Assembly: GCF_027257875.1 (NCBI RefSeq)
Contig: NZ_JAPVQY010000001.1
Location: 310,001 to 374,000, forward strand
DNA: 64,000 nt
Direction: 5' to 3'
Source of the DNA: Burkholderia sp. IMCC1007
GTDB lineage: Bacteria; Pseudomonadota; Gammaproteobacteria; Burkholderiales; Burkholderiaceae
The position numbers and the translations under genes were made by a program. The notes below the pieces were generated by a model. That model saw only the letters and a list, made by a program, of their open reading frames with translations, did no database searches and was not told the DNA's origin. Shown one piece after another: positions 1-64,000 of the stretch (position 1 is the first letter of the stretch; every line of letters begins with the position of its first letter).

Positions 1-26
1 TCAATCCCGCAAATGATGCTGTATAG

Positions 27-48
27 GATAAACCTATATCGAATGATA
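27..48. promoter_or_regulatory. Operator-like motif copy A
   Basis: This copy contains TATATCGAATGAT, the core of a roughly 22-bp motif found five times in the first 14 kb. It lies about 200 bp from copy B, with no gene between them. It therefore probably serves a leftward gene outside the window, with B serving the rightward decarboxylase-like gene. Its left half is more diverged than in the other copies. Confidence 0.5.
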
Positions 49-229
49 TGTTCGAGGGCGGTGGATGTCAAGAAATCCTAATGTCCTGGTCCAGTCTGGG
101 GTCGCGATGCGAGCCGATAGTGGCGTGGGGCGGCATGGTGTGGGGTTCTCCGGCGATTCACCTGCCCCCGGGTTGCTGACCCGGATGTTCGACAGGAACG
201 AGCTTCTTGACTTGCATGATCCCGAGTAG

Positions 230-251
230 GATTATGCGATATAAATCTATA
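230..251. promoter_or_regulatory. Operator-like motif copy B
   Basis: CGATATAAATCTATA here matches the core CGATATAAATCGATT of copy E. It lies about 70 bp before the start codon of the decarboxylase-like gene, which is a usual place for a MarR-family operator. The pairing with the two MarR genes nearby is inferred from position only. Confidence 0.55.
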
Positions 252-320
252 TCGCCGATCCCGGATCGATGTCGGGCCGTCAGGGCGTCGATGTTTTTTC
301 AGCAACGAATGGGAGCAACA

Positions 321-1313
321 ATGAGCAAGCTTCAACTTTCCGTCGCGGTGGGCAATTACGACCGGATCAGGCCGTTGGTCGACGGCGACGTTCAAATCGA
401 GGGCGTGGACCCGATCTTCATGCTGCAGGACCCTGAGGAGATCTTTTTTCGGGCGTTCAGGCATGCGGACTACGATATCTGCGAACTTTCGCTGAGCAGC
501 TACTCGGTGAAGACCGCGGCCGGGACGTCACCGTACATTGCCGTTCCGGTATTTCCGTCGCGAGCGTTCCGGCACACGTCGATTTATGTGCGGGCGGACC
601 GCGGCATCGATAGTCCTGCCGATTTGAAGGGCAAGCGCATTGGCGTGCCCGAGTATCAGTTGACGGCTAACGTCTGGGTACGCCTCTTTCTCGAGGAGGA
701 TTACGGCGTCAAGGCTGCGGATGTGACGTGGGTGCGAGGCGGCTACGAAGACGCGACGCGAGTCGAGAAGATCACGCTGAACCTGCCTGAAGACGTCCGG
801 CTCGAGAATGCGCCCGAAGGGAGGACGATCTCGGACCTTCTGGCGGCAGGGGAAATCGATGCGGTCATCGGTCCGCGCGCGCCGTCGTGCTTCGACCGTG
901 GGCACCCGGAGGTCAAGTATCTCTTCGATGACCCACACAAAGCGGCCGCCGACTGGTATTCGCGTACGAAGCTTTTCCCGATCATGCACACGCTCGGCAT
1001 CAGGAAGACGCTCGTGGAGCGTCATCCGTGGTTGCCGGGAGCAGTGATGAAAGGGTTCGAGAAGTCCAAAGCTCTTGCGTTGAAGCGGTTGAGTGATACG
1101 TCCGCCACGAAGATTACGCTGCCGTTCGTCGAAGACCAATTGCGCGCTGCCCGCAAGCTGATGGGCACCGATTTCTGGTCGTACGGGTTCGCGGAAAACG
1201 AGCGGATTGTCGATCGCTTCCTGGAACGCCATTATGCCGAGGGGCTGTCCAGCCGTCGGCTGGAAGCTCGGGAGCTTTTCCACCCGTCTACGCTCGAAAG
1301 CTTCGCGATCTGA
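321..1313 (+). CDS. 4,5-dihydroxyphthalate decarboxylase-like (Pht5/NMT1-like) protein
   Basis: This 330-residue protein looks like the 4,5-dihydroxyphthalate decarboxylase family. That family has a periplasmic-binding-protein fold and removes CO2 from dihydroxylated aromatic acids. Typical segments are the early GNYDRIRPLVDGDVQIEG stretch, the DLKGKRIGVPEYQ segment near residue 105, and the DLLAAGEIDAVIGPRAP stretch near 180. There is no signal peptide, which favours a cytoplasmic enzyme over a transporter binding protein. The ATG at 321 was chosen because GGGAG sits 5 bases upstream; the reading frame is open further upstream but lacks homology there. Operator-like copy B precedes it. The true substrate is unknown. 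Confidence 0.7.
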   Translation: MSKLQLSVAVGNYDRIRPLVDGDVQIEGVDPIFMLQDPEEIFFRAFRHADYDICELSLSSYSVKTAAGTSPYIAVPVFPSRAFRHTSIYVRADRGIDSPADLKGKRIGVPEYQLTANVWVRLFLEEDYGVKAADVTWVRGGYEDATRVEKITLNLPEDVRLENAPEGRTISDLLAAGEIDAVIGPRAPSCFDRGHPEVKYLFDDPHKAAADWYSRTKLFPIMHTLGIRKTLVERHPWLPGAVMKGFEKSKALALKRLSDTSATKITLPFVEDQLRAARKLMGTDFWSYGFAENERIVDRFLERHYAEGLSSRRLEARELFHPSTLESFAI

Positions 1314-1423
1314 TCGCCGACGGCCGGAGTAGTGATTGCTGAGAGTTGGCGTGTAGTCGCCAAACTCTCAGCAGGCGCGGTATTGGGCCCTGACGCTCGA
1401 AGAGGTTGCCCTCGTACGCGTCG

Positions 1424-1578
1424 TCAGGCGCGATAGACGGGCGCGCAGCCCAGCGTTTCAGGATTGTTGCTGACGATGACGACGTTGGCGCCTTCCTCGA
1501 AAAATAGCCGCGCGGAGAAGCCAAGCCGATCCCGCTGTCTGCGCCGGTAATGACCGCGACCTTGTCTTTCAATTGCAT
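1424..1578 (-). pseudogene. Short-chain dehydrogenase remnant (frameshifted, truncated)
   Basis: The start reads MQLKDKVAVITGADSGIGLA, a classical SDR nucleotide-binding N-terminus (TGxxxGIG). The next SDR-like stretch (ARLFFEEGANVVIVSNN) continues in a different frame, so there is a frameshift near codon 20. Homology ends about 50 residues in. It begins 24 bases after the stop of the transhydroxylase small subunit on the same strand, so it was probably the last gene of that operon. Confidence 0.75.
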
Positions 1579-1602
1579 GCGATGCTGGAGGAGTATTCGG
1601 CA

Positions 1603-2448
1603 TCAATACAACACGCTGCCGAGATTGATACTGCCAGCGCGCTCACGTGTCGCAACGACCTTTTCCTTCCCATCCTTGCGAACCCGAAGTTCGATTGTGG
1701 ATGTCCGTGTAGTCAGGCCCGAAAACCGGAAGTCGCCGAAATGGTCGGTTGTGGTCGTACGCTCGCTTCCATCTGCGGAGTCGTGCAGGACAACTTCAGC
1801 GCCCTCCAGATTGCGCAGTTTGCCGTCGCCCAAGTCTTCGCAAAGGTTGCCGGCAACTAGATGGCTGAGTGCATCGTCAAGATTCTTATAAAAGACGCGA
1901 GGCTTGGTGCCCAGTTCAGGGCGAAGCACGGACAAATGCTCTTTCTCGACCATTTCCGCCAGTTGGGTGCTTGTTGCATTCACCGCTCGGAGTGCTTTGG
2001 TGGGGCACGCTTGCGCACACCGCGGCTCTTTCCAGCCGGCGTCGAGGAGGTGGGCATCGAAATTCCAGTTCTGTGGCACCTGCTCCTGTTCGTTCCATTC
2101 GATTACGCCGTAGGGGCACGTCGCAACCAGTTCCCGGCGACCCCGCGACTTCTCCGGGTCGATCACGACGACACCATCTGGGCGCTTGTAGATCGCACCA
2201 TCCGCGGCTGCCTTGATGCAGGGAGCGTTATCGCAATGGTTGCATGTCTTCGGAATGTAGGTGACATCGACGAGGGTGCCTTCGCCGCGGACATGACGTT
2301 CGATACGAATCGTATCGAGGCCTTCCGGAGGCTGAGGCGCTGAATAGCCGGGGAACGAGTTCCCGGTGTGCTCGTCCTTGGTTGCCATCACACAGTTTCG
2401 ACAGTTCATGCAAAGCGAAACATCGATGATCAGTGCCCATCCGCTCAT
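1603..2448 (-). CDS. Transhydroxylase-like iron-sulfur small subunit
   Basis: This 281-residue protein is the predicted electron-transfer partner of the molybdopterin subunit just upstream. Its ATG overlaps that gene's stop (ATGA). Residues 1-160 form a DmsB-like ferredoxin region with CxxCxxC (C13, C16, C19), CxxCxxxxC (C69, C72, C77), a CPYG (C111) and CxxxC (C144, C148). Residues about 205-281 form a small beta domain, as in the small subunit of pyrogallol-phloroglucinol transhydroxylase (BthS/AthS). Three expected cluster ligands are replaced by T23, W128 and D131, so not all clusters can have four cysteine ligands. A generic DmsB-like subunit is the main alternative. Confidence 0.75.
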   Translation of the reverse strand: MSGWALIIDVSLCMNCRNCVMATKDEHTGNSFPGYSAPQPPEGLDTIRIERHVRGEGTLVDVTYIPKTCNHCDNAPCIKAAADGAIYKRPDGVVVIDPEKSRGRRELVATCPYGVIEWNEQEQVPQNWNFDAHLLDAGWKEPRCAQACPTKALRAVNATSTQLAEMVEKEHLSVLRPELGTKPRVFYKNLDDALSHLVAGNLCEDLGDGKLRNLEGAEVVLHDSADGSERTTTTDHFGDFRFSGLTTRTSTIELRVRKDGKEKVVATRERAGSINLGSVLY

Positions 2449-5402
2449 GCCGCGTTCTCCAACGTCCAGTCCCATTTTTCCACCTCCACCCAGCAACTGT
2501 TGGGCATGATCCCATCTGCCGTCACACTCATTTTCCGGCCCGGCGTCAGGAGGTTCAGGCACCCCCCGCGGTCGACCGGACCGATCGAAGTCTGAACGAT
2601 GTCGAGCTCGGCACACGATTCGTTGCCGCGGGCGACACCGCCCTTGACGAGTTGCGAAACGTCCAATGCGCAGATGACCGAGGCCTGGGCGTTGTACACA
2701 CGCACAAGATCGCCGGAACTCAGGCCGCGAGCCGCCGCGTCTTGAATGCTCATCCGCAATACCCAGTACCGATATCCTCCGACATTCATTCGGTGTTCAT
2801 TGATCGTACTGATGTGACTGTTTTTCCCGTCCGCCTGTGTATGGAAACTGTAGACCGGATGGTTGGTCACGAGTTGGAGAGGGAACGGGCGTTGAATCGC
2901 GGTGTCTCGGTTGATGTAGCGGTTTACCGCCGGCCTGGCCGGATCGATGTGCTCGATACGGCGCAGGCTGGACGGAACGAACTCGAATTTGCCGGACTGG
3001 GTGGGAAGTCCTTCACCGAACGCATGCGAGTACACGCCGGGGAGAGGATTCGCTTCCGGCAAATCCTTGGGCCGCCCTTCGGCGAACCAGCGCATGTCGA
3101 CTGGCTGCTTGTCGTGTTCCGACGGAGGCGGCACGACGTGATAGCCCTTTTTCAGAAACTTCTTCCATGTGGTTTGCTTCGGCAAGTCCGTCGAATTGAA
3201 CATTCGCTCGCACCACGTCAATTCGGAGCAACCACCCTCCGAGTACATTCCGCCATATCCGAGTCGCATCATGATGTCCAGGAAGATCTGATAGTCCGAC
3301 TTGGATTCACCGAGCGGCTCGATGCATTTGTGCTGCATGATCATCATCCGATGATTGACCTGGCTCTGTGCATGCTGAATGTAGCCGCCGCAGTTCGCCC
3401 ATTCGGAGATGTCGTCTCGCTCCAGAGCCGTGCATGCCGGCAGGATGATGTCCGCGAACTGCGCTTCGTTTTCCATCCAGATGGATTGGTTGACGACGAA
3501 TTCGAGCGACGCATGACGATAGGCGTCGACAAGTCGGTTCGAGCCGGGGACCGTGCCGAACGACGACGAGCCATAGCGGTACAACATGTGAACTTTCGAA
3601 TAGCCCGGCCGCGGATACGAATAGTGGGCGAACTGTCCTTCAGTCGAGAACCCTTCCCACAAGTAGCCGTCGGCATGTCCTTCCGTGATGGCCTCCGCCA
3701 GCCGCTGGCGGGGGATGGACTGCTTCACCGGATTTATCGTGATGATGTGCGGCATGCGGCAGTAGTTGTTGGCAGCGCTCGCGGTGTAATTCAGATCGCC
3801 AGAAATTCCGCCCTCGGCGTACCCAGGGAAGTAGAAATTCAGATCCTGCGGCGCACCGATCTGCAGATTTCCGAAATTGATCCCGGGCTTGCCCCATCCT
3901 TGCATCGCCATCATCATCACGACACTGCGCGCCCATTGAGCTCCGGTTTCCGTGCGGCAGGCACCGCCGAAGCCCGCACCCAAGCCGCCGGCCGCGAGGT
4001 AAGTCTTTTTCGACGCCCACAACCGCGCGAGACTACGGACATCCTTTGCCGGAATACCGGTTTCGGCTTCCTGCCACTCGGGGGTCTTGGGAACGCCGTC
4101 CTCTTCTCCGAGGACATAAGCGCGCCATTCTTCGAAGCCCGTCGTCTTCGACGCCACGTATTCCTTGTCGTAGGTTCCGCCGATCATCCATTCATGCATG
4201 ATGGCGATTGCGAACGCTGAATCAGTGCCTGGCCGGATTGGCAGCCACTTGCCACCCAGCAGCTGCGCAGATTGTGTCAGGTAAGGATCGATGTGAACGA
4301 ATTCGATCCCGAGCTGCTTCGCCCACAAGCGGCGTTCCGTGCCTTCGAAACCTGCATACACGCCGTTGGTCGATTCCGGATCGCTCGACCAGAATACGAT
4401 CACCTCGGCATGCTCGAGACAATCTTCGGTCGTGCCGTAAAAGCTCGGCGTGCCGAGCCGTAGGCTGTTGCCGTAGTGGTGCATTGCGCCCCAATACCAA
4501 CCTTCCCAGCTGATGGGGCTCATTTCGATGCGCGTATATCCGATCAAATTGCCGAAGCGCTGCATCGCGCTCAAGTAATAGTTGATGTTCCCCCATTGAT
4601 GGTGGGCACCGGTGGCCATCGCGATCGCGCCCGGTCCATGCTCCTGCTTCATGCGGCGGATTTCTCCCGCGACGATGTCGAGCGCTTCGTCCCACGTGAT
4701 TCGTTCATAGCCCGAGATCCCGCGATTCTGTGGATTGCGTTCGCCGTTCGGGTCGAAATCGACGCGCTTCATTGGATAGAGAATCCGCTTGTCGGAGTAA
4801 ACGAGCGATTTGAGCGACAGCGCGTGCGGGCTGACGGTTGCGCGCCGCGCGGGCGAAAAACGACGCCCCCTCGCGGAGAGGGTCCAACTCGGGCCATCCT
4901 CGTCAATAAGGTCGATCGGCGTCGTTCGCACGATTTTGTCGTCCTTGACGTAGACGAACACGGGGCCGCCATTGGTCAGCGTGACGAAGCGGGTGGTTCC
5001 GTCCTTCATCTGCATACCCTTGCGCCACGATGCGGTTTTCATCGTGTTCACGAGCTGGCCGAACCACACCAGGGCTCGATCACTTCCGCCCTGCGTGATC
5101 TTGAAGTTCTTGAGCGCATCGATCAGGAACGCGTGATCGGTAGTCGGGGCGAGCATGCGGCGTGCTGTCGCCACGTCCATGAACACGAGCTCCGCATCGT
5201 TTGCTTGACCCGGGCCCCAACTGGCTGCCACCGTCCCATCCTTGAAGCGGAGTTGCCGAGCGACGCTGTTGTCCCGCAGCCGCAATTGAATCGTCCATCG
5301 GGCCGAACCGAGATGCTGACGCACGGCGGGAAACCTGCGTGCCGCGATTCGGAGCGCGATCGGCATAACCCAGAGAATGAATACGAGTAGTAGTCGTTGC
5401 AT
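2445..5402 (-). CDS. Pyrogallol hydroxytransferase-like molybdopterin large subunit with N-terminal membrane anchor and SCP2-like domain
   Basis: This 985-residue protein has two parts. Residues about 3-20 are a hydrophobic anchor and about 35-125 resemble an SCP2 sterol-carrier domain (WTIQLRLRDNSVA, ELVFMDVATARRML). From about residue 138 it follows the DMSO-reductase superfamily, closest in pattern to pyrogallol-phloroglucinol transhydroxylase: TNGGPVFVYV near 143, then YPMKRVDFDPNGERNPQNRG. The usual N-terminal CxxCxxxC cluster of DmsA/NarG is absent, as in the transhydroxylase. Start 5402 has an AGGA-type site upstream and leaves operator-like copy C about 97 bases upstream. It likely moves hydroxyl groups between polyhydroxybenzenes; the substrate is an inference. 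Confidence 0.75.
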   Translation of the reverse strand: MQRLLLVFILWVMPIALRIAARRFPAVRQHLGSARWTIQLRLRDNSVARQLRFKDGTVAASWGPGQANDAELVFMDVATARRMLAPTTDHAFLIDALKNFKITQGGSDRALVWFGQLVNTMKTASWRKGMQMKDGTTRFVTLTNGGPVFVYVKDDKIVRTTPIDLIDEDGPSWTLSARGRRFSPARRATVSPHALSLKSLVYSDKRILYPMKRVDFDPNGERNPQNRGISGYERITWDEALDIVAGEIRRMKQEHGPGAIAMATGAHHQWGNINYYLSAMQRFGNLIGYTRIEMSPISWEGWYWGAMHHYGNSLRLGTPSFYGTTEDCLEHAEVIVFWSSDPESTNGVYAGFEGTERRLWAKQLGIEFVHIDPYLTQSAQLLGGKWLPIRPGTDSAFAIAIMHEWMIGGTYDKEYVASKTTGFEEWRAYVLGEEDGVPKTPEWQEAETGIPAKDVRSLARLWASKKTYLAAGGLGAGFGGACRTETGAQWARSVVMMMAMQGWGKPGINFGNLQIGAPQDLNFYFPGYAEGGISGDLNYTASAANNYCRMPHIITINPVKQSIPRQRLAEAITEGHADGYLWEGFSTEGQFAHYSYPRPGYSKVHMLYRYGSSSFGTVPGSNRLVDAYRHASLEFVVNQSIWMENEAQFADIILPACTALERDDISEWANCGGYIQHAQSQVNHRMMIMQHKCIEPLGESKSDYQIFLDIMMRLGYGGMYSEGGCSELTWCERMFNSTDLPKQTTWKKFLKKGYHVVPPPSEHDKQPVDMRWFAEGRPKDLPEANPLPGVYSHAFGEGLPTQSGKFEFVPSSLRRIEHIDPARPAVNRYINRDTAIQRPFPLQLVTNHPVYSFHTQADGKNSHISTINEHRMNVGGYRYWVLRMSIQDAAARGLSSGDLVRVYNAQASVICALDVSQLVKGGVARGNESCAELDIVQTSIGPVDRGGCLNLLTPGRKMSVTADGIMPNSCWVEVEKWDWTLENAA

Positions 5403-5498
5403 ACGGGTCCTGGTCTTGAACTGAACGCTTGAGCCAGCAAAGACTGCGGTATGATGTCTCACGCGCCGGATCATTTTCGTAGAGATGATTCCAGTCGG

Positions 5499-5520
5499 AA
5501 TCGATTTATATCGAATGATG
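5499..5520. promoter_or_regulatory. Operator-like motif copy C
   Basis: TTTATATCGAATGATG here is the reverse complement of the core of copy E, with no mismatch over the 22-bp alignment. It lies between the leftward molybdopterin operon (start 5402) and the rightward MarR gene (start 5640), so one site could control both. Confidence 0.65.
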
Positions 5521-5639
5521 TGTTCCGGGATGAGTGAAGTCAAGGGGATCAGGGGAATACCCTGTCATTGCACATGCGACCCTTTTCTTTAGCGCAGGCG
5601 CCTGATCATTGACGCAACACCCTGTCGAGGTATAAGAGA

Positions 5640-6182
5640 ATGCCCAAAGCTAGTTCCACTGCGGCCAAATTGGCCGCTGATGCTCCACCGCTGCAGAAAT
5701 CGGCAGCGAAGCAACCGACCGACATGTTCGACGATCGTGGCAGGACCGTCCCATGGATGGCCCGAACCGTACACCGCCTCTACGATGCTCGGGCGCAGGC
5801 GATTCTCGACCAGGAAGGCATTCCGATTGCCTATTGGTACTACCTGCGGGTGTTGGCCGAGCGAGGCGAGGTCAACCAGCTCGAGCTCAGCAAGCGCGTC
5901 GGCATTGCCTCGACTACGGCCGTGCCCGCGCTCGACAATCTCGAAAAGCGGGGCCTCGTGGAAAGAGTTCGAGACCCGAACGACAGGCGTCGATATTTCA
6001 TTCGGTTGAAGGACGAGGGCCGACGCTTGGTCGACGAGATGCTGCCGCCACTCATCGACATGATTTCGGCTTCACTCGACGGGATCAGCCAGAAGGACAT
6101 GCGAGTTTTCTGGAAGGTCATGCATCAGATCGAGACGAACCTCGTTCAGGCGTCCGAAGATGACGACACGATAGTGGATTGA
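5640..6182 (+). CDS. MarR-family regulator, paralogue 1
   Basis: This 180-residue protein has the winged-helix pattern of MarR proteins: helix-turn-helix around QLELSKRVGIASTTAVPALD (residues about 80-100), then a wing with DPNDRRRYFI. It is clearly paralogous to the regulator encoded at 13431-13985. The two share FDDRGRTVPWM near residue 30 and the whole recognition helix. It is divergent from the molybdopterin operon across operator-like copy C. Autoregulation and control of the catabolic island are inferred. Such regulators are usually released from DNA by aromatic ligands. Confidence 0.88.
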   Translation: MPKASSTAAKLAADAPPLQKSAAKQPTDMFDDRGRTVPWMARTVHRLYDARAQAILDQEGIPIAYWYYLRVLAERGEVNQLELSKRVGIASTTAVPALDNLEKRGLVERVRDPNDRRRYFIRLKDEGRRLVDEMLPPLIDMISASLDGISQKDMRVFWKVMHQIETNLVQASEDDDTIVD

Positions 6183-6418
6183 CTGCCGGCAACGCTGGCG
6201 CTGTCATTCCGCGGATGCAGGCGGCCTGCTCGTTGACTGTTTCACCGATCGGATCGAGGTGAAAGGCATTTGCTCATCGATGGATGCGATGACAGCGGCG
6301 TCGAGCGACACCTTTACCGAGCCAGTTCTCTGTGCGGCGAGCGCCGTGTCGTAACCGCCATTCAACCCGCCTGGCGGTTACGAGCGGTAGCATCCGCGGC
6401 CACGCTGGCTTTCGGCAA

Positions 6419-7486
6419 TCAGAAGTAGTGCATGATACCGAAGTAGCCGCCTTGTTGATTGTGCCCGGGCAGCGGCTGCGAATCTGCTGTTTCGACCGGG
6501 AAGGCGGAATTCTTGCCGTTAAACATTGCGCCAACGGTGAGGTAGACGAACGTTCGTTTGGACAGACTGTAGGTGGCGCCCAGGACGCCGAGATTTCCGG
6601 TGCCGCCGCCGTGATTCACGTTGCCGTGAAACCAGCCGGCCTGCAGGGCTAAGGCCGTGGTGGCCTGGTACGTCGCGCCCAGCCACTCCTGCTGACTGCG
6701 GGTCGCACCCGAAGGATTGAAGGAAGTGGAAACCGTATCCTGTCCGGACGACGCGAGCAACTGATAGCCGGCGTAGAGCTTCAGCGCTCCCAACTTGTAG
6801 GTGGCGCCCGCCATGTATTCGCGCGATGCCGCATACAGATCGGAGAACTTTCCGTTATTGTCGCGAATTTCTTCGTATACGCCGTATGCGGCGAAATCCG
6901 ACAGCGTGTACGCGAAACTTGCGCTGAACTGACGTCCACCACGGAAGTTGCCTGCCTGGTTGCCGAATCCGTCTTGCAATCGGAAGGAAAATCCGGCCCA
7001 AGTCGGTGAATTGTATGTGACGACGTTCGATCGGGGGCCCCAGGCGCGCCCAAATGCAAAGTTGCCGACGCCCGTGGCTTGTTCGCCGAACGGATCGATG
7101 TACCAGCCGGTCTCGTCGGTCAGCGACATCGCGCGACCGAACCAGATGCTCCCATATCTGTCGTCGGCCAGACCCACATACGCGTCTCGCGTAAAGATCG
7201 TGTTTGGCGGCGTCTGGCCGGTACCGGAGGTGAACAGGCTTTCGAGCTTGAACACGGCATGGAGGCCGCCTCCGAGGTCTTCTGTACCGGTGAGTCCGAA
7301 CCAGCTATATCCATACTGATTGCTGCCGAACCGGTAATTGTTTTTTGACTGTCCGTTCGGCGTCGCGACGTTCGTCACGAAGTCGAGGCCGGATGCGACC
7401 CGCCCGTACAAGGTCACGCTGCTCTGTGCATACGTGTTGCAGACGCCGCAAACCATCAGCGCTGCGCAAGGTAATATCTTTTTCAT
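6419..7486 (-). CDS. Gram-negative porin (OmpC-like, Burkholderia type)
   Basis: This 355-residue outer-membrane protein starts with a signal peptide (MKKILPCAALMVCGVC...YAQ) followed by SSVTLYGRV, the usual mature start of Burkholderia trimeric porins. It ends in phenylalanine (MHYF), the BamA recognition signal. Alternating beta-strand patterns run throughout. It sits between a MarR gene and an ABC importer, so it probably gives outer-membrane entry for the island's substrate. No copy of the shared operator motif was seen in front of it. Confidence 0.92.
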   Translation of the reverse strand: MKKILPCAALMVCGVCNTYAQSSVTLYGRVASGLDFVTNVATPNGQSKNNYRFGSNQYGYSWFGLTGTEDLGGGLHAVFKLESLFTSGTGQTPPNTIFTRDAYVGLADDRYGSIWFGRAMSLTDETGWYIDPFGEQATGVGNFAFGRAWGPRSNVVTYNSPTWAGFSFRLQDGFGNQAGNFRGGRQFSASFAYTLSDFAAYGVYEEIRDNNGKFSDLYAASREYMAGATYKLGALKLYAGYQLLASSGQDTVSTSFNPSGATRSQQEWLGATYQATTALALQAGWFHGNVNHGGGTGNLGVLGATYSLSKRTFVYLTVGAMFNGKNSAFPVETADSQPLPGHNQQGGYFGIMHYF

Positions 7487-7581
7487 ATCGGAATCCTAAC
7501 TGTCAAAAGGTCTCCAAACCATTACTGCAAGGCGGACCCGGACGAGAAAGCTGCTGAGCCAGGGTCGCCGCTTTCGTCTAG

Positions 7582-8598
7582 TTATTTTTTGCGAAAGGTC
7601 CTGAGGGCACTCGGCAGATGGCGCACGGTCGTGGCGAGCAGAATGGCGCACGCCTGCACGAGCAACTGAACCGACGGCCCCGCTCCTAGTGCGAGCACCA
7701 GCTGGCCAAGCTGTGCCATGAACAACGCTGCGACCGCACTCGCGATGACGCTTCCTTTACCACCAGTAAACGGTGTGCCGCCGACAACGACCGCGGCGAT
7801 GGCTGGCAATAAGTAGTCGTTGCCGGACGTCTGTGACGCGCTGCCAATGAAGCCCGCCAGAAGCATCCCGGCGGCCGAGAAGCACACCGCCGACGCGATG
7901 TAGGCTCCGATTCGATAGCGGAGAACCCTCACTCCAGCCGCTTCTGCGGCACGTGCATTGACTCCCACAGCGACGAATCTGCGCCCAACCGCGGTTTTCC
8001 GCGTGATGACCCAAGCCGTCGCCACGAATGCGAACGCGAACAGCACATTGGCTGGCAGGCCGACGAACTGCGCGTGCGAGATCGTCTGCATGGTCGTCGG
8101 GACACTGACCGGTACGTTGCCCGTGAGCGATCGCACGCAGCCGATGAGCAGCGCGTTGACGGCCAACGTAGCGACCAACGGTGTAATCGCAACACGGGAA
8201 ACTAGTGTTCCATTGACGATTCCGACAGCAACCCCCACGCACAGCGTGACGATCACGGCGGCGACGATGGAATTGAAGCTGAACCCTGCTCGTGCCATCA
8301 CGACACCCGCAAGCGAGACCATTCCGATGGCCGACATATCAAGCCCTCGTTGCTGGATCACCAGGGTCTGACCAGTTGCGACGATGGCGAGGATGCCGGC
8401 GAAGGGAAGCATCGCCAGTATGGAACCACCGTTCATCGTGCCGGGCGCAACGACTGAACTGACTGCGAAGAGCAGGCCGAGCCCGAACCAGATCCACACG
8501 AACTCGCCGTGCGCCGGAATCCGACCGCGCTTGGTGTTCGACGGCAACTGTGCAGGGTCCAGCACGGCGTTCGCTCGATTGCTCATGATCTTTCTCAT
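7582..8598 (-). CDS. Ribose/sugar-type ABC transporter permease (RbsC family)
   Basis: This 338-residue inner-membrane protein has eight or more hydrophobic segments and the RbsC-family stretches GLDMSAIGMVSLAGVV and VVVGGTPFTGGKGSV. It is the second permease of the importer, after the permease domain fused to the ATPase upstream. Its ATG overlaps the upstream stop (ATGA), which indicates translational coupling. Together they would make a heterodimeric channel. Confidence 0.9.
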   Translation of the reverse strand: MRKIMSNRANAVLDPAQLPSNTKRGRIPAHGEFVWIWFGLGLLFAVSSVVAPGTMNGGSILAMLPFAGILAIVATGQTLVIQQRGLDMSAIGMVSLAGVVMARAGFSFNSIVAAVIVTLCVGVAVGIVNGTLVSRVAITPLVATLAVNALLIGCVRSLTGNVPVSVPTTMQTISHAQFVGLPANVLFAFAFVATAWVITRKTAVGRRFVAVGVNARAAEAAGVRVLRYRIGAYIASAVCFSAAGMLLAGFIGSASQTSGNDYLLPAIAAVVVGGTPFTGGKGSVIASAVAALFMAQLGQLVLALGAGPSVQLLVQACAILLATTVRHLPSALRTFRKK

Positions 8599-11072
8599 TT
8601 TGCTACCGCCATTTCTCTGCTCTTCGAATAGAGGGCCACGGACACCAGGATCATCCCGCCCAACAGGTACGATTGCCAGGCGTCCCCGATATCCAGAAAG
8701 GAGGTGACCACGTTGACCTGAATAATGAGGAGGGCGCCAAGCAGTGACCCGATGAAGGAACCGCGCCCCCCGAAGAGACTTGCACCCCCGATGACGACGG
8801 CGGCGATGCTCGCGAGCGTGTAGTTGATGCCCGCGCTCGGATCGCCGGTGCCGACTTGAGCCATCATTGGTACCGCTGCGACACCAGCTAGCAGCGAGCA
8901 GCCGACGTATGCCATCAGCAACGTCAGATGCGGTCGCACGCCGGCCATGCGGGCCGCGTCGATCCGCGAACCGACACCGCGGAACTCGAGACCACGACGG
9001 GTCCTGAAGAGAACCCATTCGAGCAGGATCGCAAGGACGATCGCAAGGATTGCAATCACGGGCATAAAGCCGGTCTGCGCACCGATTGCCTCGATCATTG
9101 AATCGGCGATGAGTCCGCCCGGGATAGGGCGCAGAAGAAGAGACACTGCTTGCAATGCCATGTAGGTGGCGAGCGTGGCGACCATTGGATGGAGCCGGAA
9201 CGGATCGACCAACACCCAGTTCAACAACCCGACTCCGACGGCGACCACGAGTACGATTGCCCATCCCGATAGCTGATGCCCCAAGGTGGCACCGTCGTTC
9301 AGGAAAAAGGACTGTATGACGACCAGCAGCCCCATCAGCGGACCGACGGACAAATCAATCCCGCCGACAAGCATCAACGTCTGCTGCCCATAGGCGACGA
9401 TTGCTAGCGTCGCTACGAGCGCGAGCATTCCGCTCAGATTTCGGGCGGATAGATAGGCTTCGTTGACGTGAGACGCATACAGGCCGAGCGCGCAGACTGC
9501 CACGGCAAGCATCACGAGTGGCGCCCAGTCTCCGGCCGCCCACTTCCAGAAGCCCGATATCTTTGATGAACCTCTGTCGCGTTCGGTTGTCGCAGTCAGC
9601 ACCGCTGACGTGATATTGCTTTCGCTGACGTCCGCATCACGCAGTTCCTTTACGATGTGTCCTCGCGAGAATATGAGCACGCGGTCACATAATCCTGCGA
9701 CTTCGAGGGCATCGGACGACACGACGATGACGGCCGTGCCTGCCACAGCTGCGTCGCGGAGCACTTTATAAATTTCCATGCGAGCGCCAATGTCGACACC
9801 CTGCGTCGGCTCATCGACGAGGAGGACCTTGGGATTGCTTGCGAGCACACTGGCCAGTACCAGCTTCTGCTGGTTGCCGCCGGACAGCGAGCGTATTGCC
9901 GTGTCGACGGACGGCGTCTTGATGGCGAAATCTGTAACCGCCAGTTGAGAGCGTCTTGCCTCGCTGCTCTGCCTGACCCAGCCCTTGATCGCGTCGACCG
10001 GAAGGCTGCGGATCGAGAAGTTCTCTCGGACGGAAAGGTCGCCGAAGATGCCTTCCCGGTGGCGATCTCCCGGCAGGTAGCGGATGCCTGCGCCCGCGGC
10101 CGCCTGCGAATTTTGGAGCTTCGCAGGTACGCCTTTTACTTTGACGCCGCCGCGACTTGCCGCCAGACCTGCGACCGCGCGCATGAACTCACGCTGCCCG
10201 TTGCCGTCGATGCCGGCCAGGCCGACGATTTCTCCATTGCCAACGCGAAGTGAGATATCGCTGAAGCCTGGACCGTAAAGCGACGCTACTTCGAGAACTA
10301 CGCCGGTGCCTTTCGTTCCGACTTTTGCGGGGAAGTCCCGATCGAGCGTCCCACCGACGATCAGTTCGACGATCTGTTGTTCGCTCAGCCCGGCGGCCTG
10401 ATATGTGCCTTGCCCTTGTCCATCTCGGAGCACGGTGAGACGGTTGGCGATCTTCTGTACTTCGCGGATCCGATGCGAGATATATACAACCGCACACCCC
10501 GAGGCTGTCACGTTGCGAATGCGATCGAACAGGCGGTCGACGTCGGCCGCCAGCAAATGCTCGGTGGGTTCGTCGAGTACGAGAACCTTGGGCTTTGCAG
10601 CCAGCGCTTTCACGATCTCGACGATGAAGCGTTGCTCCGGATTCAAGCTCGACACGCGCTCGTTCGCATCGATCGCGACATCGTCGCTCCACTGCCGGAG
10701 CAATTGTTCCGCCCATTTGACGGTACTCATCAAAGACGGACGCTGTTCGGGCGGAACGCCAAGGTAGAGATTCTCGGCGACCGTCAATTCGGGCATCAGC
10801 GCCGGTTCTTGACGAACGATTGCCAAACCCAGCCGCCGCGCCAAGTCGGGATCACCCTTCGCCGCGATTCCGCTGATCACGACACGGCCACTTTCCGGGA
10901 CGAGGGCGCCCGACGCGACTGCCATTAACGTCGACTTTCCGGCGCCGTTTTCGCCAACCAGACCGTGAACTTCACCTGCGAGCACTGAAAACGTAATGTT
11001 ATCGAGCGCTCGCACACCGGGAAAATCCTTCGTGACACCATCGATCTGAAGCAGTGTGCTCTGGTCATTCAT
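8595..11072 (-). CDS. Fused ABC ATPase-permease of a ribose-type importer
   Basis: This 825-residue protein joins two usual subunits. Residues about 1-500 are an RbsA-like tandem ATPase: Walker A GENGAGKST near 42, a first-domain Walker B with LVLDEPTEHL, a second-domain signature SLSGGNQQK and Walker B VLLVDEPTQGVD. Residues about 515-825 are an RbsC-like permease with GGIDLSVGPLMGL and VVIGGASLFGGRGS. RbsA is normally about 500 residues and RbsC about 320, so this is a genuine fusion in one open frame. The first signature motif is degenerate (SSLNPEQRF), which is common in this family. The start at 11072 was picked over an upstream extension without homology. Confidence 0.9.
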   Translation of the reverse strand: MNDQSTLLQIDGVTKDFPGVRALDNITFSVLAGEVHGLVGENGAGKSTLMAVASGALVPESGRVVISGIAAKGDPDLARRLGLAIVRQEPALMPELTVAENLYLGVPPEQRPSLMSTVKWAEQLLRQWSDDVAIDANERVSSLNPEQRFIVEIVKALAAKPKVLVLDEPTEHLLAADVDRLFDRIRNVTASGCAVVYISHRIREVQKIANRLTVLRDGQGQGTYQAAGLSEQQIVELIVGGTLDRDFPAKVGTKGTGVVLEVASLYGPGFSDISLRVGNGEIVGLAGIDGNGQREFMRAVAGLAASRGGVKVKGVPAKLQNSQAAAGAGIRYLPGDRHREGIFGDLSVRENFSIRSLPVDAIKGWVRQSSEARRSQLAVTDFAIKTPSVDTAIRSLSGGNQQKLVLASVLASNPKVLLVDEPTQGVDIGARMEIYKVLRDAAVAGTAVIVVSSDALEVAGLCDRVLIFSRGHIVKELRDADVSESNITSAVLTATTERDRGSSKISGFWKWAAGDWAPLVMLAVAVCALGLYASHVNEAYLSARNLSGMLALVATLAIVAYGQQTLMLVGGIDLSVGPLMGLLVVIQSFFLNDGATLGHQLSGWAIVLVVAVGVGLLNWVLVDPFRLHPMVATLATYMALQAVSLLLRPIPGGLIADSMIEAIGAQTGFMPVIAILAIVLAILLEWVLFRTRRGLEFRGVGSRIDAARMAGVRPHLTLLMAYVGCSLLAGVAAVPMMAQVGTGDPSAGINYTLASIAAVVIGGASLFGGRGSFIGSLLGALLIIQVNVVTSFLDIGDAWQSYLLGGMILVSVALYSKSREMAVAK

Positions 11073-11088
11073 GGTTCGTCCCCGTCCA

Positions 11089-12162
11089 TTACTGTTCGAA
11101 CACTGCCTTGAGCTTCGCAGGAGGAAGTGCCGAGGACAGATCGGCATCGGGCGGCGCGTTCGGATCACACTTGGGATCGAGGCCCTTGGAGCTGTCGGCG
11201 TATGCGAAGGGCAGAATTACCGGCGACTCCTTGTCGGACGCACCCTGATAGCTGGCTACCCCCTGTCGCACCGCAAAGCGCACGTAGGTTGTCGTGCCAT
11301 CAAGCGTGTAGTAGGGAAATGGGGTCCCGGACTTCTTCATCGACAAATAGTGGCAATTCAGCTCGTTATCGCTCGCGATGGTCGCGACTGCCGGCACCGT
11401 AAGGTGCGCCTGTTCGAATGCTTTGACCGCGGCCAGCGCGGTCACGCCAAAGTCCGTAACGACCGCGTCGATGTGTGGGTACTGCGCGATAAGGCCGGCG
11501 GTCGCCTTTTGAGCGTCGACGGGATTCCAGTTCGTCACAACGAACTGATCATTCAACAGCTTCAATTCCGGATATTTCTTGAGCCCATCCCTAAGGCCGT
11601 CCATGAAGTTTCGGGACGGGGCTGCACCGGGGGAGCCGCCCATGAAGACCACGTTGCCTTTCTTGACAGTGGTGCCGAGCCAGTCGGCCCACAGCACGCC
11701 GATCTGCTTCGAGTCCCCGACGACGTTGACCACATAGTCGCGTCCGGGTGTCCCCGCGATCTGCGCAGAGTACGGTACGACCGCGACGCCGGCCTTCATG
11801 GCTGCGCGCATTGCGGGAAGCTGGACGGCACCAAAATCAGGAAGCATCACCAGCACGTTGACGCCTTGTGCGACCATGCTATTGATGTCGGAGTTCGCCT
11901 TTTGCGGGTCACCATTCGCGTTGCTGTAGATGATGCGTTTCACGTTCTTGCAATGACTCAACTCGTCCTTGACCTCTGCCAAGCCTGTTTTGCGCCAGGT
12001 ATTGCCGCCGTACCCGTCGGACACGCCGACGACCATCGGTTTCGTACCGCAGAGCGGCGTGATGTCGCCCTGATGGTTCGTGAGGGAGTCAACGGCCGCA
12101 TGTGCGGGGTGGTACACAAAGCTCGCCAAAGCAAGCAGCGCGATACGAAACTTTCCAGGCAT
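11089..12162 (-). CDS. Periplasmic sugar-type substrate-binding protein
   Basis: This 357-residue protein has a signal peptide (MPGKFRIALLALASFVYHPAHA) and a type-I periplasmic-binding fold (PF13407-like). Characteristic stretches are VGVSDGYGGNTWR near residue 47 and DPQKANSDINSMVAQGVNVLVM near 85. It is the first gene of the importer operon, 16 bp before the ATPase gene. The ligand may be an aromatic compound rather than a sugar given the neighbours, but nothing in the sequence settles that. A GAGGA site precedes the start, and operator-like copy D lies about 190 bp upstream. Confidence 0.88.
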   Translation of the reverse strand: MPGKFRIALLALASFVYHPAHAAVDSLTNHQGDITPLCGTKPMVVGVSDGYGGNTWRKTGLAEVKDELSHCKNVKRIIYSNANGDPQKANSDINSMVAQGVNVLVMLPDFGAVQLPAMRAAMKAGVAVVPYSAQIAGTPGRDYVVNVVGDSKQIGVLWADWLGTTVKKGNVVFMGGSPGAAPSRNFMDGLRDGLKKYPELKLLNDQFVVTNWNPVDAQKATAGLIAQYPHIDAVVTDFGVTALAAVKAFEQAHLTVPAVATIASDNELNCHYLSMKKSGTPFPYYTLDGTTTYVRFAVRQGVASYQGASDKESPVILPFAYADSSKGLDPKCDPNAPPDADLSSALPPAKLKAVFEQ

Positions 12163-12351
12163 GGCGATCCTCGGTTCAGGTGAAGGATGTTGGGTTAAAA
12201 ATCTATCGGCTGTTATGAAGGTAAATTCGTCACTAAACAGCTTGGACGACTGATCGGATCCGTGCGGATTTGTCTGGCGCTTGGGTCCTATACATAACCC
12301 AACTCTCAATCTCCTCACGCCGGATGATTCATGTGAGATGATTCGTTGTCG

Positions 12352-12373
12352 AATCGATTTGCATAGAATGATG
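12352..12373. promoter_or_regulatory. Operator-like motif copy D
   Basis: AATCGATTTGCATAGAATGATG here matches copy C at 19 of 22 positions by eye. It lies about 190 bp before the binding-protein gene of the importer operon, which suggests that transport is co-regulated with the catabolic genes. Confidence 0.6.
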
Positions 12374-12825
12374 CGATTCGGGTCTGCCAATGTCAAGAAT
12401 CCTAGGGAATCTACTTAGCGCCACACACACCGGCGCGCTGGACATCTGGTTGGTCGATTCGACCGCGGGCGCAGGTGCCCTGATCCCCACACGGATTCGC
12501 TGAAATGACGCAGTACACCGGCAACCTCGTGATAGCCGGCTAGCTGCCCTGCGAAGCTTTTAGGAGTCCATGCAATTGAGCTTGAGCATGGTGTGGGAAT
12601 GGTCGGACGTTAGGAACGTCTTGGTGCGAAGCGGGCGCAGCCGCTACAGTGCGCCGCGCGTGCTAGCGGAGTGGGTCGTACGTGTACTGATTGTCGATAT
12701 CAGTGCAACGGTGAATTGGCGATGTCGGTACTTACCCTGACAAGCGATCGATCATAGTATTTAGTCAGCCGTTACAGAAAAGTTCTATGTAGCGTTCCTG
12801 ACAGAGTTTTAAGAGGTATGTGATC
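12374..12825. other. Intergenic region, no gene recognised
   Basis: Nothing gene-like was seen in these 450 bases. They separate the leftward importer operon from the rightward DUF4148 gene and should hold the latter's promoter, but no convincing boxes could be assigned. Confidence 0.4.
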
Positions 12826-13110
12826 ATGAAATCGTTCGTCAAGATGTCCGTTATCGCCGCGCTTGTTGCTGTGCCCGTTGTGTCGTTCGCGCAGTCCACC
12901 CAACCGCAAACTCTTGCAGAGTTGATTGCCGAACTGGCGCAACTGAGGAAGGCAGGCTATGACCCGCAGGACTGGGCCCACTATCCGGAGAACCTCCGGG
13001 CAGCTCAGGCGAAAGTCGAGTCGCAGAACAGCATGGCTCAAGGAGATGCTTCGGGATACGGCCGCGCAACTGGTGAGGCTTCGCGTTCGGGCTCCGCAAC
13101 GGGCATGTAA
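12826..13110 (+). CDS. DUF4148 secreted small protein
   Basis: This 94-residue protein has a signal peptide (MKSFVKMSVIAALVAVPVVSFAQ) and the DUF4148 pattern QTLAELIAELAQLRKAGYDP. Such proteins are abundant in Burkholderia, exported to the periplasm, and of unknown function. The tail is glycine/serine-rich. It is a lone gene, not obviously part of either neighbouring operon. Confidence 0.85.
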   Translation: MKSFVKMSVIAALVAVPVVSFAQSTQPQTLAELIAELAQLRKAGYDPQDWAHYPENLRAAQAKVESQNSMAQGDASGYGRATGEASRSGSATGM

Positions 13111-13430
13111 CCGGCAGGATATTGAGCTGCGGAAACCTCACCGCACTCTTGACCTGCTGTTGGAAACTCGTGCGTTGCATTCGTTTCGTTCGCCCAGGTG
13201 AGAGGCACTCGTGAAGAAGCATTTCACCGCAGGGCGAGCGCGGCGCTCGCTCTGCGAACGATGGAGCTTGAAGGAACTGGCGCGGTGGAACAACGGGTCA
13301 GCGCTATTTCGACATCGGTATGTGACCGCCAGGATCGACGCTTGAAGACGTTCGATCCAAAAGATACACCGCCCTGTATGGCCGAATCCAGGCGGCGGGA
13401 CGGACGGCCGTGGCAACTCGGAGCCGTCAT
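13111..13430. other. Intergenic region between convergent genes, nothing recognised
   Basis: These 320 bases lie between the 3' ends of the DUF4148 gene and the second MarR gene. No coding frame with family resemblance and no clear terminator hairpin was found. Confidence 0.35.
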
Positions 13431-13985
13431 CTAGTCTACGATCGGATCCTCCCCGATCGGATCCTTGTTCGACATGGCCATCAGGTTCGACGCGACTTGA
13501 TGCAAGGTACGCCAGAAAACGAGCATGTCGTTGGCGTTCACGCCGTCGAACGAACTGCAAATCATGCTGGCGATCTCTGGCAGCAGTTTATCCACCAAGC
13601 ACTGGCCGTCGTCGGTGAGGCTAACGTAATACTTGCGCCGATCTTTCGGATCACGCGTCCGCTTCACCAAACCGCGCTTCTCCATGCTGTCCAACGCCGG
13701 CACAGCCGTCGTCGACGCGATCCCCACGCGTTTGCTCAACTCGAGCTGATTTAGTTCGCCGCGCTGCGCCAGTACTCTGAGGTAGTACCAGTGGGCGATG
13801 GACACTTTTTCCCGATCCAGAATCTTCCGCGCCTCCATGTCATACAGACGATGGAGCGTTCGCGTCATCCACGGAACGGTTCTGCCACGATCGTCAAAAA
13901 CCTCTGCGGAATCTGGACCGGGACCGCGTGAGCGATCGATGGCGTTCGAACCGATATCGATTGCGGTGTCGTAAGAGCTGACCAT
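13431..13985 (-). CDS. MarR-family regulator, paralogue 2
   Basis: This 184-residue winged-helix protein has the same recognition region as the regulator at 5640 and the same FDDRGRTVPWM segment near residue 30. The wing reads DPKDRRKYYV. The start at 13985 (MVSSYD) has an AAGGGATGAG-type site; an upstream in-frame start would add 16 residues. It is divergent from the BKACE operon across operator-like copy E. The two regulators probably bind the same motif, but whether they form heterodimers cannot be told. Confidence 0.87.
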   Translation of the reverse strand: MVSSYDTAIDIGSNAIDRSRGPGPDSAEVFDDRGRTVPWMTRTLHRLYDMEARKILDREKVSIAHWYYLRVLAQRGELNQLELSKRVGIASTTAVPALDSMEKRGLVKRTRDPKDRRKYYVSLTDDGQCLVDKLLPEIASMICSSFDGVNANDMLVFWRTLHQVASNLMAMSNKDPIGEDPIVD

Positions 13986-14105
13986 TTGCTCATCCCTTGA
14001 CGTGAGGATGCGGCCCGACGAAAGCGCGAGCACAGCATCTAACGGGCGACCGTGGTGGACTCAAGGGAATTCCCTAGTGTCCTTGACTTTTGTCATCCTT
14101 GATCG

Positions 14106-14127
14106 CATCATTCGATATAAATCGATT
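14106..14127. promoter_or_regulatory. Operator-like motif copy E
   Basis: CATTCGATATAAATCGATT here is the best copy together with C, and the two match over the whole alignment. It sits in the 374-bp gap between the divergent MarR gene (start 13985) and the BKACE operon (start 14360). It could therefore control both. Confidence 0.68.
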
Positions 14128-14359
14128 GTTGACGGGATCATCTTATCACAATTGATTCGATCGAGGTGCCATAGCCGTGCTGCGTAACCGCGGCGCGGTT
14201 TCATGCAGGGAACGCGTCTACTTCGTGGTTTTAGAAAGGAATGCTAATAATGGTGGCGACTAGTACTGCATAGAAAACGAGCAGTTGATGTCTGATTGCC
14301 GTCGGCTCGATCAATCTCGAGCCCTGCTTCACTACCTACCCCTACCGTTGAGGATCATC

Positions 14360-15304
14360 ATGATGGAAAAACTGCCACTCTGGGAAGCCGCCAAGCGCGA
14401 AATGGAGGAATACCAGTTCATTGCCGGTGCGGAACTGCAGCCGAAGTGGGACGTACCGGAGAAGGTCGCGATCAACGCCGCTGTCTCGGGACGCTTTGAA
14501 GATACGACGTCGTTCCAGGCGTACGTGGATGAAGCGACCCGCGTGATCGAAGCCGGCGCCTGTGGTGTTCACATCGATTTCTCATTCATGACCGACGCGC
14601 AAGGACGCCGCCTCGATCGCGATATCCTGCCGGTCGAGGCGTACAAGCAGGTTATCGACCCGCTGCGGGCTCGGTTCGGCAACGACTTCGTGCCCAACGT
14701 GAATGTGTTGCACGGCACGACGTTCGATATGTGCATGAGCCCCGCTCGCGAAGGCCTGACGGAAGTCGCTCCGTGTGCGCCGGGCCATCCGGAGGCCTTC
14801 GCCGTGCCGGCGGTCGCAACGCTCGAGGAGGTCGGCGTCAAGCCCGAACTGGCCGTCCATAGTTCGGGTGAAATCGAACTCGCGAAGCGCAAGCTGATCG
14901 ACACGGGTATCCTCAAGAAGCCGTACAACTGGCTGCTTCTCTACGGCTTGCCGTTCAATGTCGGCCGCACGCTGGTTTCCGGAACGTGGGTGAGCAATGC
15001 GAAGGACATGACCCAGCACATGTTCCTCATGGTCGATCAGATCCGGCAGATTGACCCCACCTCCGTGATCAGCGTATGTGCGGCGGGCCGTGCGTCGCTG
15101 TATATGACGACGCTCGCGACGATGATGGGGCTGCATGTCCGCGTCGGTACGGAAGACACGCCGTGGAAGTATCCGAACAGCGATCAGCGCCTTACGAGCA
15201 ATCTTGAAATGTTCAATATGGCGCGTGACATCGCGGGTTTGCTCGGGCGCAAACCGGCGACGGCGAACGAATACCGGGCTCTGATTGGCCGGCCGGCTCG
15301 ATAG
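14360..15304 (+). CDS. BKACE-like (3-keto-5-aminohexanoate cleavage family, DUF849) protein
   Basis: This 314-residue protein resembles beta-keto acid cleavage enzymes, Zn-dependent TIM barrels that condense a beta-keto acid with acetyl-CoA. Family-like segments are INAAVSGRFED near residue 37, VHIDFSF near 75 and VRVGTEDTPWKYPN near 260, followed by the usual C-terminal LGRKPATANEYRALIG. The canonical HxH metal motif appears as HID, so metal binding may differ. An AGGATC site precedes two adjacent ATGs. It is the first gene of a four-gene operon. A diverged lyase with another substrate is plausible. Confidence 0.65.
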   Translation: MMEKLPLWEAAKREMEEYQFIAGAELQPKWDVPEKVAINAAVSGRFEDTTSFQAYVDEATRVIEAGACGVHIDFSFMTDAQGRRLDRDILPVEAYKQVIDPLRARFGNDFVPNVNVLHGTTFDMCMSPAREGLTEVAPCAPGHPEAFAVPAVATLEEVGVKPELAVHSSGEIELAKRKLIDTGILKKPYNWLLLYGLPFNVGRTLVSGTWVSNAKDMTQHMFLMVDQIRQIDPTSVISVCAAGRASLYMTTLATMMGLHVRVGTEDTPWKYPNSDQRLTSNLEMFNMARDIAGLLGRKPATANEYRALIGRPAR

Positions 15305-15379
15305 TCGTCGATATTGACAGTGGTGGCGCCGCATTCGGGGCGCCTTTCGCTCTGACCGTGCAACAGAGGAAATTGATCC

Positions 15380-16423
15380 ATGACTGATAAGACAAATAGC
15401 GAGCCGCCTGCCGTGCAGCTGTGGACCCGGGACGGTTTTTTGGGCGCACTATCGGTCGTGACGCGCTCGACCTACGCACCTGACTACTTGTCGGCAGAAG
15501 GGCCTCACGTGCCGCGTCGCGCGGTGCTCGATTGGTTGAAGCCGGACGATCATGACGATGCCGCGGCGTTTCCGACCACCGTGGCAACATCCAAGCAGGG
15601 CGTGAAGTTGCACGTCTCCGGTCGACGCAAACCCATGCCATACGTGGTACGTAACGTCGAAGCGGACGAGATCCATTTCATCCAGTCCGGTACGGTGAAA
15701 TTCGAAACGGACGTCGGTTGCCTGACGGCGGAGGAGGGAGACTTTGTCTGCATTCCGCGGTCGGTGGCGTACCGTTACGCGCCCGTCGGTGACGAGATGC
15801 GCAGCGTTATCGTCGAGAGCCCGTCAGCCCTGAAATTTTCGCCACCGGCAGCTTCAGGGATGCTCAACCTCGGGCGAGACGTGACCTACGCAAAGGTCGG
15901 TCAGGACATTCCGGTGGGCGGCCCAACGAAGCTGGTTCTGAAGGCCACCGACGGAGAAAACACGGTTTTCACGATGCCGCACGACCCGCTATCTCTTGGC
16001 GTGCAGTTGTCGGAATCGGTTCCGGTGTGGAAGATCAACCTGTCCAAGATCCAGGTACTCACCTATTTGCCGGACGGCGGGCCACCGAGTCACTTTCTCG
16101 CATCCAACGCCGGGGACGTCCTGATGTTCAATCTTAGCTCGCGCCCGTCGAGTCGACCGCCGATTCATATCAACGCGGATTTCGACGAGGTGATCTGTTA
16201 TGTGCGCGGACCCGGGGCGTGGGGTGGGTGTACGGAACCTGGCACCCTGACTTGGGTACCGAAGGGTGTGATCCATCATGGCCCGCCCGAGGACATCCCG
16301 GAGACTTATCAGGCATGGTTGCTGGAAACCGGCGCACTGCTCCGTTGGACGCCGAAGGCAATTGCGGCGTCGCAACTGATGGAGACGGGCGAATACGGGC
16401 CGCACCCAAGCGTCGGCAAGTAG
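15380..16423 (+). CDS. Homogentisate 1,2-dioxygenase-like cupin protein
   Basis: This 347-residue protein has two cupin-like halves. The first has ADEIHFIQSGTVKFETDVG and EGDFVCIPRSVAYRY (residues about 95-130). The second has FDEVICYVRG and GTLTWVPKGVIHHGP (about 270-305). The layout resembles homogentisate dioxygenase but the protein is about 90 residues shorter than the usual 430-440. A ring-cleaving dioxygenase role fits the catabolic operon and is inferred. It lies 75 bp after the BKACE-like gene with a GAGGAAA site. Confidence 0.7.
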   Translation: MTDKTNSEPPAVQLWTRDGFLGALSVVTRSTYAPDYLSAEGPHVPRRAVLDWLKPDDHDDAAAFPTTVATSKQGVKLHVSGRRKPMPYVVRNVEADEIHFIQSGTVKFETDVGCLTAEEGDFVCIPRSVAYRYAPVGDEMRSVIVESPSALKFSPPAASGMLNLGRDVTYAKVGQDIPVGGPTKLVLKATDGENTVFTMPHDPLSLGVQLSESVPVWKINLSKIQVLTYLPDGGPPSHFLASNAGDVLMFNLSSRPSSRPPIHINADFDEVICYVRGPGAWGGCTEPGTLTWVPKGVIHHGPPEDIPETYQAWLLETGALLRWTPKAIAASQLMETGEYGPHPSVGK

Positions 16424-16443
16424 ACCAAAACGGGGGAGACAAA

Positions 16444-16953
16444 GTGGACTTGCGGCTTCAACAATTTCTGGACGAGGCGGAGATCAAGCGCGTCCATATT
16501 CGCTACTGCCGGGGCATCGATCGGATGGACTGGGATCTCGTTCGATCGTGCTATCACCCTGACGCTGTCGATCGTCACGGCGCTTACAACGGCGGGGTGG
16601 AAGGGTTTATCGAATGGGCGGCGGAATTGTTGCCGAACTTCGAGTGCACGCAGCACTTCACCGGCAATCAGTATGTTCAGCTTGACGGTGATGTCGCATA
16701 TGCCGAGCACTACGCGCACGCGTTTCACCGGACGAAGCCGACAGATGAGCAGCCGGCAATGGACTGGGTTGTGTACATCCGGTACGTCGACCGTATGGAG
16801 CGGCGCAATGGGGAATGGCGGATCGCCGACCGGGTGGTCGTACTCGATTCCCAGCGTATGGATCCTGTTCCCGGCAATTTGGCGCCGATCGAGAACTCCA
16901 ACGTCGGGCGTCGCGATAAAGGCGATCCGTCATACAGGTACGGGTTTATTTGA
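16444..16953 (+). CDS. SnoaL/NTF2-like protein
   Basis: This 169-residue protein has the NTF2-fold pattern of the SnoaL_4 group: IKRVHIRYCRGIDRMDWDLVRSCYHPDA near residue 13 and a late GEWRIADRVVVLD. Members include dehydratases, isomerases and small subunits of ring-hydroxylating dioxygenases. No large oxygenase subunit is nearby, so a stand-alone dehydratase or isomerase is more likely. A GTG start was chosen because GGGGGAGAC lies just upstream; it starts 20 bp after the cupin gene. Confidence 0.75.
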   Translation: MDLRLQQFLDEAEIKRVHIRYCRGIDRMDWDLVRSCYHPDAVDRHGAYNGGVEGFIEWAAELLPNFECTQHFTGNQYVQLDGDVAYAEHYAHAFHRTKPTDEQPAMDWVVYIRYVDRMERRNGEWRIADRVVVLDSQRMDPVPGNLAPIENSNVGRRDKGDPSYRYGFI

Positions 16954-17008
16954 TCCGGCCCGGCACCCGAGTTTCGGATCGCGATCATTTTACGGTTTCG
17001 AGGAAATA

Positions 17009-18118
17009 ATGGATAAACCTTTTCGTGTGGGTATCGTAGGCCTGAGCGCTGACCGCGGGTGGGCCGCTACCGCACACATTCCCGCATTGCGCGCGCTCGC
17101 TGATCAGTTCGAGGTGGTGGGTGTGGCAAACACGAGCCTCGCGAGCTCGCAGGCGGCAGCGGCCGCTTTCGGCATTCCGCAGGCCTTCGCGAGCGTGGCT
17201 GAGCTCGTAGCGTCCGCGGACATCGATGTCGTCATTGTGACCGTCAAGGTTCCATACCATCGGGAGGTGGTATCGGCGGCGCTTGGGGCCGGAAAAAGCG
17301 TTTACTGCGAATGGCCGCTCGGCAACGGTTTAGCAGAAGCCGCTGAACTCGCACGACTCGCGGCCGAGAAAGGCGTGGTCGCAGTCACGGGAACGCAAGC
17401 GCTTGCCTCGCCTGAAGTCGCATTCGTTCGCCGGCTGATTGCCGAAGGCTACGTCGGCGATGTGCTGTCGTCGACATACAGCGGCGCAGGATTCAGCTGG
17501 GGCGAGCAGATTCCGTACGGCGACGCCTATGCAATGGATTCCAAAAACGGCGCAACCCTTCTTTCGGTAATCGGCGGGCATGCTATTGCTGCGGTGCAGT
17601 GGGTCTTGGGCCCGGTCCGGCAGGTCGATGCCGTGCTATCGCAACGCCGGAAGGTCGTGAGCGAAATCGGAACGGGGGAGAGCGTTCCGATGCGTACCCA
17701 CGATCACGTAATGATCAACGCTGTGCTTCAGTCGGGCGTGCCGTTGTCTATGCAACTGTGCGGCGGGCTGCCGCGTGGTACTGGGCTATTGTGGGAAATC
17801 AATGGCAGCGAAGGCGACTTGCGCATCACGGCGGCGGTCGAACAGGCGCCGGTGATAAACATCTCACCCTTACGCGTCGAAGGCGGCCGAAAAGGTACGG
17901 ACGGCTACCAAGAGCTTCCGGTTCCGGATTCGTATTACTTCGGCGTCGATGGCGCCGTCACCGCCCGCAATGTCGCGGGAATTTACAGGATGATGGGTGA
18001 TGATCTGCGTACCGGCGCTCGCACGGCGCCGAGCTTTGACGACGCGTTGGGATTGCATCGAACGCTTGATGCTATCGAAGAATCCAACGCAACCGGTCGA
18101 AGGATTCAAATCGCCTGA
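17009..18118 (+). CDS. Gfo/Idh/MocA-family NAD(P)-dependent oxidoreductase
   Basis: This 369-residue protein has an N-terminal Rossmann fold (FRVGIVGLSADRGWA, residues 5-19) and the family lysine region VKVPYHREVV...GKSVYCEWPL near 80-105. There the usual EKP is replaced by EWP, as in galactose/ketoglucose-type members. An AGGAAATA site supports the ATG at 17009. It is the last gene of the BKACE operon. It is likely a dehydrogenase or reductase of a ring-derived or sugar-like intermediate, with substrate unknown. Confidence 0.85.
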   Translation: MDKPFRVGIVGLSADRGWAATAHIPALRALADQFEVVGVANTSLASSQAAAAAFGIPQAFASVAELVASADIDVVIVTVKVPYHREVVSAALGAGKSVYCEWPLGNGLAEAAELARLAAEKGVVAVTGTQALASPEVAFVRRLIAEGYVGDVLSSTYSGAGFSWGEQIPYGDAYAMDSKNGATLLSVIGGHAIAAVQWVLGPVRQVDAVLSQRRKVVSEIGTGESVPMRTHDHVMINAVLQSGVPLSMQLCGGLPRGTGLLWEINGSEGDLRITAAVEQAPVINISPLRVEGGRKGTDGYQELPVPDSYYFGVDGAVTARNVAGIYRMMGDDLRTGARTAPSFDDALGLHRTLDAIEESNATGRRIQIA

Positions 18119-18492
18119 CATATTTGAGCAGATGCGTATTCAGTCGGGACGTTAGCCGGACGGGGCGCGAAGTGTATGCCAGCGAAGACTCCATCAGGTG
18201 GGATCACGTTGGCTGCTGCGCCGCGCCAATGATAGGCATGACCGGCTTTCCCCCGAGTAGGCAGCGTCGAACAGGCCCCGTCTCGCGTTGGCCGCTCGCG
18301 GTCGTTGCGGGGCGTCGAATAGACCATTATTTCGTCGCCCTTATGCGACTGCGGAAGCTAGCGTTTTCGAGGACGATCGCGACGTTTGAATTCGCTTCGC
18401 CCTCGCGCATCGGCATGTACGAAGCGAGCCCGCGGCCGTGCGCATGCTGCTCGAGGCTTCCTTAAGGAACGCGAGGAACGCGACGCTCTCCG
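18119..18492. other. Intergenic region between convergent operons, nothing recognised
   Basis: Short open frames exist here on both strands, but none carries a family-like pattern or a good ribosome-binding site. It separates the catabolic operon from the aldo/keto reductase. Confidence 0.4.
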
Positions 18493-19332
18493 CTACCGAG
18501 GCGTCGTGCTGTCCCATTCCGGCGCGAGCCCATGCGGATCGACAATCCGGCTGTTTTGCGTCGCCAGTCGATGTATTGCCGACATGTCGTCGTCGGCCAG
18601 CTCGAAATCGAAGATTGCAGTGTTCTGCGCGAGCCGTTCGACCTTCGATGTTCTCGAAAGTGCGACGACGCCATCTTGTTGCACAAGCCAGCGCAGCACG
18701 ATTTGCGCGACCGTCTTGCCGTAGCGTGCCGCAACCTCCTTGAGCACCTCATCGGAAAAGACTCGGCCGATTGCCATACCGCAATAGCTCGTGACCGCAA
18801 GCCCCGCTTGTCTCGTGCTTTCGATCAGCTTGGACTGCTTCAGGTACGGATGGTATTCGAATTGATTGGTCACAAGCGGTATCGTCGAAAGCTTTATGGC
18901 CTCAGCCAGCAGCGCACGATTAAAATTGCTGACGCCGATGTGACGTACCTTCCCGGATTTTGCTACCGCGTTCAACGCTTCAATTTGCTCTGCAAGCGGA
19001 ACGGTCGAACTTGGCCAGTGCAGCAACAGGAGGTCGATATAGTCCGTCTTGAGCTTGCGAAGGCTATCGTCGACAGAGGCCGCGAAATTTCGCGCCGAAT
19101 AGTTGCTGACCCAGACCTTGGTCGTGACGAAGACCTCCGATCGGGGAATGTGGGAGGCGGCGATACATTCTCCGATTGCCGCTTCGTTGCCGTAGATTTG
19201 CGCGGTGTCGATATGGCGGAAGCCAGCATCGAGGGCGGCTGGAAGAATGCGGTAAATGTCCAGTGCCGGCATTCCATAGGTGCCGTAACCCAGGGCGGGA
19301 ATGACTGCTCCGCCTGCATGAACGGTTTGCAT
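18493..19332 (-). CDS. Aldo/keto reductase
   Basis: This 279-residue TIM-barrel NADPH-dependent carbonyl reductase shows the catalytic tetrad regions: GFRHIDTAQIYGNE (Asp, Tyr near 41-49), VFVTTKVW (Lys near 72) and DLLLLHWP (His near 104). The late SRTSKVERLAQN stretch matches the NADP-binding end. It resembles 2,5-diketo-gluconate-reductase-type enzymes. It is on the same strand as the DoxX and pirin genes, 90 bp downstream of DoxX. Confidence 0.93.
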   Translation of the reverse strand: MQTVHAGGAVIPALGYGTYGMPALDIYRILPAALDAGFRHIDTAQIYGNEAAIGECIAASHIPRSEVFVTTKVWVSNYSARNFAASVDDSLRKLKTDYIDLLLLHWPSSTVPLAEQIEALNAVAKSGKVRHIGVSNFNRALLAEAIKLSTIPLVTNQFEYHPYLKQSKLIESTRQAGLAVTSYCGMAIGRVFSDEVLKEVAARYGKTVAQIVLRWLVQQDGVVALSRTSKVERLAQNTAIFDFELADDDMSAIHRLATQNSRIVDPHGLAPEWDSTTPR

Positions 19333-19421
19333 GATCGATTATTCGTGAACGGACCGGTAGAAGGAGTATGTGGCGCGTTGACGTAAAGTCGACGGCCGGA
19401 TTTGTCGAGCCGGGCTCTCGG

Positions 19422-19853
19422 TCAGGAAATCGGCAACCGGCGCGCCGATATCCGGCTGACACGACTATCGATGCTGAGCTTGCCGGCACCGAATGCCGAG
19501 AAACCGAGTAGGCCACCGGCCATCATCAGGTTCTTCACGAAATGAAGCATCTCGTTCAAATCGCCAAGCGTGTGATGGAAAATGAGGGCGGTTGCGATGC
19601 AATACGAAGCAAGCACGGATGAAACAGCGCGAGTTCGATAGCCGACGATCATCAAAATGCCACACGCGAGTTCGAATAGCATCGCGAAAATCAATCCTGG
19701 CCCGGCCGCTGGGAGCCCGAACGAGTCGATGTAGCTTGACGCGGTATACGGCCAGGCGAGCTTGGCGATTCCGCTGGCGATAAACCCGGCGGCGATGAGA
19801 ACACGCCCAGCAAGCGCACCGATATCGCGATACAGCGACTGCGCGTCGGGCAT
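19422..19853 (-). CDS. DoxX-family membrane protein
   Basis: This protein of about 144 residues has four predicted membrane helices and DoxX-type features (RVLIAAGFIASGIAKLAWP, FELACGILMIVGYRTR, FVKNLMMAGGLLGFSAFG). DoxX proteins in proteobacteria are linked to redox stress. The start at 19853 (MPDAQS) is preferred for a GGGGAC site; an upstream ATG adds eight residues. It sits 52 bp downstream of the pirin gene in the same direction, a common pairing. Confidence 0.85.
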   Translation of the reverse strand: MPDAQSLYRDIGALAGRVLIAAGFIASGIAKLAWPYTASSYIDSFGLPAAGPGLIFAMLFELACGILMIVGYRTRAVSSVLASYCIATALIFHHTLGDLNEMLHFVKNLMMAGGLLGFSAFGAGKLSIDSRVSRISARRLPIS

Positions 19854-19905
19854 GTCCCCGGCTCTATACCTGATCATTGGTGAAGTGACGATAAAGACGG
19901 TCAGG

Positions 19906-20820
19906 CTAGCCGATTCGCCCGGCACGGCGAAGTTGCATACCGATTTCGGCGATTCGTCGTTCGCCGGCACGTAACGCTTCCTCCGACGTGTGGACGGAGT
20001 AATAGCCGAGCGAGAGTTTGTATGGATGAGGGATGGCCGACGCGAGCACGAACTCTGCATCTCCACGGGCCTTGAACGTCAGCGCACCGCTCGACTCGCT
20101 GAATACGGCCAGTTCCGCGCTGAGCCATTGTCCGGCGGCCCGAAGTGAGCCGCGCTGAACACTGACCCACGCGATCTCGTGTCCGATCGGCGGCGTATAG
20201 GTCCATACCTGTTCGTCCGACAGCTTCACGTGCAGGTAGTTAATCCCGGCAGGCGCCGCGACCGGGCTCTGAATGTTCTGATGGTGGCCAAGTATGACCC
20301 TTGCCGGTCCGACTTGCGGAATACTGCTTGCAGACAGGTACTGGCTTTGAGCCGGCGCCAACTCCTGCTCGCGGGGCAATGCTATCCATAGCTGGTAACC
20401 GCGTACCGGGCCGCGGCCCGCCGGGCGTCCATCGTGCCAGACGCCGCCGCCGGCGTTCATCCACTCGACGCTACCTGCCGACATGAGCCCCGATGCGCCC
20501 GTCGTGTCTTCGTAGCGGATTTCGCCCTCGAGGAGGATCGTCGTCGTCGCGATGCCTGAATGGGGATGCATCGAGAATGCCGTTCCCGTATGGGCAGGAA
20601 TCTCGAAGTAGTCGAGAAAGACGAAAGGTTTCAGTAGTTCGCCGAGATCTCCGGGGCTGAACACTCGGTTGACAGGGCCGTGCTGCGTTCCTGCCGTTCG
20701 CGCGACGATCGTTCTCGTTGCGGGAAGATGCGTTTCAACGCTGAATGTATCGTTTGTGGCGATGGAATCGTATCCTGATCGCGCGGGCGAATGGATCAAT
20801 TTGGCCGTCGGAGAAGACAT
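19906..20820 (-). CDS. Pirin-family cupin protein
   Basis: This 304-residue protein has the pirin N-terminal cupin: FVFLDYFEIP near 70, then HPHSGIATTTILLEGEIRYED with metal-binding histidines near 85-100. A pirin C-terminal domain follows near 190-280. Pirins bind Fe(II) and may act as quercetinases or redox sensors. It is divergent from a LysR gene 106 bp away, which probably regulates it together with doxX and the reductase. Confidence 0.9.
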   Translation of the reverse strand: MSSPTAKLIHSPARSGYDSIATNDTFSVETHLPATRTIVARTAGTQHGPVNRVFSPGDLGELLKPFVFLDYFEIPAHTGTAFSMHPHSGIATTTILLEGEIRYEDTTGASGLMSAGSVEWMNAGGGVWHDGRPAGRGPVRGYQLWIALPREQELAPAQSQYLSASSIPQVGPARVILGHHQNIQSPVAAPAGINYLHVKLSDEQVWTYTPPIGHEIAWVSVQRGSLRAAGQWLSAELAVFSESSGALTFKARGDAEFVLASAIPHPYKLSLGYYSVHTSEEALRAGERRIAEIGMQLRRAGRIG

Positions 20821-20926
20821 GGTGCTGATGTTCCCTGTCGGGTTTATGTCAGTGCAGGTTAGCCGTTGCTCGCGTGAAGAAGAAGCCAAAATATTTCGAT
20901 GCGTTCCATCGTCAGGAGCGATACAT

Positions 20927-21829
20927 ATGCTGGATGGTGTTTCCCTTGATCAGCTTCGTACGTTCATAGCAGCAGCGGACGAGGGAAGTTTTTCCGCTGC
21001 TGGCCGCCGGCTGCGCCGCGCGCAGTCGGTCGTCAGCCAGACGCTTGCGAATCTCGAAGGGCAGATTGGCGTGACGCTGTTCGACCGTAGTGGGCGCTAT
21101 CCGCGGTTGACGGCAGAAGGCGCGGTGCTGATCAGCGAAGCACGTGCCGTCGTGCGCGGAATGGACGGATTCAAGGCCCGCGCTCGGGATTTGTCGGGTG
21201 GCCTCGAACCCGAGCTGGCTGTGTCAGTCGACGCGCTCTATCCGATGGACCGGCTGACCGCCGCCGTCCACGCCTTTGCGCAAGTGTTCCCCGATACACC
21301 GGTGCGCCTCTCTGTCGAGGCGCTGGGTGGCGTGACGAAGCGAGTGCTGGACGGTGCTTGTCGTCTCGGGATTATCGGATCAATGCCGTTCGTTCCCGAC
21401 GAGTTGGCTGCCGAGAAAGTTCTGGACGCGAGCATGGTGACCGTCGTCGCAAGCACACATCCGCTAGCGTCAATCGATCGTGTCTTCAGGACGCACGAGC
21501 TCGAGCACCACGTTCAGCTTGTGCTCACCGATAGCACGGATATGACGATCGGCAAGAACTTCGAGGTCTTGTCGCCGTTCACGTGGAAGTTGGCGGATAT
21601 GCATACGAAGCATGTGTTTCTTCGGGCCGGATTTGGATGGGGGCACATGCCGATGTCGATGGTGCGCGAGGACCTCGAGTCCGGCGTGCTAAAACGGCTC
21701 CGTCTCGACAAATTCGAGCCTTCAATACCAGTGCTGCCAATGTTTGTCGTATATCGCAAGGATGAGCCGCCCGGTCCCGCCGGCGCGTGGTTCATGAAGG
21801 CGCTGAAGGACGGTGCTGTACCGCAGTGA
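20927..21829 (+). CDS. LysR-family regulator divergent from pirin-doxX
   Basis: This 300-residue protein starts with the LysR helix-turn-helix (LRTFIAAADEGSFSAAGRRL, residues 9-28; SVVSQTLANLEGQIG) and continues with an inducer-binding domain. The start is supported by a CAGGAGCG site. Its position suggests control of the divergent pirin operon and itself. The effector cannot be read from sequence. Confidence 0.9.
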   Translation: MLDGVSLDQLRTFIAAADEGSFSAAGRRLRRAQSVVSQTLANLEGQIGVTLFDRSGRYPRLTAEGAVLISEARAVVRGMDGFKARARDLSGGLEPELAVSVDALYPMDRLTAAVHAFAQVFPDTPVRLSVEALGGVTKRVLDGACRLGIIGSMPFVPDELAAEKVLDASMVTVVASTHPLASIDRVFRTHELEHHVQLVLTDSTDMTIGKNFEVLSPFTWKLADMHTKHVFLRAGFGWGHMPMSMVREDLESGVLKRLRLDKFEPSIPVLPMFVVYRKDEPPGPAGAWFMKALKDGAVPQ

Positions 21830-21936
21830 CGAAGACACACCGGCTTCGGGCTTGCTTGTTGCTCGCAGCGCCCGCCGCGCTGTCTTGTCTCGCTGTCCCG
21901 ACGGCGCGTTGTCGACTTCGTTCAGTTCGGGCGGCG

Positions 21937-22197
21937 CTAGCTCTTCCATCCATGCCAGCGTGATTCTGCGACAAGCGCAACGCAATGTTGATGGAACCGC
22001 CGTCCGGTCTCAGTCAATGACACGCTGCGGCTCGTGCGATGCAGCAGTCGCACGCCCAACTCTTCTTCCAGCGCGCGGATGCACCGGCTGAGCCTCGACG
22101 TCTGCGCGCCGAGGCTGCGGGCTGCTGCCGTGAGGCTGCCATGTTCGATCACTTCCGCGAAGGGCCGGAGATCGTTGAGGTCGGTGATCTGGTTCAC
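21937..22197 (-). pseudogene. LysR regulator remnant (N-terminal DNA-binding part only)
   Basis: About 87 residues remain, with a clear LysR helix-turn-helix (LRPFAEVIEHGSLTAAARSL and LSRCIRALEEELGVRLLHRT). The frame stops where the linker helix should continue, and no effector-binding domain follows. It starts with GTG and is divergent from the second pirin gene, which its intact ancestor probably controlled. Confidence 0.8.
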
Positions 22198-22372
22198 GGG
22201 TGGTCCTCGCGTCGAGATCGTTCTATGAGAAGCAAAGATACGTTCTAAATGCGGAGATATGCAGACAATCGTTGCGCGCCTAGCATACTCACATCGCGCG
22301 GTGCTGGCAGATGTCAATGCGGCGCCGGCCAGCAACGACCCGCGCAGCGGGCGACAGGAAAAGGATTCGGAA

Positions 22373-23071
22373 ATGCTTATCCATCGACGATGGGCGTCAC
22401 TGGACAGCCGAGATATCGGTTGGTTGCGCGCGAAACACCATTTCGCGGTCAGCGCCGACGGCAATCTCGAACACGGTGCATTGGGCCCGCTGATTGTCTG
22501 GAACGATGACGAGATTGCCGTTGGCAGTGGTTTTCCGATGCATGGTCATCGCGACATGGAAATCATCACGTATGTTCGACAAGGGGTTCTCGGCCATCGT
22601 GACACTTTGGGATCCGAAGGAACGATCGGCACAGGCGACGTCCAGGTGATGAGCGCTGGCATGGGTATCCGCCATGCCGAATTCAATATGGGCGACATTC
22701 CGCTCAAGCTCTATCAGATCTGGCTGGTGCCGCGTGCAGGCGGTGGAACGCCCGGATGGGGAACGAAACGCTTTCCGAAGAGTGACCGGTCCGGCCGCTT
22801 CGTCGTACTGGCGAGTGGCTTTCCCGACGACGAGGGCGCACTGGCGATTCGTGCGGATGCCCGCGTGCTCGGCGCGACGCTGAAGCAGGGCGAGAAGATC
22901 GAGCAGCAGTTGAGCTTGACTCGCCATGCATATCTCGTTGTCGCGTCGGGAAGCGTGGTAGTGAACGGCGAACGCGTAGGTCAGCTCGACGGCGCGGTGA
23001 TCGCGGATGTATCGGTTGTCGAAATTTCTGCCCTCGAAAATTCTGAGTTGGTGATGGTGGACGCCGGCTGA
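22373..23071 (+). CDS. Pirin-family protein (YhhW/quercetinase-like)
   Basis: This 232-residue pirin of the short YhhW type has the metal motif [19 protein letters not shown] (histidines near 57-59) and [18 protein letters not shown], with a late second cupin half. The ATG at 22373 follows an AAGGATTCGGA stretch. It is the second pirin within 3 kb and differs in type from the one at 19906, so they are not a recent duplication. Confidence 0.9.
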
Positions 23072-23090
23072 GTGCCTTGACTTCTTTGAT

Positions 23091-23219
23091 GATGGCCGGT
23101 ATGGCGCGACGACGATCGCGGGCGGGCAGGGGCAGCGGCAGCCGACCGGGATCGAGCTCGCCGGCGCGCGTCATCAGGGCGAGCTGATTGCCCGAACCGC
23201 CAACAAGTTGTTCGGCTGA
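23091..23219 (+). pseudogene. WrbA-type NAD(P)H:quinone oxidoreductase C-terminal remnant
   Basis: The frame reads [15 protein letters not shown], then [21 protein letters not shown] and stop. This matches the end of WrbA flavodoxin-like quinone reductases. No start codon or flavodoxin domain precedes it; sequence immediately upstream belongs to the pirin gene. It is a decayed fragment. Confidence 0.8.
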
Positions 23220-23318
23220 GCGTCGGGACCACTAATCGTCTGGCAGGCGTGCAAGCAACGGGCGGGAAAACATTGTCCCGACCGTCGCCAAGAACCGTTG
23301 CTGTCATGACTTTGCGAT

Positions 23319-24284
23319 TTGAATGAGCTGACGATGAAGAATCTTTCTACCGCATACGCTTCGACGGATTTTGTGGTGACGCATGCTCTCGACCCATCTG
23401 ATGCGATCGTCATTGCAAAGATGCGAGCCGGCATGCGGGCCGCGAAAGGCATACGAATCGGTGTCGAAGCGCGAGATTCATTTGATTCGATGATGGAGAG
23501 CGTGTTGCCGCACGATGGCGCCACGTTTGAATTCGACACGATCGGCGGGGTGCCCGGTTATTGGGTGTATCCGCGGCATTATCGATCCGACGATGCGATC
23601 CTCCACCTGCATGCCTGATGGTTCAATTTCGGGTCTGCTGCCGCCTTTCGCCATTTTGTTTCGCAGATTGCAACAAGGGCCGGAGCGAAGGCCTTCATCC
23701 CGGACTATCGGCTGGCCCCCGAGCATGCGTTTCCGGCGGCCACCGACGATGTATTGGCGAGCTATCGAGGACTCGTCGAAAGAGGAATTCGCCGGATCGC
23801 CGTCACGGGGGATTCGGCCGGGGGCGACCTCGCGCTCGGACTCGCTGCGCGTATCGTCGGCGACGCGACACTAGTCGGCGTAGCTGTGTTGTCGCCCGTC
23901 ACCGACCTGACGCTGTCTGCGGACACCTACGAGTCGCGTGCGGATGCCGATCCGCTTTTTACGCGCGCGCAGGTGGCCGAGCTAGTCAATGCGTATCTGC
24001 GAACGGCTGATCCGAAACATCCGCTGGCGTCGCCGCTCTATGCCCGGTTATCGGGCGTGCCCCCTGTTCGCGTCCATGTTGGAGACGACGAGGTGTTGCT
24101 TGACGATTCACGCCGGTTTGTCGAGCGGGCAATTGCTGCGGGTGTCGATGCGAAACTTGATGTCTGGATGGGGATGCCGCACGGGTTTGCCGGCAGCGTT
24201 GGGCGATTGCACGCGTCGGCGCAAGCGCTAGACGAAATCGGTGCATTCGTTGCCGAACGACTGCTGCACGGTGCCGATTCGTGA
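23319..24284 (+). pseudogene. HSL-family alpha/beta hydrolase interrupted by an in-frame stop
   Basis: One frame spans about 321 codons with a single TGA at 23616-23618. Before it lies the N-terminal part ending in DDAILHLHA. After it come WFNFGSAAAFRHFV, FIPDYRLAPEHAFPAA, the nucleophile GDSAGGDLALG, the Asp region HVGDDEVLLDD and a late MPHGF with the catalytic His. The stop falls where the oxyanion-hole HGGG motif should be, so neither half can form an active esterase. The same family forms the C-terminal half of the fusion at 28492. Confidence 0.85.
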
Positions 24285-24438
24285 TTGCACTGATCTGGAT
24301 GGCGAGGCGCTGCACCGTTCGGAACAGGTTCGAGCGGGTGATAGGAGCTTGTGAAGAGTTTTCTTTGCGGTGAGCAGACTCTTATGCTCGAACTACCCTG
24401 AGCAACGTGATTAGTTTACCTGCCGGTAAAGGTCTTCG

Positions 24439-24564
24439 ATGACCTTCGACGGCGTGCTGCCGATCAAGCGTTCGACGTTCAACATCGGCACCGGCGAGTG
24501 GAAGGACACGTCGATCGTCGCCGACGAAGTGCAGATCAAGTTCCATCTCGTCGCCACTAAGTAA
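24439..24564 (+). pseudogene. YceI-family C-terminal remnant
   Basis: Only about 41 codons remain ([20 protein letters not shown], then KFHLVATK and stop). They match the last strands of YceI lipocalin-like proteins. A stop codon lies just upstream in frame. It directly precedes a complete YceI gene, as expected from a former tandem pair. Confidence 0.75.
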
Positions 24565-24628
24565 GCGGCGAGTTCTCGCGTCACCCAATTGCCGCGCGAT
24601 GGCGCGGCGCTGTTCCAAGGAGAAAGAG

Positions 24629-25207
24629 TTGAAAAAGCATCTGATCATCGCCGCGGGCACTCTGGCCGCTTCGCTGTCATTCTCGGCGTTCGCCGCCACC
24701 GCGACGTACCAGTTCGATCCGAGCCATACGTACCCGAGCTTCGAGGCTGACCATATCGGCGGCCTGTCGGTCTGGCGCGGCAAGTTCGACAAGTCGAGCG
24801 GCACCGTGACGCTCGACCGCGCGGCGAAGACCGGCAGGGTCGACGTGACGACCGACATCGCGTCGATCCACACGGGCAGCGAGAAGCTCGACGAGCACCT
24901 GCAGACCGCCGAGTTCTTCGATGCGGCGAAGTTCCCGCAGGCGAACTACAAGGGCACGATCAAGTTCGACGGCGACAAGCCGGTGGCGGTGGTCGGCAAC
25001 CTGACGATGCACGGCGTCACGAAGCCGTTGACGCTGAAGATCGATGCGCTCAAGTGCATGCCGCATCCGATGCTCAAGCGTGAAGTGTGCGGTGTCGACG
25101 CGGTCGGCGAATTCAGCCGCGACGACTTCGGCCTCGACTACGGCAAGCAGTACGGCTTCAATATGAAGACCAAACTGCTCATATCCGCTGAAGCACTCAA
25201 GCAATAA
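24629..25207 (+). CDS. YceI-family periplasmic protein
   Basis: This 192-residue protein has a signal peptide ([21 protein letters not shown]) and YceI features: [18 protein letters not shown] near 28 and [17 protein letters not shown] near 130. YceI proteins are lipocalin-like and bind isoprenoid or other amphiphilic ligands in the periplasm. The best start is TTG at 24629, because AAGGAGAAAGAG precedes it and no ATG or GTG is placed well. Confidence 0.88.
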
Positions 25208-25323
25208 CCCGGAGGCTGGTCTCATGAAACTGCTACGGGCGATCACATCGCCGAAGACGGAGACTGCTGCACTTGCGTCGTGACGCTGCAGCGCCACAGT
25301 AAAATATTGAGTGGAGAGCAATT

Positions 25324-26220
25324 GTGTCGAACACCCGAAAATTGATCGCCGTTGTCGGTGCAACTGGCCAGCAAGGTGGTGCGGTGGTGCGCGCGCTGCA
25401 GGAGAGTGGCCAATTCAAAGTGCGCGCGTTGACCCGTAATCCGGCCAAGCATCCGACGCTCGGTGACGAAGTCGTTCTGGCGGATTTCAATCGTCCGGAA
25501 ACGCTCGAGGCCGCATTTTCCGGCGCACATGGTGTTTTCCTGGTGACGAACGCGTGGGAAGCAGGCACCGAGGAATTCGACCAGGCGCTTGCCGCCGTCA
25601 GCGCGGCGAAGGGCGCTGGCGTGCAGCATTTCATCTGGTCGACGCTTCCGAACGTGGAAACGATCAGCCTCGGCAAGATCAACGTCCCGCATTTCACGAA
25701 CAAGGCGAAAGTTGAGCGTATCGTGAGCGAAGCCGGCTTTGCCAGCCACACGTTTGTTATCGCGTCATTCTATTATCAAAATCTGATCGGCGTCATGGCC
25801 CCTCAGAAGCAATCGGACGACGCCGTGGGTTGGGCACTGCCGCTCGATCCCGCGCGACGAGTCTTCCACATGGGCGACGTCACTGAGCTTGGCCGCATCG
25901 TGGCTGGTGCGTTCGCACATCCGAATCTCGTGGGGCACGGTGAGTATTTGCCGCTTGTCGGTGATTTTCTAAGCTTCAACGAAATCATCGAGATTCTGAA
26001 TCGCCAGGGAAACAAGCTTGTATTCAAGCAAGTTCCGCACGACGTTTTTTCTGGCTGGTTTCCGGGTGCCGAGCGCGTCGCAGCGATGCTCGAGTATTTC
26101 GAAGCACACACTTATCTCGGCTCGGATTCGCGCGAGGCGATCTCGCTCGCGAACCAGGTCGCTGGCCGCCAGCCGACGAAATTTGCGGAATGGGCCAAAG
26201 CCAACTTCACGATCAGTTGA
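25324..26220 (+). CDS. NmrA-like NAD(P)-binding protein
   Basis: This 298-residue atypical SDR has VVGATGQQGGAVVRALQ at residues 10-26 as the dinucleotide-binding loop, and an NmrA-type IWSTLPNVETIS stretch. It has no clear YxxxK pair, so it may be a redox sensor or an enzyme such as a quinone/ether reductase. It starts with GTG after GGAGAGC. It is likely co-transcribed with the VOC protein 86 bp downstream. Confidence 0.87.
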   Translation: MSNTRKLIAVVGATGQQGGAVVRALQESGQFKVRALTRNPAKHPTLGDEVVLADFNRPETLEAAFSGAHGVFLVTNAWEAGTEEFDQALAAVSAAKGAGVQHFIWSTLPNVETISLGKINVPHFTNKAKVERIVSEAGFASHTFVIASFYYQNLIGVMAPQKQSDDAVGWALPLDPARRVFHMGDVTELGRIVAGAFAHPNLVGHGEYLPLVGDFLSFNEIIEILNRQGNKLVFKQVPHDVFSGWFPGAERVAAMLEYFEAHTYLGSDSREAISLANQVAGRQPTKFAEWAKANFTIS

Positions 26221-26306
26221 CCACGTGAAAATGTCTCGTTTCGTGCGATTGAACATTGTTGTGATCGCGTCTGTGAAATTTCCATCCACTGCACAAGGAA
26301 AATCCA

Positions 26307-26759
26307 ATGACTGATTTCGCAAAACCGAGAGCAATCGGCTTCAACCACGTAGCGCTGGAAGTCGGCGATATCGACGAAGCGCTGGAGTTCTATGGCCGAA
26401 TCTTCGAATTTGAACTCCGCGGGAAAAGCAAGGCAATGGCGTTTATTGATCTCGGCGATCAATTTATCGCATTGCAGGCAGGACGCAAACAGCCAGTGGA
26501 TGATGGCCGACATGTCGGCCTCGTCGTCGACGACAAGGCGGCGGCGCACGCCGCCCTGAAGGCAGCGGGAGTCAAGTTGCTCGACGGTCCGTTTCTGGAT
26601 TTTCTCGACCCGTGGGGAAATCGGATCGAGATCGTTGGCTACGACAATATTCAGTTCACCAAGGCTCCGAACGTTCTGCGCGGTATGGGTCTGTCACATT
26701 TGACCAAGAACGAAAGTGCGAAAAGGGAGCTGGCGGAAAAGGGGATGTCGGAGAATTAG
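26307..26759 (+). CDS. VOC/glyoxalase-family protein
   Basis: This 150-residue protein has two beta-alpha-beta-beta-beta modules: FNHVALEVGDIDEALEFYGRI near 12, then HVGLVVDDKAAAHAALKAAG and DPWGNRIEIVGYD. The metal-ligand positions H14 and a late Glu look present. The family includes glyoxalases, extradiol dioxygenases and fosfomycin-resistance enzymes; the reaction cannot be assigned. Confidence 0.88.
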   Translation: MTDFAKPRAIGFNHVALEVGDIDEALEFYGRIFEFELRGKSKAMAFIDLGDQFIALQAGRKQPVDDGRHVGLVVDDKAAAHAALKAAGVKLLDGPFLDFLDPWGNRIEIVGYDNIQFTKAPNVLRGMGLSHLTKNESAKRELAEKGMSEN

Positions 26760-26835
26760 CGTTGTTCGCATGACTTGTGGGCGATGCTCAAGAATTATAA
26801 AGAGCGTTCATAATGTTTAAATTGACATATTTGAG

Positions 26836-27366
26836 ATGAATAGGATTCCGTATCATACAGTGGACGATGCACCCGCTGCGTCGCGTCCCATTTTGCAAGC
26901 CATCGCTCAGTCCTCCCCGACAGGGCGTCCGATGAACCTGCACGCGCAGATGGCGCATACTCCGGCGGTGCTGGCGGCATACGCATCGTTGCGCACCGTG
27001 ACTGCTGAGCACGGCACTTTCGAGCCCAAGGTGAGTTGGGCGTTGAATCTCGCCACCGCGGCCACAGTCGGCAATGCCTACATGGTCGATATCGCGAGCC
27101 GATTTGCGCGCATGAATGGCTGGACCGACGACCAAATCGCCGCATTGCAGGCAGGCACCGCGACGAACGACGCGAAAATTGACGTGCTGACAAGCGTGGT
27201 CAGGGAGGCAGCGGCCCATTCTGGAAACGTTACCGATGGGACGTGGAGCGCCGCCCGACAAGCCGGCTGGAGCGACGAGCATCTGGCGGAAGCTTTCGCA
27301 TTTCTAGGGCTGACAGTGTTCACCGGATATTTCCTCAATTACGCGCAAACCGAGATGGACGCCTGA
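26836..27366 (+). CDS. Carboxymuconolactone decarboxylase/AhpD-like protein without CxxC
   Basis: This 176-residue protein has the helical AhpD-like pattern (MAHTPAVLAAYASLRTVTAE near 35; EPKVSWALNLATAATVGNAYM near 60). At the place of the redox CxxC it reads N-A-Y-M, so peroxidase activity is not expected. It may be a decarboxylase-type or structural member. A RBS is weak before the ATG. Confidence 0.8.
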   Translation: MNRIPYHTVDDAPAASRPILQAIAQSSPTGRPMNLHAQMAHTPAVLAAYASLRTVTAEHGTFEPKVSWALNLATAATVGNAYMVDIASRFARMNGWTDDQIAALQAGTATNDAKIDVLTSVVREAAAHSGNVTDGTWSAARQAGWSDEHLAEAFAFLGLTVFTGYFLNYAQTEMDA

Positions 27367-27730
27367 TCGGGCGTTTCGACTCGGCCGGGGTTGAGCGCCG
27401 ATGATTTGCTTCACTTGGGTTGTCGGCGAAGCGGGTGATGCACTTGGGGGCCCGCGCGCCGTTGTTGCTGGGATTGCTGGTGGCGGCAGTCGGGCTGGGT
27501 CCTGTTTGCGCGTAGTATTGACAACGCCGAGCCAGCGGGGGAAACGCCGCGTCATTGGTCCCAGCCGGCGCTTCTCGAGTTGCGTACGCACGGGAATACC
27601 CGAATGATCGGGCTTGGATCCTAACCAGCTTGCCGGCGGCATGCGGGTGTAAATGTTCGCTGACGCGGCGTTTCTGCACTACGCCCGATGGTCAGCCTCC
27701 GCGTCGAGAAAGAACCGTTCACATTCCCAG
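27367..27730. other. Intergenic region between convergent genes, nothing recognised
   Basis: No coding frame with family resemblance, repeat or terminator was recognised in these 364 bases, which lie between the AhpD-like gene and the convergent TetR gene. Confidence 0.35.
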
Positions 27731-28429
27731 TCAGCGGGCGCCGCCGTCGCCGCCGGATTCTCCTAAAAGCGCCACTGTCGCTTTCGAGGGCTCAGCGCAG
27801 AGCATGCTTTCGAACGTATCCGTCATACTGGCTACCGCATAAGCTGCCGACCAAAGCCGGCTGCCCTCCTTGTCGTCGCGACTGGCCTCCCACGCGGCGA
27901 GCGCGCCATTGCCGTAGATGCTGACGAGCGAGAGGCGATGGTCCACTATCGCCGGCGGGATATGGTGAAGCAGGCGTCGCAGTTGAGTATTGCAGCGCTG
28001 GTAACCAAGATTCCACTTGTTATCCAGCGCATCGCGAAGGAACTCCCGGTTGTTGAGTTGCAGATTGGCGATCATGCGTATGTACGTCGCCTGGCCCGTG
28101 CGTTCGGCCAGATCGAGCATTGGATTGATCAGCGCATCCAGAACCGAACGCACAGTAATCTCTCCGGTCGCCTCCAGGCTGTCGAGTCTCGCTTGCCGAT
28201 CCTCGTCAATGAGCCTGGCCCCGTCGACAACCAGCTCGCGGGCCAGCTCGACCTTGTTGCCGAAGTAATAGCGCAACGACGCACTGTTGCGCTGTCCGGC
28301 AGCGGAAATGATGTCCTGAACGGACACGCCATCCAATCCGCGTAACGCGAAAAGCCGCTGGGCTTCCTCTTTCAAGCGCGTGCGAGTTTCGGCCCCGTCC
28401 GACCGAAGGGTTTTTCCTGATGCGATCAT
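27731..28429 (-). CDS. TetR-family regulator
   Basis: This 232-residue protein has an N-terminal TetR helix-turn-helix (AQRLFALRGLDGVSVQDIIS, residues about 23-42, then SLRYYFGNKVELARELV) and a variable ligand domain. It is divergent, 62 bp apart, from the monooxygenase-esterase fusion, which it most likely represses until an aromatic or acyl ligand binds. Confidence 0.9.
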   Translation of the reverse strand: MIASGKTLRSDGAETRTRLKEEAQRLFALRGLDGVSVQDIISAAGQRNSASLRYYFGNKVELARELVVDGARLIDEDRQARLDSLEATGEITVRSVLDALINPMLDLAERTGQATYIRMIANLQLNNREFLRDALDNKWNLGYQRCNTQLRRLLHHIPPAIVDHRLSLVSIYGNGALAAWEASRDDKEGSRLWSAAYAVASMTDTFESMLCAEPSKATVALLGESGGDGGAR

Positions 28430-28447
28430 TACTTTACCGTTTCTGGT

Positions 28448-28474
28448 TAACTAACTACACTTAAATAACTAACT
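28448..28474. promoter_or_regulatory. TAACTAACT direct repeat in the TetR/fusion divergent promoter
   Basis: TAACTAACT occurs at 28448-28456 and again at 28466-28474, spaced 18 bp (nearly two helical turns). This lies in the only 62 bases between the two divergent genes and is the best candidate TetR binding region. TetR operators are usually palindromic, so tandem sites would mean two dimers on one face. Confidence 0.5.
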
Positions 28475-28491
28475 GGAGTGGAGAAAGTAGC

Positions 28492-30621
28492 ATGAAAGTC
28501 GTTGTCGTCGGTGGAGGCATTGGTGGGCTCACAACCGCTCTGGCGTTGCTGCGCCACGGAATCGAGCCAATTGTACTGGAGCGGGCGCCCCAGTTGACGG
28601 AGGTGGGTGCGGGGGTCCAGATCGCGGCCAACGGTACGATCGTACTACGTGAATTGGGGCTGGAACCCGCGTTGGCGGCGGTTGCTACCGTCCCCGAACG
28701 GTTCGATTATCTCGAGCTGTCTACGGGGCGATTGTTGTATGTGGCACCGCTCGGGAAGGAAGCGGAGGCGCGTTACGGCGCGCTGCTCTATAACGTTCAC
28801 CGGGCCGATCTCGTCGATCTGCTGGCGAAGGCGTTGCCACGCGACGTGATTCGCCTCGGTGCCGAATGCGCTTCCGTTTCCCAGGACGCCGACGGGGCCT
28901 ATGTCACCCTGCAGAATGGTGAGGTCATTCGCGGCGACGCCGTAATCGGTGCCGACGGCATTCACTCCGCTGTCCGAACGGCGTTGCGCGGACCCGAGGA
29001 GAAGCAGTTCGCCAACATCCTGATGTGGCGCTCCCTGATTCCAGCAGACCGGCTCACCGGGCTGAAGCTGCCGGTTGCGGGGAACAACTGGTTCGGCGTC
29101 GGCCGCAACATCGTGTCGTATTGGGTCCGTAAGGACCTCTATAGCATTCTTGCATCGGTGCCGGCGACCGAAGTGAGCCGTGAATCGTGGACGCAGTCCG
29201 GGGACGTCGCGCAACTGCGGCGCTCGTTCGAAGGCGCCGAGCCGACCGTGCAAAGGATGCTGGAGGCCGTCGACTCTTCGTTCATCACCGGGATGTATCA
29301 CCGCGATCCGATCGAGCGGTGGAGTGTCGGAAGAATCGCGCTGCTCGGCGACGCAGCCCATGCGATGGTGCCGTATCTTGCGCAAGGCGCCTGCCAGGCG
29401 ATCGAAGACGCGTGGGTTCTCGCCACTTGCCTTCGTAAGCACGGTTCGACCGGTATCCAGGACGCGTTGCAGGAATACCAGCAACGTCGTCAGCCGCGCA
29501 CCACGCGTATTCAAGCGGGAGCTCGATTCGTCGTCGATTGGGCGCACGAGCCCGATGAAGCGCGCGTGCGCCAGCGCAACGGACGCTTGAAAGGCCTGTC
29601 GCGAATCGATCCGCTCGCCGAGGCGTCGTGGTCGTTCGCGTGGGGGCATGACATCCTCGAAGCGGTCAAATTGCCGGCCGGTGAGGTTGTGGGGCTGAGC
29701 GCGGCGCGCGAAGGCAAGCGGATGGCACGTCCCGAAAGCCAGCGCGCATTCGATTTATGGAAAGAGGTATTCACGCCGGACGACATCGCCCGTGGCGACC
29801 GCGGTCAACGTGCGGCTTACGAACGGTTCCTGCTGGAGCAGTTTCCGGTGCCCGGCGGCACCGATGCGACGGAAGTCGATCTCCACGGAGTGAGCGCGTT
29901 GCGGGTGACGGCCGCCGGGGCAGGACACACGGCAACCGTATTGCACTTCCATGGCGGCGGTTATGTGCTTGGTTCGGCACGAAGCTCCGTCGAATACGCG
30001 AATCGTCTATCGCACGTCATGAACGGCCCGTGCTATTCGGTCGACTATCGACTTGCGCCGGAGCATCCGTATCCGGCGGCGTTCGACGACGCGCTAAGCG
30101 CGTATCGAGGGTTGCTCGCCACGGGGATAGATCCATCGACGGTGTTTTTGAGCGGCGAATCGTCCGGGGGCGGCTTGGCGTTGGCGTTGGCAGCGGCGTT
30201 GCGCCGAGCTGGCATGCCTTTGCCGGGCGGTGTCATTGCAATTTGTCCGCTCACCGATCTGACGCTTGGGGGCCCTACAGTCACCGCCAATTCAGGCAAC
30301 GACCCGGCAGCGAGTCGCGAGCTGCTCTCCAATCTCGTCGCTTCCTATTTTCAGGGCCACGAGCCAACGGATCCGATGGTGTCGCCGCTGTTCGCGGATC
30401 TCGCCGATCTGCCGCCGATATTCGTTTCGGCCGTGCGCGGCGAGGTGTTGGAAAGCGACGCGACGCGCTTTGCGGAGCGCGCGCGGGCGGCAGGTGTCGA
30501 CGTCACGTTGAAGATGGTGGACGACTCGGTGCACGTCTTCACAATCTTCCCGTTCTTGCCCGAAGCTGCCGATACGCTCGAGGAAATCGGCCAATGGAGT
30601 CGCCAATTGCTGCGCAAGTGA
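28492..30621 (+). CDS. Fusion of FAD-dependent aromatic monooxygenase and HSL-type esterase
   Basis: This 709-residue protein is two enzymes in one open frame. Residues 1-about 400 are a group-A flavin monooxygenase like salicylate hydroxylase: GGGIGG at 7-12, the DG motif at 155-156 (GADGIHSAVR) and GDAAH at 286-290. Residues about 415-709 are a hormone-sensitive-lipase-family esterase: HGGG at 487-490, nucleophile S557 in GESSGG, Asp about 656 and His about 681. Each half has its usual length, so it looks like a functional fusion. It may hydroxylate an aromatic ester or acid and hydrolyse the ester in one protein. The divergent TetR gene probably controls it. Confidence 0.88.
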   Translation: MKVVVVGGGIGGLTTALALLRHGIEPIVLERAPQLTEVGAGVQIAANGTIVLRELGLEPALAAVATVPERFDYLELSTGRLLYVAPLGKEAEARYGALLYNVHRADLVDLLAKALPRDVIRLGAECASVSQDADGAYVTLQNGEVIRGDAVIGADGIHSAVRTALRGPEEKQFANILMWRSLIPADRLTGLKLPVAGNNWFGVGRNIVSYWVRKDLYSILASVPATEVSRESWTQSGDVAQLRRSFEGAEPTVQRMLEAVDSSFITGMYHRDPIERWSVGRIALLGDAAHAMVPYLAQGACQAIEDAWVLATCLRKHGSTGIQDALQEYQQRRQPRTTRIQAGARFVVDWAHEPDEARVRQRNGRLKGLSRIDPLAEASWSFAWGHDILEAVKLPAGEVVGLSAAREGKRMARPESQRAFDLWKEVFTPDDIARGDRGQRAAYERFLLEQFPVPGGTDATEVDLHGVSALRVTAAGAGHTATVLHFHGGGYVLGSARSSVEYANRLSHVMNGPCYSVDYRLAPEHPYPAAFDDALSAYRGLLATGIDPSTVFLSGESSGGGLALALAAALRRAGMPLPGGVIAICPLTDLTLGGPTVTANSGNDPAASRELLSNLVASYFQGHEPTDPMVSPLFADLADLPPIFVSAVRGEVLESDATRFAERARAAGVDVTLKMVDDSVHVFTIFPFLPEAADTLEEIGQWSRQLLRK

Positions 30622-30783
30622 GCTATCGGCGGCACGCGTCGCGCGACGCGGTTTCCTGCGCGAACCATTCGGGCGCCGCGGATCGCGCATGCCGTCACGG
30701 GCGCCGTGCCCGTGACGGGCGCGCGAGAGCCCGATACACAGCGCAATCTCGCTGCATTTCATGGTCCATTGTTCGGAGCAGAC

Positions 30784-32442
30784 ATGACGGAAAAATCATC
30801 GCGCCAGCCGGTCGGCATGCCGCGCCATTTATCTGTGCCGGCGACGTCACTGTACGCCAATCTCGATGCATCGGCGAACCGCCATCCCGACCAAGTCGCC
30901 ATCCTGTACTACGGAAGCTCCATTAGTTATGGGCAGCTGCGAGGTGAAGTGGAAGCATTGGCGGGATTTCTGCAGCAGCACTGTGGGGTAGCTCGAGGCG
31001 ATCGCGTCGTGCTGTACATGCAGAACAGCCCGCAGTTCATCATCGCGTTCTACGCGATTCTACGTGCGGATGCTGTCGCCGTGCCCATCAATCCGATGAA
31101 TCGGGCTTCCGAATTGCAACACATCGTCGAAGACAGCGGTGCCCGTGTTGCCTTTGTCGGAGAGGAACTGATGGAATATGTCGGGTCATCGTGCGGCTGC
31201 CTGGACCACGTGATCCGCGCACGTTATGCCGACTACCTGCCCGACCGGACCGACCTGCCACTGCCCGACGTGTTGATGCAGGACAGTGCGCGATATCGCA
31301 CTCCGGCCGTCGGCGATCGCGTTGCTATCGTCGGTTGGGGCGAAGCGCTGGCTTTTGCATGCGCAGCACGTGAGCACACGGCGCAGGCAGACGATAAGGC
31401 AGTCATTCCGTATACGTCGGGGACGACAGGACGTCCCAAAGGCTGTATCCATACGCATCGAAGCGTGATGCATTCGACCGTTTCATGCGCGGAATGGCCG
31501 AATCTTGCGAACGATAGCGTGATGTTGTGTTCCGTTCCTCTATTCCATGTGACTGGCATGCAGAACTGCATGAACATGCCACTATTTATCGGCGCAACGA
31601 TGGTGATCATGACGCGGTGGGACGCGAAATGCGCCGCACGCCTGATTGAGCGCCATCGGGTGAGCACATGGGTCACCGTTCCAACGATGATCATCGACTT
31701 GCTCAACTTGGCCGATTTCGACAGGTTCGATTTGCGCTCTCTGACCTACCTGAGCGGCGGCGGTGCCGCGATGCCGCAAGCCGTTGCGCAACAGATTCGT
31801 GCCCGCCTGGGTATCCCGTATGTCGAAGGCTATGGGCTGACCGAAACCATGGCGGCGACGCACATCAATCCGCCACTGCAGAGCAAGTTGCAGTGCATGG
31901 GTGTTCCGGTCTTCGACACGTTTGCACTGATCGTCGATCCGAACACCCTCGCACCATGTGGCGACGGGGAAACGGGTGAAATCATCGTGAGCGGGCCGCA
32001 GGTATTCAGCGGCTACTGGAATGCTCCGGATGCCACGCGGGATGCATTCGTATTGCTTGGCGACAGGAAGTATTTTCGTACGGGAGATCTCGGCTACGTC
32101 GACAGCGACGGGTACTTTTTCGTCGTTGACCGCCTGAAACGCATGATCAATGCCTCCGGCTACAAGGTTTGGCCGGCTGAGGTCGAGTCCATGCTGTTCG
32201 AGCATCCCGCCATCCAGGAGGCGTGCGTCATTGCGACCCGCGATTCGCGTCGTGGCGAGTCCGTCAAGGCTGTCATTGTGCTGCGCAGCGGCGCCCATGC
32301 GACGGAGGACGACATCGTGTCTTGGGCGCGTGAGCACATGGCGTCCTATAAGGTCCCGCGCGTGATCCAGTTCGTCGTCAGCTTGCCGCGCACGGAAAGC
32401 GGAAAGATTCAGTGGAGACTTCTGCAGGAAGCGGAAGCGTAG
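30784..32442 (+). CDS. Acyl-CoA ligase (AMP-binding family)
   Basis: This 552-residue adenylate-forming enzyme has the P-loop YTSGTTGRPKG at 210-220, a YGLTE motif, the hinge GDLGYVDSDGYFFVVDRLKRM and the C-terminal catalytic lysine in TESGKIQWR. It would activate an acid to its CoA thioester, perhaps the product of the monooxygenase-esterase upstream (163 bp apart, same strand). Medium- or long-chain fatty acids versus aromatic acids cannot be told apart. Confidence 0.9.
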   Translation: MTEKSSRQPVGMPRHLSVPATSLYANLDASANRHPDQVAILYYGSSISYGQLRGEVEALAGFLQQHCGVARGDRVVLYMQNSPQFIIAFYAILRADAVAVPINPMNRASELQHIVEDSGARVAFVGEELMEYVGSSCGCLDHVIRARYADYLPDRTDLPLPDVLMQDSARYRTPAVGDRVAIVGWGEALAFACAAREHTAQADDKAVIPYTSGTTGRPKGCIHTHRSVMHSTVSCAEWPNLANDSVMLCSVPLFHVTGMQNCMNMPLFIGATMVIMTRWDAKCAARLIERHRVSTWVTVPTMIIDLLNLADFDRFDLRSLTYLSGGGAAMPQAVAQQIRARLGIPYVEGYGLTETMAATHINPPLQSKLQCMGVPVFDTFALIVDPNTLAPCGDGETGEIIVSGPQVFSGYWNAPDATRDAFVLLGDRKYFRTGDLGYVDSDGYFFVVDRLKRMINASGYKVWPAEVESMLFEHPAIQEACVIATRDSRRGESVKAVIVLRSGAHATEDDIVSWAREHMASYKVPRVIQFVVSLPRTESGKIQWRLLQEAEA

Positions 32443-32593
32443 CGCCGTAGCGCTTGAACCGTTCTGGTGCTGTCCTTGATTACGGACCTGCACTACGACC
32501 GGCAGCGTCAGTCAAATGGCAGAAGAGTCTCCGCTCGACCAAATTGATAAAAATGATTCGCAGTGCAAAGTAATAAAAAATTGGAGAACATGC

Positions 32594-33859
32594 ATGAAGC
32601 TGGTTGGAAGATTGCTCCGCGACGCTGTTCTGGAACGAAGAAGAGAGGAGGCTGGAAGATGCCGGCTCCGAGCGAAAAGCACTCACTGCGCGGGCGCGGG
32701 CGCGCGGCTGGAATTGCAGGTTTCGCCGTCGGGTAGACGGCGCACGCGTTCGACTGGGGCAATGTTCATGGGCGCGATTTCCGTCGCGGCGCTGTATTCG
32801 ACTTCGTCGGCTGCCCAATCATCGGTGATGCTCTATGGGCTTGTGGATTCCGGAATCCGATACACGACGAATGCGGACCGGGCTGGCGATTCCCAGGTTC
32901 GCCTTGTCAGCGGCGCCAGCGAGAGTCATTTCGGACTCAGGGGCATGGAAGACATCGGCGGCGGAACGAAAGTGCTGTTCCAGATCGAGGATCGCTTTCT
33001 TTCGAACTCTGGGGCCATCGATCCCGCTTACCCATTGTTCAACACGGCGATCGTCGGGGTCCAATCGAATACCTTCGGATCGCTCACGATGGGGCGGCAG
33101 TTCAATCCGCTGTCCGACGTCGTAATGCGTGCGTTCGTGACCAATCCGTGGCTTCCGACCTTTTACCAGTTCCGGCCGGAAGTCATGATGGCCCAAGGCG
33201 TATGGACCAGCAACATGGTCAAGTACGCAGCCCGATGGCAGGATCTGACGATCGAACTGTCATATGCGTTCGGCGGTAACGCTGGCGCGTTCGGTGCAGG
33301 GAGCCAGATCGGGGCCTCGATGCTGTATTCGCCCACCGCTCCATTGCGCGTCGGCGTCGCATACCTGGACTCGCGCGATGCCGTAAACAGTTCGGCGCAC
33401 TTCAAATCGTGGGGTGCCGGCGGTTCGTATACGGTCGGTAGCACGATGCTCATTGCGGGTTGGGCCGTGAATCGGCAGGACGCTGCATTCGTTGGAAATT
33501 TCCCGAATGGTCCCTTCAGCGAGGCCGAATTGACCGCGATCAAATTCAACACGTTCAGTGCGAGACAGATGTTCTTCGGTGCGGTAACGCAGCCGGTTGG
33601 GGCAGCCGCTCATTTTTCCGCGAACGTATGGCGTACGATCCAGACAGGGAAGAGTCAGTCATCCGATGGAAACGCGACGCAATTCCAGCTGCTCGCGGAC
33701 TATAACTGGACGAAACGCACGGATACGTATCTCGAGGCCGACTACTCGCTGTACCGAGGCGGCCTGGTCGGCGCGCAGTTCCAGGGAGTGAATGCCGTGA
33801 GCTCGGCATTCAGAACGACGCAATTCGGCGTCATGGCTGGCTTGCGGCATATGTTTTGA
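32594..33859 (+). CDS. Gram-negative porin (OmpC-like)
   Basis: A porin with mature start QSSVMLYGLVDSGIRY and C-terminal phenylalanine (LRHMF). The start is uncertain. ATG 32594 has GGAGA six bases upstream but gives an unusual 59-residue Arg-rich leader before the hydrophobic MFMGAISVAALYSTSSAAQ. ATG 32762 gives a normal-length porin but lacks the basic N-region of a signal peptide. It probably serves uptake for the enzymes upstream. Confidence 0.82.
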   Translation: MKLVGRLLRDAVLERRREEAGRCRLRAKSTHCAGAGARLELQVSPSGRRRTRSTGAMFMGAISVAALYSTSSAAQSSVMLYGLVDSGIRYTTNADRAGDSQVRLVSGASESHFGLRGMEDIGGGTKVLFQIEDRFLSNSGAIDPAYPLFNTAIVGVQSNTFGSLTMGRQFNPLSDVVMRAFVTNPWLPTFYQFRPEVMMAQGVWTSNMVKYAARWQDLTIELSYAFGGNAGAFGAGSQIGASMLYSPTAPLRVGVAYLDSRDAVNSSAHFKSWGAGGSYTVGSTMLIAGWAVNRQDAAFVGNFPNGPFSEAELTAIKFNTFSARQMFFGAVTQPVGAAAHFSANVWRTIQTGKSQSSDGNATQFQLLADYNWTKRTDTYLEADYSLYRGGLVGAQFQGVNAVSSAFRTTQFGVMAGLRHMF

Positions 33860-34403
33860 GGGTTGCCGTACCGTCATCTTCTAACTGCTTCAGCGTGGAC
33901 ATCGTTGCGCAAGCAGCGTGAGGTGACGGGCCGCACGCGCGTGTGCCGATGCCGATATCGAATCAGCGACCGATCGGGATGAACACGGGAGCAAGCGTGG
34001 CCGGATATGCCGTGGGCTTATCGGCGCATAATTGCCGCGGCTTCGACGGAGGCGCAGCTCGTCGTCGCGTCGTAGTCACGACGAGCGGCGTGACCTTCAG
34101 GGCGGCGGCGCCCGAATATTCCGCGGACCGCAAAGCAACTCCACCCGCCAGGGTGAAGCCACGTATGCTCATCTATCCGCTGGGCCTGCAATATTGTTAC
34201 CAGGATTCCTGGAGCAGTTCAATGCGAAGTTGATGTCTACGAGGGTGCGCTATCTGCGCTTGCAAGATAGAGGCAAGTCGTCAGCTTCCACTCGCGCAGC
34301 AACTCATCGTTAAAGAGATCGTCAACAATGCAGGTGTGGCGCGTCTTTTGGAGATTGAGCGTGAGAAGGTAGCACGCTTTGTATCGACGACATCCTTGAT
34401 CAG
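33860..34403. other. Decayed intergenic region
   Basis: No intact gene. Short open stretches exist but none is recognisable except for the nitronate-monooxygenase-like fragment that begins at its right end. The region looks like eroded coding sequence. Confidence 0.4.
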
Positions 34404-34631
34404 GTGACCGGTGTTTATCCGAAAGTAATGCGCGACGGATTGTTGCATTCAGGCGCCTGGAGTTGCGGCATGGTTGCCGGCTTGATTCACGACGTGCCGA
34501 CCGTCAAGGCGCTTATCGACGACATCGTCGGCCAGGCGGAGAAATGGATCGGGTCATCACTTCGATCGATGATGGGTGGCGCGAGCGTAGACAATCCGAA
34601 CCGGAGCTATGGCAAGGATGCTTCGGAATGA
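34404..34631 (+). pseudogene. Nitronate monooxygenase/flavin oxidoreductase C-terminal remnant
   Basis: About 75 residues contain GAWSCGMVAGLIHDVPTVKA, followed by a helix (DDIVGQAEKWI). This matches the last part of 2-nitropropane-dioxygenase-like FMN enzymes. The FMN-binding barrel is missing and upstream frames carry stops. Confidence 0.65.
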
Positions 34632-34873
34632 TGCCGCGATAGCAGTCAACCTATCCACACCTGCACGGCGCGGCGCGTGACGTGTTTGTGGTCACGGCGG
34701 ACGTCGTCGAGCGCGAACTCGCGCCCGCCACCGGTAGCGTGTATTGCTGACCAACGGCGATGAAACTGCTCAAAAACGGTTTTCTCGGTTGAAGTACGAG
34801 GTCCACCGGAGTAGCGTGATGAAGACTTTTTCCGGTGTTTCGTCCGACTTCCATCCGTTCTCGAGATGCGGCC

Positions 34874-35779
34874 ATGGATTATATCGAAAGCATGCGTATT
34901 TTCCGCACCGTGGTCGAACTGAAGAGCTTCGCCCGCGCGGCCGATCACCATGGCATTGCGCCGCCGGCGGTGTCGCGGACGATTTCCGCGCTCGAGAAGC
35001 GGATGGGGTGCCGGTTGTTGAACCGGACGACGCGCCGCGTGTCGCTCACCGAAGCGGCGGAACGGTTCTACGACAGCTGCGTGCGCATTCTCGACGAGGT
35101 CGACACGATCGAAGCGGACGTCGCGACACAGACGCGCGAGGTGCGCGGCGTATTGCGCCTCGTCGCACACACGACCGCGACGGTCTACTGGCTCGTCCCG
35201 CTGATCGCCGCGTTCGAACGGGCCCATCCGAAGGTCAAGCTGGATGTCACGCTGACGGAACGGCCGATCGATCTGGTCGGCGAGGGGTACGACCTCGGCA
35301 TCGTCGTCCCGTTCATGATCGTGAGCGAGACGACCGTCGTGCGGCGACTCGATCGAATGCCGCTCGTTATCGTCACGACGCCCGACTACCTGAAAACCGC
35401 ATCGATGCCCGTCCATCCGTCGGATCTGGCTGCGCATCGCTTCGTGCCGATCTCGCCGTCGATCCGTCAACCGGAGTTGCGCTTCCGGATCGACGGCGAC
35501 GATCTCGTCGTCGCGCAGCATTTCAACATTTCGTCGAATAGCCCCGCATTCAACCGCGAAATGGTGTTGCAGGGGTTCGGTCTCGGCGTCATGCCGATGG
35601 CGCTGGTGGAAAACGAACTGGCGTCCGGCACGCTGGTCCGGGTGCTGGCCGACTTCCCGCTCGTCGACGACGGCATCGAGATCCAGCTTGCGTACAGCAG
35701 CCGGACACTGCTCCCTGCCAAGGTTCGTGCGTTCATCGAGCACGCGGTCGGTTTCTTCGACGTCCCAGGAACTGCATAG
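34874..35779 (+). CDS. LysR-family regulator
   Basis: This 301-residue protein begins with MDYIESMRIFRTVVELKSFA and VSRTISALEKRMGCRLLNRT, the LysR DNA-binding domain, and ends with a full effector domain. It is of the group that often controls neighbouring efflux or oxidoreductase genes. The next gene in the same direction is MarR, 131 bp downstream. Confidence 0.9.
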   Translation: MDYIESMRIFRTVVELKSFARAADHHGIAPPAVSRTISALEKRMGCRLLNRTTRRVSLTEAAERFYDSCVRILDEVDTIEADVATQTREVRGVLRLVAHTTATVYWLVPLIAAFERAHPKVKLDVTLTERPIDLVGEGYDLGIVVPFMIVSETTVVRRLDRMPLVIVTTPDYLKTASMPVHPSDLAAHRFVPISPSIRQPELRFRIDGDDLVVAQHFNISSNSPAFNREMVLQGFGLGVMPMALVENELASGTLVRVLADFPLVDDGIEIQLAYSSRTLLPAKVRAFIEHAVGFFDVPGTA

Positions 35780-35845
35780 GCGACGCCCATGTCGTCGTGG
35801 CCGCAGCCACCCGTGCCGAGAGATCGTCCGTGCATTCTTGCGAGA

Positions 35846-35857
35846 ATTGATATCAAT
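35846..35857. promoter_or_regulatory. Perfect palindrome upstream of the efflux MarR gene
   Basis: ATTGATATCAAT is a 12-base perfect palindrome about 55 bases before the MarR start. MarR-family proteins usually bind such AT-rich palindromes, so it may be the autoregulatory operator. Confidence 0.5.
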
Positions 35858-35906
35858 CTTGTAACCCACCCGCCATCGTTCTCCGCAGAGTGCGGTACTA
35901 CGCTGT

Positions 35907-35916
35907 GTGCATGCAC
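35907..35916. promoter_or_regulatory. GTGCATGCAC palindrome at the MarR start
   Basis: This perfect palindrome overlaps the chosen ATG (35911) and matches the one before the efflux operon at 36409-36420, including the flanking TGTGT. It is a possible MarR operator for autoregulation. Confidence 0.4.
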
Positions 35917-36405
35917 TCAATCAACCTCCTTGACGATGACTGTTTCGCGCTCCGCCAGGCTTCGCGGCATATCTCGAAGCTCTACGAGCACCATCTGTCC
36001 GCCGTCGACATCACGCCAACGCAATTCAGCATCCTAGGCACGCTCGCCGTCAACGCAGGGCTGACCATGGCCGAACTCGCGAAAGCGATGGTAATGGACA
36101 GAACGACGCTGGTACGGGTGCTCAAGCCGTTGCTGCGGCGCGGGCTGGTGGCGACGCCGGCAGAAGGGAACCGCCAACGTCGGCTCCAGGCTGTGTTGAC
36201 CGAAGATGGATCGAAGAAGCTCGATGAAGCCGCCGTGCACTGGGCGGCCGCGCAGGCCAGCTTCGAACGCGATTTCGGTTCACAGCAGGCGGCGCGTCTG
36301 CGCCGCGAACTGTTTCGAATGACGCACGACACGTCGGACAGTTGGCCACTCCGGCAACTCATTCATGCCAATCCGGATATTGATACACGAAACATGCCTG
36401 GCTAA
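35911..36405 (+). CDS. MarR-family regulator of the efflux operon
   Basis: This protein of about 164 residues has the MarR winged helix (TPTQFSILGTLAVNAGLTMAELAKAMVMDRTTLVRVLKPL, residues about 32-70) and a wing with EGNRQRRLQAVLT. The start is uncertain: ATG 35911 overlaps a palindrome, while GTG at 35890 or 35905 would add a few residues. It lies 51 bp before the efflux genes in the same direction and is probably their repressor. Confidence 0.85.
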   Translation: MHSINLLDDDCFALRQASRHISKLYEHHLSAVDITPTQFSILGTLAVNAGLTMAELAKAMVMDRTTLVRVLKPLLRRGLVATPAEGNRQRRLQAVLTEDGSKKLDEAAVHWAAAQASFERDFGSQQAARLRRELFRMTHDTSDSWPLRQLIHANPDIDTRNMPG

Positions 36406-36408
36406 TGT

Positions 36409-36420
36409 GTGCATATGCAC
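36409..36420. promoter_or_regulatory. GTGCATATGCAC palindrome before the efflux operon
   Basis: A 12-base perfect palindrome lies between the MarR stop and the start of the outer-membrane factor gene. With the similar site at 35907 it makes a pair of candidate MarR operators. Confidence 0.5.
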
Positions 36421-36456
36421 TTGTTATCGGTTCAATGACTTGACGACCAGAGGGAA

Positions 36457-37977
36457 ATGAAAATGGAAACGACCTATCACTCGCACCCCCGGCCGCAGTC
36501 GGGTATTCGTAAGGAATGGATCGCTGCGGCGCTGGTGTTCAGTCTGGCCGGCTGCGTGAACTACGCCGGCATCCACAGCGACAAGCAGATCGCGGCGCCG
36601 GAGAAGTACGAGGCGACCCAGAGCCTGCCGGCCGAGGGCGGCAAGTGGCCCGCGATGAACTGGGCCGGCCAGTTCGGCGATCCGCAGTTGCCGGCGCTGA
36701 TCGACGAAGCGTTGCGCGGTAATCCGACGATCGACCAGGCGCGCGCGCGGATCGAAAAGGCATCCGCCTACATCGGCACCGCGAAATCGGCGCTCTATCC
36801 GAATGCGAACGGCAGCTATACGTGGACGCGCCAGCGGTACACCGAAAACGGCATCGTACCGCCGCCGTACGGCGGCTCATGGCAGAGCGAGAACAGCCTG
36901 CTGGCCAGCGTGTCGTGGGATCTCGATCTGTGGGGCAAGAATCGCGAGCGGCTGCACCAGGCGGTGTCGTCGCAGAAGGTGGCGGACGCGGAAGCCGAGG
37001 AAGTACGCATCACGCTCGCCGCGTCGGTCGCGAGCACCTACAACCAGCTCGCGCTGCTCTATGCGTTGCGCGACATCCAGGTTCACGAAGTCTCGAACCG
37101 CGAGACGATCGCGCACATCACGGAAGGGCGCGTCAACGCGGGGCTCGACAGCAACGTCGAGCGGCAGACCGCCTACGGCGAAACCGCGACGAGCCGCTCG
37201 AGCGTCAGCGATCTCGACGGGCAGATCAAGACCGTGCGCTATCAATTGGGCGCGCTGCTCGGCGCAGGCCCCGACCGCGGCCTCGCGATCGCCAACCCGT
37301 CGCTGCACGGCGGCGACGTCGTCGCGCTGCCCGACAACCTGCCGGCCGACCTGCTGTCGCGTCGGCCGGACATCGTCGCGGCCTACTGGAAAGTCGATGC
37401 GGCCGTCCACGACGTGAAGGAAGCGAAGGCCGAGTTCTATCCCGACGTCAATCTGTCGCTGGCGGCGGGGCTCGACGCGTTCGGCTGGGGGCGCTTCCTG
37501 ACGGCGGGCAGCCGGCAGTTTCAGGCCACTCCGGCCATTCACCTGCCGATCTTCGACGCCGGCGCACTGCGCTCGCAACTCAAGGGCCGCTACGCGGACT
37601 TCGACTACGACGTCGCGACCTACAACCAGACGCTGATCGGCGCGCTGTCCGACGTCGCCACGCAAGTCACGCAGATCCGCTCGACCGATCAGCAACTGGT
37701 CGACGCGCGCAAGGCGCTGGATGCGCAAACCACGGCCTATCAACTCGCGGTGGCCCGGTACCGGTCGGGGCTCAGCCCGCAATTGCAGGTGCTGAACGCG
37801 GACGACAACCGGCTGGCCGCCGATACGGCCGTCGTCAATCTCGAGATGGGGCGCCGGGGTCAGCAGATCGCGCTGATCAAGGCGCTCGGCGGTGGCTTCG
37901 ATGCATCGCAGGCGGGTCTGGCCGCGACCGCCGAAACACCGATTCCCGCGCCGTCCCGGCCTGCTGCGACGAACTGA
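36457..37977 (+). CDS. NodT-family outer-membrane efflux lipoprotein
   Basis: This 506-residue protein has a lipobox (LAGC, Cys near residue 26) and two OEP (TolC-like) repeats with long helices (residues about 80-270 and 300-490). It forms the outer-membrane channel of the tripartite pump whose other parts follow. An AGAGGGA site precedes the ATG. Confidence 0.93.
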   Translation: MKMETTYHSHPRPQSGIRKEWIAAALVFSLAGCVNYAGIHSDKQIAAPEKYEATQSLPAEGGKWPAMNWAGQFGDPQLPALIDEALRGNPTIDQARARIEKASAYIGTAKSALYPNANGSYTWTRQRYTENGIVPPPYGGSWQSENSLLASVSWDLDLWGKNRERLHQAVSSQKVADAEAEEVRITLAASVASTYNQLALLYALRDIQVHEVSNRETIAHITEGRVNAGLDSNVERQTAYGETATSRSSVSDLDGQIKTVRYQLGALLGAGPDRGLAIANPSLHGGDVVALPDNLPADLLSRRPDIVAAYWKVDAAVHDVKEAKAEFYPDVNLSLAAGLDAFGWGRFLTAGSRQFQATPAIHLPIFDAGALRSQLKGRYADFDYDVATYNQTLIGALSDVATQVTQIRSTDQQLVDARKALDAQTTAYQLAVARYRSGLSPQLQVLNADDNRLAADTAVVNLEMGRRGQQIALIKALGGGFDASQAGLAATAETPIPAPSRPAATN

Positions 37978-38055
37978 TTGCTTGCTTTAGCGGTACGTGC
38001 ACGTATCCCGCACCAAACGAAAAACCGTGATTTCACCTTTTGCCTGGAGCCATTC

Positions 38056-39216
38056 ATGAACACCCCTGATTCGCAACCGACCGACGAAGCACCGAAGAAC
38101 CCGGGCAAGCGCAAGGCGCTGCTCGCGCTGGTCGCCGCGTCGCTCGGCATCGCCGGCGCTGCATACGGTGCGTATTACTTCCTCGACGCGCGCTATCACG
38201 TCGAAACCGACGACGCGTACGTCAACGGCAACGTCGTGCAGATCACGCCGCAGGTGTCGGGCACGGTCATCGCAGTGAACGCGGACAACACGCAGATCGT
38301 GAAGGCCGGCGAGCCGCTCGTGCAGATCGATCCCGCGGACGCGAAGATCGCATTGCAACAGGCGGAAGCGGATCTGGGCCGGACCGTGCGCAAGGTGCAC
38401 GGCCTGTATGTCGACGACGACAAGTACCGCGCGAACATCGCGGAGCGGCAGTCCGATCTCGCGAAGGCGCAGGACGATCTGCGGCGCCGCCAGTCGACCG
38501 GCATGATTGGGGCGGTGTCAGAAGAGGACATCGCGCATGCAAAGGACGCCGTCCGATCGGCGCAGGCTGCGCTTGACGCCGCGAAGCAGCAGCTCGGCTC
38601 GAATCTCGCACTGACGTCCAACACGACGGTCGATCAGCACCCCGACGTGATGGCGAGCGCTGCGCGCGTACGCGATGCCTATCTGGCCTACTCGCGCACG
38701 ACGCTGCCGGCGCCGGTTACCGGCTACATCGCACAGCGCTCGGTCCAGGTCGGCCAGCGCGTTTCGCCGGGTGCCGCGCTAATGTCGGTCGTGCCGCTGA
38801 ATCAGGTGTGGGTCGATGCGAACTTCAAGGAGTGGCAACTGCGCCAGATCCGCATCGGACAGCCGGTCGAGCTAACGGCCGACGTCTACGGTTCGTCCGC
38901 CGTCTACCGCGGCAAGGTAGTGGGCTTCACGCCGGGCACCGGATCGGCGCTGTCACTGTTGCCGGCGCAGAACGCGACGGGCAACTGGATCAAGGTCGTG
39001 CAGCGGCTGCCTGTGCGGATCGAGATCCCGGCCGACGAACTGGAGAAGCATCCGCTGCGCGTGGGGTTGTCGATGACGGTCGACGTCAACGTGAAGGACC
39101 ACGGCAGTGCCGGCCCGGAGGCCGATCCGCCGTCGACCTACAAGACCGACGTGTTCGCGAAGTACGGCGACAAGGCCGATGCCGCGATCGCCGACATCAT
39201 CGCCGCCAACAAATGA
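38056..39216 (+). CDS. emrA: EmrA/HlyD-family membrane-fusion protein
   Basis: This 386-residue protein has one N-terminal membrane helix (LLALVAASLGIAGAAYGAYYF, residues about 23-43). The EmrA barrel-sandwich pattern follows (DDAYVNGNVVQITPQVSGTV and PAPVTGYIAQRSVQVGQRV), with a central coiled coil near 110-190. It links the inner-membrane transporter to the outer-membrane channel. Confidence 0.92.
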   Translation: MNTPDSQPTDEAPKNPGKRKALLALVAASLGIAGAAYGAYYFLDARYHVETDDAYVNGNVVQITPQVSGTVIAVNADNTQIVKAGEPLVQIDPADAKIALQQAEADLGRTVRKVHGLYVDDDKYRANIAERQSDLAKAQDDLRRRQSTGMIGAVSEEDIAHAKDAVRSAQAALDAAKQQLGSNLALTSNTTVDQHPDVMASAARVRDAYLAYSRTTLPAPVTGYIAQRSVQVGQRVSPGAALMSVVPLNQVWVDANFKEWQLRQIRIGQPVELTADVYGSSAVYRGKVVGFTPGTGSALSLLPAQNATGNWIKVVQRLPVRIEIPADELEKHPLRVGLSMTVDVNVKDHGSAGPEADPPSTYKTDVFAKYGDKADAAIADIIAANK

Positions 39217-39285
39217 CTTCGCGTCGCCCGACGAGCGGACGCGCAGCAAAGTGCGCGCCTGCTTTGCCGGACCGAGTGTAACCGG

Positions 39286-40851
39286 ATGATCACCATGACC
39301 ACCAATCAATCGAATCCTCCTCCGCTGACGGGCATCACACTCGCACTGGGCTCGCTGAGCGTGGGCCTCGCGGGTTTCATGACCGTGCTCGATTCATCGA
39401 TCGCCAACGTCGCGATCCCCACCATCTCGGGCAACCTCGGCGTATCGGTCGACGAGGGCACCTGGGTCATCACCGTTTTCGCTGCGGCGAACTCCATCGC
39501 GATCCCGTTGACCGGCTGGCTGACGCAGCGGCTGGGGCAGGTGCGGCTGTTCGTCGGCTCGATCCTGCTGTTCGTGCTTGCGTCATGGCTGTGCGGCATC
39601 GCGCCGTCGCTGCCGTTCCTGCTGGGGGCCCGGGTGCTGCAGGGCCTCGTGGCCGGGCCGCTGATCCCGATGTCGCAGGCGCTGCTGCTCAGCTCGTGGC
39701 CGAAATCGAAATCCTCGCTCGCGCTCTCGCTGTTCTCGATGATCGTCGTGACCGGGCCGATCGTCGGGCCATCGCTCGGCGGCTGGGTCACCGACAGTTA
39801 CGCATGGTCGTGGATCTTCTACATCAATATCCCTGTCGGGTTGTTCGCCGCCACGATGGTGTGGTTCCTTTACCGGAAGCGCGATACGCCCACCCGCAAA
39901 CTGCCGATCGACTTCGTCGGGCTGACGTTGCTGGTCGTCTGGGTCGCGTCGCTCCAGGTGATGCTCGACAAGGGCAAGGACCTCGACTGGTTCTCGTCGA
40001 ACACGATCGTCGTCCTGACCATCGTCGCCGTCGTGGGCCTGGTGCTGTTCATCATCTGGGAGCTGACTGACAAGAATCCGATCGTCGATCTGACGCTGTT
40101 CAAGCAGCGCAACTTCCTCGGCGGCACGATCTCGATCGCGGTCGCCTACGGGATCTTCTTCGGCACGTTGGTGCTGCTGCCGCAGTGGATGCAGGAATAT
40201 CTAGGCTACCGGGCCGTCGACTCGGGTCTGGCGACAGCGCCGCTCGGCATCTTCGCGGTGATCGGCGCACCGATCATGGGCAAGATCCTGCCGCGCTCGG
40301 ATGCGCGCGTCATCGGCACACTCGCGTTCGTCGGCTTTGCGATCGTCTATTACATGCGCACGTTCTTCTTCACGGACATTAGCGAGGGGTACATCATTCT
40401 GCCGACGCTGCTGCAGGGTATCCCGATGGCGCTGTTCTTCGCGCCGCTGACCGTGATCATCCTGTCGGGCCAGCCGGCCGACAAGGTGCCAGCCGCAGCC
40501 GGCCTGTCGACCTTCGCACGGATGTTCTTCGGCGGTATCGGTACGTCGCTCGCGGGCGTCGTGTGGAACAACCGGACGATCATGCACCACGAGATCCTGA
40601 CTCAGCAAGCGAGCCCGACCAATCCGCTATTCAACGCGCAGATGGGCAGCTATCACTCAATGCTCGGCCTCAGCCAAGGATCGTCATATGCATTGTTCGA
40701 CCGCGTCGTGCAATCACAATCGGCGATGCTCGGGCTCAACGATGTCTTCTACGGCGCCGCGGTCGTGATGATTGTCATCATCCCGCTCATCTGGATCACG
40801 AAGCCGGGTAAGGCAGGCGGTGCAAGCGACGCGGCGGCGGCCGCGCATTGA
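39286..40851 (+). CDS. emrB: EmrB/QacA-type MFS drug efflux transporter (DHA2)
   Basis: This 521-residue protein has about 14 membrane helices and the DHA2 motif C stretch GPIVGPSLGGWVTDSYAW near 160. The early LDSSIANVAIPTISG stretch is characteristic. It is the inner-membrane pump of the MarR-NodT-EmrA-EmrB set, probably exporting hydrophobic or aromatic toxicants. The start may be 39286 or 39295. Confidence 0.93.
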   Translation: MITMTTNQSNPPPLTGITLALGSLSVGLAGFMTVLDSSIANVAIPTISGNLGVSVDEGTWVITVFAAANSIAIPLTGWLTQRLGQVRLFVGSILLFVLASWLCGIAPSLPFLLGARVLQGLVAGPLIPMSQALLLSSWPKSKSSLALSLFSMIVVTGPIVGPSLGGWVTDSYAWSWIFYINIPVGLFAATMVWFLYRKRDTPTRKLPIDFVGLTLLVVWVASLQVMLDKGKDLDWFSSNTIVVLTIVAVVGLVLFIIWELTDKNPIVDLTLFKQRNFLGGTISIAVAYGIFFGTLVLLPQWMQEYLGYRAVDSGLATAPLGIFAVIGAPIMGKILPRSDARVIGTLAFVGFAIVYYMRTFFFTDISEGYIILPTLLQGIPMALFFAPLTVIILSGQPADKVPAAAGLSTFARMFFGGIGTSLAGVVWNNRTIMHHEILTQQASPTNPLFNAQMGSYHSMLGLSQGSSYALFDRVVQSQSAMLGLNDVFYGAAVVMIVIIPLIWITKPGKAGGASDAAAAAH

Positions 40852-41184
40852 ACGAAGGGCAGCCGGCGTTCCGCGACAGCGTTCGTGCATCGCAACGCCG
40901 CAATACTGCCGCTTCACTGGAAGGTCGCACCCGTCCTGAGCTGACCCTGGGAAGTCGGATGGTCGGAATTGACGGCTGTACCGATGAGGGCTGAGTTCTG
41001 TTGCAAGGGACTCAGCCCGAATCATGGCTTCGCAGCCGCGTCAGAGTAAACCGCTGGGCGTCATAAGATCTATTCCTCAGGAGTAGAGACATGCGTTCTA
41101 GCTGCGAATCCAGGCAGTCGAAATCACCTGGAACGAATCCGGCGCCCTGTGTCAGCACTCAGAACCGCGATATCGCTTGGCCAG
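40852..41184. other. Intergenic region between convergent genes, nothing recognised
   Basis: No gene, repeat or clear hairpin was found in these 333 bases between the EmrB gene and the convergent flavoprotein gene. Confidence 0.35.
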
Positions 41185-42960
41185 TTACCGAATCCTGGCA
41201 GCCACTTCCGACACGCCGGCCGTCTCCGGCTGCGCTGCCAAAAACTGGTGAATCTGCGCGACTACGGCGGCCCCTTCGCCCACCGCCGCTGCGACGCGCT
41301 TCGTTGAACCCGAGCGGACATCGCCGATCGCGAATACTCCTGCGACGCTCGTCTGCAGCGGCAGCAGCAGCGGGCGCGTGCCGTCTTCCGCCAGGTCAGC
41401 GCCCGTCAGCACAAAGCCCTTCGCGTCCAACGACACGCCGCACGTGTGTAACCAGCCCGTATTGGGTTCTGCGCCGATGAAGAGGAACAGATGGCGGGTC
41501 GCGAGGCTTTCTGGAGCACTGTCGCCCCGGCGATAGTGGACCAGTTCGAGCCGCTCCTCACCTTCGAGCGTCGTGATCTCGCTATTCGTATGAATCGTGA
41601 CGTTCGGGAGCGCCGCAATACGATCGATCAGATAGCGTGACATGCTGTGCTCGAGGTCCGGTCCACGGACGATCACGTGGACATGAGCGGCGTGCGAAGC
41701 AAGGAAGACCACCGCCTGCCCTGCGGAGTTGCCACCGCCGACCAGCAGCACGGGTTCATTGCGGCATAGTCGGGCTTCGATCGGCGTCGCCCAGTAGTAG
41801 ATGCCGCGACCTTCGAAGCGCCCAAGCCTGTCGACTGCCGGACGCCGGTACTCCGCACCGCTCGCGATGATGACGGTGCGCGCTGCGACGCGGCGCGAGC
41901 TGGCCAGTTCCACTTCGAGCGGATACTCTTCGCAATGCAAGGCCTTCACCTCTGTCGGGATCGCAATGTGAGCACCGAATTTCTGCGCTTGAATGAATGC
42001 TCTCCCGGCTAGCGCTTGCCCCGAAATTCCAGTCGGAAAACCGAGGAAATTTTCGATGCGCGCACTCAAGCCCGCTTGGCCACCGGGCGCACGGCAGTCA
42101 AAAACGGCCACCGACAAGCCCTCGGACGCCGCATACACGGCCGCCGCGAGACCCGCTGGACCGGCGCCGACGATCGCAACGTCATAAATGTGTGCGGGAT
42201 CGAATTCCGGCAAGAGTCCTAAACAAGAGGCGAGCTGCCCCTCGTCCGGATTGCGCAGCACGGTACCATCTGGACAGATAGCGAGCGGCATATCGTCACT
42301 CTGTGGGGTCAAGCGCTCCAGCAATGCGATGGCATCGGCATCGACCATGTCCAGCGTCATATGCGGGAATCCGTTGCGCCGCAGAAAGTGTTGCAGCGCG
42401 AGCAGACGAGGGTTGTCTGACGAGCCCACGAGCACCGCCCCCTGGCCGCGCTCGATCGCCGCGACGCGCCGCAAGATCAGCGCGCGCATGATCTTTTCGC
42501 CGAGTTCGGCCTCCGCAATCATCAGGGCGCGCAGTTTCTCTGGCGGGATCACCAGTACTTCGACGTTTTCGATGACTTCCGCATCGACGAGGGCGGGCTT
42601 GCCTGACAGCATGCCGATGTCAGAGGTGAACTCGCCCCGTTGCACTTGCGTACGAAGCAAGCGTCGACGCCCCAGCCCATCGCGTCCGGCATAGCGAATC
42701 GTGCCCGACAGCAAAACGAACATGCCAGGACTGAAGCCGCCCGCTCGATAAAGCATGTCGCCCGACGCATAACAGCAGAGTGCACCGAAACGATGCATCC
42801 GATCGATCTCGGCATCGGTCAGCGCCGGAAAGATTTGATGAAAACGTAGGTTGCTATACGGGGACTGCTCGTCTCCCGCGGCAGGTCGACCGGCGCCATT
42901 CGTACCGATTTCGCCTTTGTTCGCGGGGGCATCGCTTTCCGAAGAACCGTCGCTGACCAT
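41185..42960 (-). CDS. Cyclic-nucleotide-binding-domain/thioredoxin-reductase-like flavoprotein
   Basis: This 591-residue protein has three parts. Residues about 45-165 resemble a cNMP-binding cupin (FVLLSGTIRYAGRDG). About 175-255 resemble a thioredoxin/glutaredoxin fold without a redox CxxC. From about 270 there is a TrxR-type FAD/NAD core with VAIVGAGPAGLAAAVYAASEG, a second GGGNSAGQAVVFLA site and a late FAIGDVRSGSTKRVAAAVGEG. At the usual TrxR CxxC place it reads YYWATPIEA, so disulfide reductase activity is unlikely. GGGAGG precedes the start at 42960. Confidence 0.87.
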   Translation of the reverse strand: MVSDGSSESDAPANKGEIGTNGAGRPAAGDEQSPYSNLRFHQIFPALTDAEIDRMHRFGALCCYASGDMLYRAGGFSPGMFVLLSGTIRYAGRDGLGRRRLLRTQVQRGEFTSDIGMLSGKPALVDAEVIENVEVLVIPPEKLRALMIAEAELGEKIMRALILRRVAAIERGQGAVLVGSSDNPRLLALQHFLRRNGFPHMTLDMVDADAIALLERLTPQSDDMPLAICPDGTVLRNPDEGQLASCLGLLPEFDPAHIYDVAIVGAGPAGLAAAVYAASEGLSVAVFDCRAPGGQAGLSARIENFLGFPTGISGQALAGRAFIQAQKFGAHIAIPTEVKALHCEEYPLEVELASSRRVAARTVIIASGAEYRRPAVDRLGRFEGRGIYYWATPIEARLCRNEPVLLVGGGNSAGQAVVFLASHAAHVHVIVRGPDLEHSMSRYLIDRIAALPNVTIHTNSEITTLEGEERLELVHYRRGDSAPESLATRHLFLFIGAEPNTGWLHTCGVSLDAKGFVLTGADLAEDGTRPLLLPLQTSVAGVFAIGDVRSGSTKRVAAAVGEGAAVVAQIHQFLAAQPETAGVSEVAARIR

Positions 42961-43104
42961 TACGAGCCTCCCAACCGCGGCCGCGAATCCGATCGATGAC
43001 CTCAACGTGAGGCGGCGCCGCGGCGTTCGACGCCCCCAAGCAGCTTAGTACGTTACGACAAAGAATAGTGCGGCATTTGCTTTACGCGATGAAAGACGAA
43101 TCGC

Positions 43105-43227
43105 ATGAAATCCCGCCGAGTCGATCGATTTCGCCGCGGCGCCATCCTGGCGAAACACAATGGCTTCGACGGCGTCGAACCGCATGCGGCCAAGGGCTAT
43201 ATCTTCGACCTTTACGGAACTATCTAA
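43105..43227 (+). pseudogene. Old yellow enzyme (NADH:flavin oxidoreductase) fragment
   Basis: A 40-codon frame reads FRRGAILAKHNGFDGVEPHA followed by KGYIFDLYGTI. This matches the OYE barrel segment normally reading AGFDGVEIHGANGYLLDQF. The rest of the enzyme is absent. It lies between the flavoprotein and the transposase remnant. Confidence 0.65.
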
Positions 43228-43736
43228 CCTTCGTACGGGCCCCATGGCGGGCCGAATGGAACCTTCGCCCGTCTACTGTTCCGGTGTCTTCGTGTCCGGC
43301 AACTTTCGGTCGGGGCAAAGCGGGCTACCCCATATCGAGGATCAGTTTGCGGCACAGCCGAAATATGGTGATGGGGCAGGGGGGCCTCGAGCAGCAACAC
43401 CGCGTTACTACCCCCGGGTGATCGGGTCGGCCGCGATTGCGCACGTGGACTGTTTCTTGCCGGCGCACGCCGTTCCGGCCGCCATGTGCCAAGCGAGGGA
43501 GTTCTCGCCGTTTTTGAGCGGCCTGCCATTAGTCTTACAGAATTGAGTCGGACGCTCGCGAACGGCGGTCGCTATTGAAAAATGAGTCCGTCGAACTTGT
43601 TCTGACACAAGTACGGCGATGGCTCGTAGGTCAGATCCATTGTGAGAACTGCGCTGCGACCTTGATCCAATTGCCGGTCGCGCAGTGAGTTATTGACCGG
43701 TCTCGGTCGTCGCAGTGCGTTCGCTGCCGTATCCGC
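43228..43736. other. Decayed region without recognisable gene
   Basis: Several short frames occur on both strands, but none shows a family pattern. The region joins two remnants (old yellow enzyme and transposase) and is probably debris. Confidence 0.4.
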
Positions 43737-44152
43737 TGCTCGAACCGGTTGGTAGACCTTGGGCGGACGCCGTTTGCGTGGAATCCCGAGGCCGGAAGCC
43801 CTCATCAGCGTACGAACCGTTTCGACAGCCAGGTCAATGCCGTGCATTCGCGCAGCTTCTCGCAGGCCAGCGTCGGCCCGAAATCGGCGTAGCGCTCACG
43901 AATGATCGACAGCGCGCGGTCCACAATGATCGCGTCCAGCCGGTTGTTGCTGGGCTTCGCATACCGTCCCGACACGAGACCTTGAGGGCCGCGTTCCCGC
44001 AATCTGGCGACCAGCCGGCGAACCTGCCGCGTCGTCAACTCCAGCCGTTCCGCCGCACGCCACGGCTTGAGCCTGCCGTCCGCCACGTCCTGAATGACCT
44101 TGAACCTGTCCAGCTCGCGCATCGTCATCGTGATCCGCTCCGTTGCAGCCAT
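43737..44152 (-). pseudogene. ISNCY/IS1202-like transposase N-terminal remnant with frameshift
   Basis: The start reads MTMRELDRFKVIQDVADGRL and AERLELTTRQVRRLVARLRE, the helix-turn-helix of IS1202/ISNCY-type transposases. Near 43810-43850 the homology moves to another frame (HGIDLAVETVRTLMRASGLG), a frameshift. It ends at about 43737 before the DDE domain. Confidence 0.8.
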
Positions 44153-44202
44153 CCCAGCCTCCGGCGCCGGACAACCGGCAGCCGGTCAGCTTACGCGGCC
44201 CG

Positions 44203-44250
44203 AAAGCGGACATTTCTATCTAGCCAAAAGCGGACATTTCTATCTAGCCA
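44203..44250. repeat. Two tandem 24-bp repeats, probable IS terminus
   Basis: Positions 44203-44226 and 44227-44250 are identical and contain AAAGCGGACATTTCTATCT. They lie just upstream of the transposase remnant start, where the terminal transposase-binding repeats of IS1202/ISNCY-type elements usually are. The matching right end is not seen. Confidence 0.7.
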
Positions 44251-44261
44251 CTACAAGCAAG

Positions 44262-44289
44262 TCGGTTGATAATTCACGACAAGTTAAAT
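44262..44289. other. attL: dif-like XerCD site at the left prophage end
   Basis: The site has an 11-bp left arm ending in GATAA, the 6-bp centre TTCACG and an 11-bp right arm ACAAGTTAAAT (8 of 11 matching the general proteobacterial XerD half-site TTATGTTAAAT). It shares GATAATTCACG (44268-44278) with attR. After XerCD integration the left arm should be host-derived and the right arm phage-derived, or the reverse. Confidence 0.7.
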
Positions 44290-44307
44290 CGCTAACTAAA
44301 GCTCGTG

Positions 44308-44637
44308 CTACACCCGGCAGATGGTTGTCTGGCGGGCGTTAGCGGGCAACACGAGCGACCGAAAATTTCTGGAAAATTTTTCCCAGCGGCGCTCCCATTG
44401 GTCGCGCTGATCCTCACTCTTCGCACGCTCCGCGCGTGACGAAACGATCACTTCAAGCGGATTCACTTCCAGAATTTCGGCGACGTGAAACGCCACGTCA
44501 TCATCAAAAGTCGCGCGGCCGTTCCGGTATGCGCTCACAGCCGATCGCGTTACACCCAGCACCTTTGCCGCAGCGTAGTCGGACGGCAGGTCTAGACGCG
44601 CCTTCAGCGCGTCCAGCCACTCAGCAGTAGTTTTCAT
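44308..44637 (-). CDS. Phage repressor-like HTH protein (DUF3693-like)
   Basis: This 109-residue protein has a Cro/cI-type helix-turn-helix: DYAAAKVLGVTRSAVSAYRN (residues about 20-39) followed by DDDVAFHVAEILEVNPLEV. This is the DUF3693 pattern of small phage regulators. It is divergent from the replication operon and is the likely lysogeny repressor acting on the operator region 44689-44752. In the integrated state it has no terminator of its own before attL; see the terminator at 58081. Confidence 0.82.
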   Translation of the reverse strand: MKTTAEWLDALKARLDLPSDYAAAKVLGVTRSAVSAYRNGRATFDDDVAFHVAEILEVNPLEVIVSSRAERAKSEDQRDQWERRWEKFSRNFRSLVLPANARQTTICRV

Positions 44638-44688
44638 GACAGACCCCTTACAAATTTACTGACCCGGCGTCAAGCGTAGTTCAACGGT

Positions 44689-44761
44689 CATACCCACGCA
44701 ACGTGTTAGGTCATTACACGTGCAACAGCGTTTGACACGTGAAATGGGTATGAACTATTCT
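44689..44761 (+). promoter_or_regulatory. Early rightward promoter with operator repeats
   Basis: TTGACA at 44732-44737 and TATTCT at 44756-44761 are 18 bp apart and read toward the replication genes. An outer inverted repeat (CATACCCA 44689-44696, TGGGTATG 44745-44752) and three ACACGT/ACGTGT half-sites (44701, 44716, 44735) overlap it. This is a plausible repressor operator. Confidence 0.6.
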
Positions 44762-44863
44762 CCTGACCAAGCCCGGGGCTGGCGTCCTGACCCCGCCGGC
44801 GCGCCCTGACGGGGGCGCATCCCGGGCGATTCCCAATCGGGACGGGTCAGGCAGGGGCAGATC

Positions 44864-45034
44864 ATGCGTAAAGAGCCGTTACAAATTCACCAGGCCGCCT
44901 TGGGCGGCTACACGATCGACGGGCCGTACACACCTCAGGCGAGAGCGGGCGAGCGGGGCGGGCTAGTAGCGAAGCCGCCCCGCTTTTTTGCGTTCCGCTG
45001 CCTCGTCGCGCGGCTCTTCCGGTCGGGGGTGTGA
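44864..45034 (+). CDS. Phage leader peptide/small protein (56 aa), unknown
   Basis: ATG 44864 follows GGCAGGGGCAG. It reads MRKEPLQIHQAALGGYTIDG at the start and ends basic. Its second half is encoded by the GC-rich hairpin of the terminator at 44953-44989, so it may be a leader whose translation influences read-through rather than a working protein. No family was recognised. Confidence 0.5.
   Translation: MRKEPLQIHQAALGGYTIDGPYTPQARAGERGGLVAKPPRFFAFRCLVARLFRSGV
44953..44989 (+). terminator. Intrinsic terminator/attenuator early in the rightward phage transcript
   Basis: The stem GCGGGGCGG (44953-44961) pairs with CCGCCCCGC (44975-44983) and is followed by six T. It lies between the early promoter and all replication genes, so transcription must be able to pass it. 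Attenuation or a short immunity-type RNA is possible. Confidence 0.7.
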
Positions 45035-45035
45035 C

Positions 45036-45158
45036 GTGCTTTTCGCCTTCGGAATCGGCTTTGCCCTGGGCGCGACGGCCGCCGTCGCGGTCGTCGGCGG
45101 TGTGATCGCGCTCGCGATGCGCCATATGGATGACGGGGAGGGCGGACCATGCGCCTGA
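45036..45158 (+). CDS. Phage single-pass membrane peptide (40 aa)
   Basis: A GTG start follows a GGGGGT stretch. Residues 2-28 are one hydrophobic helix (LFAFGIGFALGATAAVAVVG) and the tail is acidic. It overlaps the next gene. Its role is unknown; many membrane-containing phages encode such peptides. Confidence 0.6.
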   Translation: MLFAFGIGFALGATAAVAVVGGVIALAMRHMDDGEGGPCA

Positions 45159-45241
45159 TCCGCTGCACGCACTGCGGCTCGATGCGCCGCCCTGGCGCTG
45201 CCTGCACGCGGTGCCTTCGCCTTTTCGTGTGGGGTGTCTGA
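45149..45241 (+). CDS. Phage zinc-ribbon micropeptide (30 aa)
   Basis: The frame MRLIRCTHCGSMRRPGAACT then RCLRLF has two CxxC pairs (C6, C9, C19, C22), enough to hold one zinc. It overlaps the genes on both sides (stop shared as ATGA with the next start), a sign of real coding. Binding to nucleic acid or protein is inferred. Confidence 0.6.
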   Translation: MRLIRCTHCGSMRRPGAACTRCLRLFVWGV

Positions 45242-45435
45242 TGGCCGGCGCCCCGGAATACCGCGAAAACCCGCGCACGACTGATCTCACGCCCGACGAG
45301 CGTGGCCATCAGGGCTTCTTCAACGGCCTGGTCCTGGACGACAACCCGCACGAATGGCTCTCCGACGACTGGCACGCCTGGCGCGCCGGCTGGTGCCGTG
45401 CTGAAGCCGAATTCAGCGAAGGGGAGGCGTTCTGA
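45241..45435 (+). CDS. RMF/CrpP-fold small phage protein (64 aa)
   Basis: The segment HQGFFNGLVLDDNPHEWLSD followed by WHAWRAGWCRAEAEF matches the ribosome-modulation-factor/CrpP pattern (G-x-x-A/G-F, D-NP, W-x-x-GW). That family includes RMF, which dimerises ribosomes, and CrpP, reported as a ciprofloxacin-modifying enzyme. The function in the phage is unknown. Confidence 0.6.
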   Translation: MAGAPEYRENPRTTDLTPDERGHQGFFNGLVLDDNPHEWLSDDWHAWRAGWCRAEAEFSEGEAF

Positions 45436-45437
45436 CG

Positions 45438-45806
45438 ATGACCGGCCCCTCATCCGCTTTCCTCGACCTGGGCTATACCGAGCCCAGCGAGCCCCGCCCC
45501 TCGCGCGCCCGCCGCGCTTCTGCCGTCCCCGTTCCCGTCCATCACGAAACCGCACCAGGCGACCGCTCGCCCGCTGCGGCCGCGCTGCGCGCCATGCGCA
45601 CCGCGATCGACGCGAAGCGGGGCTTCCTGCCGTCCGACCAGGGCGTGCGTGCTGGCGACGATCCGTTCGCCCGCGCGCAGCTGGCCGTCGCGTACGAGCG
45701 GCTTCGCGCGGCCCTGGCGCTCTACAACACCTTCGCGGCCGACCTGGACGTGCCAGGCGCGCGCGCCTTCATTGGCGACGTCGAAGTGCGGGAGGGCGGC
45801 CAGTGA
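45438..45806 (+). CDS. Phage hypothetical protein (122 aa)
   Basis: The protein has a Pro/Arg-rich, probably unstructured first 45 residues and a helical second half (ARAQLAVAYERLRAALALYN). It begins two bases after the previous stop and overlaps the next gene by four bases. No family was recognised; its place before Rep suggests an early, DNA-related role. Confidence 0.65.
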   Translation: MTGPSSAFLDLGYTEPSEPRPSRARRASAVPVPVHHETAPGDRSPAAAALRAMRTAIDAKRGFLPSDQGVRAGDDPFARAQLAVAYERLRAALALYNTFAADLDVPGARAFIGDVEVREGGQ

Positions 45807-45937
45807 CTTCGATCGGTGGGAAATGCCGGCGCTGCGGCGGCCGGTGGCTCAACGCAACCCGGTGCGCGCGCTGCGGCCGCGTCACGCGTGTGGGCGCGCT
45901 CGGCCGCGCCTTCCGGATGGGGAGGCGCGCACCATGA
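45803..45937 (+). CDS. Phage zinc-ribbon protein (44 aa)
   Basis: A GTG start within the end of the previous gene gives a protein with CRRCGGRW and CARCGRV, two CxxC pairs, and a basic C-terminus. It overlaps the Rep gene start. It could help Rep load or bind single-stranded DNA, which is inference only. Confidence 0.6.
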   Translation: MTSIGGKCRRCGGRWLNATRCARCGRVTRVGALGRAFRMGRRAP

Positions 45938-47247
45938 CCGCCCCCGAAAAATTGCCGTCTGGTTTTCTTGGTATAAACGCGAAATCGATACACGCGGCCC
46001 GCACGCCCAATACCGACGCGGTTTCCCGGGCGAAGGCGAAGGGCCGCCTGCACGATCTCCTGCGCGTCTCCCAGTCGGTCATCTACGATCCGGCCGCGGC
46101 GAAGGAAGCGCAGCACCGCACGTGCTGGTGCCAGCGCGCGCTCACGTCCCCGGGCGAGACGCTCGGCGTGCGCCGCAACGTCGACGGCTCCGGCGCGAGC
46201 CTGGCCGGCGTGTCGACGTGCGGCTCGGTGTGGGCCTGCCCGGTGTGCTCGCTGAAGGTCTGCATGCAGCGCCAGGCCGAAGTGGCGGACGGCATGCGGG
46301 CGCACGTCGCGAACGGCGGCTACGTCTGGCTCATGACGAACACCTTCCCGCACGAAGCGGGCCAGCGGCCGCTCGCCGACATGCTCGCGCTGCAGGCGAA
46401 GGCGATGCAGAAATTCCAGAACTGCCGCACGTACAAGCGGATCCTGGGCAAGGGCGTGCGCGCCGGCTCGATCAAGGCGCTCGAAATCACGCTCGGCACG
46501 CACGGCTGGCACCCGCACACGCACTCCCTGGTGTTCGCGACGCCTGACGCGTTCGGCGACGTGAAGGAAGGCGACACCGGCCGCATGGCGTCGCGCCTCA
46601 TCGATGAGCTGAAGCGCGCCTGGTACGAGGCGTTGCTGAAGGTCGGTTTGTGCGAGCCGTCGCAGCTGTCGGACGTGCTCGATCACGGCCTGGACGTGCG
46701 CGGCGGCCAGTACGCGGCTGAGTACGTCGCGAAGTTCGGCCGTGACACGAAGTGGGGCCTGTCGCGCGAGCTGACGATGAACGCGGCGAAGATGGGCGGC
46801 GGACAGAAGGGCGCGCACCCGTTCCAGCTGCTCGAGTGGGCGGCGGCCGGCGACGGCCAGGCGGCCGCGCAGTTCCGTGAATACGTCGCCGCCTTCACCG
46901 GCCGCCGCATGCTGACCTGGACGCCTGGCCTGAAGGCCGCTCTTGGCCTCGACGAGCTCGAACAGTCCGACGAAGAAGCCGCGGCCGCGCAGCTGCCCGA
47001 AGAGGAGGTGGTCGGCGCGATCTCGGCCGAAGATCTGTCCGTGCTCACCGCGCGCAGCATGCTCGGCCGCTTCCTCGCGTTCGTGTCTGAGTACTGCTAC
47101 GACCCGTCGACGGCCCAGGCCGATATCGACGACTTCATGGCGTTCGCGCGCGAGCACGAGCGCAGGGCGAGCGGTGCGATCAGCGCGCCGTATTGGTCCG
47201 CCCGCACCCGCAAGTTCTACGACCCGGAAAGGGAAGCCCATGCCTGA
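45934..47247 (+). CDS. HUH-family rolling-circle replication initiator (Rep)
   Basis: This 437-residue protein has the HUH core: H193-P-H195-T-H197 as metal site (GWHPHTHSLVF) and catalytic tyrosines Y260 and Y264 in YAAEYVAKFGRD. A cysteine cluster (C96, C102, C105, C110) is typical of plasmid/phage Rep_1-like initiators. It nicks the plus-strand origin and starts rolling-circle replication, as P12 does in phage PM2. The last 100 residues are acidic and unassigned. No separate helicase or polymerase is encoded. Confidence 0.9.
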   Translation: MTAPEKLPSGFLGINAKSIHAARTPNTDAVSRAKAKGRLHDLLRVSQSVIYDPAAAKEAQHRTCWCQRALTSPGETLGVRRNVDGSGASLAGVSTCGSVWACPVCSLKVCMQRQAEVADGMRAHVANGGYVWLMTNTFPHEAGQRPLADMLALQAKAMQKFQNCRTYKRILGKGVRAGSIKALEITLGTHGWHPHTHSLVFATPDAFGDVKEGDTGRMASRLIDELKRAWYEALLKVGLCEPSQLSDVLDHGLDVRGGQYAAEYVAKFGRDTKWGLSRELTMNAAKMGGGQKGAHPFQLLEWAAAGDGQAAAQFREYVAAFTGRRMLTWTPGLKAALGLDELEQSDEEAAAAQLPEEEVVGAISAEDLSVLTARSMLGRFLAFVSEYCYDPSTAQADIDDFMAFAREHERRASGAISAPYWSARTRKFYDPEREAHA

Positions 47248-47431
47248 CCCGAATCAACACAAGCATCCGCACATCGAAACCCAGGTATGGGCGGACGATC
47301 TGCAGGACGCGAAACAGGAAGCTGCAACGCTCCGCGCGATGTTTGACAGGCTGACGCCGTTCGAACGCAGCATGGCGGCGAAACAGATCTCCGCCGTGAA
47401 GCGCCTGGTCGAGGCAGTCGAAAAGCTGTAA
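47240..47431 (+). CDS. Phage hypothetical helical protein (63 aa)
   Basis: It overlaps the Rep stop by eight bases. Residues 20-63 are strongly helical and charged (DDLQDAKQEAATLRAMFDRL, AVKRLVEAVEKL). No family was recognised; it may be a partner of Rep. Confidence 0.65.
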   Translation: MPDPNQHKHPHIETQVWADDLQDAKQEAATLRAMFDRLTPFERSMAAKQISAVKRLVEAVEKL

Positions 47432-47479
47432 CGGCACGCGGCCGGCCGATCGCGGCCGCACACCACTGAGAGGAAGACC

Positions 47480-47845
47480 ATGTCCGAAATCCAATCCCTG
47501 ATCGCGGCCGTGAAAGCGAAGGCCGAATCGCTCGCCGAGCTGATCGCCGGCAACCTGCCGCACACGTTGACGCTCACCGAGTTGGCCGACGCCGTGCATA
47601 CCGCGCTCGCCGATATCGAAGGCCGCGTCGCGGCGATCGAAGCGGCCGCAAAGGGTGATGTGGCGTCGATCGAACAGGCGCTGACCGACAAGCTGACGGC
47701 CTTCGTCGACGCCAAGATCGACACGTTCGCCCAGGGCGTCACGTCGACCCTGCAAAGCCACCTGTCGCAGATCCAGCAGGCCGTTACGCTGGCCGAAGGC
47801 GCGAAGACCGCCGTCGACGCGCTGAAGGCCGGCACGTCGGCCTAA
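47480..47845 (+). CDS. Phage coiled-coil protein (121 aa)
   Basis: Almost entirely helical with heptad-like repeats (LADIEGRVAAIEAAAKGDVA, then LQSHLSQIQQAVTLAEGAKT). A GAGAGGAAG site precedes the ATG. It has no membrane segment. A scaffolding, virion or DNA-binding role is possible but not shown. Confidence 0.7.
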   Translation: MSEIQSLIAAVKAKAESLAELIAGNLPHTLTLTELADAVHTALADIEGRVAAIEAAAKGDVASIEQALTDKLTAFVDAKIDTFAQGVTSTLQSHLSQIQQAVTLAEGAKTAVDALKAGTSA

Positions 47846-47860
47846 GGGGAGGGCGCACCC

Positions 47861-48190
47861 ATGTCCGCACCCGGAAAGTACATCGGCACCGTTCCCTGCA
47901 AGACGAAGGGCTGCTCGGAAGTGGTGAGGGTCAAGCTGAACAGGGGCGGACGCGCCTACGGCAAGTGCGATCGGTGCACGTGCCGATTCGAGTATGAGGG
48001 CCTCGCGCACTCCCAGCGCTTCGTGCGCGAGGAAGTCACGCTGCAGGCCGACCCATACGACGACAACCCCGGGAATCCTGGGGAAACCACGCCTCCCGGC
48101 GGTCCGACTCCGGCCGTCGATCCCAAGATAACCCCGGAGAAAACGAAGCGGCGCGGGCTGCTCACCGGCACTCCCTTCGAAGGGCTCTGA
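47861..48190 (+). CDS. Phage zinc-finger-like protein (109 aa)
   Basis: Residues 10-45 carry PCKTKGC and KCDRCTCRF, a probable zinc-binding fold near the N-terminus. The second half is Pro/Gly-rich and ends basic (KTKRRGLLTG). It is followed two bases later by the next gene. The function is unknown. Confidence 0.65.
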   Translation: MSAPGKYIGTVPCKTKGCSEVVRVKLNRGGRAYGKCDRCTCRFEYEGLAHSQRFVREEVTLQADPYDDNPGNPGETTPPGGPTPAVDPKITPEKTKRRGLLTGTPFEGL

Positions 48191-48192
48191 CC

Positions 48193-48759
48193 ATGGATAT
48201 CAAAGCGCTCGAACAGATCGGACAGGAAGAAGCGGCGGAGCGCGAGGCGCTCGCCGACGAACAGCAGGAGCAACTGCAGGCCGAAGTCGCGAAGGAAACC
48301 GCGTCGCTGTCGGACCAGTACTTCTTCGGGCTGAACAAGGCGCGCGGCGTCGTGCTGAAGATGCTGCCGGAGTGCACGGACGATTGGACCGACGACGTCA
48401 CGCACGAGATCGCCGACGCCCTGGCCGAATGCGATGCGTACTACGGCTGGGGCGGCGTCGCGAACGTGATGCAGCACCCGCTGCTCAAACTGGCGGCCGC
48501 GACCGTCCCGCTCGCCTGGAGCCTCGGCTTTGCACTGCGCAACCGCCGTATCCGCGCGCAGATGGAAGCGGCGGCCGCCGGCAGCGCCGGCAAGCATCAC
48601 GTCGTGCGCGCGGTCGCGCCGGCACCGGCGAAGCCCGGGCAGAACGTCGAGCCGATGCCGGCTGCAGCAGTCGTGCAGCCCGACGCCGCGCCTAGCGTCG
48701 AACCGGCTTTCGGCAGCGACCCGGGTGCGCTGATGGCTGACACATTGGAGGCAGCATGA
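48193..48759 (+). CDS. Phage membrane-associated protein (188 aa)
   Basis: Residues 1-45 form an acidic coiled coil (EAAEREALADEQQEQLQAEV). Residues about 95-115 are hydrophobic and end in arginines (LLKLAAATVPLAWSLGFALR), and the C-terminus is Ala/Pro-rich. Its stop overlaps the packaging ATPase start. It may link the ATPase to the virion membrane, by analogy with PRD1-type vertex proteins; that is inference. Confidence 0.65.
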   Translation: MDIKALEQIGQEEAAEREALADEQQEQLQAEVAKETASLSDQYFFGLNKARGVVLKMLPECTDDWTDDVTHEIADALAECDAYYGWGGVANVMQHPLLKLAAATVPLAWSLGFALRNRRIRAQMEAAAAGSAGKHHVVRAVAPAPAKPGQNVEPMPAAAVVQPDAAPSVEPAFGSDPGALMADTLEAA

Positions 48760-49406
48760 CGCGGCGCGCCGGTACGCGGCACGGCGGCATCATCGGTGTG
48801 ATCGGCCGCTCCCGATCGGGCAAGGGTGTGTGGATCAAGCGCTATTTCCTCCCCAAGTGGCGTGGCCCGGCGCTAGTCTGGTCGCCGCTCGAAAAATCCC
48901 GGCCGGACAACTACGCGGGGGAGATCGGCGGCGAATGCGTCTACACGATCCAGGAGCTGGTGAAGGCGCTGGCCGCCGGTAAGACGCGCCTGGTGTTTGT
49001 GCCGTCCCAGGATGATGCGGAGCGCGAAGCGCAGTTCGATCGCTTCTGCAGAATCCTGGAGAATCCCGGGTTCAAGCGGTGGCTCGTCATCGTCGAAGAG
49101 CTGATGCTGGTCACGAAGCCGAACAAGGCCCCGACTGCGTGGAAGAGCATGACCACGGCCGGCGCGCACTCGCGCGAGATGACGCTCATCGGCGTCTCGC
49201 AGCGGCCCGCGCAGGTCGACAAAGACTTCCTCGGCAATTGCACCGAGATCCACTGTTACGCGGTGTCGAACGTGGCCGACGCGAAGGTGATGGCCGACGT
49301 GCTGTTCGTCGACAAGGCCGAGATCCTCGGGCTGCAGAAATTCCACTACATCCACCGCGACGCGGAGAAAGGCGAGGTCACGACGGGCGCCGTGTCGTTC
49401 GAGTAG
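48756..49406 (+). CDS. DNA packaging ATPase (A32/PRD1 P9/PM2 P9-like)
   Basis: This 216-residue FtsK/HerA-superfamily ATPase has Walker A GRSRSGKG (17-24), Walker B WLVIVEEL (109-116, E114/E115) and the sensor stretch GVSQRPAQVDKDFLG (146-160). The size and the SQRP-xxVDK pattern fit the packaging ATPase of tailless double-jelly-roll viruses rather than a filamentous-phage Zot protein, which has a membrane segment. It lies just before the capsid genes, as in PM2. Confidence 0.82.
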   Translation: MTRRAGTRHGGIIGVIGRSRSGKGVWIKRYFLPKWRGPALVWSPLEKSRPDNYAGEIGGECVYTIQELVKALAAGKTRLVFVPSQDDAEREAQFDRFCRILENPGFKRWLVIVEELMLVTKPNKAPTAWKSMTTAGAHSREMTLIGVSQRPAQVDKDFLGNCTEIHCYAVSNVADAKVMADVLFVDKAEILGLQKFHYIHRDAEKGEVTTGAVSFE

Positions 49407-49435
49407 CGTCGAAACAACGTTTTTTGCGGGCCCGG

Positions 49436-49477
49436 AAAGCCGGGAATCCCTGATCTGACAAGGGATTCCCGGCTTTT
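49436..49477 (+). terminator. Strong intrinsic terminator after the ATPase gene
   Basis: A 15-bp perfect stem (AAAGCCGGGAATCCC at 49436-49450 with its complement at 49462-49476) is followed by T residues. It separates the replication/packaging set from the virion genes, which therefore should have their own promoter in the 57 bases that follow or depend on read-through. Confidence 0.85.
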
Positions 49478-49533
49478 GTCATTTCCGGCGCCCGTCCGCA
49501 CGATGAGGGCTCTTTCACCCCATAGAGCGCTAC

Positions 49534-49707
49534 GTGTCCCTCTCTGCCTACCTGCCATCGAAACAGCGGCTCTCCCAGGAAGTCATCGCGACCACGGTCG
49601 GCGTCCTGGTCGCGGCTTGGATCATTTCCAAGTGGCCGGCCGCGCGGAAGCTGGTCGACGGCAACACGATCTGGTCCACGTCGCAATCTGACTTTCCCAC
49701 GTCCTGA
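49534..49707 (+). CDS. Phage single-pass membrane protein (57 aa)
   Basis: GTG start; residues about 16-32 are hydrophobic (VIATTVGVLVAAWIISKW) followed by basic residues. First gene of the virion set, directly before another membrane peptide and the capsid protein. It is probably a virion membrane protein, by position. Confidence 0.6.
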   Translation: MSLSAYLPSKQRLSQEVIATTVGVLVAAWIISKWPAARKLVDGNTIWSTSQSDFPTS

Positions 49708-49714
49708 GGTCCAC

Positions 49715-49843
49715 ATGAAAAACCCGCACGTCAAGACCGCAATCGTCGTTCTCGGCACGGTCGCCCTTTGCGCCTTCATCCAAAAGTCGGTGTTCCAGAT
49801 CCCCGTGATTGGCCCGTACCTGCCCGGCGGCGCCAACTCGTAA
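49715..49843 (+). CDS. Phage single-pass membrane protein (42 aa)
   Basis: ATG after TGAGGTCC; one hydrophobic helix (TAIVVLGTVALCAFIQKSVF, residues 8-27). It lies 45 bp before the capsid gene. Small membrane proteins next to the capsid gene are typical of PM2-type phages with an internal lipid bilayer. Confidence 0.6.
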   Translation: MKNPHVKTAIVVLGTVALCAFIQKSVFQIPVIGPYLPGGANS

Positions 49844-49888
49844 GCACCGCACGGCACCGGTCCCCCATCACGAACATAGGAGCGCGCG

Positions 49889-50743
49889 ATGCGCAAAGAA
49901 CAACTCGTCAACCTGCAGAACGTCAACCCGGGGCAGACCGCGCTGCTGTCGATCCCGTGCGGCCCGACGTACGAGCGCCTCAAGCTGTATCTCACCGGCG
50001 GCCTGCTGATCTCGATGCTCGACCTCATCACGATCAAGCAAAACGGAAAGCCGATTTGGGCGGTCGCGGGCTCCGACCTGCTCGCACAGAACCTGTACGA
50101 GGCGCAGTCGAACCCGACCAACGTCGCGCTGATCGACTTCACGCGGCGCGGCGCGAAAAGCTCGGCGACGCGAAACAGTGCGGGCGTGACGATCCAGTCC
50201 ACGCAGGTGCAGGAAGAGCTGTTCACGTGCTTGGCGACTGCCGGCCTGCAGCAGTGCACGATGGAAATCAAGATCAACGCGGCCGCGCCGGCCGGCATCG
50301 GCATGACGGCCTGGGCGCAGGAAGCCGACCCGTCGAAAAACCCGTGGATCTTCAAGGAACAGTCGGCGACGTACGCGCTGATGACGGTCGGTCAGAACGA
50401 TATCCCGCTGCCCGTGCAGCAGGCCGGCTCGGTGATCACGAAGATCTACCTGCACCAGTCGAACTACGGCCAGGCCGGCGCGGGCTCGATCCAGTCGCTG
50501 CAGATCCGCAACAACCAGGTGATCATCTCTGAGGGCACGCCGGCCGTGTACCAGGATGACCAGGTCGACTACAAGAAGGTGCCGCAGGCGGGCCTGTTCG
50601 TCGTCGACTTCGATCTGCAGGGCATGCGCGAGAAGTGGCTGAACACGACGCTGTCGAAAAACGTGTTCATCCGCGTCGTCACGCAGACCGGGCCGGTGTT
50701 CCTGACGGGCTACGCGAAGATCGTCGACCCGATCAACCGCTAA
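49889..50743 (+). CDS. Major capsid protein, PM2 P2-like (double jelly-roll)
   Basis: This 284-residue protein is beta-rich and has no membrane segment. Its N-terminus (LVNLQNVNPGQTALLSIPCG then YERLKLYLTGG) has the pattern of the P2 viral-coat N-terminal domain of corticovirus PM2. Its length is close to PM2 P2 (about 269). A late KVPQAGLFVVDFDLQGM stretch also fits the second barrel. It is the best-spaced gene of the set, with AGGAGCG before the ATG, consistent with high expression. The fold is inferred from pattern, not computed. Confidence 0.72.
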   Translation: MRKEQLVNLQNVNPGQTALLSIPCGPTYERLKLYLTGGLLISMLDLITIKQNGKPIWAVAGSDLLAQNLYEAQSNPTNVALIDFTRRGAKSSATRNSAGVTIQSTQVQEELFTCLATAGLQQCTMEIKINAAAPAGIGMTAWAQEADPSKNPWIFKEQSATYALMTVGQNDIPLPVQQAGSVITKIYLHQSNYGQAGAGSIQSLQIRNNQVIISEGTPAVYQDDQVDYKKVPQAGLFVVDFDLQGMREKWLNTTLSKNVFIRVVTQTGPVFLTGYAKIVDPINR

Positions 50744-50759
50744 CCGCACGGGAGGCGGC

Positions 50760-51206
50760 ATGTCGCTCTACGACTTCTCCCTCGACGGGACCGGCATCGA
50801 CTCCGGTTCGGTCGACCCGAGCGGTGCCGATGCGTCGACGCTGTACGGCATCTATGGCCCCGACGCGACGAACTCGAACTACACATACGCGACGGCGCAG
50901 GACGCGTCGAACAACACGAGCCTGCCGTCGACGCTCGGCCAGATGCAGACGAACGGCAGCGATTCGAGCGGCAGCAATGGCGCTCTGTGGCTGTCCGGCT
51001 TCCAGTCGCTGCTAGGCGCCGCCGTGGCCGGCGACGCGATCGCGAACGGACTGACGGCACAAGGGACCGTGCCGGTCTATCGCGCGCCGAACGGCGTGAC
51101 GTACCCGGTCGGCTCCGGGCCGAGCCTCACGCACGGCAATGGTCTGGGAATGTTGCTGTTGATCGGCCTGGTGGTGCTGTTGCTCGATCACGAGGGGAGG
51201 GGCTGA
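50760..51206 (+). CDS. Phage virion-type membrane protein with Ser/Thr-rich exterior (148 aa)
   Basis: The first 75 residues are rich in Ser, Thr, Asn and Gly; residues about 80-95 and 125-142 are hydrophobic (GLGMLLLIGLVVLLL). It is likely a minor virion membrane protein. Its stop overlaps the next start (ATGA). Confidence 0.65.
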   Translation: MSLYDFSLDGTGIDSGSVDPSGADASTLYGIYGPDATNSNYTYATAQDASNNTSLPSTLGQMQTNGSDSSGSNGALWLSGFQSLLGAAVAGDAIANGLTAQGTVPVYRAPNGVTYPVGSGPSLTHGNGLGMLLLIGLVVLLLDHEGRG

Positions 51207-51472
51207 TGACTTCCCCGATCACTGCGGGTGCACCGTCCTGGGCAGGGATGCCGAATCTTTCGCTCGGCCTCGGCGGCGGACCGTCCGGCGCGTATTCGAC
51301 GACGAACAGTTCGTTTAACGACGGCTCGTTCGTCGTTTCGAATGGTGGCGGCTCGCTCGATACTGCGCTGGCCGGCACCGCGGCGGTCGGCAGCGGCATC
51401 CTGCAGCAATACCTTCCCTACCTCTTGCTCGGGGCGGTCGCATGGTACGTGCTGAAGCACCGCAAAGCCTGA
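51206..51472 (+). CDS. Phage virion-type membrane protein (88 aa)
   Basis: A Gly/Ser/Asn-rich N-terminus is followed by one C-terminal membrane helix (ILQQYLPYLLLGAVAWYVLK, residues about 65-84). Topology matches the neighbouring membrane genes: a polar exposed part anchored at the C-terminus. Confidence 0.65.
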   Translation: MTSPITAGAPSWAGMPNLSLGLGGGPSGAYSTTNSSFNDGSFVVSNGGGSLDTALAGTAAVGSGILQQYLPYLLLGAVAWYVLKHRKA

Positions 51473-51474
51473 CC

Positions 51475-51846
51475 ATGCGCCCGGCGACACGCGCGGAAAT
51501 CGCGTCCATGTTCTCGCCCGTCGATCGCTGGATGACGACGGGCGAGGGCGCGGCCGACTGCGCGGCGAAGGGTGATTGCTTCGTGCTCGAGCAGGACGGC
51601 GTGCCCGTGCTCGCCTGGTCGCTGAAGGTCGACGGCGATGAACTGTTCATCCAGGCGGCCGCCGGCCGCGCCGGTTTCGACCTGACCGAATTCGGGCTCG
51701 CGCTCGTCGAGCGCCAGGCGGACGGATTCCGTTCGATCGCCTTCCGCACGCGTCGGCGCGGCCTCATGAAAAAAGCCATCGACAACGGCTTCTACCCTGC
51801 CTGGCGCAAGGGCGACGTCGTGCTGATGCGAAAGGACCTGAAATGA
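51475..51846 (+). CDS. Phage GNAT-like small protein (123 aa)
   Basis: The sequence has an acetyltransferase-like rhythm: GVPVLAWSLKVDGDELFIQA, then RSIAFRTRRRGLMKKAIDNG with a terminal VVLMRKDL strand. The acetyl-CoA loop is not clear. It is soluble and sits among structural genes, so it may modify the virion or the host. The call is tentative. Confidence 0.5.
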   Translation: MRPATRAEIASMFSPVDRWMTTGEGAADCAAKGDCFVLEQDGVPVLAWSLKVDGDELFIQAAAGRAGFDLTEFGLALVERQADGFRSIAFRTRRRGLMKKAIDNGFYPAWRKGDVVLMRKDLK

Positions 51847-52355
51847 TTCTTCGCCCTCAACAGATCCACCTGGTGCGCCTCGGCCTGCCGTCGACGCCGT
51901 GCAACGGCGGCAGCTCGGACAGCGAAACGAAGACGAGCAACCAGAACGTCGACCAGCGGCTTGACGTCGGCGGCGGTGGCGTCGGCGCGACCGCTTCGAG
52001 CGGCGGCTCAGTGAACATCAACGTGACGCCGACCGATGCCGGATCGATCCAGCAATCGTTCGGCCTCGCGCACGATGCGCTGTCCGATGTGACTGCGATC
52101 GGTACATCGTCGGTGAGCGCGAGCACGCACACGGCCGAGCTCGCAATCACCGGTGCGCTCGACAGCGTCGCTGGCGCACAGGCGGCCTTCCAGCAAGCCA
52201 CGCAGGCGGTTCAATCCGCCTATCAGGATTCGTCGCAGCAAGTTTCCGCCGCATACCAGGACGCGAAGACCGGCAATCAGCGCGTGATCGTGATCGGCGC
52301 GCTCGTCGTCGTCGGCCTGGTCGTGCTCGCGCCTGTGCTGCGGGAGGCCGCGTAA
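51843..52355 (+). CDS. Phage virion-type protein with C-terminal membrane helix (170 aa)
   Basis: A polar Gly/Ser/Asn-rich first half, a helical Gln/Ala-rich middle (GAQAAFQQATQAVQSAYQDS) and a C-terminal membrane helix (VIVIGALVVVGLVVLAPVL, residues about 148-166). Overlaps both neighbours by four and one bases. Confidence 0.65.
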   Translation: MILRPQQIHLVRLGLPSTPCNGGSSDSETKTSNQNVDQRLDVGGGGVGATASSGGSVNINVTPTDAGSIQQSFGLAHDALSDVTAIGTSSVSASTHTAELAITGALDSVAGAQAAFQQATQAVQSAYQDSSQQVSAAYQDAKTGNQRVIVIGALVVVGLVVLAPVLREAA

Positions 52356-53044
52356 TGCAGACCATCAAGCAACTGCTCAAGGCCGGCCCTGGTCAGCGTT
52401 TCGGAATCAGCGGGAAAGTGTTCTTCCTGCAGTCGGCAGACCAGGGAAACAACGTCACGGTGCGGTTCGATTCCGGCAACTCGGAGGTGTACGAGGTCGA
52501 GGGCGTCGGCCAGTCGTTCAAAGCGTCGCCCGTCAATGGCTTCACTGGCGTCACGTTGACCGTACCCGTCGATACCAACGTCGTCTTCATCATCACGGAC
52601 GGCGACGTTGATCTGCAGTTCCTTCAGTCGACCGTCACGATCGGGAACGGTAACGGCAACCCTGTGCCGGTGTCGCTGCAGACGGCGGCGACCTTCACGG
52701 CATCAAATGTCGCGATCAACAATCCGCCGGCGAACCCGATTCCTACGCTCACGGTGCAAGCGTCGACGGTCACTGACTCCGCACCGGTCGCCGTGCCCGC
52801 GTTCAACGTCAGCGCGCCGAACCAGGTGCATATCCGAGCGGCCGGCGCATGTCGAGTGCTCCGGATCACCAATCCAGAAACGTCGAGCGGCATGCTGTTC
52901 GTGGGCGGCCCAGGCGTCACGCCCACGAATGCCGCGATTCGCCTGTCGCCAGGGGATATGGCGATCGAAACCGATGTGCCGCAGTTGGACTGGTATGCGA
53001 CCAGCGATAGCGGCGCAACCGCGAATGTGCAGGTGATTGCATGA
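52355..53044 (+). CDS. Phage beta-rich structural protein, possibly minor capsid or spike base (229 aa)
   Basis: The protein is rich in beta-strand residues and Val/Thr/Asn throughout, with no membrane segment. The end (IRLSPGDMAIETDVPQLDWY) resembles a small jelly-roll-like domain of virion proteins. It directly precedes the spike-like gene and overlaps it by four bases, so it could form the vertex base that carries the spike. Confidence 0.55.
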   Translation: MQTIKQLLKAGPGQRFGISGKVFFLQSADQGNNVTVRFDSGNSEVYEVEGVGQSFKASPVNGFTGVTLTVPVDTNVVFIITDGDVDLQFLQSTVTIGNGNGNPVPVSLQTAATFTASNVAINNPPANPIPTLTVQASTVTDSAPVAVPAFNVSAPNQVHIRAAGACRVLRITNPETSSGMLFVGGPGVTPTNAAIRLSPGDMAIETDVPQLDWYATSDSGATANVQVIA

Positions 53045-55314
53045 CCAGCATCGTTCGGAGCAATCGCTATCGACTGCCTGGCGCAGGCACGGTGTCGCGC
53101 GCCTATCGGGACAAGTTCGCGGAGCGCATCAGCCTGGGAGATTTCGGGCTCCCGACAAGCGGCGACGTCACGGCCTCACTGATGGCGTTCAACGCCTATG
53201 GGCGAGCCAATCCGAACAAGCGGACGGAACTGTTATTGCCCGCCGGCACACTGTCTTTTACGCGGCCGGACTGGATGCAGGGCATTCGCTGGTTCAAGCT
53301 GATCGGTGCCAATACGGTGCTGTACAACAGCAGCACCAGCGGAAGCACGACGCAACAAATCCCGCTCGATATCAACCCCGGTTTCAACCTGGACGGAACG
53401 TCGCAAGGCGTCGGCGGCACCTTCGTGCCTGGCTACCCGATCGCGACGCTGCCGCGCTTCTCGCGCATTGCAACGCTGCTGACGCCGAGCGACAGCGCAA
53501 ACTTTGCGATCGGATCGTGGGTGATGATCGAAGGCTATAACCAGGGTTCGTCGGGCTTCCCGGCGTCGATGCGTTACTTCGAATTCCTGCGCGTGAAGGC
53601 GGTCAACATCGCGACCGGCGCGATCACGTTCGATCGCGCGACCAAGTACAAATATCGGCAGGACTGGCTTGATATTCAAAGCAACGCGCCGCAGGCGGCG
53701 ACCGGTGCTGCGCGGCTGGTGCCGCTGAACCGCGCCGGCTTCAACGTATGTGAGTACGCGGGGTTCGAAAACATCGTGTTCGGCCCGAGTGCAGGCGCGA
53801 CCGATGGCGTCGTGAACTCGCTTGCCGGCTCGCTCTATACATCGGGATGCCTTGAGGTCGAGATCAAAGCGTGCCGTATCAACGGCTACTTTTACCCGAC
53901 CGAATCGGATACGGTGCGCGTCGTCGACTCTCACGTCGAATATTCGGAAGTCGACAAAAAGGTGTCGCACGTGCTGTTCGATAACTGCGAGATCGGCCAG
54001 ATCGACAACGGGCCGGCGTGCCGCAAGCTGTCCCTGTTGAACGGCACCCGCGTGCGTCGGCCGATCACGACGCTTGGCCCGCGCAAGTTCGTCTCGCACG
54101 ACTGCGAATTCCTGATCGGCGATGTCGACGCAAATCCGCGCGCTTCGCAATACATCAACATGGGGCTCTCGACTGCGGTCGAGACGATCGATATCGAGCG
54201 GCCAACGATCGACACGATCGACCCGTATGAAGTGCTCGGACAGCTGCCATCGCAGGCGGGCGCGAACAGCACGCAAATCGTGCTGCCAGCGTCGGCGTCG
54301 GCGACTGATGGAACCTACCTTGGCTACTCGGTGCGGATCGTTCGCGGCACCGGCGCGGGCCAATATCGGCAGATCTCCACGGCTGCCGGCAGCTATACCG
54401 GCGCGACCCGCACCGCTGTCGTCACGAACGCATGGTCGACTCAACCTGATGCGACCAGCATCGCGAAGGTCGAACGCGTGTTGCCGTTCCTCGCGGGAGG
54501 CAACCAGATTTCCGTAACGGTCGCGGCCGTCGACGCGAACGCGAACACCATCGAAGTTGCGCTGACCGCAAACGGGCTCAACGATCCGACAATCCGCGGG
54601 CTCGATACGGGATCTTTGTTGTCGAGCACGACGACGACGACGGTCATTCGCGTATCGGACATTTACTACAACCCCGCCACGGGGAACACGGTCATCGCGG
54701 GCGAGTGGTCGGCCGGCGGTGTGGTCGGATCGGCGACCGGTGTGCCGACCGTGGGCGAGGTGTTCGCCGCGAACATCGTGCGCCACGTGAGCCTGAAGCG
54801 GCCGCGTATTCGTGGCACCCAGCCGTACTACGACAACCGAAGCGCGAACAGCTACGGCGGGGCGCTCGATCTGGCCGGCCATATCTTGGCCGACGACGTA
54901 TCGATCGAAACGAAATACCGGAAGGGAAACTGTCTGGAGATCCCATTCCTGTTCCTGCAGGACGTCGACGGACTGCTCGCGTACTGGACGCAGATCAAGG
55001 GGCGACCGACGCGCTGGGTGATCGATGTGGTTGGCGCCTATACCGGCACGCAGCCGACCGCGACGCTCACGCTGTCGCGACCGAGTGCGGAAACCACGCC
55101 GGTGAATCCGGCCCCGGCGTCGATCGTGATCAATCTGAAGGTGGCGGGTACGCGTGTGATCGACGTTGCGGGCGTGCACGGCGCGCAAAGCGGCGACACG
55201 CTCGGCACTGGCATTACGCCGTTGTCGTTCTGGGATCAGTTGGTGGCGACCGTCTCGGCGGCGCTTGGCGACGCACCGCCGATCGGTTCGATCTTTATCG
55301 AATTCGCACCATGA
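53041..55314 (+). CDS. Large receptor-binding/spike-like protein (757 aa)
   Basis: The largest phage gene. The start has ISLGDFGLPTSGDVTASLMA, the pectate-lyase-like opening seen in beta-helix tailspikes. The middle is repetitive beta-rich sequence (DNCEIGQIDNGPACRKLSLL), consistent with a right-handed beta-helix, followed by beta-sandwich-like C-terminal parts. It is the likely vertex spike for host recognition. PM2's spike P1 is about half this size. No enzymatic residues were identified. Confidence 0.7.
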   Translation: MTSIVRSNRYRLPGAGTVSRAYRDKFAERISLGDFGLPTSGDVTASLMAFNAYGRANPNKRTELLLPAGTLSFTRPDWMQGIRWFKLIGANTVLYNSSTSGSTTQQIPLDINPGFNLDGTSQGVGGTFVPGYPIATLPRFSRIATLLTPSDSANFAIGSWVMIEGYNQGSSGFPASMRYFEFLRVKAVNIATGAITFDRATKYKYRQDWLDIQSNAPQAATGAARLVPLNRAGFNVCEYAGFENIVFGPSAGATDGVVNSLAGSLYTSGCLEVEIKACRINGYFYPTESDTVRVVDSHVEYSEVDKKVSHVLFDNCEIGQIDNGPACRKLSLLNGTRVRRPITTLGPRKFVSHDCEFLIGDVDANPRASQYINMGLSTAVETIDIERPTIDTIDPYEVLGQLPSQAGANSTQIVLPASASATDGTYLGYSVRIVRGTGAGQYRQISTAAGSYTGATRTAVVTNAWSTQPDATSIAKVERVLPFLAGGNQISVTVAAVDANANTIEVALTANGLNDPTIRGLDTGSLLSSTTTTTVIRVSDIYYNPATGNTVIAGEWSAGGVVGSATGVPTVGEVFAANIVRHVSLKRPRIRGTQPYYDNRSANSYGGALDLAGHILADDVSIETKYRKGNCLEIPFLFLQDVDGLLAYWTQIKGRPTRWVIDVVGAYTGTQPTATLTLSRPSAETTPVNPAPASIVINLKVAGTRVIDVAGVHGAQSGDTLGTGITPLSFWDQLVATVSAALGDAPPIGSIFIEFAP

Positions 55315-55961
55315 GCGCGGCACCTTTTCTCGTGCTCGTTGCTGGCGCGGCTGCGTTGCTGTACACGCAGTCGAGCAGCGCGAATGTCGCGCCGAGCGAT
55401 TCGAGTAGTGCGACGGACCTGGGATTTTCTGACCTGCTCGATAGCGCATCCGGCGCCTGGAGCGACTTAAACGGAACGGTGAATACGATGCTTGGCACGG
55501 CTGACAACCCGAATTACAACGGCTACGACGCGAACCTGTCCGCGTTCCTGTACATGCTGCGCATGGCCGAGTCGAACAACCGCTACAACGTCATCAACGG
55601 CGGCCGCACGTTTAGCGACTACAGCCGACATCCGAATATCGGTGTGCCGATCCCGTGGCGCCCGGGGAAGGTCAGCACCGCGGCAGGCGCATATCAATTC
55701 ATCTTCCGAACCTGGAACCAGGTCGCGGCGGAAGCTGGACTGCCCGATTTTTCGCCCCAAAGCCAGGATGCCGGCGCGGTGCAATACCTGTCGGACCTGG
55801 GCGCACTTCCGTATATCGAAGCCGGTGATCTGAATGGCGCGTATGCACAGATCAATGCGACCGGCGTCATCTTCGAGAGCTTGCCGAACGCACAGGGGCA
55901 CAACCGGAGCCCGGCACAGCTGCAGGCGTGGTATCAGGCTGCGGGAGGTGCATTCGCATGA
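55311..55961 (+). CDS. Membrane-anchored lambda-R-type lytic transglycosylase (GH104-like)
   Basis: Residues 4-19 are a hydrophobic anchor; residues about 75-216 match the lambda R endolysin. They have catalytic Glu87 in MLRMAESNNRYNVINGG, the FSDYSRHP motif (101-108), STAAGAYQF (122-130) and DFSPQSQDAGAVQYLSDLGA. It cleaves peptidoglycan. The anchor is absent in lambda R, so it may be a virion entry enzyme or a signal-anchor-release endolysin. Confidence 0.88.
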   Translation: MSAAPFLVLVAGAAALLYTQSSSANVAPSDSSSATDLGFSDLLDSASGAWSDLNGTVNTMLGTADNPNYNGYDANLSAFLYMLRMAESNNRYNVINGGRTFSDYSRHPNIGVPIPWRPGKVSTAAGAYQFIFRTWNQVAAEAGLPDFSPQSQDAGAVQYLSDLGALPYIEAGDLNGAYAQINATGVIFESLPNAQGHNRSPAQLQAWYQAAGGAFA

Positions 55962-56287
55962 GCGACACCGCAAACAACGCAGCGCTCGGGCTCGGCGTCG
56001 CCGTGCTCGGCTTCGCGCTGTATCGGTATTTCCGAGGGCAGGGAGGCGCCGCGCCGACGTCTACGGTCACGAATGCACCGACGTCGCCGAACGGAGGTGC
56101 CACCTGGTCGCTGTTGAATTTCGGCGGCTCGACGAACGGTCCGTCTCCCCTGGCCGTCGACAACCCTTACGCGTCGACGGCATGGAATCCGGACGCGTTG
56201 AGCGGGGCCATGTCGCAGGACCTCGCGGCCGCGCTCGCGAAGGCGGGAGAGGCCGGCATCAATTCGTACGGGTTCACGCTGCCATGA
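55958..56287 (+). CDS. Phage membrane protein (109 aa)
   Basis: One N-terminal helix (AALGLGVAVLGFALYRYFRG, residues 8-27) followed by a polar Gly/Ser/Asn-rich tail. It overlaps both neighbours by four bases. It has the layout of an N-anchored virion membrane protein; no family was recognised. Confidence 0.65.
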   Translation: MSDTANNAALGLGVAVLGFALYRYFRGQGGAAPTSTVTNAPTSPNGGATWSLLNFGGSTNGPSPLAVDNPYASTAWNPDALSGAMSQDLAAALAKAGEAGINSYGFTLP

Positions 56288-56613
56288 CTCTCAAAGCGAA
56301 CGCAGCAGGGCTCGCGATCGGCGCTGGCGCGATTCTGATCGGCCTGGCCTACGCGAAGCGCGGCTCGATCGTCGCGTCGGCGGGGCAGGCCGTGAGCAAC
56401 GTCGACGGCACGCTGACCGATGCCGTGCTGCAGATCCCAGGCGCGTCTGCGTTGACCGATCCGGTAACGGGGGACTTCAACCCGGTGGCGGCTGGCCAGG
56501 CGGCAGGCCAGGCGACGCGCGATTGGCTCGGACAGCAATGGACGGGTGTGCAGAACTGGTGGGATGACGTTACGGGCAACGCAGTCGACCTCGGCAAGGG
56601 GCCGGGGTGGTGA
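56284..56613 (+). CDS. Phage membrane protein (109 aa)
   Basis: Residues 7-24 are hydrophobic (AAGLAIGAGAILIGLAYAKR); the rest is polar with a Trp-rich end (WTGVQNWWDDV). Its size and layout match the upstream gene, so the two may be old paralogues. Confidence 0.62.
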   Translation: MTLKANAAGLAIGAGAILIGLAYAKRGSIVASAGQAVSNVDGTLTDAVLQIPGASALTDPVTGDFNPVAAGQAAGQATRDWLGQQWTGVQNWWDDVTGNAVDLGKGPGW

Positions 56614-56642
56614 AACGATTTTTCAACGGAGGGAAAAAGGCC

Positions 56643-56843
56643 ATGTCCTTATTCGATCGGCTCGGCGAACCGAGCACGCACGCCGGCATCGGCGTGATCG
56701 CAACCGCGGCGTCGACGGCCGCGATCCAGCTCGGCGCGAACCCGACCAAGGTCGGTGCGATCGCCGCGATCCTGCAGGCGCTTGTCGGCCTGTTCGCTGT
56801 CTTCGCGCCGGAAAGCGCGTCGACGCCGCCGGCCGGCCAGTAA
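56643..56843 (+). CDS. Holin-like phage membrane protein (66 aa)
   Basis: The protein has one or two hydrophobic helices (IGVIATAASTAAIQLGANPT and IAAILQALVGLFAVF) separated by a short loop, as in small class II holins or DUF-type lysis proteins. It lies after the transglycosylase. GTG starts at 56607/56610 would add 11-12 basic residues, and GGAGGG precedes ATG 56643 at a long distance. Confidence 0.6.
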   Translation: MSLFDRLGEPSTHAGIGVIATAASTAAIQLGANPTKVGAIAAILQALVGLFAVFAPESASTPPAGQ

Positions 56844-56853
56844 CGGAGGGCCT

Positions 56854-56991
56854 ATGGACGCAGCTCAATGGCTGACCATCGGCGTGAGCATCGTGCAGAT
56901 CCTGGTCGTGCCGGTGGGCTGCTTCCGCTACATCTTGGGGGTTGAGAAACGCCTTACGCGGATCGAAGCCAAACTCGGAATCGCAGACTGA
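56854..56991 (+). CDS. Phage small membrane protein (45 aa), spanin- or holin-partner-like
   Basis: Hydrophobic residues 6-22 (WLTIGVSIVQILVVPVGCF) are followed by a basic helix (EKRLTRIEAKLG). ACGGAGGG precedes the ATG. Such short membrane-plus-helix proteins are common in lysis cassettes; the exact role is unknown. Confidence 0.6.
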   Translation: MDAAQWLTIGVSIVQILVVPVGCFRYILGVEKRLTRIEAKLGIAD

Positions 56992-57002
56992 TCGGAGGAT
57001 CT

Positions 57003-57071
57003 ATGTCGAAGCACCATAAGCGCCGTACGCCGCCCCGCGACAGCAAGGGCCGCTTTCGCCGGAGGAAGTGA
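57003..57071 (+). CDS. Arginine-rich phage micropeptide (22 aa)
   Basis: The product MSKHHKRRTPPRDSKGRFRR then RK is nearly all basic, with GGAGGAT before its ATG and an ATGA overlap with the next gene. A 22-residue cationic peptide could condense virion DNA or disturb the membrane. The good ribosome-binding site and coupling argue it is real. Confidence 0.6.
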   Translation: MSKHHKRRTPPRDSKGRFRRRK

Positions 57072-57178
57072 TGAAAATTCACTGGGGGTCGTTCGCTATC
57101 GGAGCGGTCGTCGCGCTGGCATTCTCGGCGTGGAATGTCGCAGGGAACCTGCAGGCTGGAACGATTAGCCTGAACTGA
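57071..57178 (+). CDS. Phage signal-anchor micropeptide (35 aa)
   Basis: ATG overlaps the previous stop and follows CGGAGGAA. One hydrophobic stretch (FAIGAVVALAFSAWNVAG) makes a membrane anchor. It is the last gene of the rightward set, directly before the terminator. Confidence 0.6.
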   Translation: MKIHWGSFAIGAVVALAFSAWNVAGNLQAGTISLN

Positions 57179-57206
57179 AAAAGCCCCGGGAAAACCGGGG
57201 CTTTTT
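57178..57206. terminator. Bidirectional intrinsic terminator at the end of the virion genes
   Basis: AAAAAGCCCCGG pairs with CCGGGGCTTTTT around a short GAAAA loop. T-runs on both strands allow it to stop the rightward virion transcript and the leftward gene at 57210. Confidence 0.88.
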
Positions 57207-57209
57207 GAT

Positions 57210-57623
57210 TCAAGACACTGAAGTCCAATCCTGTAATGGGCATCCTCGCGCGTACGGAATTACTGCTGTGTCCTTGATCACAACAGCGCGCATTTCGGCG
57301 GAATCTCCGGAACCGCGTGCCATCAAGGCGACAGCCATCACATACTGTCGGCCGGTAATACCGATGTAGCGAATCACCAAAATATCCGACTGGTCAGCGC
57401 CATATTGCGGAGCTTCCTGAAGACTTAGCCGGGTGTCCTGCAGTCCTTGCATCCGCGCCGTCTTGTGGTAGCAGGTCAGCACCGCATGCGCGACGTCGCC
57501 GATCGCGCCACGTATTTCATTCGGGCTAACGGCGCCAGGTGCGACCGCCCGATTGACTGCGGCATTGACTACCTGTGGATCTTTGGTGACAAATTGATAA
57601 ACGAGCATGAGAGCGGAAAGCAT
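57210..57623 (-). CDS. Phage leftward hypothetical protein (137 aa)
   Basis: The protein begins with a hydrophobic stretch (MLSALMLVYQFV) and continues as an alpha/beta protein (ILVIRYIGITGRQYVMAVAL). AGGAGACC precedes its ATG. It is opposed to the virion genes, so it is a candidate lysogenic-conversion or superinfection-exclusion gene expressed from the prophage. No family was recognised. Confidence 0.6.
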   Translation of the reverse strand: MLSALMLVYQFVTKDPQVVNAAVNRAVAPGAVSPNEIRGAIGDVAHAVLTCYHKTARMQGLQDTRLSLQEAPQYGADQSDILVIRYIGITGRQYVMAVALMARGSGDSAEMRAVVIKDTAVIPYARGCPLQDWTSVS

Positions 57624-57672
57624 CGGATTGGTCTCCTAGGGTGATCGCGGGCAATTATCACCGGCTACAACG

Positions 57673-57695
57673 AAAAAACCCGACATAAGCCGGGT
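57673..57695 (-). terminator. Intrinsic terminator after the leftward HTH gene
   Basis: On the minus strand ACCCG and CGGGT form a short stem followed by six T. It makes the HTH gene at 57704 a separate unit from the gene at 57210. Confidence 0.65.
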
Positions 57696-57703
57696 CTCGT
57701 CGG

Positions 57704-58066
57704 TCAGGCAATACGGCGCGGCTCGGGCGCGTCCGGGATCAGCTCCAGCTGCACCAGGGCCGGATACTGGATGATCGGATCGTTCGCGGCGCACGGCCGC
57801 GACGCAGCTAGCCGCGCGCAGGCCCGCGCGGAAACCTTCGCGTCCTGAGCCGCCCAAGTCATTTCGCGCATGCGCTGCCAGTGCTCGAATTGCCGTAGAC
57901 GCAGCAGCTCGGGCACCCAGAACGGTAATCGCTCCCGTCCAGCCAACCAGTCGCGCACACAGCGCTCAGATCGCCGCAGCTCGCGCGCCAGCTGCGCGAG
58001 GGTGCGGCCGGCGGCGTAGTGTTGAAACTCAGCATGTTTCCCGTATCGCAGGTTTGGGTATCGCAT
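57704..58066 (-). CDS. Phage HTH-type regulatory protein (120 aa)
   Basis: Residues about 18-50 read AGRTLAQLARELRRSERCVR then DWLAGRERLPFWVPELLRLR, a helix-turn-helix with the tail pattern of small phage regulators acting as Cro-like or immunity proteins. The rest is Arg/Ala-rich. The leftward terminator at 58081-58109 ends only 14 bases upstream of its start, so its promoter position is puzzling. Confidence 0.68.
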   Translation of the reverse strand: MRYPNLRYGKHAEFQHYAAGRTLAQLARELRRSERCVRDWLAGRERLPFWVPELLRLRQFEHWQRMREMTWAAQDAKVSARACARLAASRPCAANDPIIQYPALVQLELIPDAPEPRRIA

Positions 58067-58080
58067 CGTTTTTCTTGTCC

Positions 58081-58109
58081 AAAAAAATAGCCGGGAGGAA
58101 TCCCGGCTA
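58081..58109 (-). terminator. Leftward terminator that would serve the repressor gene in the circular phage
   Basis: On the minus strand TAGCCGGGA and TCCCGGCTA form a stem (58088-58109) followed by seven T (58087-58081). In the prophage it has no phage gene upstream. In the excised circle attP would bring the repressor gene (44308-44637, minus) directly upstream, about 90 bp away, making it that gene's terminator. Confidence 0.8.
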
Positions 58110-58170
58110 CGGCATCGTGCGTTGGCAAAATTACGGTGGTTTTGGGGTCAGACTCAGAGTCCCGCGATTT

Positions 58171-58198
58171 AACTTCGATAATTCACGTTATGTAAAAT
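58171..58198. other. attR: dif-like XerCD site at the right prophage end
   Basis: An 11-bp left arm AACTTCGATAA, centre TTCACG and right arm TTATGTAAAAT, which matches the general XerD half-site TTATGTTAAAT at 10 of 11. The 28-bp 11-6-11 layout is that of dif. It shares GATAATTCACG (58177-58187) with attL. The strong right arm suggests that it derives from the host dif. Confidence 0.78.
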
Positions 58199-58422
58199 AA
58201 ACAAAACGGCGAGTCGACAGCCGCTCAGGCCGGAACCCCGTCGACAGCCATGCGAACCACCGTATCTTTGCGCCGACGATGCGCCACCGTCGGCCAGCCT
58301 ACGCGCACGTCGATGAAGTACCCGTGACCAACCGACAAAAAGACTCGCCGGCTCCGCTCACTGACCCAACGCCCTGGTTCCTCCAATATCCGATCGCCAC
58401 CATGACACTGTGCGTGCTTGGC

Positions 58423-58986
58423 CTAGCCGATATCGATCGTGCGACTTACGGTCTGCGCCGCCTCCGATTTCGGCACGGTCAACGTGAGTACGCCGTTGTC
58501 AAACTTCGCCAAGGTGTGGTCCGGGTCGGCGTTTTCCGGCATCGGGATCGTGCGCACGAAGCTTCCATGGGCGCGCTCCAGCCGGTAGCAGCCGTTTTCC
58601 TCGCTGCGCACATCCTGTTTTTTCTCCCCGCGCAGCACGATTGCCCCATCCTCGACGCTCACCTTCACATCTTCGCGCTCCAATCCGGGCAGTTCGGCGG
58701 TCACACGCAGCACCTTCCCTTCATCGACGACGTCGATGCGCGGCTGGAAGCGCGATGAACTGAAGTCGCCAAACCATCGTTCGAGCGCGCCACGACCTGC
58801 AAACGGGTCATGAAACAACTCCTCGACTGCACGCCACGGTTCGCGTGAAAACAGCCGCTGAATGTCAGGCCACGGAGCACGCCACGGTTCGCTTGTCGGC
58901 GGGTTTTCCGCGCCTTCCGCATCGGACTTGCGGGCAGCGCCGCGAAGAAACTTGAAGGGGTTCCACTTTTTCAAATCGGGATTCAT
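58423..58986 (-). CDS. Hsp20-family small heat shock protein (third of the cluster)
   Basis: This 187-residue protein has an alpha-crystallin domain (residues about 85-187) with the conserved AELPGLEREDVKVSVEDGAI and the late FDNGVLTLTVPK (GVL motif). The N-terminal part is long and Trp/Pro-rich. GGAGG precedes the start at 58986. It holds misfolded proteins and is expected to be induced by heat. Confidence 0.93.
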   Translation of the reverse strand: MNPDLKKWNPFKFLRGAARKSDAEGAENPPTSEPWRAPWPDIQRLFSREPWRAVEELFHDPFAGRGALERWFGDFSSSRFQPRIDVVDEGKVLRVTAELPGLEREDVKVSVEDGAIVLRGEKKQDVRSEENGCYRLERAHGSFVRTIPMPENADPDHTLAKFDNGVLTLTVPKSEAAQTVSRTIDIG

Positions 58987-59121
58987 AGCGTCCTCCGATT
59001 CAGCATCAATCTGCTTCAAGCTGACGGCCAGCCGATCAGCTCGCGAGCGTGTCCGGAGCTTCGACTGCCCCAGCCACGCTCGCGCTGCCGCTTCGGCTGC
59101 TGACCTGCCGGTGCCGACGCT

Positions 59122-59529
59122 TCAGCTGGTCTTGATTTCGATGCGCCGTGGGCGTGCCTCGTCGCGGCGCGGGATGGTCAGCTTCAACACCCCGTCCTGC
59201 AGGCTCGCCTCGATCTTTGACGCATCGAAGTCCGGTGACAGCGTGAAGGTTCGGGCGAAATGCGGCCGGCGGACCTCGGCATGTTGCAGCCGCAGATTTG
59301 CCGGCGTTGGCACCACCGCTTCGGCCTCGATCGAGAGGCTGCTGTCGTGCACTTTGACGTCCAGCTTGTCCTTGGTCACGCCGGGTAGATCTGCCCACAA
59401 CGTGACGGCCTGGCTGTCCTCGTAGATGTCGACGGCCGGGGTGAGCGTGATGCGGCGCGTGGCCTGTTCAGTGTCGCGACGCTGTACGGCGGACTGGTCG
59501 CGCTCAGCCAGTTGTGTCGTGTCGTTCAT
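59122..59529 (-). CDS. Hsp20-family small heat shock protein (second)
   Basis: This 135-residue protein has an alpha-crystallin domain with LWADLPGVTKDKLDVKVHDS and LQDGVLKLTIPRR; the C-terminal IEIKTS replaces the IxI anchor. It is separated from the first gene by 15 bp and from the third by 135 bp on the same strand, so it is probably one operon. Confidence 0.93.
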   Translation of the reverse strand: MNDTTQLAERDQSAVQRRDTEQATRRITLTPAVDIYEDSQAVTLWADLPGVTKDKLDVKVHDSSLSIEAEAVVPTPANLRLQHAEVRRPHFARTFTLSPDFDASKIEASLQDGVLKLTIPRRDEARPRRIEIKTS

Positions 59530-59544
59530 GATCGGCTCCTCCGA

Positions 59545-59985
59545 TTACTGGACAGTGATGGCGCGTGGCTTGGACGACTCGCGCTTGCCGACACTGATCA
59601 ACAGGCAGCCGTTTTCGTAGTGCGCCTGCACCTTGTCGGGATCAGCTGTGTCGGGCAGCTCGATCACGCGCCGGAACGCGCCGACGAAGCGCTCCTGTGC
59701 ATAGGTACGCGTCTCGCCCCCGGTGTCGGGTTGTGGCGATTTGCGTTCGCCGCTGATAGTCAGCACGCCCTTGTCGATCGATACGTCGAGTTCGCTGGCG
59801 TTCACGCCAGGCGCGAACGCGACGATCTCGATCGACTCGTTGGTCGCACCGATGTTGATCTGAGGAAAGGCGCCGAGCCGGCCGGCGCGGATGCTGGACG
59901 GGAAACCGCCGAAGAGCTGCGCCATCTGCTGCTGCAGGCGGTCGAACTCGCCGAAGAGATCGGTTCCGAAGTAAAGATCGCTCAC
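59545..59985 (-). CDS. Hsp20-family small heat shock protein (first)
   Basis: This 146-residue IbpA-like protein opens with DLYFGTDLFGEFDRLQQQMA and has the crystallin motif VAFAPGVNASELDVSIDKGV and the end GCLLISVGKRES. It starts with GTG after AAGGAGGATAC, a strong site. It is first in the operon behind the sigma-32-like promoter. Confidence 0.92.
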   Translation of the reverse strand: MSDLYFGTDLFGEFDRLQQQMAQLFGGFPSSIRAGRLGAFPQINIGATNESIEIVAFAPGVNASELDVSIDKGVLTISGERKSPQPDTGGETRTYAQERFVGAFRRVIELPDTADPDKVQAHYENGCLLISVGKRESSKPRAITVQ

Positions 59986-60121
59986 GATCGTATCCTCCTT
60001 GAGTACAGCCGGGAGGCGAACGGGCCTACGCGCTCCAGTTCGCCTGCCGGACCGTTGGCAAACAAATCGAAACACGCAGCGCGCGGATTGATGCGGCCCG
60101 CGCGTCTGCCTGAGCGAAACT

Positions 60122-60151
60122 TAAGATAGGAACTCTGCGGAGAATTTCAAG
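60122..60151 (-). promoter_or_regulatory. Sigma-32-like heat-shock promoter of the hsp20 operon
   Basis: On the minus strand CTTGAAA (60151-60145) is followed after 13 bases by TCCTATCTTA (60131-60122). These match the sigma-32 elements CTTGAAA and CCCATNT in most positions. It lies about 140 bp upstream of the first Hsp20 start. Confidence 0.7.
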
Positions 60152-60186
60152 GTGCGTCGGGAGGTTTTCGAGCCGCCCTTGTTCGT

Positions 60187-61794
<1,608 letters not shown>

Positions 61795-63129
61795 TCAATG
61801 CGCGGCCGCCGTCGCCTTGCGGAGTTTCGCGACGTCCGCCGCCTGCACGGCCGGCGCGCCGTTGCTCCAGCCGGCGCGCATGAACGTCAGGACGTCGGCG
61901 ATCTGCCGGTCGTTCAGCTGGTTCGCGAACGCCGGCATCGGGTACGCGGACGGCACGCCGCCGATCACGAGCGTATCGCTGCCGTTCAGCGTCACGTTGA
62001 TCAGTGACGACGCGTCGGCCTCGAGCACGTTCGGATTGCCGGCAATCGGCGCGAGCAGCGGCGCGTAGCCGCGGCCGTCCGCCCCATGGCAATGCAGGCA
62101 GTAAGCGTTATACACCTTCGCGCCGGAATCGTTCGCCGGCCGGACCAGCGCGACCTGCGTCGCCTTCGGATCATAACGGTAAGGCGGCACGCCCGTGCCG
62201 CCTGCCGCCGGCAACGATTTCAGATACCGGGAAATCGCCGTCAGGTCGTCGTCGGTCAACGCTTGCGTGCTGTGATTGATCACGCTGACCATCGAGCCGA
62301 ACGCCGTCGCATGCCGGTTTGCGCCGGTCTTCAGGAACTGCGCGACATCGGCGTCGGTCCAGCGGCCGAGCCCCGTATTGTGCTCGCCGGTCAGGTTCGA
62401 CGCGAACCAGTTGTCGATCGCCGCGCCCGACAGGAACGCCGCGCCGCTTTCGTCGAGCGCCTTCTCCTGGAAGCCGACGCCGCGCGGCGTGTGGCACGAC
62501 CCGCAATGGCCGAGCCCTTGCACGAGGTACGCGCCGCGGTTCCACATCGCGTCCCTGGCCGGCTTGTCGGCATATGGCGTGGTGTCGAGGAACACCATGT
62601 TCCACAGCGCGAGCGGCCAGCGCATGTTCAGCGGCCACGGGATGTCGGACGGGCGGTTGGCCTGCTTCACCGGTTCGACGCCGTGCATGAAGTACGCGTA
62701 CAGCGCCTTCACGTCGTCGTCGCGCAGCTTCGCGTACGACGGATACGGCATCGCCGGATACAGACGATGGCCGTCCTTCGCGACGCCCGCGCGGACCGCG
62801 CTTGCGAACTCGGCCTCCGTATACCCGCCGATGCCCGTGTCCGGGTCGGGCGTGATGTTGGTCGTGTAGATCGCGCCCATCGGCGTGACCATCTTCAGGC
62901 CGCCGGCGAACGGCGTGCCGCGCGGCGCGGTGTGGCACGCCACGCAGTCGCCCGCTTTCGCGAGATACGCGCCGCGCGCGACGAGCGCATTGTCGGCCTC
63001 GGCCGGCGCCGTTTGCGCGGCCTGCGCGACCGTGCCGGCGGTCAACGCGGACAGCGCCAGCAGCGATGCGCCGAGCGCGTGCGCGGCGCCATTCAGGCAA
63101 CTCCGACGGTTCAACGTGAGGTTTCTCAT
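61795..63129 (-). CDS. Tri-haem cytochrome c subunit of a membrane-linked dehydrogenase
   Basis: This 444-residue exported protein has a signal region (ALGASLLALSALTAGTVAQA) and three haem sites: CVACH (62-66), CGSCH (209-213) and CLHCH (344-348). This layout is usual for cytochrome subunits of alcohol/gluconate dehydrogenases and of isoquinoline-oxidoreductase-type Mo enzymes. It lies 15 bp downstream of the Mo subunit gene and would pass its electrons to the respiratory chain. Confidence 0.92.
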   Translation of the reverse strand: MRNLTLNRRSCLNGAAHALGASLLALSALTAGTVAQAAQTAPAEADNALVARGAYLAKAGDCVACHTAPRGTPFAGGLKMVTPMGAIYTTNITPDPDTGIGGYTEAEFASAVRAGVAKDGHRLYPAMPYPSYAKLRDDDVKALYAYFMHGVEPVKQANRPSDIPWPLNMRWPLALWNMVFLDTTPYADKPARDAMWNRGAYLVQGLGHCGSCHTPRGVGFQEKALDESGAAFLSGAAIDNWFASNLTGEHNTGLGRWTDADVAQFLKTGANRHATAFGSMVSVINHSTQALTDDDLTAISRYLKSLPAAGGTGVPPYRYDPKATQVALVRPANDSGAKVYNAYCLHCHGADGRGYAPLLAPIAGNPNVLEADASSLINVTLNGSDTLVIGGVPSAYPMPAFANQLNDRQIADVLTFMRAGWSNGAPAVQAADVAKLRKATAAAH

Positions 63130-63144
63130 CGCTCTTCCCTCCCC

Positions 63145-64000
63145 TCAAGCCGTCTTCAACTGACTGCCGACCGGCAGCTTGCGCAGCCGCTTGCCGGTTG
63201 CCGCGAAGATCGCGTTCGACAATGCCGCCGCCGTGGCGGCGGTGCCCGGTTCGCCGATCCCGCCCGGCGCCTCGGCGCTTTTCACGAGATGGACCTCGAT
63301 CGGCGGCGTCTCGTTGATGCGCATCATCCGGTAGTCGGTGAAGTTGCTCTGCACGACGCGACCGTCCTCGATCGTGATCTCGCCATACAGCGCGCCCGTG
63401 ATCCCGAAGATGATGCCGCCCTGCACCTGCGCGTCGATCGTGCTCGGATTGACGACCATCCCGCAGTCGACCGCACACACCGCACGCTTCACCTGCACTT
63501 CCCCGTCGTCCACCGCGACGTCGATGACGATCGAGAAGAAGCTGCCGAACGCATGCATCACCGAGACGCCGCGCCCTTGCCCCTTCGGCAGCGGCGTGCC
63601 CCAGCCGGCCGCCTTCGTCGCGACGTCGAGCACATGGCGCGCACGCGGCGTCTTGTCGAGCAGCGCACGGCGATACTGGACCGGGTCGGTCTTGGCCTGT
63701 GCGGCGAGCTCGTCGATGAAGCTTTCGACGACGAAGGTGCTGCGCGTCGGCCCGACGCCGCGCCAGAACGCGGTCGGCACGTGGCGCGGCTCCTGCCGCA
63801 CGTAGTCGACGAGCTGGTTCGGCAGGTCGTACGGCAGTTCGGACGCCACCTCGACCGCGTCGGGATCGACGCCGTCCTTGACTGCGGGCGGCGCGAAGCG
63901 CGCGAGGATCGATGAGCCGACGATCCGGTGCTGCCAGGCGACCGGCTTGCCGTTCGCGTCGAGCCCCGCCGAGATCCTGTCGTAGTAGCACGGCCGGTAC
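63145..64000 (-). CDS. Xanthine-dehydrogenase-family molybdenum subunit (isoquinoline 1-oxidoreductase large-subunit-like), 3' part
   Basis: Only the last 285 or so codons are in the window. They include YYDRISAGLDANGKPVAWQH, PTAFWRGVGPTRSTFVVESF and CGMVVNPSTIDAQVQGGIIF, then the active-site EPGTAATAAALSNAIF near the end (GEPG with the catalytic Glu). These are typical of the IorB/CoxL-like subfamily. The substrate may be an N-heterocycle or an aldehyde. The gene continues beyond the right edge. Confidence 0.9.
   Translation of the reverse strand, partial: YRPCYYDRISAGLDANGKPVAWQHRIVGSSILARFAPPAVKDGVDPDAVEVASELPYDLPNQLVDYVRQEPRHVPTAFWRGVGPTRSTFVVESFIDELAAQAKTDPVQYRRALLDKTPRARHVLDVATKAAGWGTPLPKGQGRGVSVMHAFGSFFSIVIDVAVDDGEVQVKRAVCAVDCGMVVNPSTIDAQVQGGIIFGITGALYGEITIEDGRVVQSNFTDYRMMRINETPPIEVHLVKSAEAPGGIGEPGTAATAAALSNAIFAATGKRLRKLPVGSQLKTA

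What the first reader, a model, noticed from the sequence alone, without database searches (positions are those of the whole stretch)
44262..58198. Tailless PM2/corticovirus-like prophage in Burkholderia, integrated by host Xer at a dif-like site
Seen: a 13.9-kb unit between two dif-like 11-6-11 sites that share GATAATTCACG. It has no integrase, terminase, portal or tail genes. It does have an HUH Rep, an SQRP-VDK-type packaging ATPase, a P2-like capsid protein, about ten one-helix membrane proteins and a lambda-R-like anchored lysin. Known: PM2 has this gene set (rolling-circle P12, ATPase P9, capsid P2, internal membrane), and filamentous phages such as CTXphi integrate at dif with XerCD. 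Inference: a double-jelly-roll, membrane-containing phage that uses Xer integration, at a size larger than PM2 (about 10 kb). That combination looks new, or at least little described.
Basis: partly seen in the sequence, partly recalled or inferred. Interest (0 to 1): 0.95.

Follow-up and report, generated by a model that had tools for sequence, protein, structure and literature searches.

The report
Tailless prophage in a host dif site
This stretch of a Burkholderia-type genome holds a 13.9-kb prophage of the tailless, PM2-like kind, predicted to have an inner membrane, that lies inside the host's own chromosome-resolution (dif) site and likely got there with the host's XerC/XerD enzymes; that lifestyle is already described for relatives, and the new part is a regular half-broken layout of its attachment sites.

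Summary
Between two 11-6-11 sites (44263-44289, 58172-58198) lies a tailless provirus with a PM2 P2-type double-jelly-roll capsid protein, P9-type packaging ATPase, rolling-circle-type Rep, phage lysozyme and ten proteins with one membrane-helix-like segment; the window holds no integrase match. The target is a native dif: its core occurs once in each of 38 of 65 same-genus genomes, and a phage-free genome (G038) shows the empty site. XerC and XerD genes are present. The claimed novelty is not supported: Vibrio phage NO16 and Rhodobacter phage Jorvik are tailless relatives already proposed to integrate at dif-like sites with host XerCD. What I add: among 398 genomes of the host family, 15 carry such a capsid gene; all 15 have a canonical dif at the provirus' right (lysis) end, 13 have a left mate with the same 6-bp centre, and in all 13 the inner arm of that left site is degenerate (XerD arm in five, XerC arm in eight). 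PM2, Cr39582, Jorvik and, more weakly, NO16 fit. Integration would thus rebuild one working dif and leave one disabled site, which could keep both chromosome resolution and lysogeny (inferred). New member of a known kind, with a testable attachment-site rule.

The parts
43746..44256 (-). Remnant of an IS1202-type insertion sequence (transposase fragment 43805-44152), its end (44244-44256) next to the XerC arm of the left site; host side
   Evidence: Matches the IS next to dif in several same-genus genomes; IS end located; family name by comparison with PMC10132070
44263..44289 (+). Left attachment site: CGGTTGATAA (host XerC arm), TTCACG, ACAAGTTAAAT (phage, degenerate XerD arm)
44308..44637 (-). 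gp01, HTH regulator (PHROG 4441, as PM2 gp c, NO16 and VruC HTH proteins), likely repressor
45130..45435 (+). gp02, unknown
   Evidence: ORF; similar in L009
45438..45806 (+). gp03, unknown; 100% in L009, 67% in L051
45934..47247 (+). gp04, Rep (Pfam Rep_1), rolling-circle-type initiator
47240..47431 (+). gp05, small protein
47480..47845 (+). gp06, unknown
47861..48190 (+). gp07, unknown, cysteine-rich
48193..48759 (+). gp08, unknown, one borderline TM-like segment; position of PM2 gp h
   Evidence: position only
48756..49406 (+). gp09, packaging ATPase, PM2 P9 type, Walker A GRSRSGKG
49534..49843 (+). gp10 (49534-49707) and gp11 (49715-49843), small proteins with one TM-like segment; position of PM2 P7
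   Evidence: position only
49889..50743 (+). gp12, major capsid protein, PM2 P2-type double jelly roll
50760..52355 (+). gp13 (50760-51206), gp14 (51206-51472), gp15 (51442-51846; position of the GNAT gene of relatives, no Pfam GNAT match), gp16 (51843-52355): probable virion/membrane block; gp13 and gp16 with one TM-like segment
   Evidence: roles by position
52355..55314 (+). gp17 (52355-53044) and gp18 (53041-55314, 757 aa, no similarity found in the six other same-genus proviruses): likely spike and receptor-binding proteins
   Evidence: roles by position
55311..55961 (+). gp19, lysozyme with one N-terminal TM-like segment
55958..57178 (+). gp20-gp25, small proteins, four of them with a TM-like segment (gp21, gp22, gp23, gp25); likely lysis helpers and minor virion proteins
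   Evidence: roles inferred
57210..57623 (-). gp26, unknown
57704..58066 (-). gp27, HTH protein at the right end (PHROG 10187), beside attP in the circular form
58172..58198 (+). Right attachment site, canonical dif: ACTTCGATAA (phage XerC arm), TTCACG, TTATGTAAAAT (host XerD arm)

Best explanation
[quoted passage not shown] Its circular form would carry an attP with a good XerC arm, the 6-bp centre TTCACG of the host dif and a degenerate XerD arm. Exchange within the shared centre would give the two sites seen: on the right a canonical dif, so the replicon keeps a resolution site; on the left, beside the repressor gene, a site with a poor XerD arm, which should resist FtsK-activated excision and so stabilise the lysogen. 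Replication would be rolling-circle through gp04, packaging by gp09 into a double-jelly-roll capsid over a membrane, release by lysis with gp19. Shown: genes, sites, shared centre, good and degenerate arms, native dif, empty site in a relative, xerC and xerD genes. Inferred: virion, Xer catalysis, control of excision, activity.
For: Capsid, ATPase, Rep and lysin matches; no integrase in the window; native dif present once in each of 38 of 65 same-genus genomes, 0 in the reversed control; XerD and XerC equivalogs over cut-off in the same genome; empty site in G038, with IS, intact dif and core flank in order; predicted attB found exactly in G004; same layout in 13 of 15 proviruses of the family, 6 of 8 of them found after the rule was formed, against 4 of 400 random 10-kb stretches giving a mate; attP-like sites of the free phages PM2, Cr39582 and Jorvik.
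Against: No virion, circle, induction or Xer dependence shown. The window's left flank (30001-43745) and 2 kb right of the provirus (58199-60188) do not match next to dif in the five phage-free loci compared, so the empty site rests on the IS junction on one side and flank from 60191 on the other. The structure model is modest (pLDDT 71.6, pTM 0.45; rmsd 18.6-19 A over both halves). No P1 spike homologue was identified. Two of 15 proviruses lack an exact mate.
Confidence: 0.85

Rival explanations
1. A decayed element: inserted by Xer in the past, now unable to make virions.
For: No activity is shown; the spike was not identified.
Against: All main genes are open frames in a compact array; both attachment sites are intact in layout; L009 keeps 91% capsid, 95% ATPase and 97% Rep identity in the same order.
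Confidence: 0.2
2. Integration by an unlinked phage or plasmid tyrosine recombinase that happens to use dif, not by XerCD.
For: The genome has 18 Phage_integrase matches; PMC11630473 reports that Vibrio tailless prophages at dif regularly carry integrase genes.
Against: No integrase in the window; the sites have the 11-6-11 XerC/XerD form and centres follow the host replicon's dif.
Confidence: 0.08
3. The degenerate arm is decay after insertion and not a built-in feature of attP.
For: Once a canonical dif is rebuilt, the other site is free to drift.
Against: Only the inner (phage) arm of the left site is degenerate in 13 of 13 pairs; window, L009 and L051 share the sequence next to it; free phage genomes PM2, Cr39582 and Jorvik show it too, NO16 more weakly.
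Confidence: 0.12

Closest known systems
Vibrio phage NO16 (fNo16), Asemoviridae, Vinavirales (PMC9966536; PMC12451628)
   Same: Tailless, P2-type capsid and P9-type ATPase, temperate, proposed XerCD integration at dif-like sites; PHROG 4441 HTH gene beside a candidate attP with good XerC arm, dif-like centre and poor XerD arm
   Different: 10.6 kb; gammaproteobacterial host; capsid protein about 26% identical and in another clade
Rhodobacter phage Jorvik, Mestraviridae, Vinavirales (PMC10589892)
   Same: Tailless, membrane-containing, no integrase, att sites like dif; annotated attP coincides with a site of good XerC and poor XerD arm
   Different: 8.76 kb, alphaproteobacterial host, other regulator, replicase and lysins; too distant for the capsid tree
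Pseudoalteromonas phage PM2, Corticoviridae
   Same: P2 capsid fold, P9 ATPase, PHROG 4441 HTH gene, dif-like site between gp a and gp c
   Different: 10.1 kb; lytic isolate; XerC arm degenerate instead of XerD arm; P12 Rep; P5 instead of a lambda-type lysozyme; separate capsid clade
Vinavirales clade D, proposed 'Neaeraviridae' (PMC9502842)
   Same: Prophages of mainly Betaproteobacteria, with T4lyz-like lysins and conserved Vinavirales genes, according to the passages read
   Different: Membership not testable here: the accession lists are in supplements; no integration mechanism given there
TLC-phi, Xer-dependent satellite phage of Vibrio cholerae (PMC4246890)
   Same: attP with XerC arm and centre like dif and a degenerate XerD arm; uses host XerC/XerD
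   Different: Filamentous-phage satellite without virion genes; the XerC-broken mirror form is not described in the passages read

Membership tests
[quoted passage not shown]
   Pfam P2_N and P2_C over cut-off; PM2 P2 best Foldseek hit, E 1.2e-16
Order Vinavirales | FtsK/HerA-type packaging ATPase of the P9 family upstream of the capsid gene | tested here: met
   PHROG 2666, tblastn to PM2 P9, Cr39582 and fNo16; gene order
Order Vinavirales | P1-type spike protein | tested here: inconclusive
   gp17 and gp18 sit at the right place but match no family or solved structure
Order Vinavirales | Nine signature genes shared by the ICTV families (PMC12451628) | not tested
   The list of nine was not seen; only capsid and ATPase were matched by sequence
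Family Corticoviridae (PM2) | Capsid protein in the PM2/Cr39582 clade | tested here: not met
   Falls in a clade of Burkholderia sequences and P0021, apart from PM2, Cr39582, NO16, VruC, Autolykiviridae (99/96)
Family Asemoviridae (NO16) | Capsid protein with NO16/VruC | tested here: not met
   Same tree; identity to NO16 26% over 250 residues
Family Mestraviridae (Jorvik) | Capsid protein with Jorvik/YY | tested here: inconclusive
   Jorvik on a very long branch and the YY row a wrong translation; both dropped
Proposed Neaeraviridae (clade D) | Capsid protein within clade D of PMC9502842 | not testable with these tools
   Accession lists lie in supplementary files, which could not be opened
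Xer-dependent integrative elements (IMEX) | No integrase gene of its own | tested here: met
   No Phage_integrase match in the window
Xer-dependent integrative elements (IMEX) | Insertion at a dif site with a canonical dif rebuilt | tested here: met
TLC-type attP | XerC arm and centre like dif, XerD arm degenerate | tested here: met
   XerC arm 0 of 6 scored mismatches, centre identical, XerD arm 3 of 10
TLC-type integration | XerC- and XerD-dependent, XerD-first, FtsK-independent strand exchange | not testable with these tools
   needs an experiment; xerC and xerD genes present

The most novel reading that the evidence does not exclude
Tailless Vinavirales phages share a 'half-dif' attP: one arm binds Xer well, the other, on the repressor/Rep side, is broken, so that integration always rebuilds a working dif at the lysis end and parks a disabled one at the repressor end. 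The lineage uses this in two mirror forms, XerD-arm-broken (like TLC-phi) and XerC-arm-broken (as in PM2), aims at the dif of different replicons by matching the 6-bp centre, and moves the regulator-attP-Rep cassette between capsids that share only about 27% identity.
Probability: 0.6. Interest if true: 0.68.

Novelty: new member of a known kind. Interest (0 to 1): 0.55.

Why it matters
PMC9502842 wrote in 2022 that the integration mechanisms of most Vinavirales prophages remained unclear; later papers proposed XerCD for single phages. A shared half-dif layout would turn this into a rule that predicts, from sequence alone, where such a provirus ends and which way it points, and explains how a lysogen can keep chromosome resolution with a prophage inside dif. 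The XerC-broken form makes a direct biochemical question testable: how XerCD completes the exchange when one partner lacks a good XerC arm.

Tried and rejected
Rejected: gp27 as a DUF3653 protein: no Pfam match at E 10, no significant BLAST or hhalign similarity to PM2 gp a or the L010 right-end gene. The L010 right-end gene itself matches DUF3653 (E 6.3e-7, over cut-off) and PM2 gp a just under the cut-off (E 2.5e-4, 21.6 of 22.4 bits). That DUF3653 is the family of the TLC-phi Xer activation factor is recalled from memory; that paper (PMC6744903) is not held, and searches for it gave unrelated papers and a citation. My first idea, that the window's attP is VGJ-like, was wrong: PMC4246890 shows it is TLC-like.

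Led nowhere: IMG/VR scan with the capsid alignment (54 pattern matches, no relative); plasmid search with the capsid protein (none); flank comparison for the other proviruses: one side matched close to a native dif only for L010 (ends 109, 186 and 465 bp from dif in L073, L071 and L086); L009 and L050 match only after about 3-4 kb, L051 not clearly; PDB search with gp18 (none); exact mates for L105 and L107: L107 has a left site with a perfect XerD arm and broken XerC arm, but its centre differs at 2 of 6 bases and equals the reverse complement of the right one; L105 has none; both are left out of the 13. VruC (weak candidate) and YY (none convincing) are left out of the free-phage comparison; Marinomonas phage MfV is not held. 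One search held a wrongly translated YY row and a very long Jorvik branch; both were dropped, where the join of L050 and L051 is flagged as possibly false. One search left out L048, the window's own right site. A search of the host class did not complete.
Full report
WHAT WAS CHECKED. The window is G000:C1:310001-374000 of an unnamed 8.57-Mb draft genome. As sites: left CGGTTGATAA-TTCACG-ACAAGTTAAAT, right ACTTCGATAA-TTCACG-TTATGTAAAAT.

THE TARGET IS A NATIVE dif. The pattern ATAATTCACGTTATGTAAAAT (one mismatch allowed) occurs in 38 of 65 same-genus genomes, once in each, and in no reversed control. A general dif pattern hits 61 of 65 with up to four copies each, 0 in the control. Centres differ between replicons, as for the two B. 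mallei chromosomes tabulated in PMC2731167 (passages). In the window's own genome dif candidates lie on contigs C1, C50 and C95, and XerC and XerD equivalogs are present. Next to the XerC arm of this dif an IS1202-type end motif is found in 28 of 29 loci, against 51 of 1300 random stretches; PMC10132070 (abstract, passages) reports that this IS family targets the XerC side of dif.

EMPTY SITE. In G038 (L062) the same IS (80% over 520 bp) ends at 9425, the intact dif is at 9413-9392, and the window's core flank (60191-64000, 90%) starts at 9211; the provirus and the 2 kb next to it are absent. G038 has no P2_N match. The 27-bp attB predicted from the outer arms of the window is present exactly in G004. 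For L010 the right flank runs to 109, 186 and 465 bp from the native dif in G002, G060 and G004, which have no P2_N match.

THE HALF-dif RULE. P2_N hits 7 of 65 same-genus genomes and 15 of 398 genomes of the family, these seven included. In the seven, each provirus lies between a canonical or near-canonical dif at its right (lysis) end and a left site with the same 6-bp centre: TTCACG three times, TGATGA, TTATGA, ATCACC, TTGAGA. With arms sorted into outer (host) and inner (phage), attB has 0-2 mismatches in the scored positions, and attP has one broken arm: XerD (3-5 mismatches) in window, L009, L010, L051; XerC (3-4 of 6) in L011, L012, L050, where the site also points the other way. The broken arm is always the inner arm of the left site. 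I then applied this to eight proviruses from other genera fetched afterwards: one good dif, at the right end, in 8 of 8; exact-centre mate in 6 of 8; inner left arm broken in 6 of 6 (five XerC, one XerD; L109 is the mildest at 4.5 of 7.5). The criterion would also have accepted mates with two good arms; none was found. A mate arises in 4 of 400 random 10-kb stretches. Totals: right-end dif 15 of 15, mate 13 of 15, half-dif 13 of 13 (five XerD-broken, eight XerC-broken). In 12 of these 13 the gp01-type HTH gene lies beside the left site; in L010 no gp01 homologue was found. The proviruses are not independent: window, L009 and L051 share Rep at 91-97%, and L011 and L012 have nearly the same capsid gene.

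FREE PHAGES. PM2 and Cr39582 have a site with perfect XerD arm and poor XerC arm between gp a and the PHROG 4441 gene gp c, tied for best score in the genome; PMC9966536 mentions the PM2 site. Jorvik's annotated attP (1-16) coincides with a site of good XerC and poor XerD arm. NO16 has GGTGCGCATTA-TGTATA with a poor XerD arm just after its PHROG 4441 gene, but it ranked only third in the 351-bp stretch that I searched because of the rule, so it is weak support. VruC and YY are undecided.

MODULE EXCHANGE. L051 shares Rep (91%), gp03 (67%) and gp27 (74%) with the window but 27% in the capsid protein. L010 and L050 carry a Phage_GPA Rep instead, and so by similarity do L012 (596-aa ORF) and all eight proviruses of the other genera; L011's Rep was not examined. 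In the circular form gp27-attP-gp01-gp03-Rep is one continuous cassette, which seems to have moved between distant capsids.

LITERATURE. Seen: PMC9966536 (abstract, section 2.5, passages), PMC10589892 (abstract, integration section, passages), PMC11630473 (passages), PMC9502842 (passages, first of two parts of section 3.2), PMC5894146 (passages), PMC4246890 (passages, TLC section), PMC10132070, PMC2731167, PMC7307601 (passages), PMC12451628 (passages, Vinavirales section). dif/Xer use by tailless phages is therefore known. The half-dif rule and the XerC-broken mirror form did not appear in what I read; searches listed no paper that I recognised as describing them, but listings and passages are not whole texts, and subscription papers and supplements were out of reach.

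MECHANISM. Seen: genes, sites, centres, arms, native dif, recombinase genes, empty site. Inferred: rolling-circle replication, packaging, membrane, lysis, XerCD exchange in the shared centre, and that the broken arm blocks FtsK-driven excision while the rebuilt dif serves the chromosome. Whether gp01, gp27 or, in L010, a DUF3653 protein steers Xer action is open.

VERDICT. A real, well-formed provirus: a new member of Vinavirales outside the Corticoviridae and Asemoviridae capsid clades, of a lineage perhaps already sketched as clade D; its integration mode is known in kind, and the attachment-site rule is the part worth testing.

Noticed in passing
window 43746-44256; L020-L049 except L048: An IS1202-type IS end motif lies within 53 bp of the XerC arm of the TTCACG dif in 28 of 29 loci (51 of 1300 random stretches); by a rough measure 5-6 bp from the arm in 18 of the 28. 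Nearly every copy of this dif seems to carry such an IS.
   Followed up: partly
L011, L012 10001-10993; proteins P0008, P0010, P0011, P0013-P0018: Relatives' capsid proteins carry an insert of about 50 residues; nine of the 21 hits are annotated with a carbohydrate-binding module, PF02839.
   Followed up: no
L010 16923-17456; PM2 (L088) 77-550: A DUF3653 protein sits beside the attachment site in both (25% over 118 residues, E 2.3e-4); by recall the family of the TLC-phi Xer activation factor.
   Followed up: partly
window 57003-57071: A 22-residue, very basic peptide (gp24) is 95% identical in L009 and L010 and 70% in L011 and L012; function unknown.
   Followed up: no
window 56854-56991: gp23 is 98-100% identical in L011 and L012 but not found in L009, the closest relative otherwise: recent exchange in the lysis region.
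   Followed up: no
window 58199-60188: A block with two HSP20-like genes lies between the right site and the conserved flank; in other genomes its matches lie elsewhere, not beside this dif.
   Followed up: partly
L107 4690 and 15956 (locus turned so that the capsid gene is forward): The two sites of this provirus have centres that are reverse complements of each other (TGATGA, TCATCA), as if one site were inverted.
   Followed up: no
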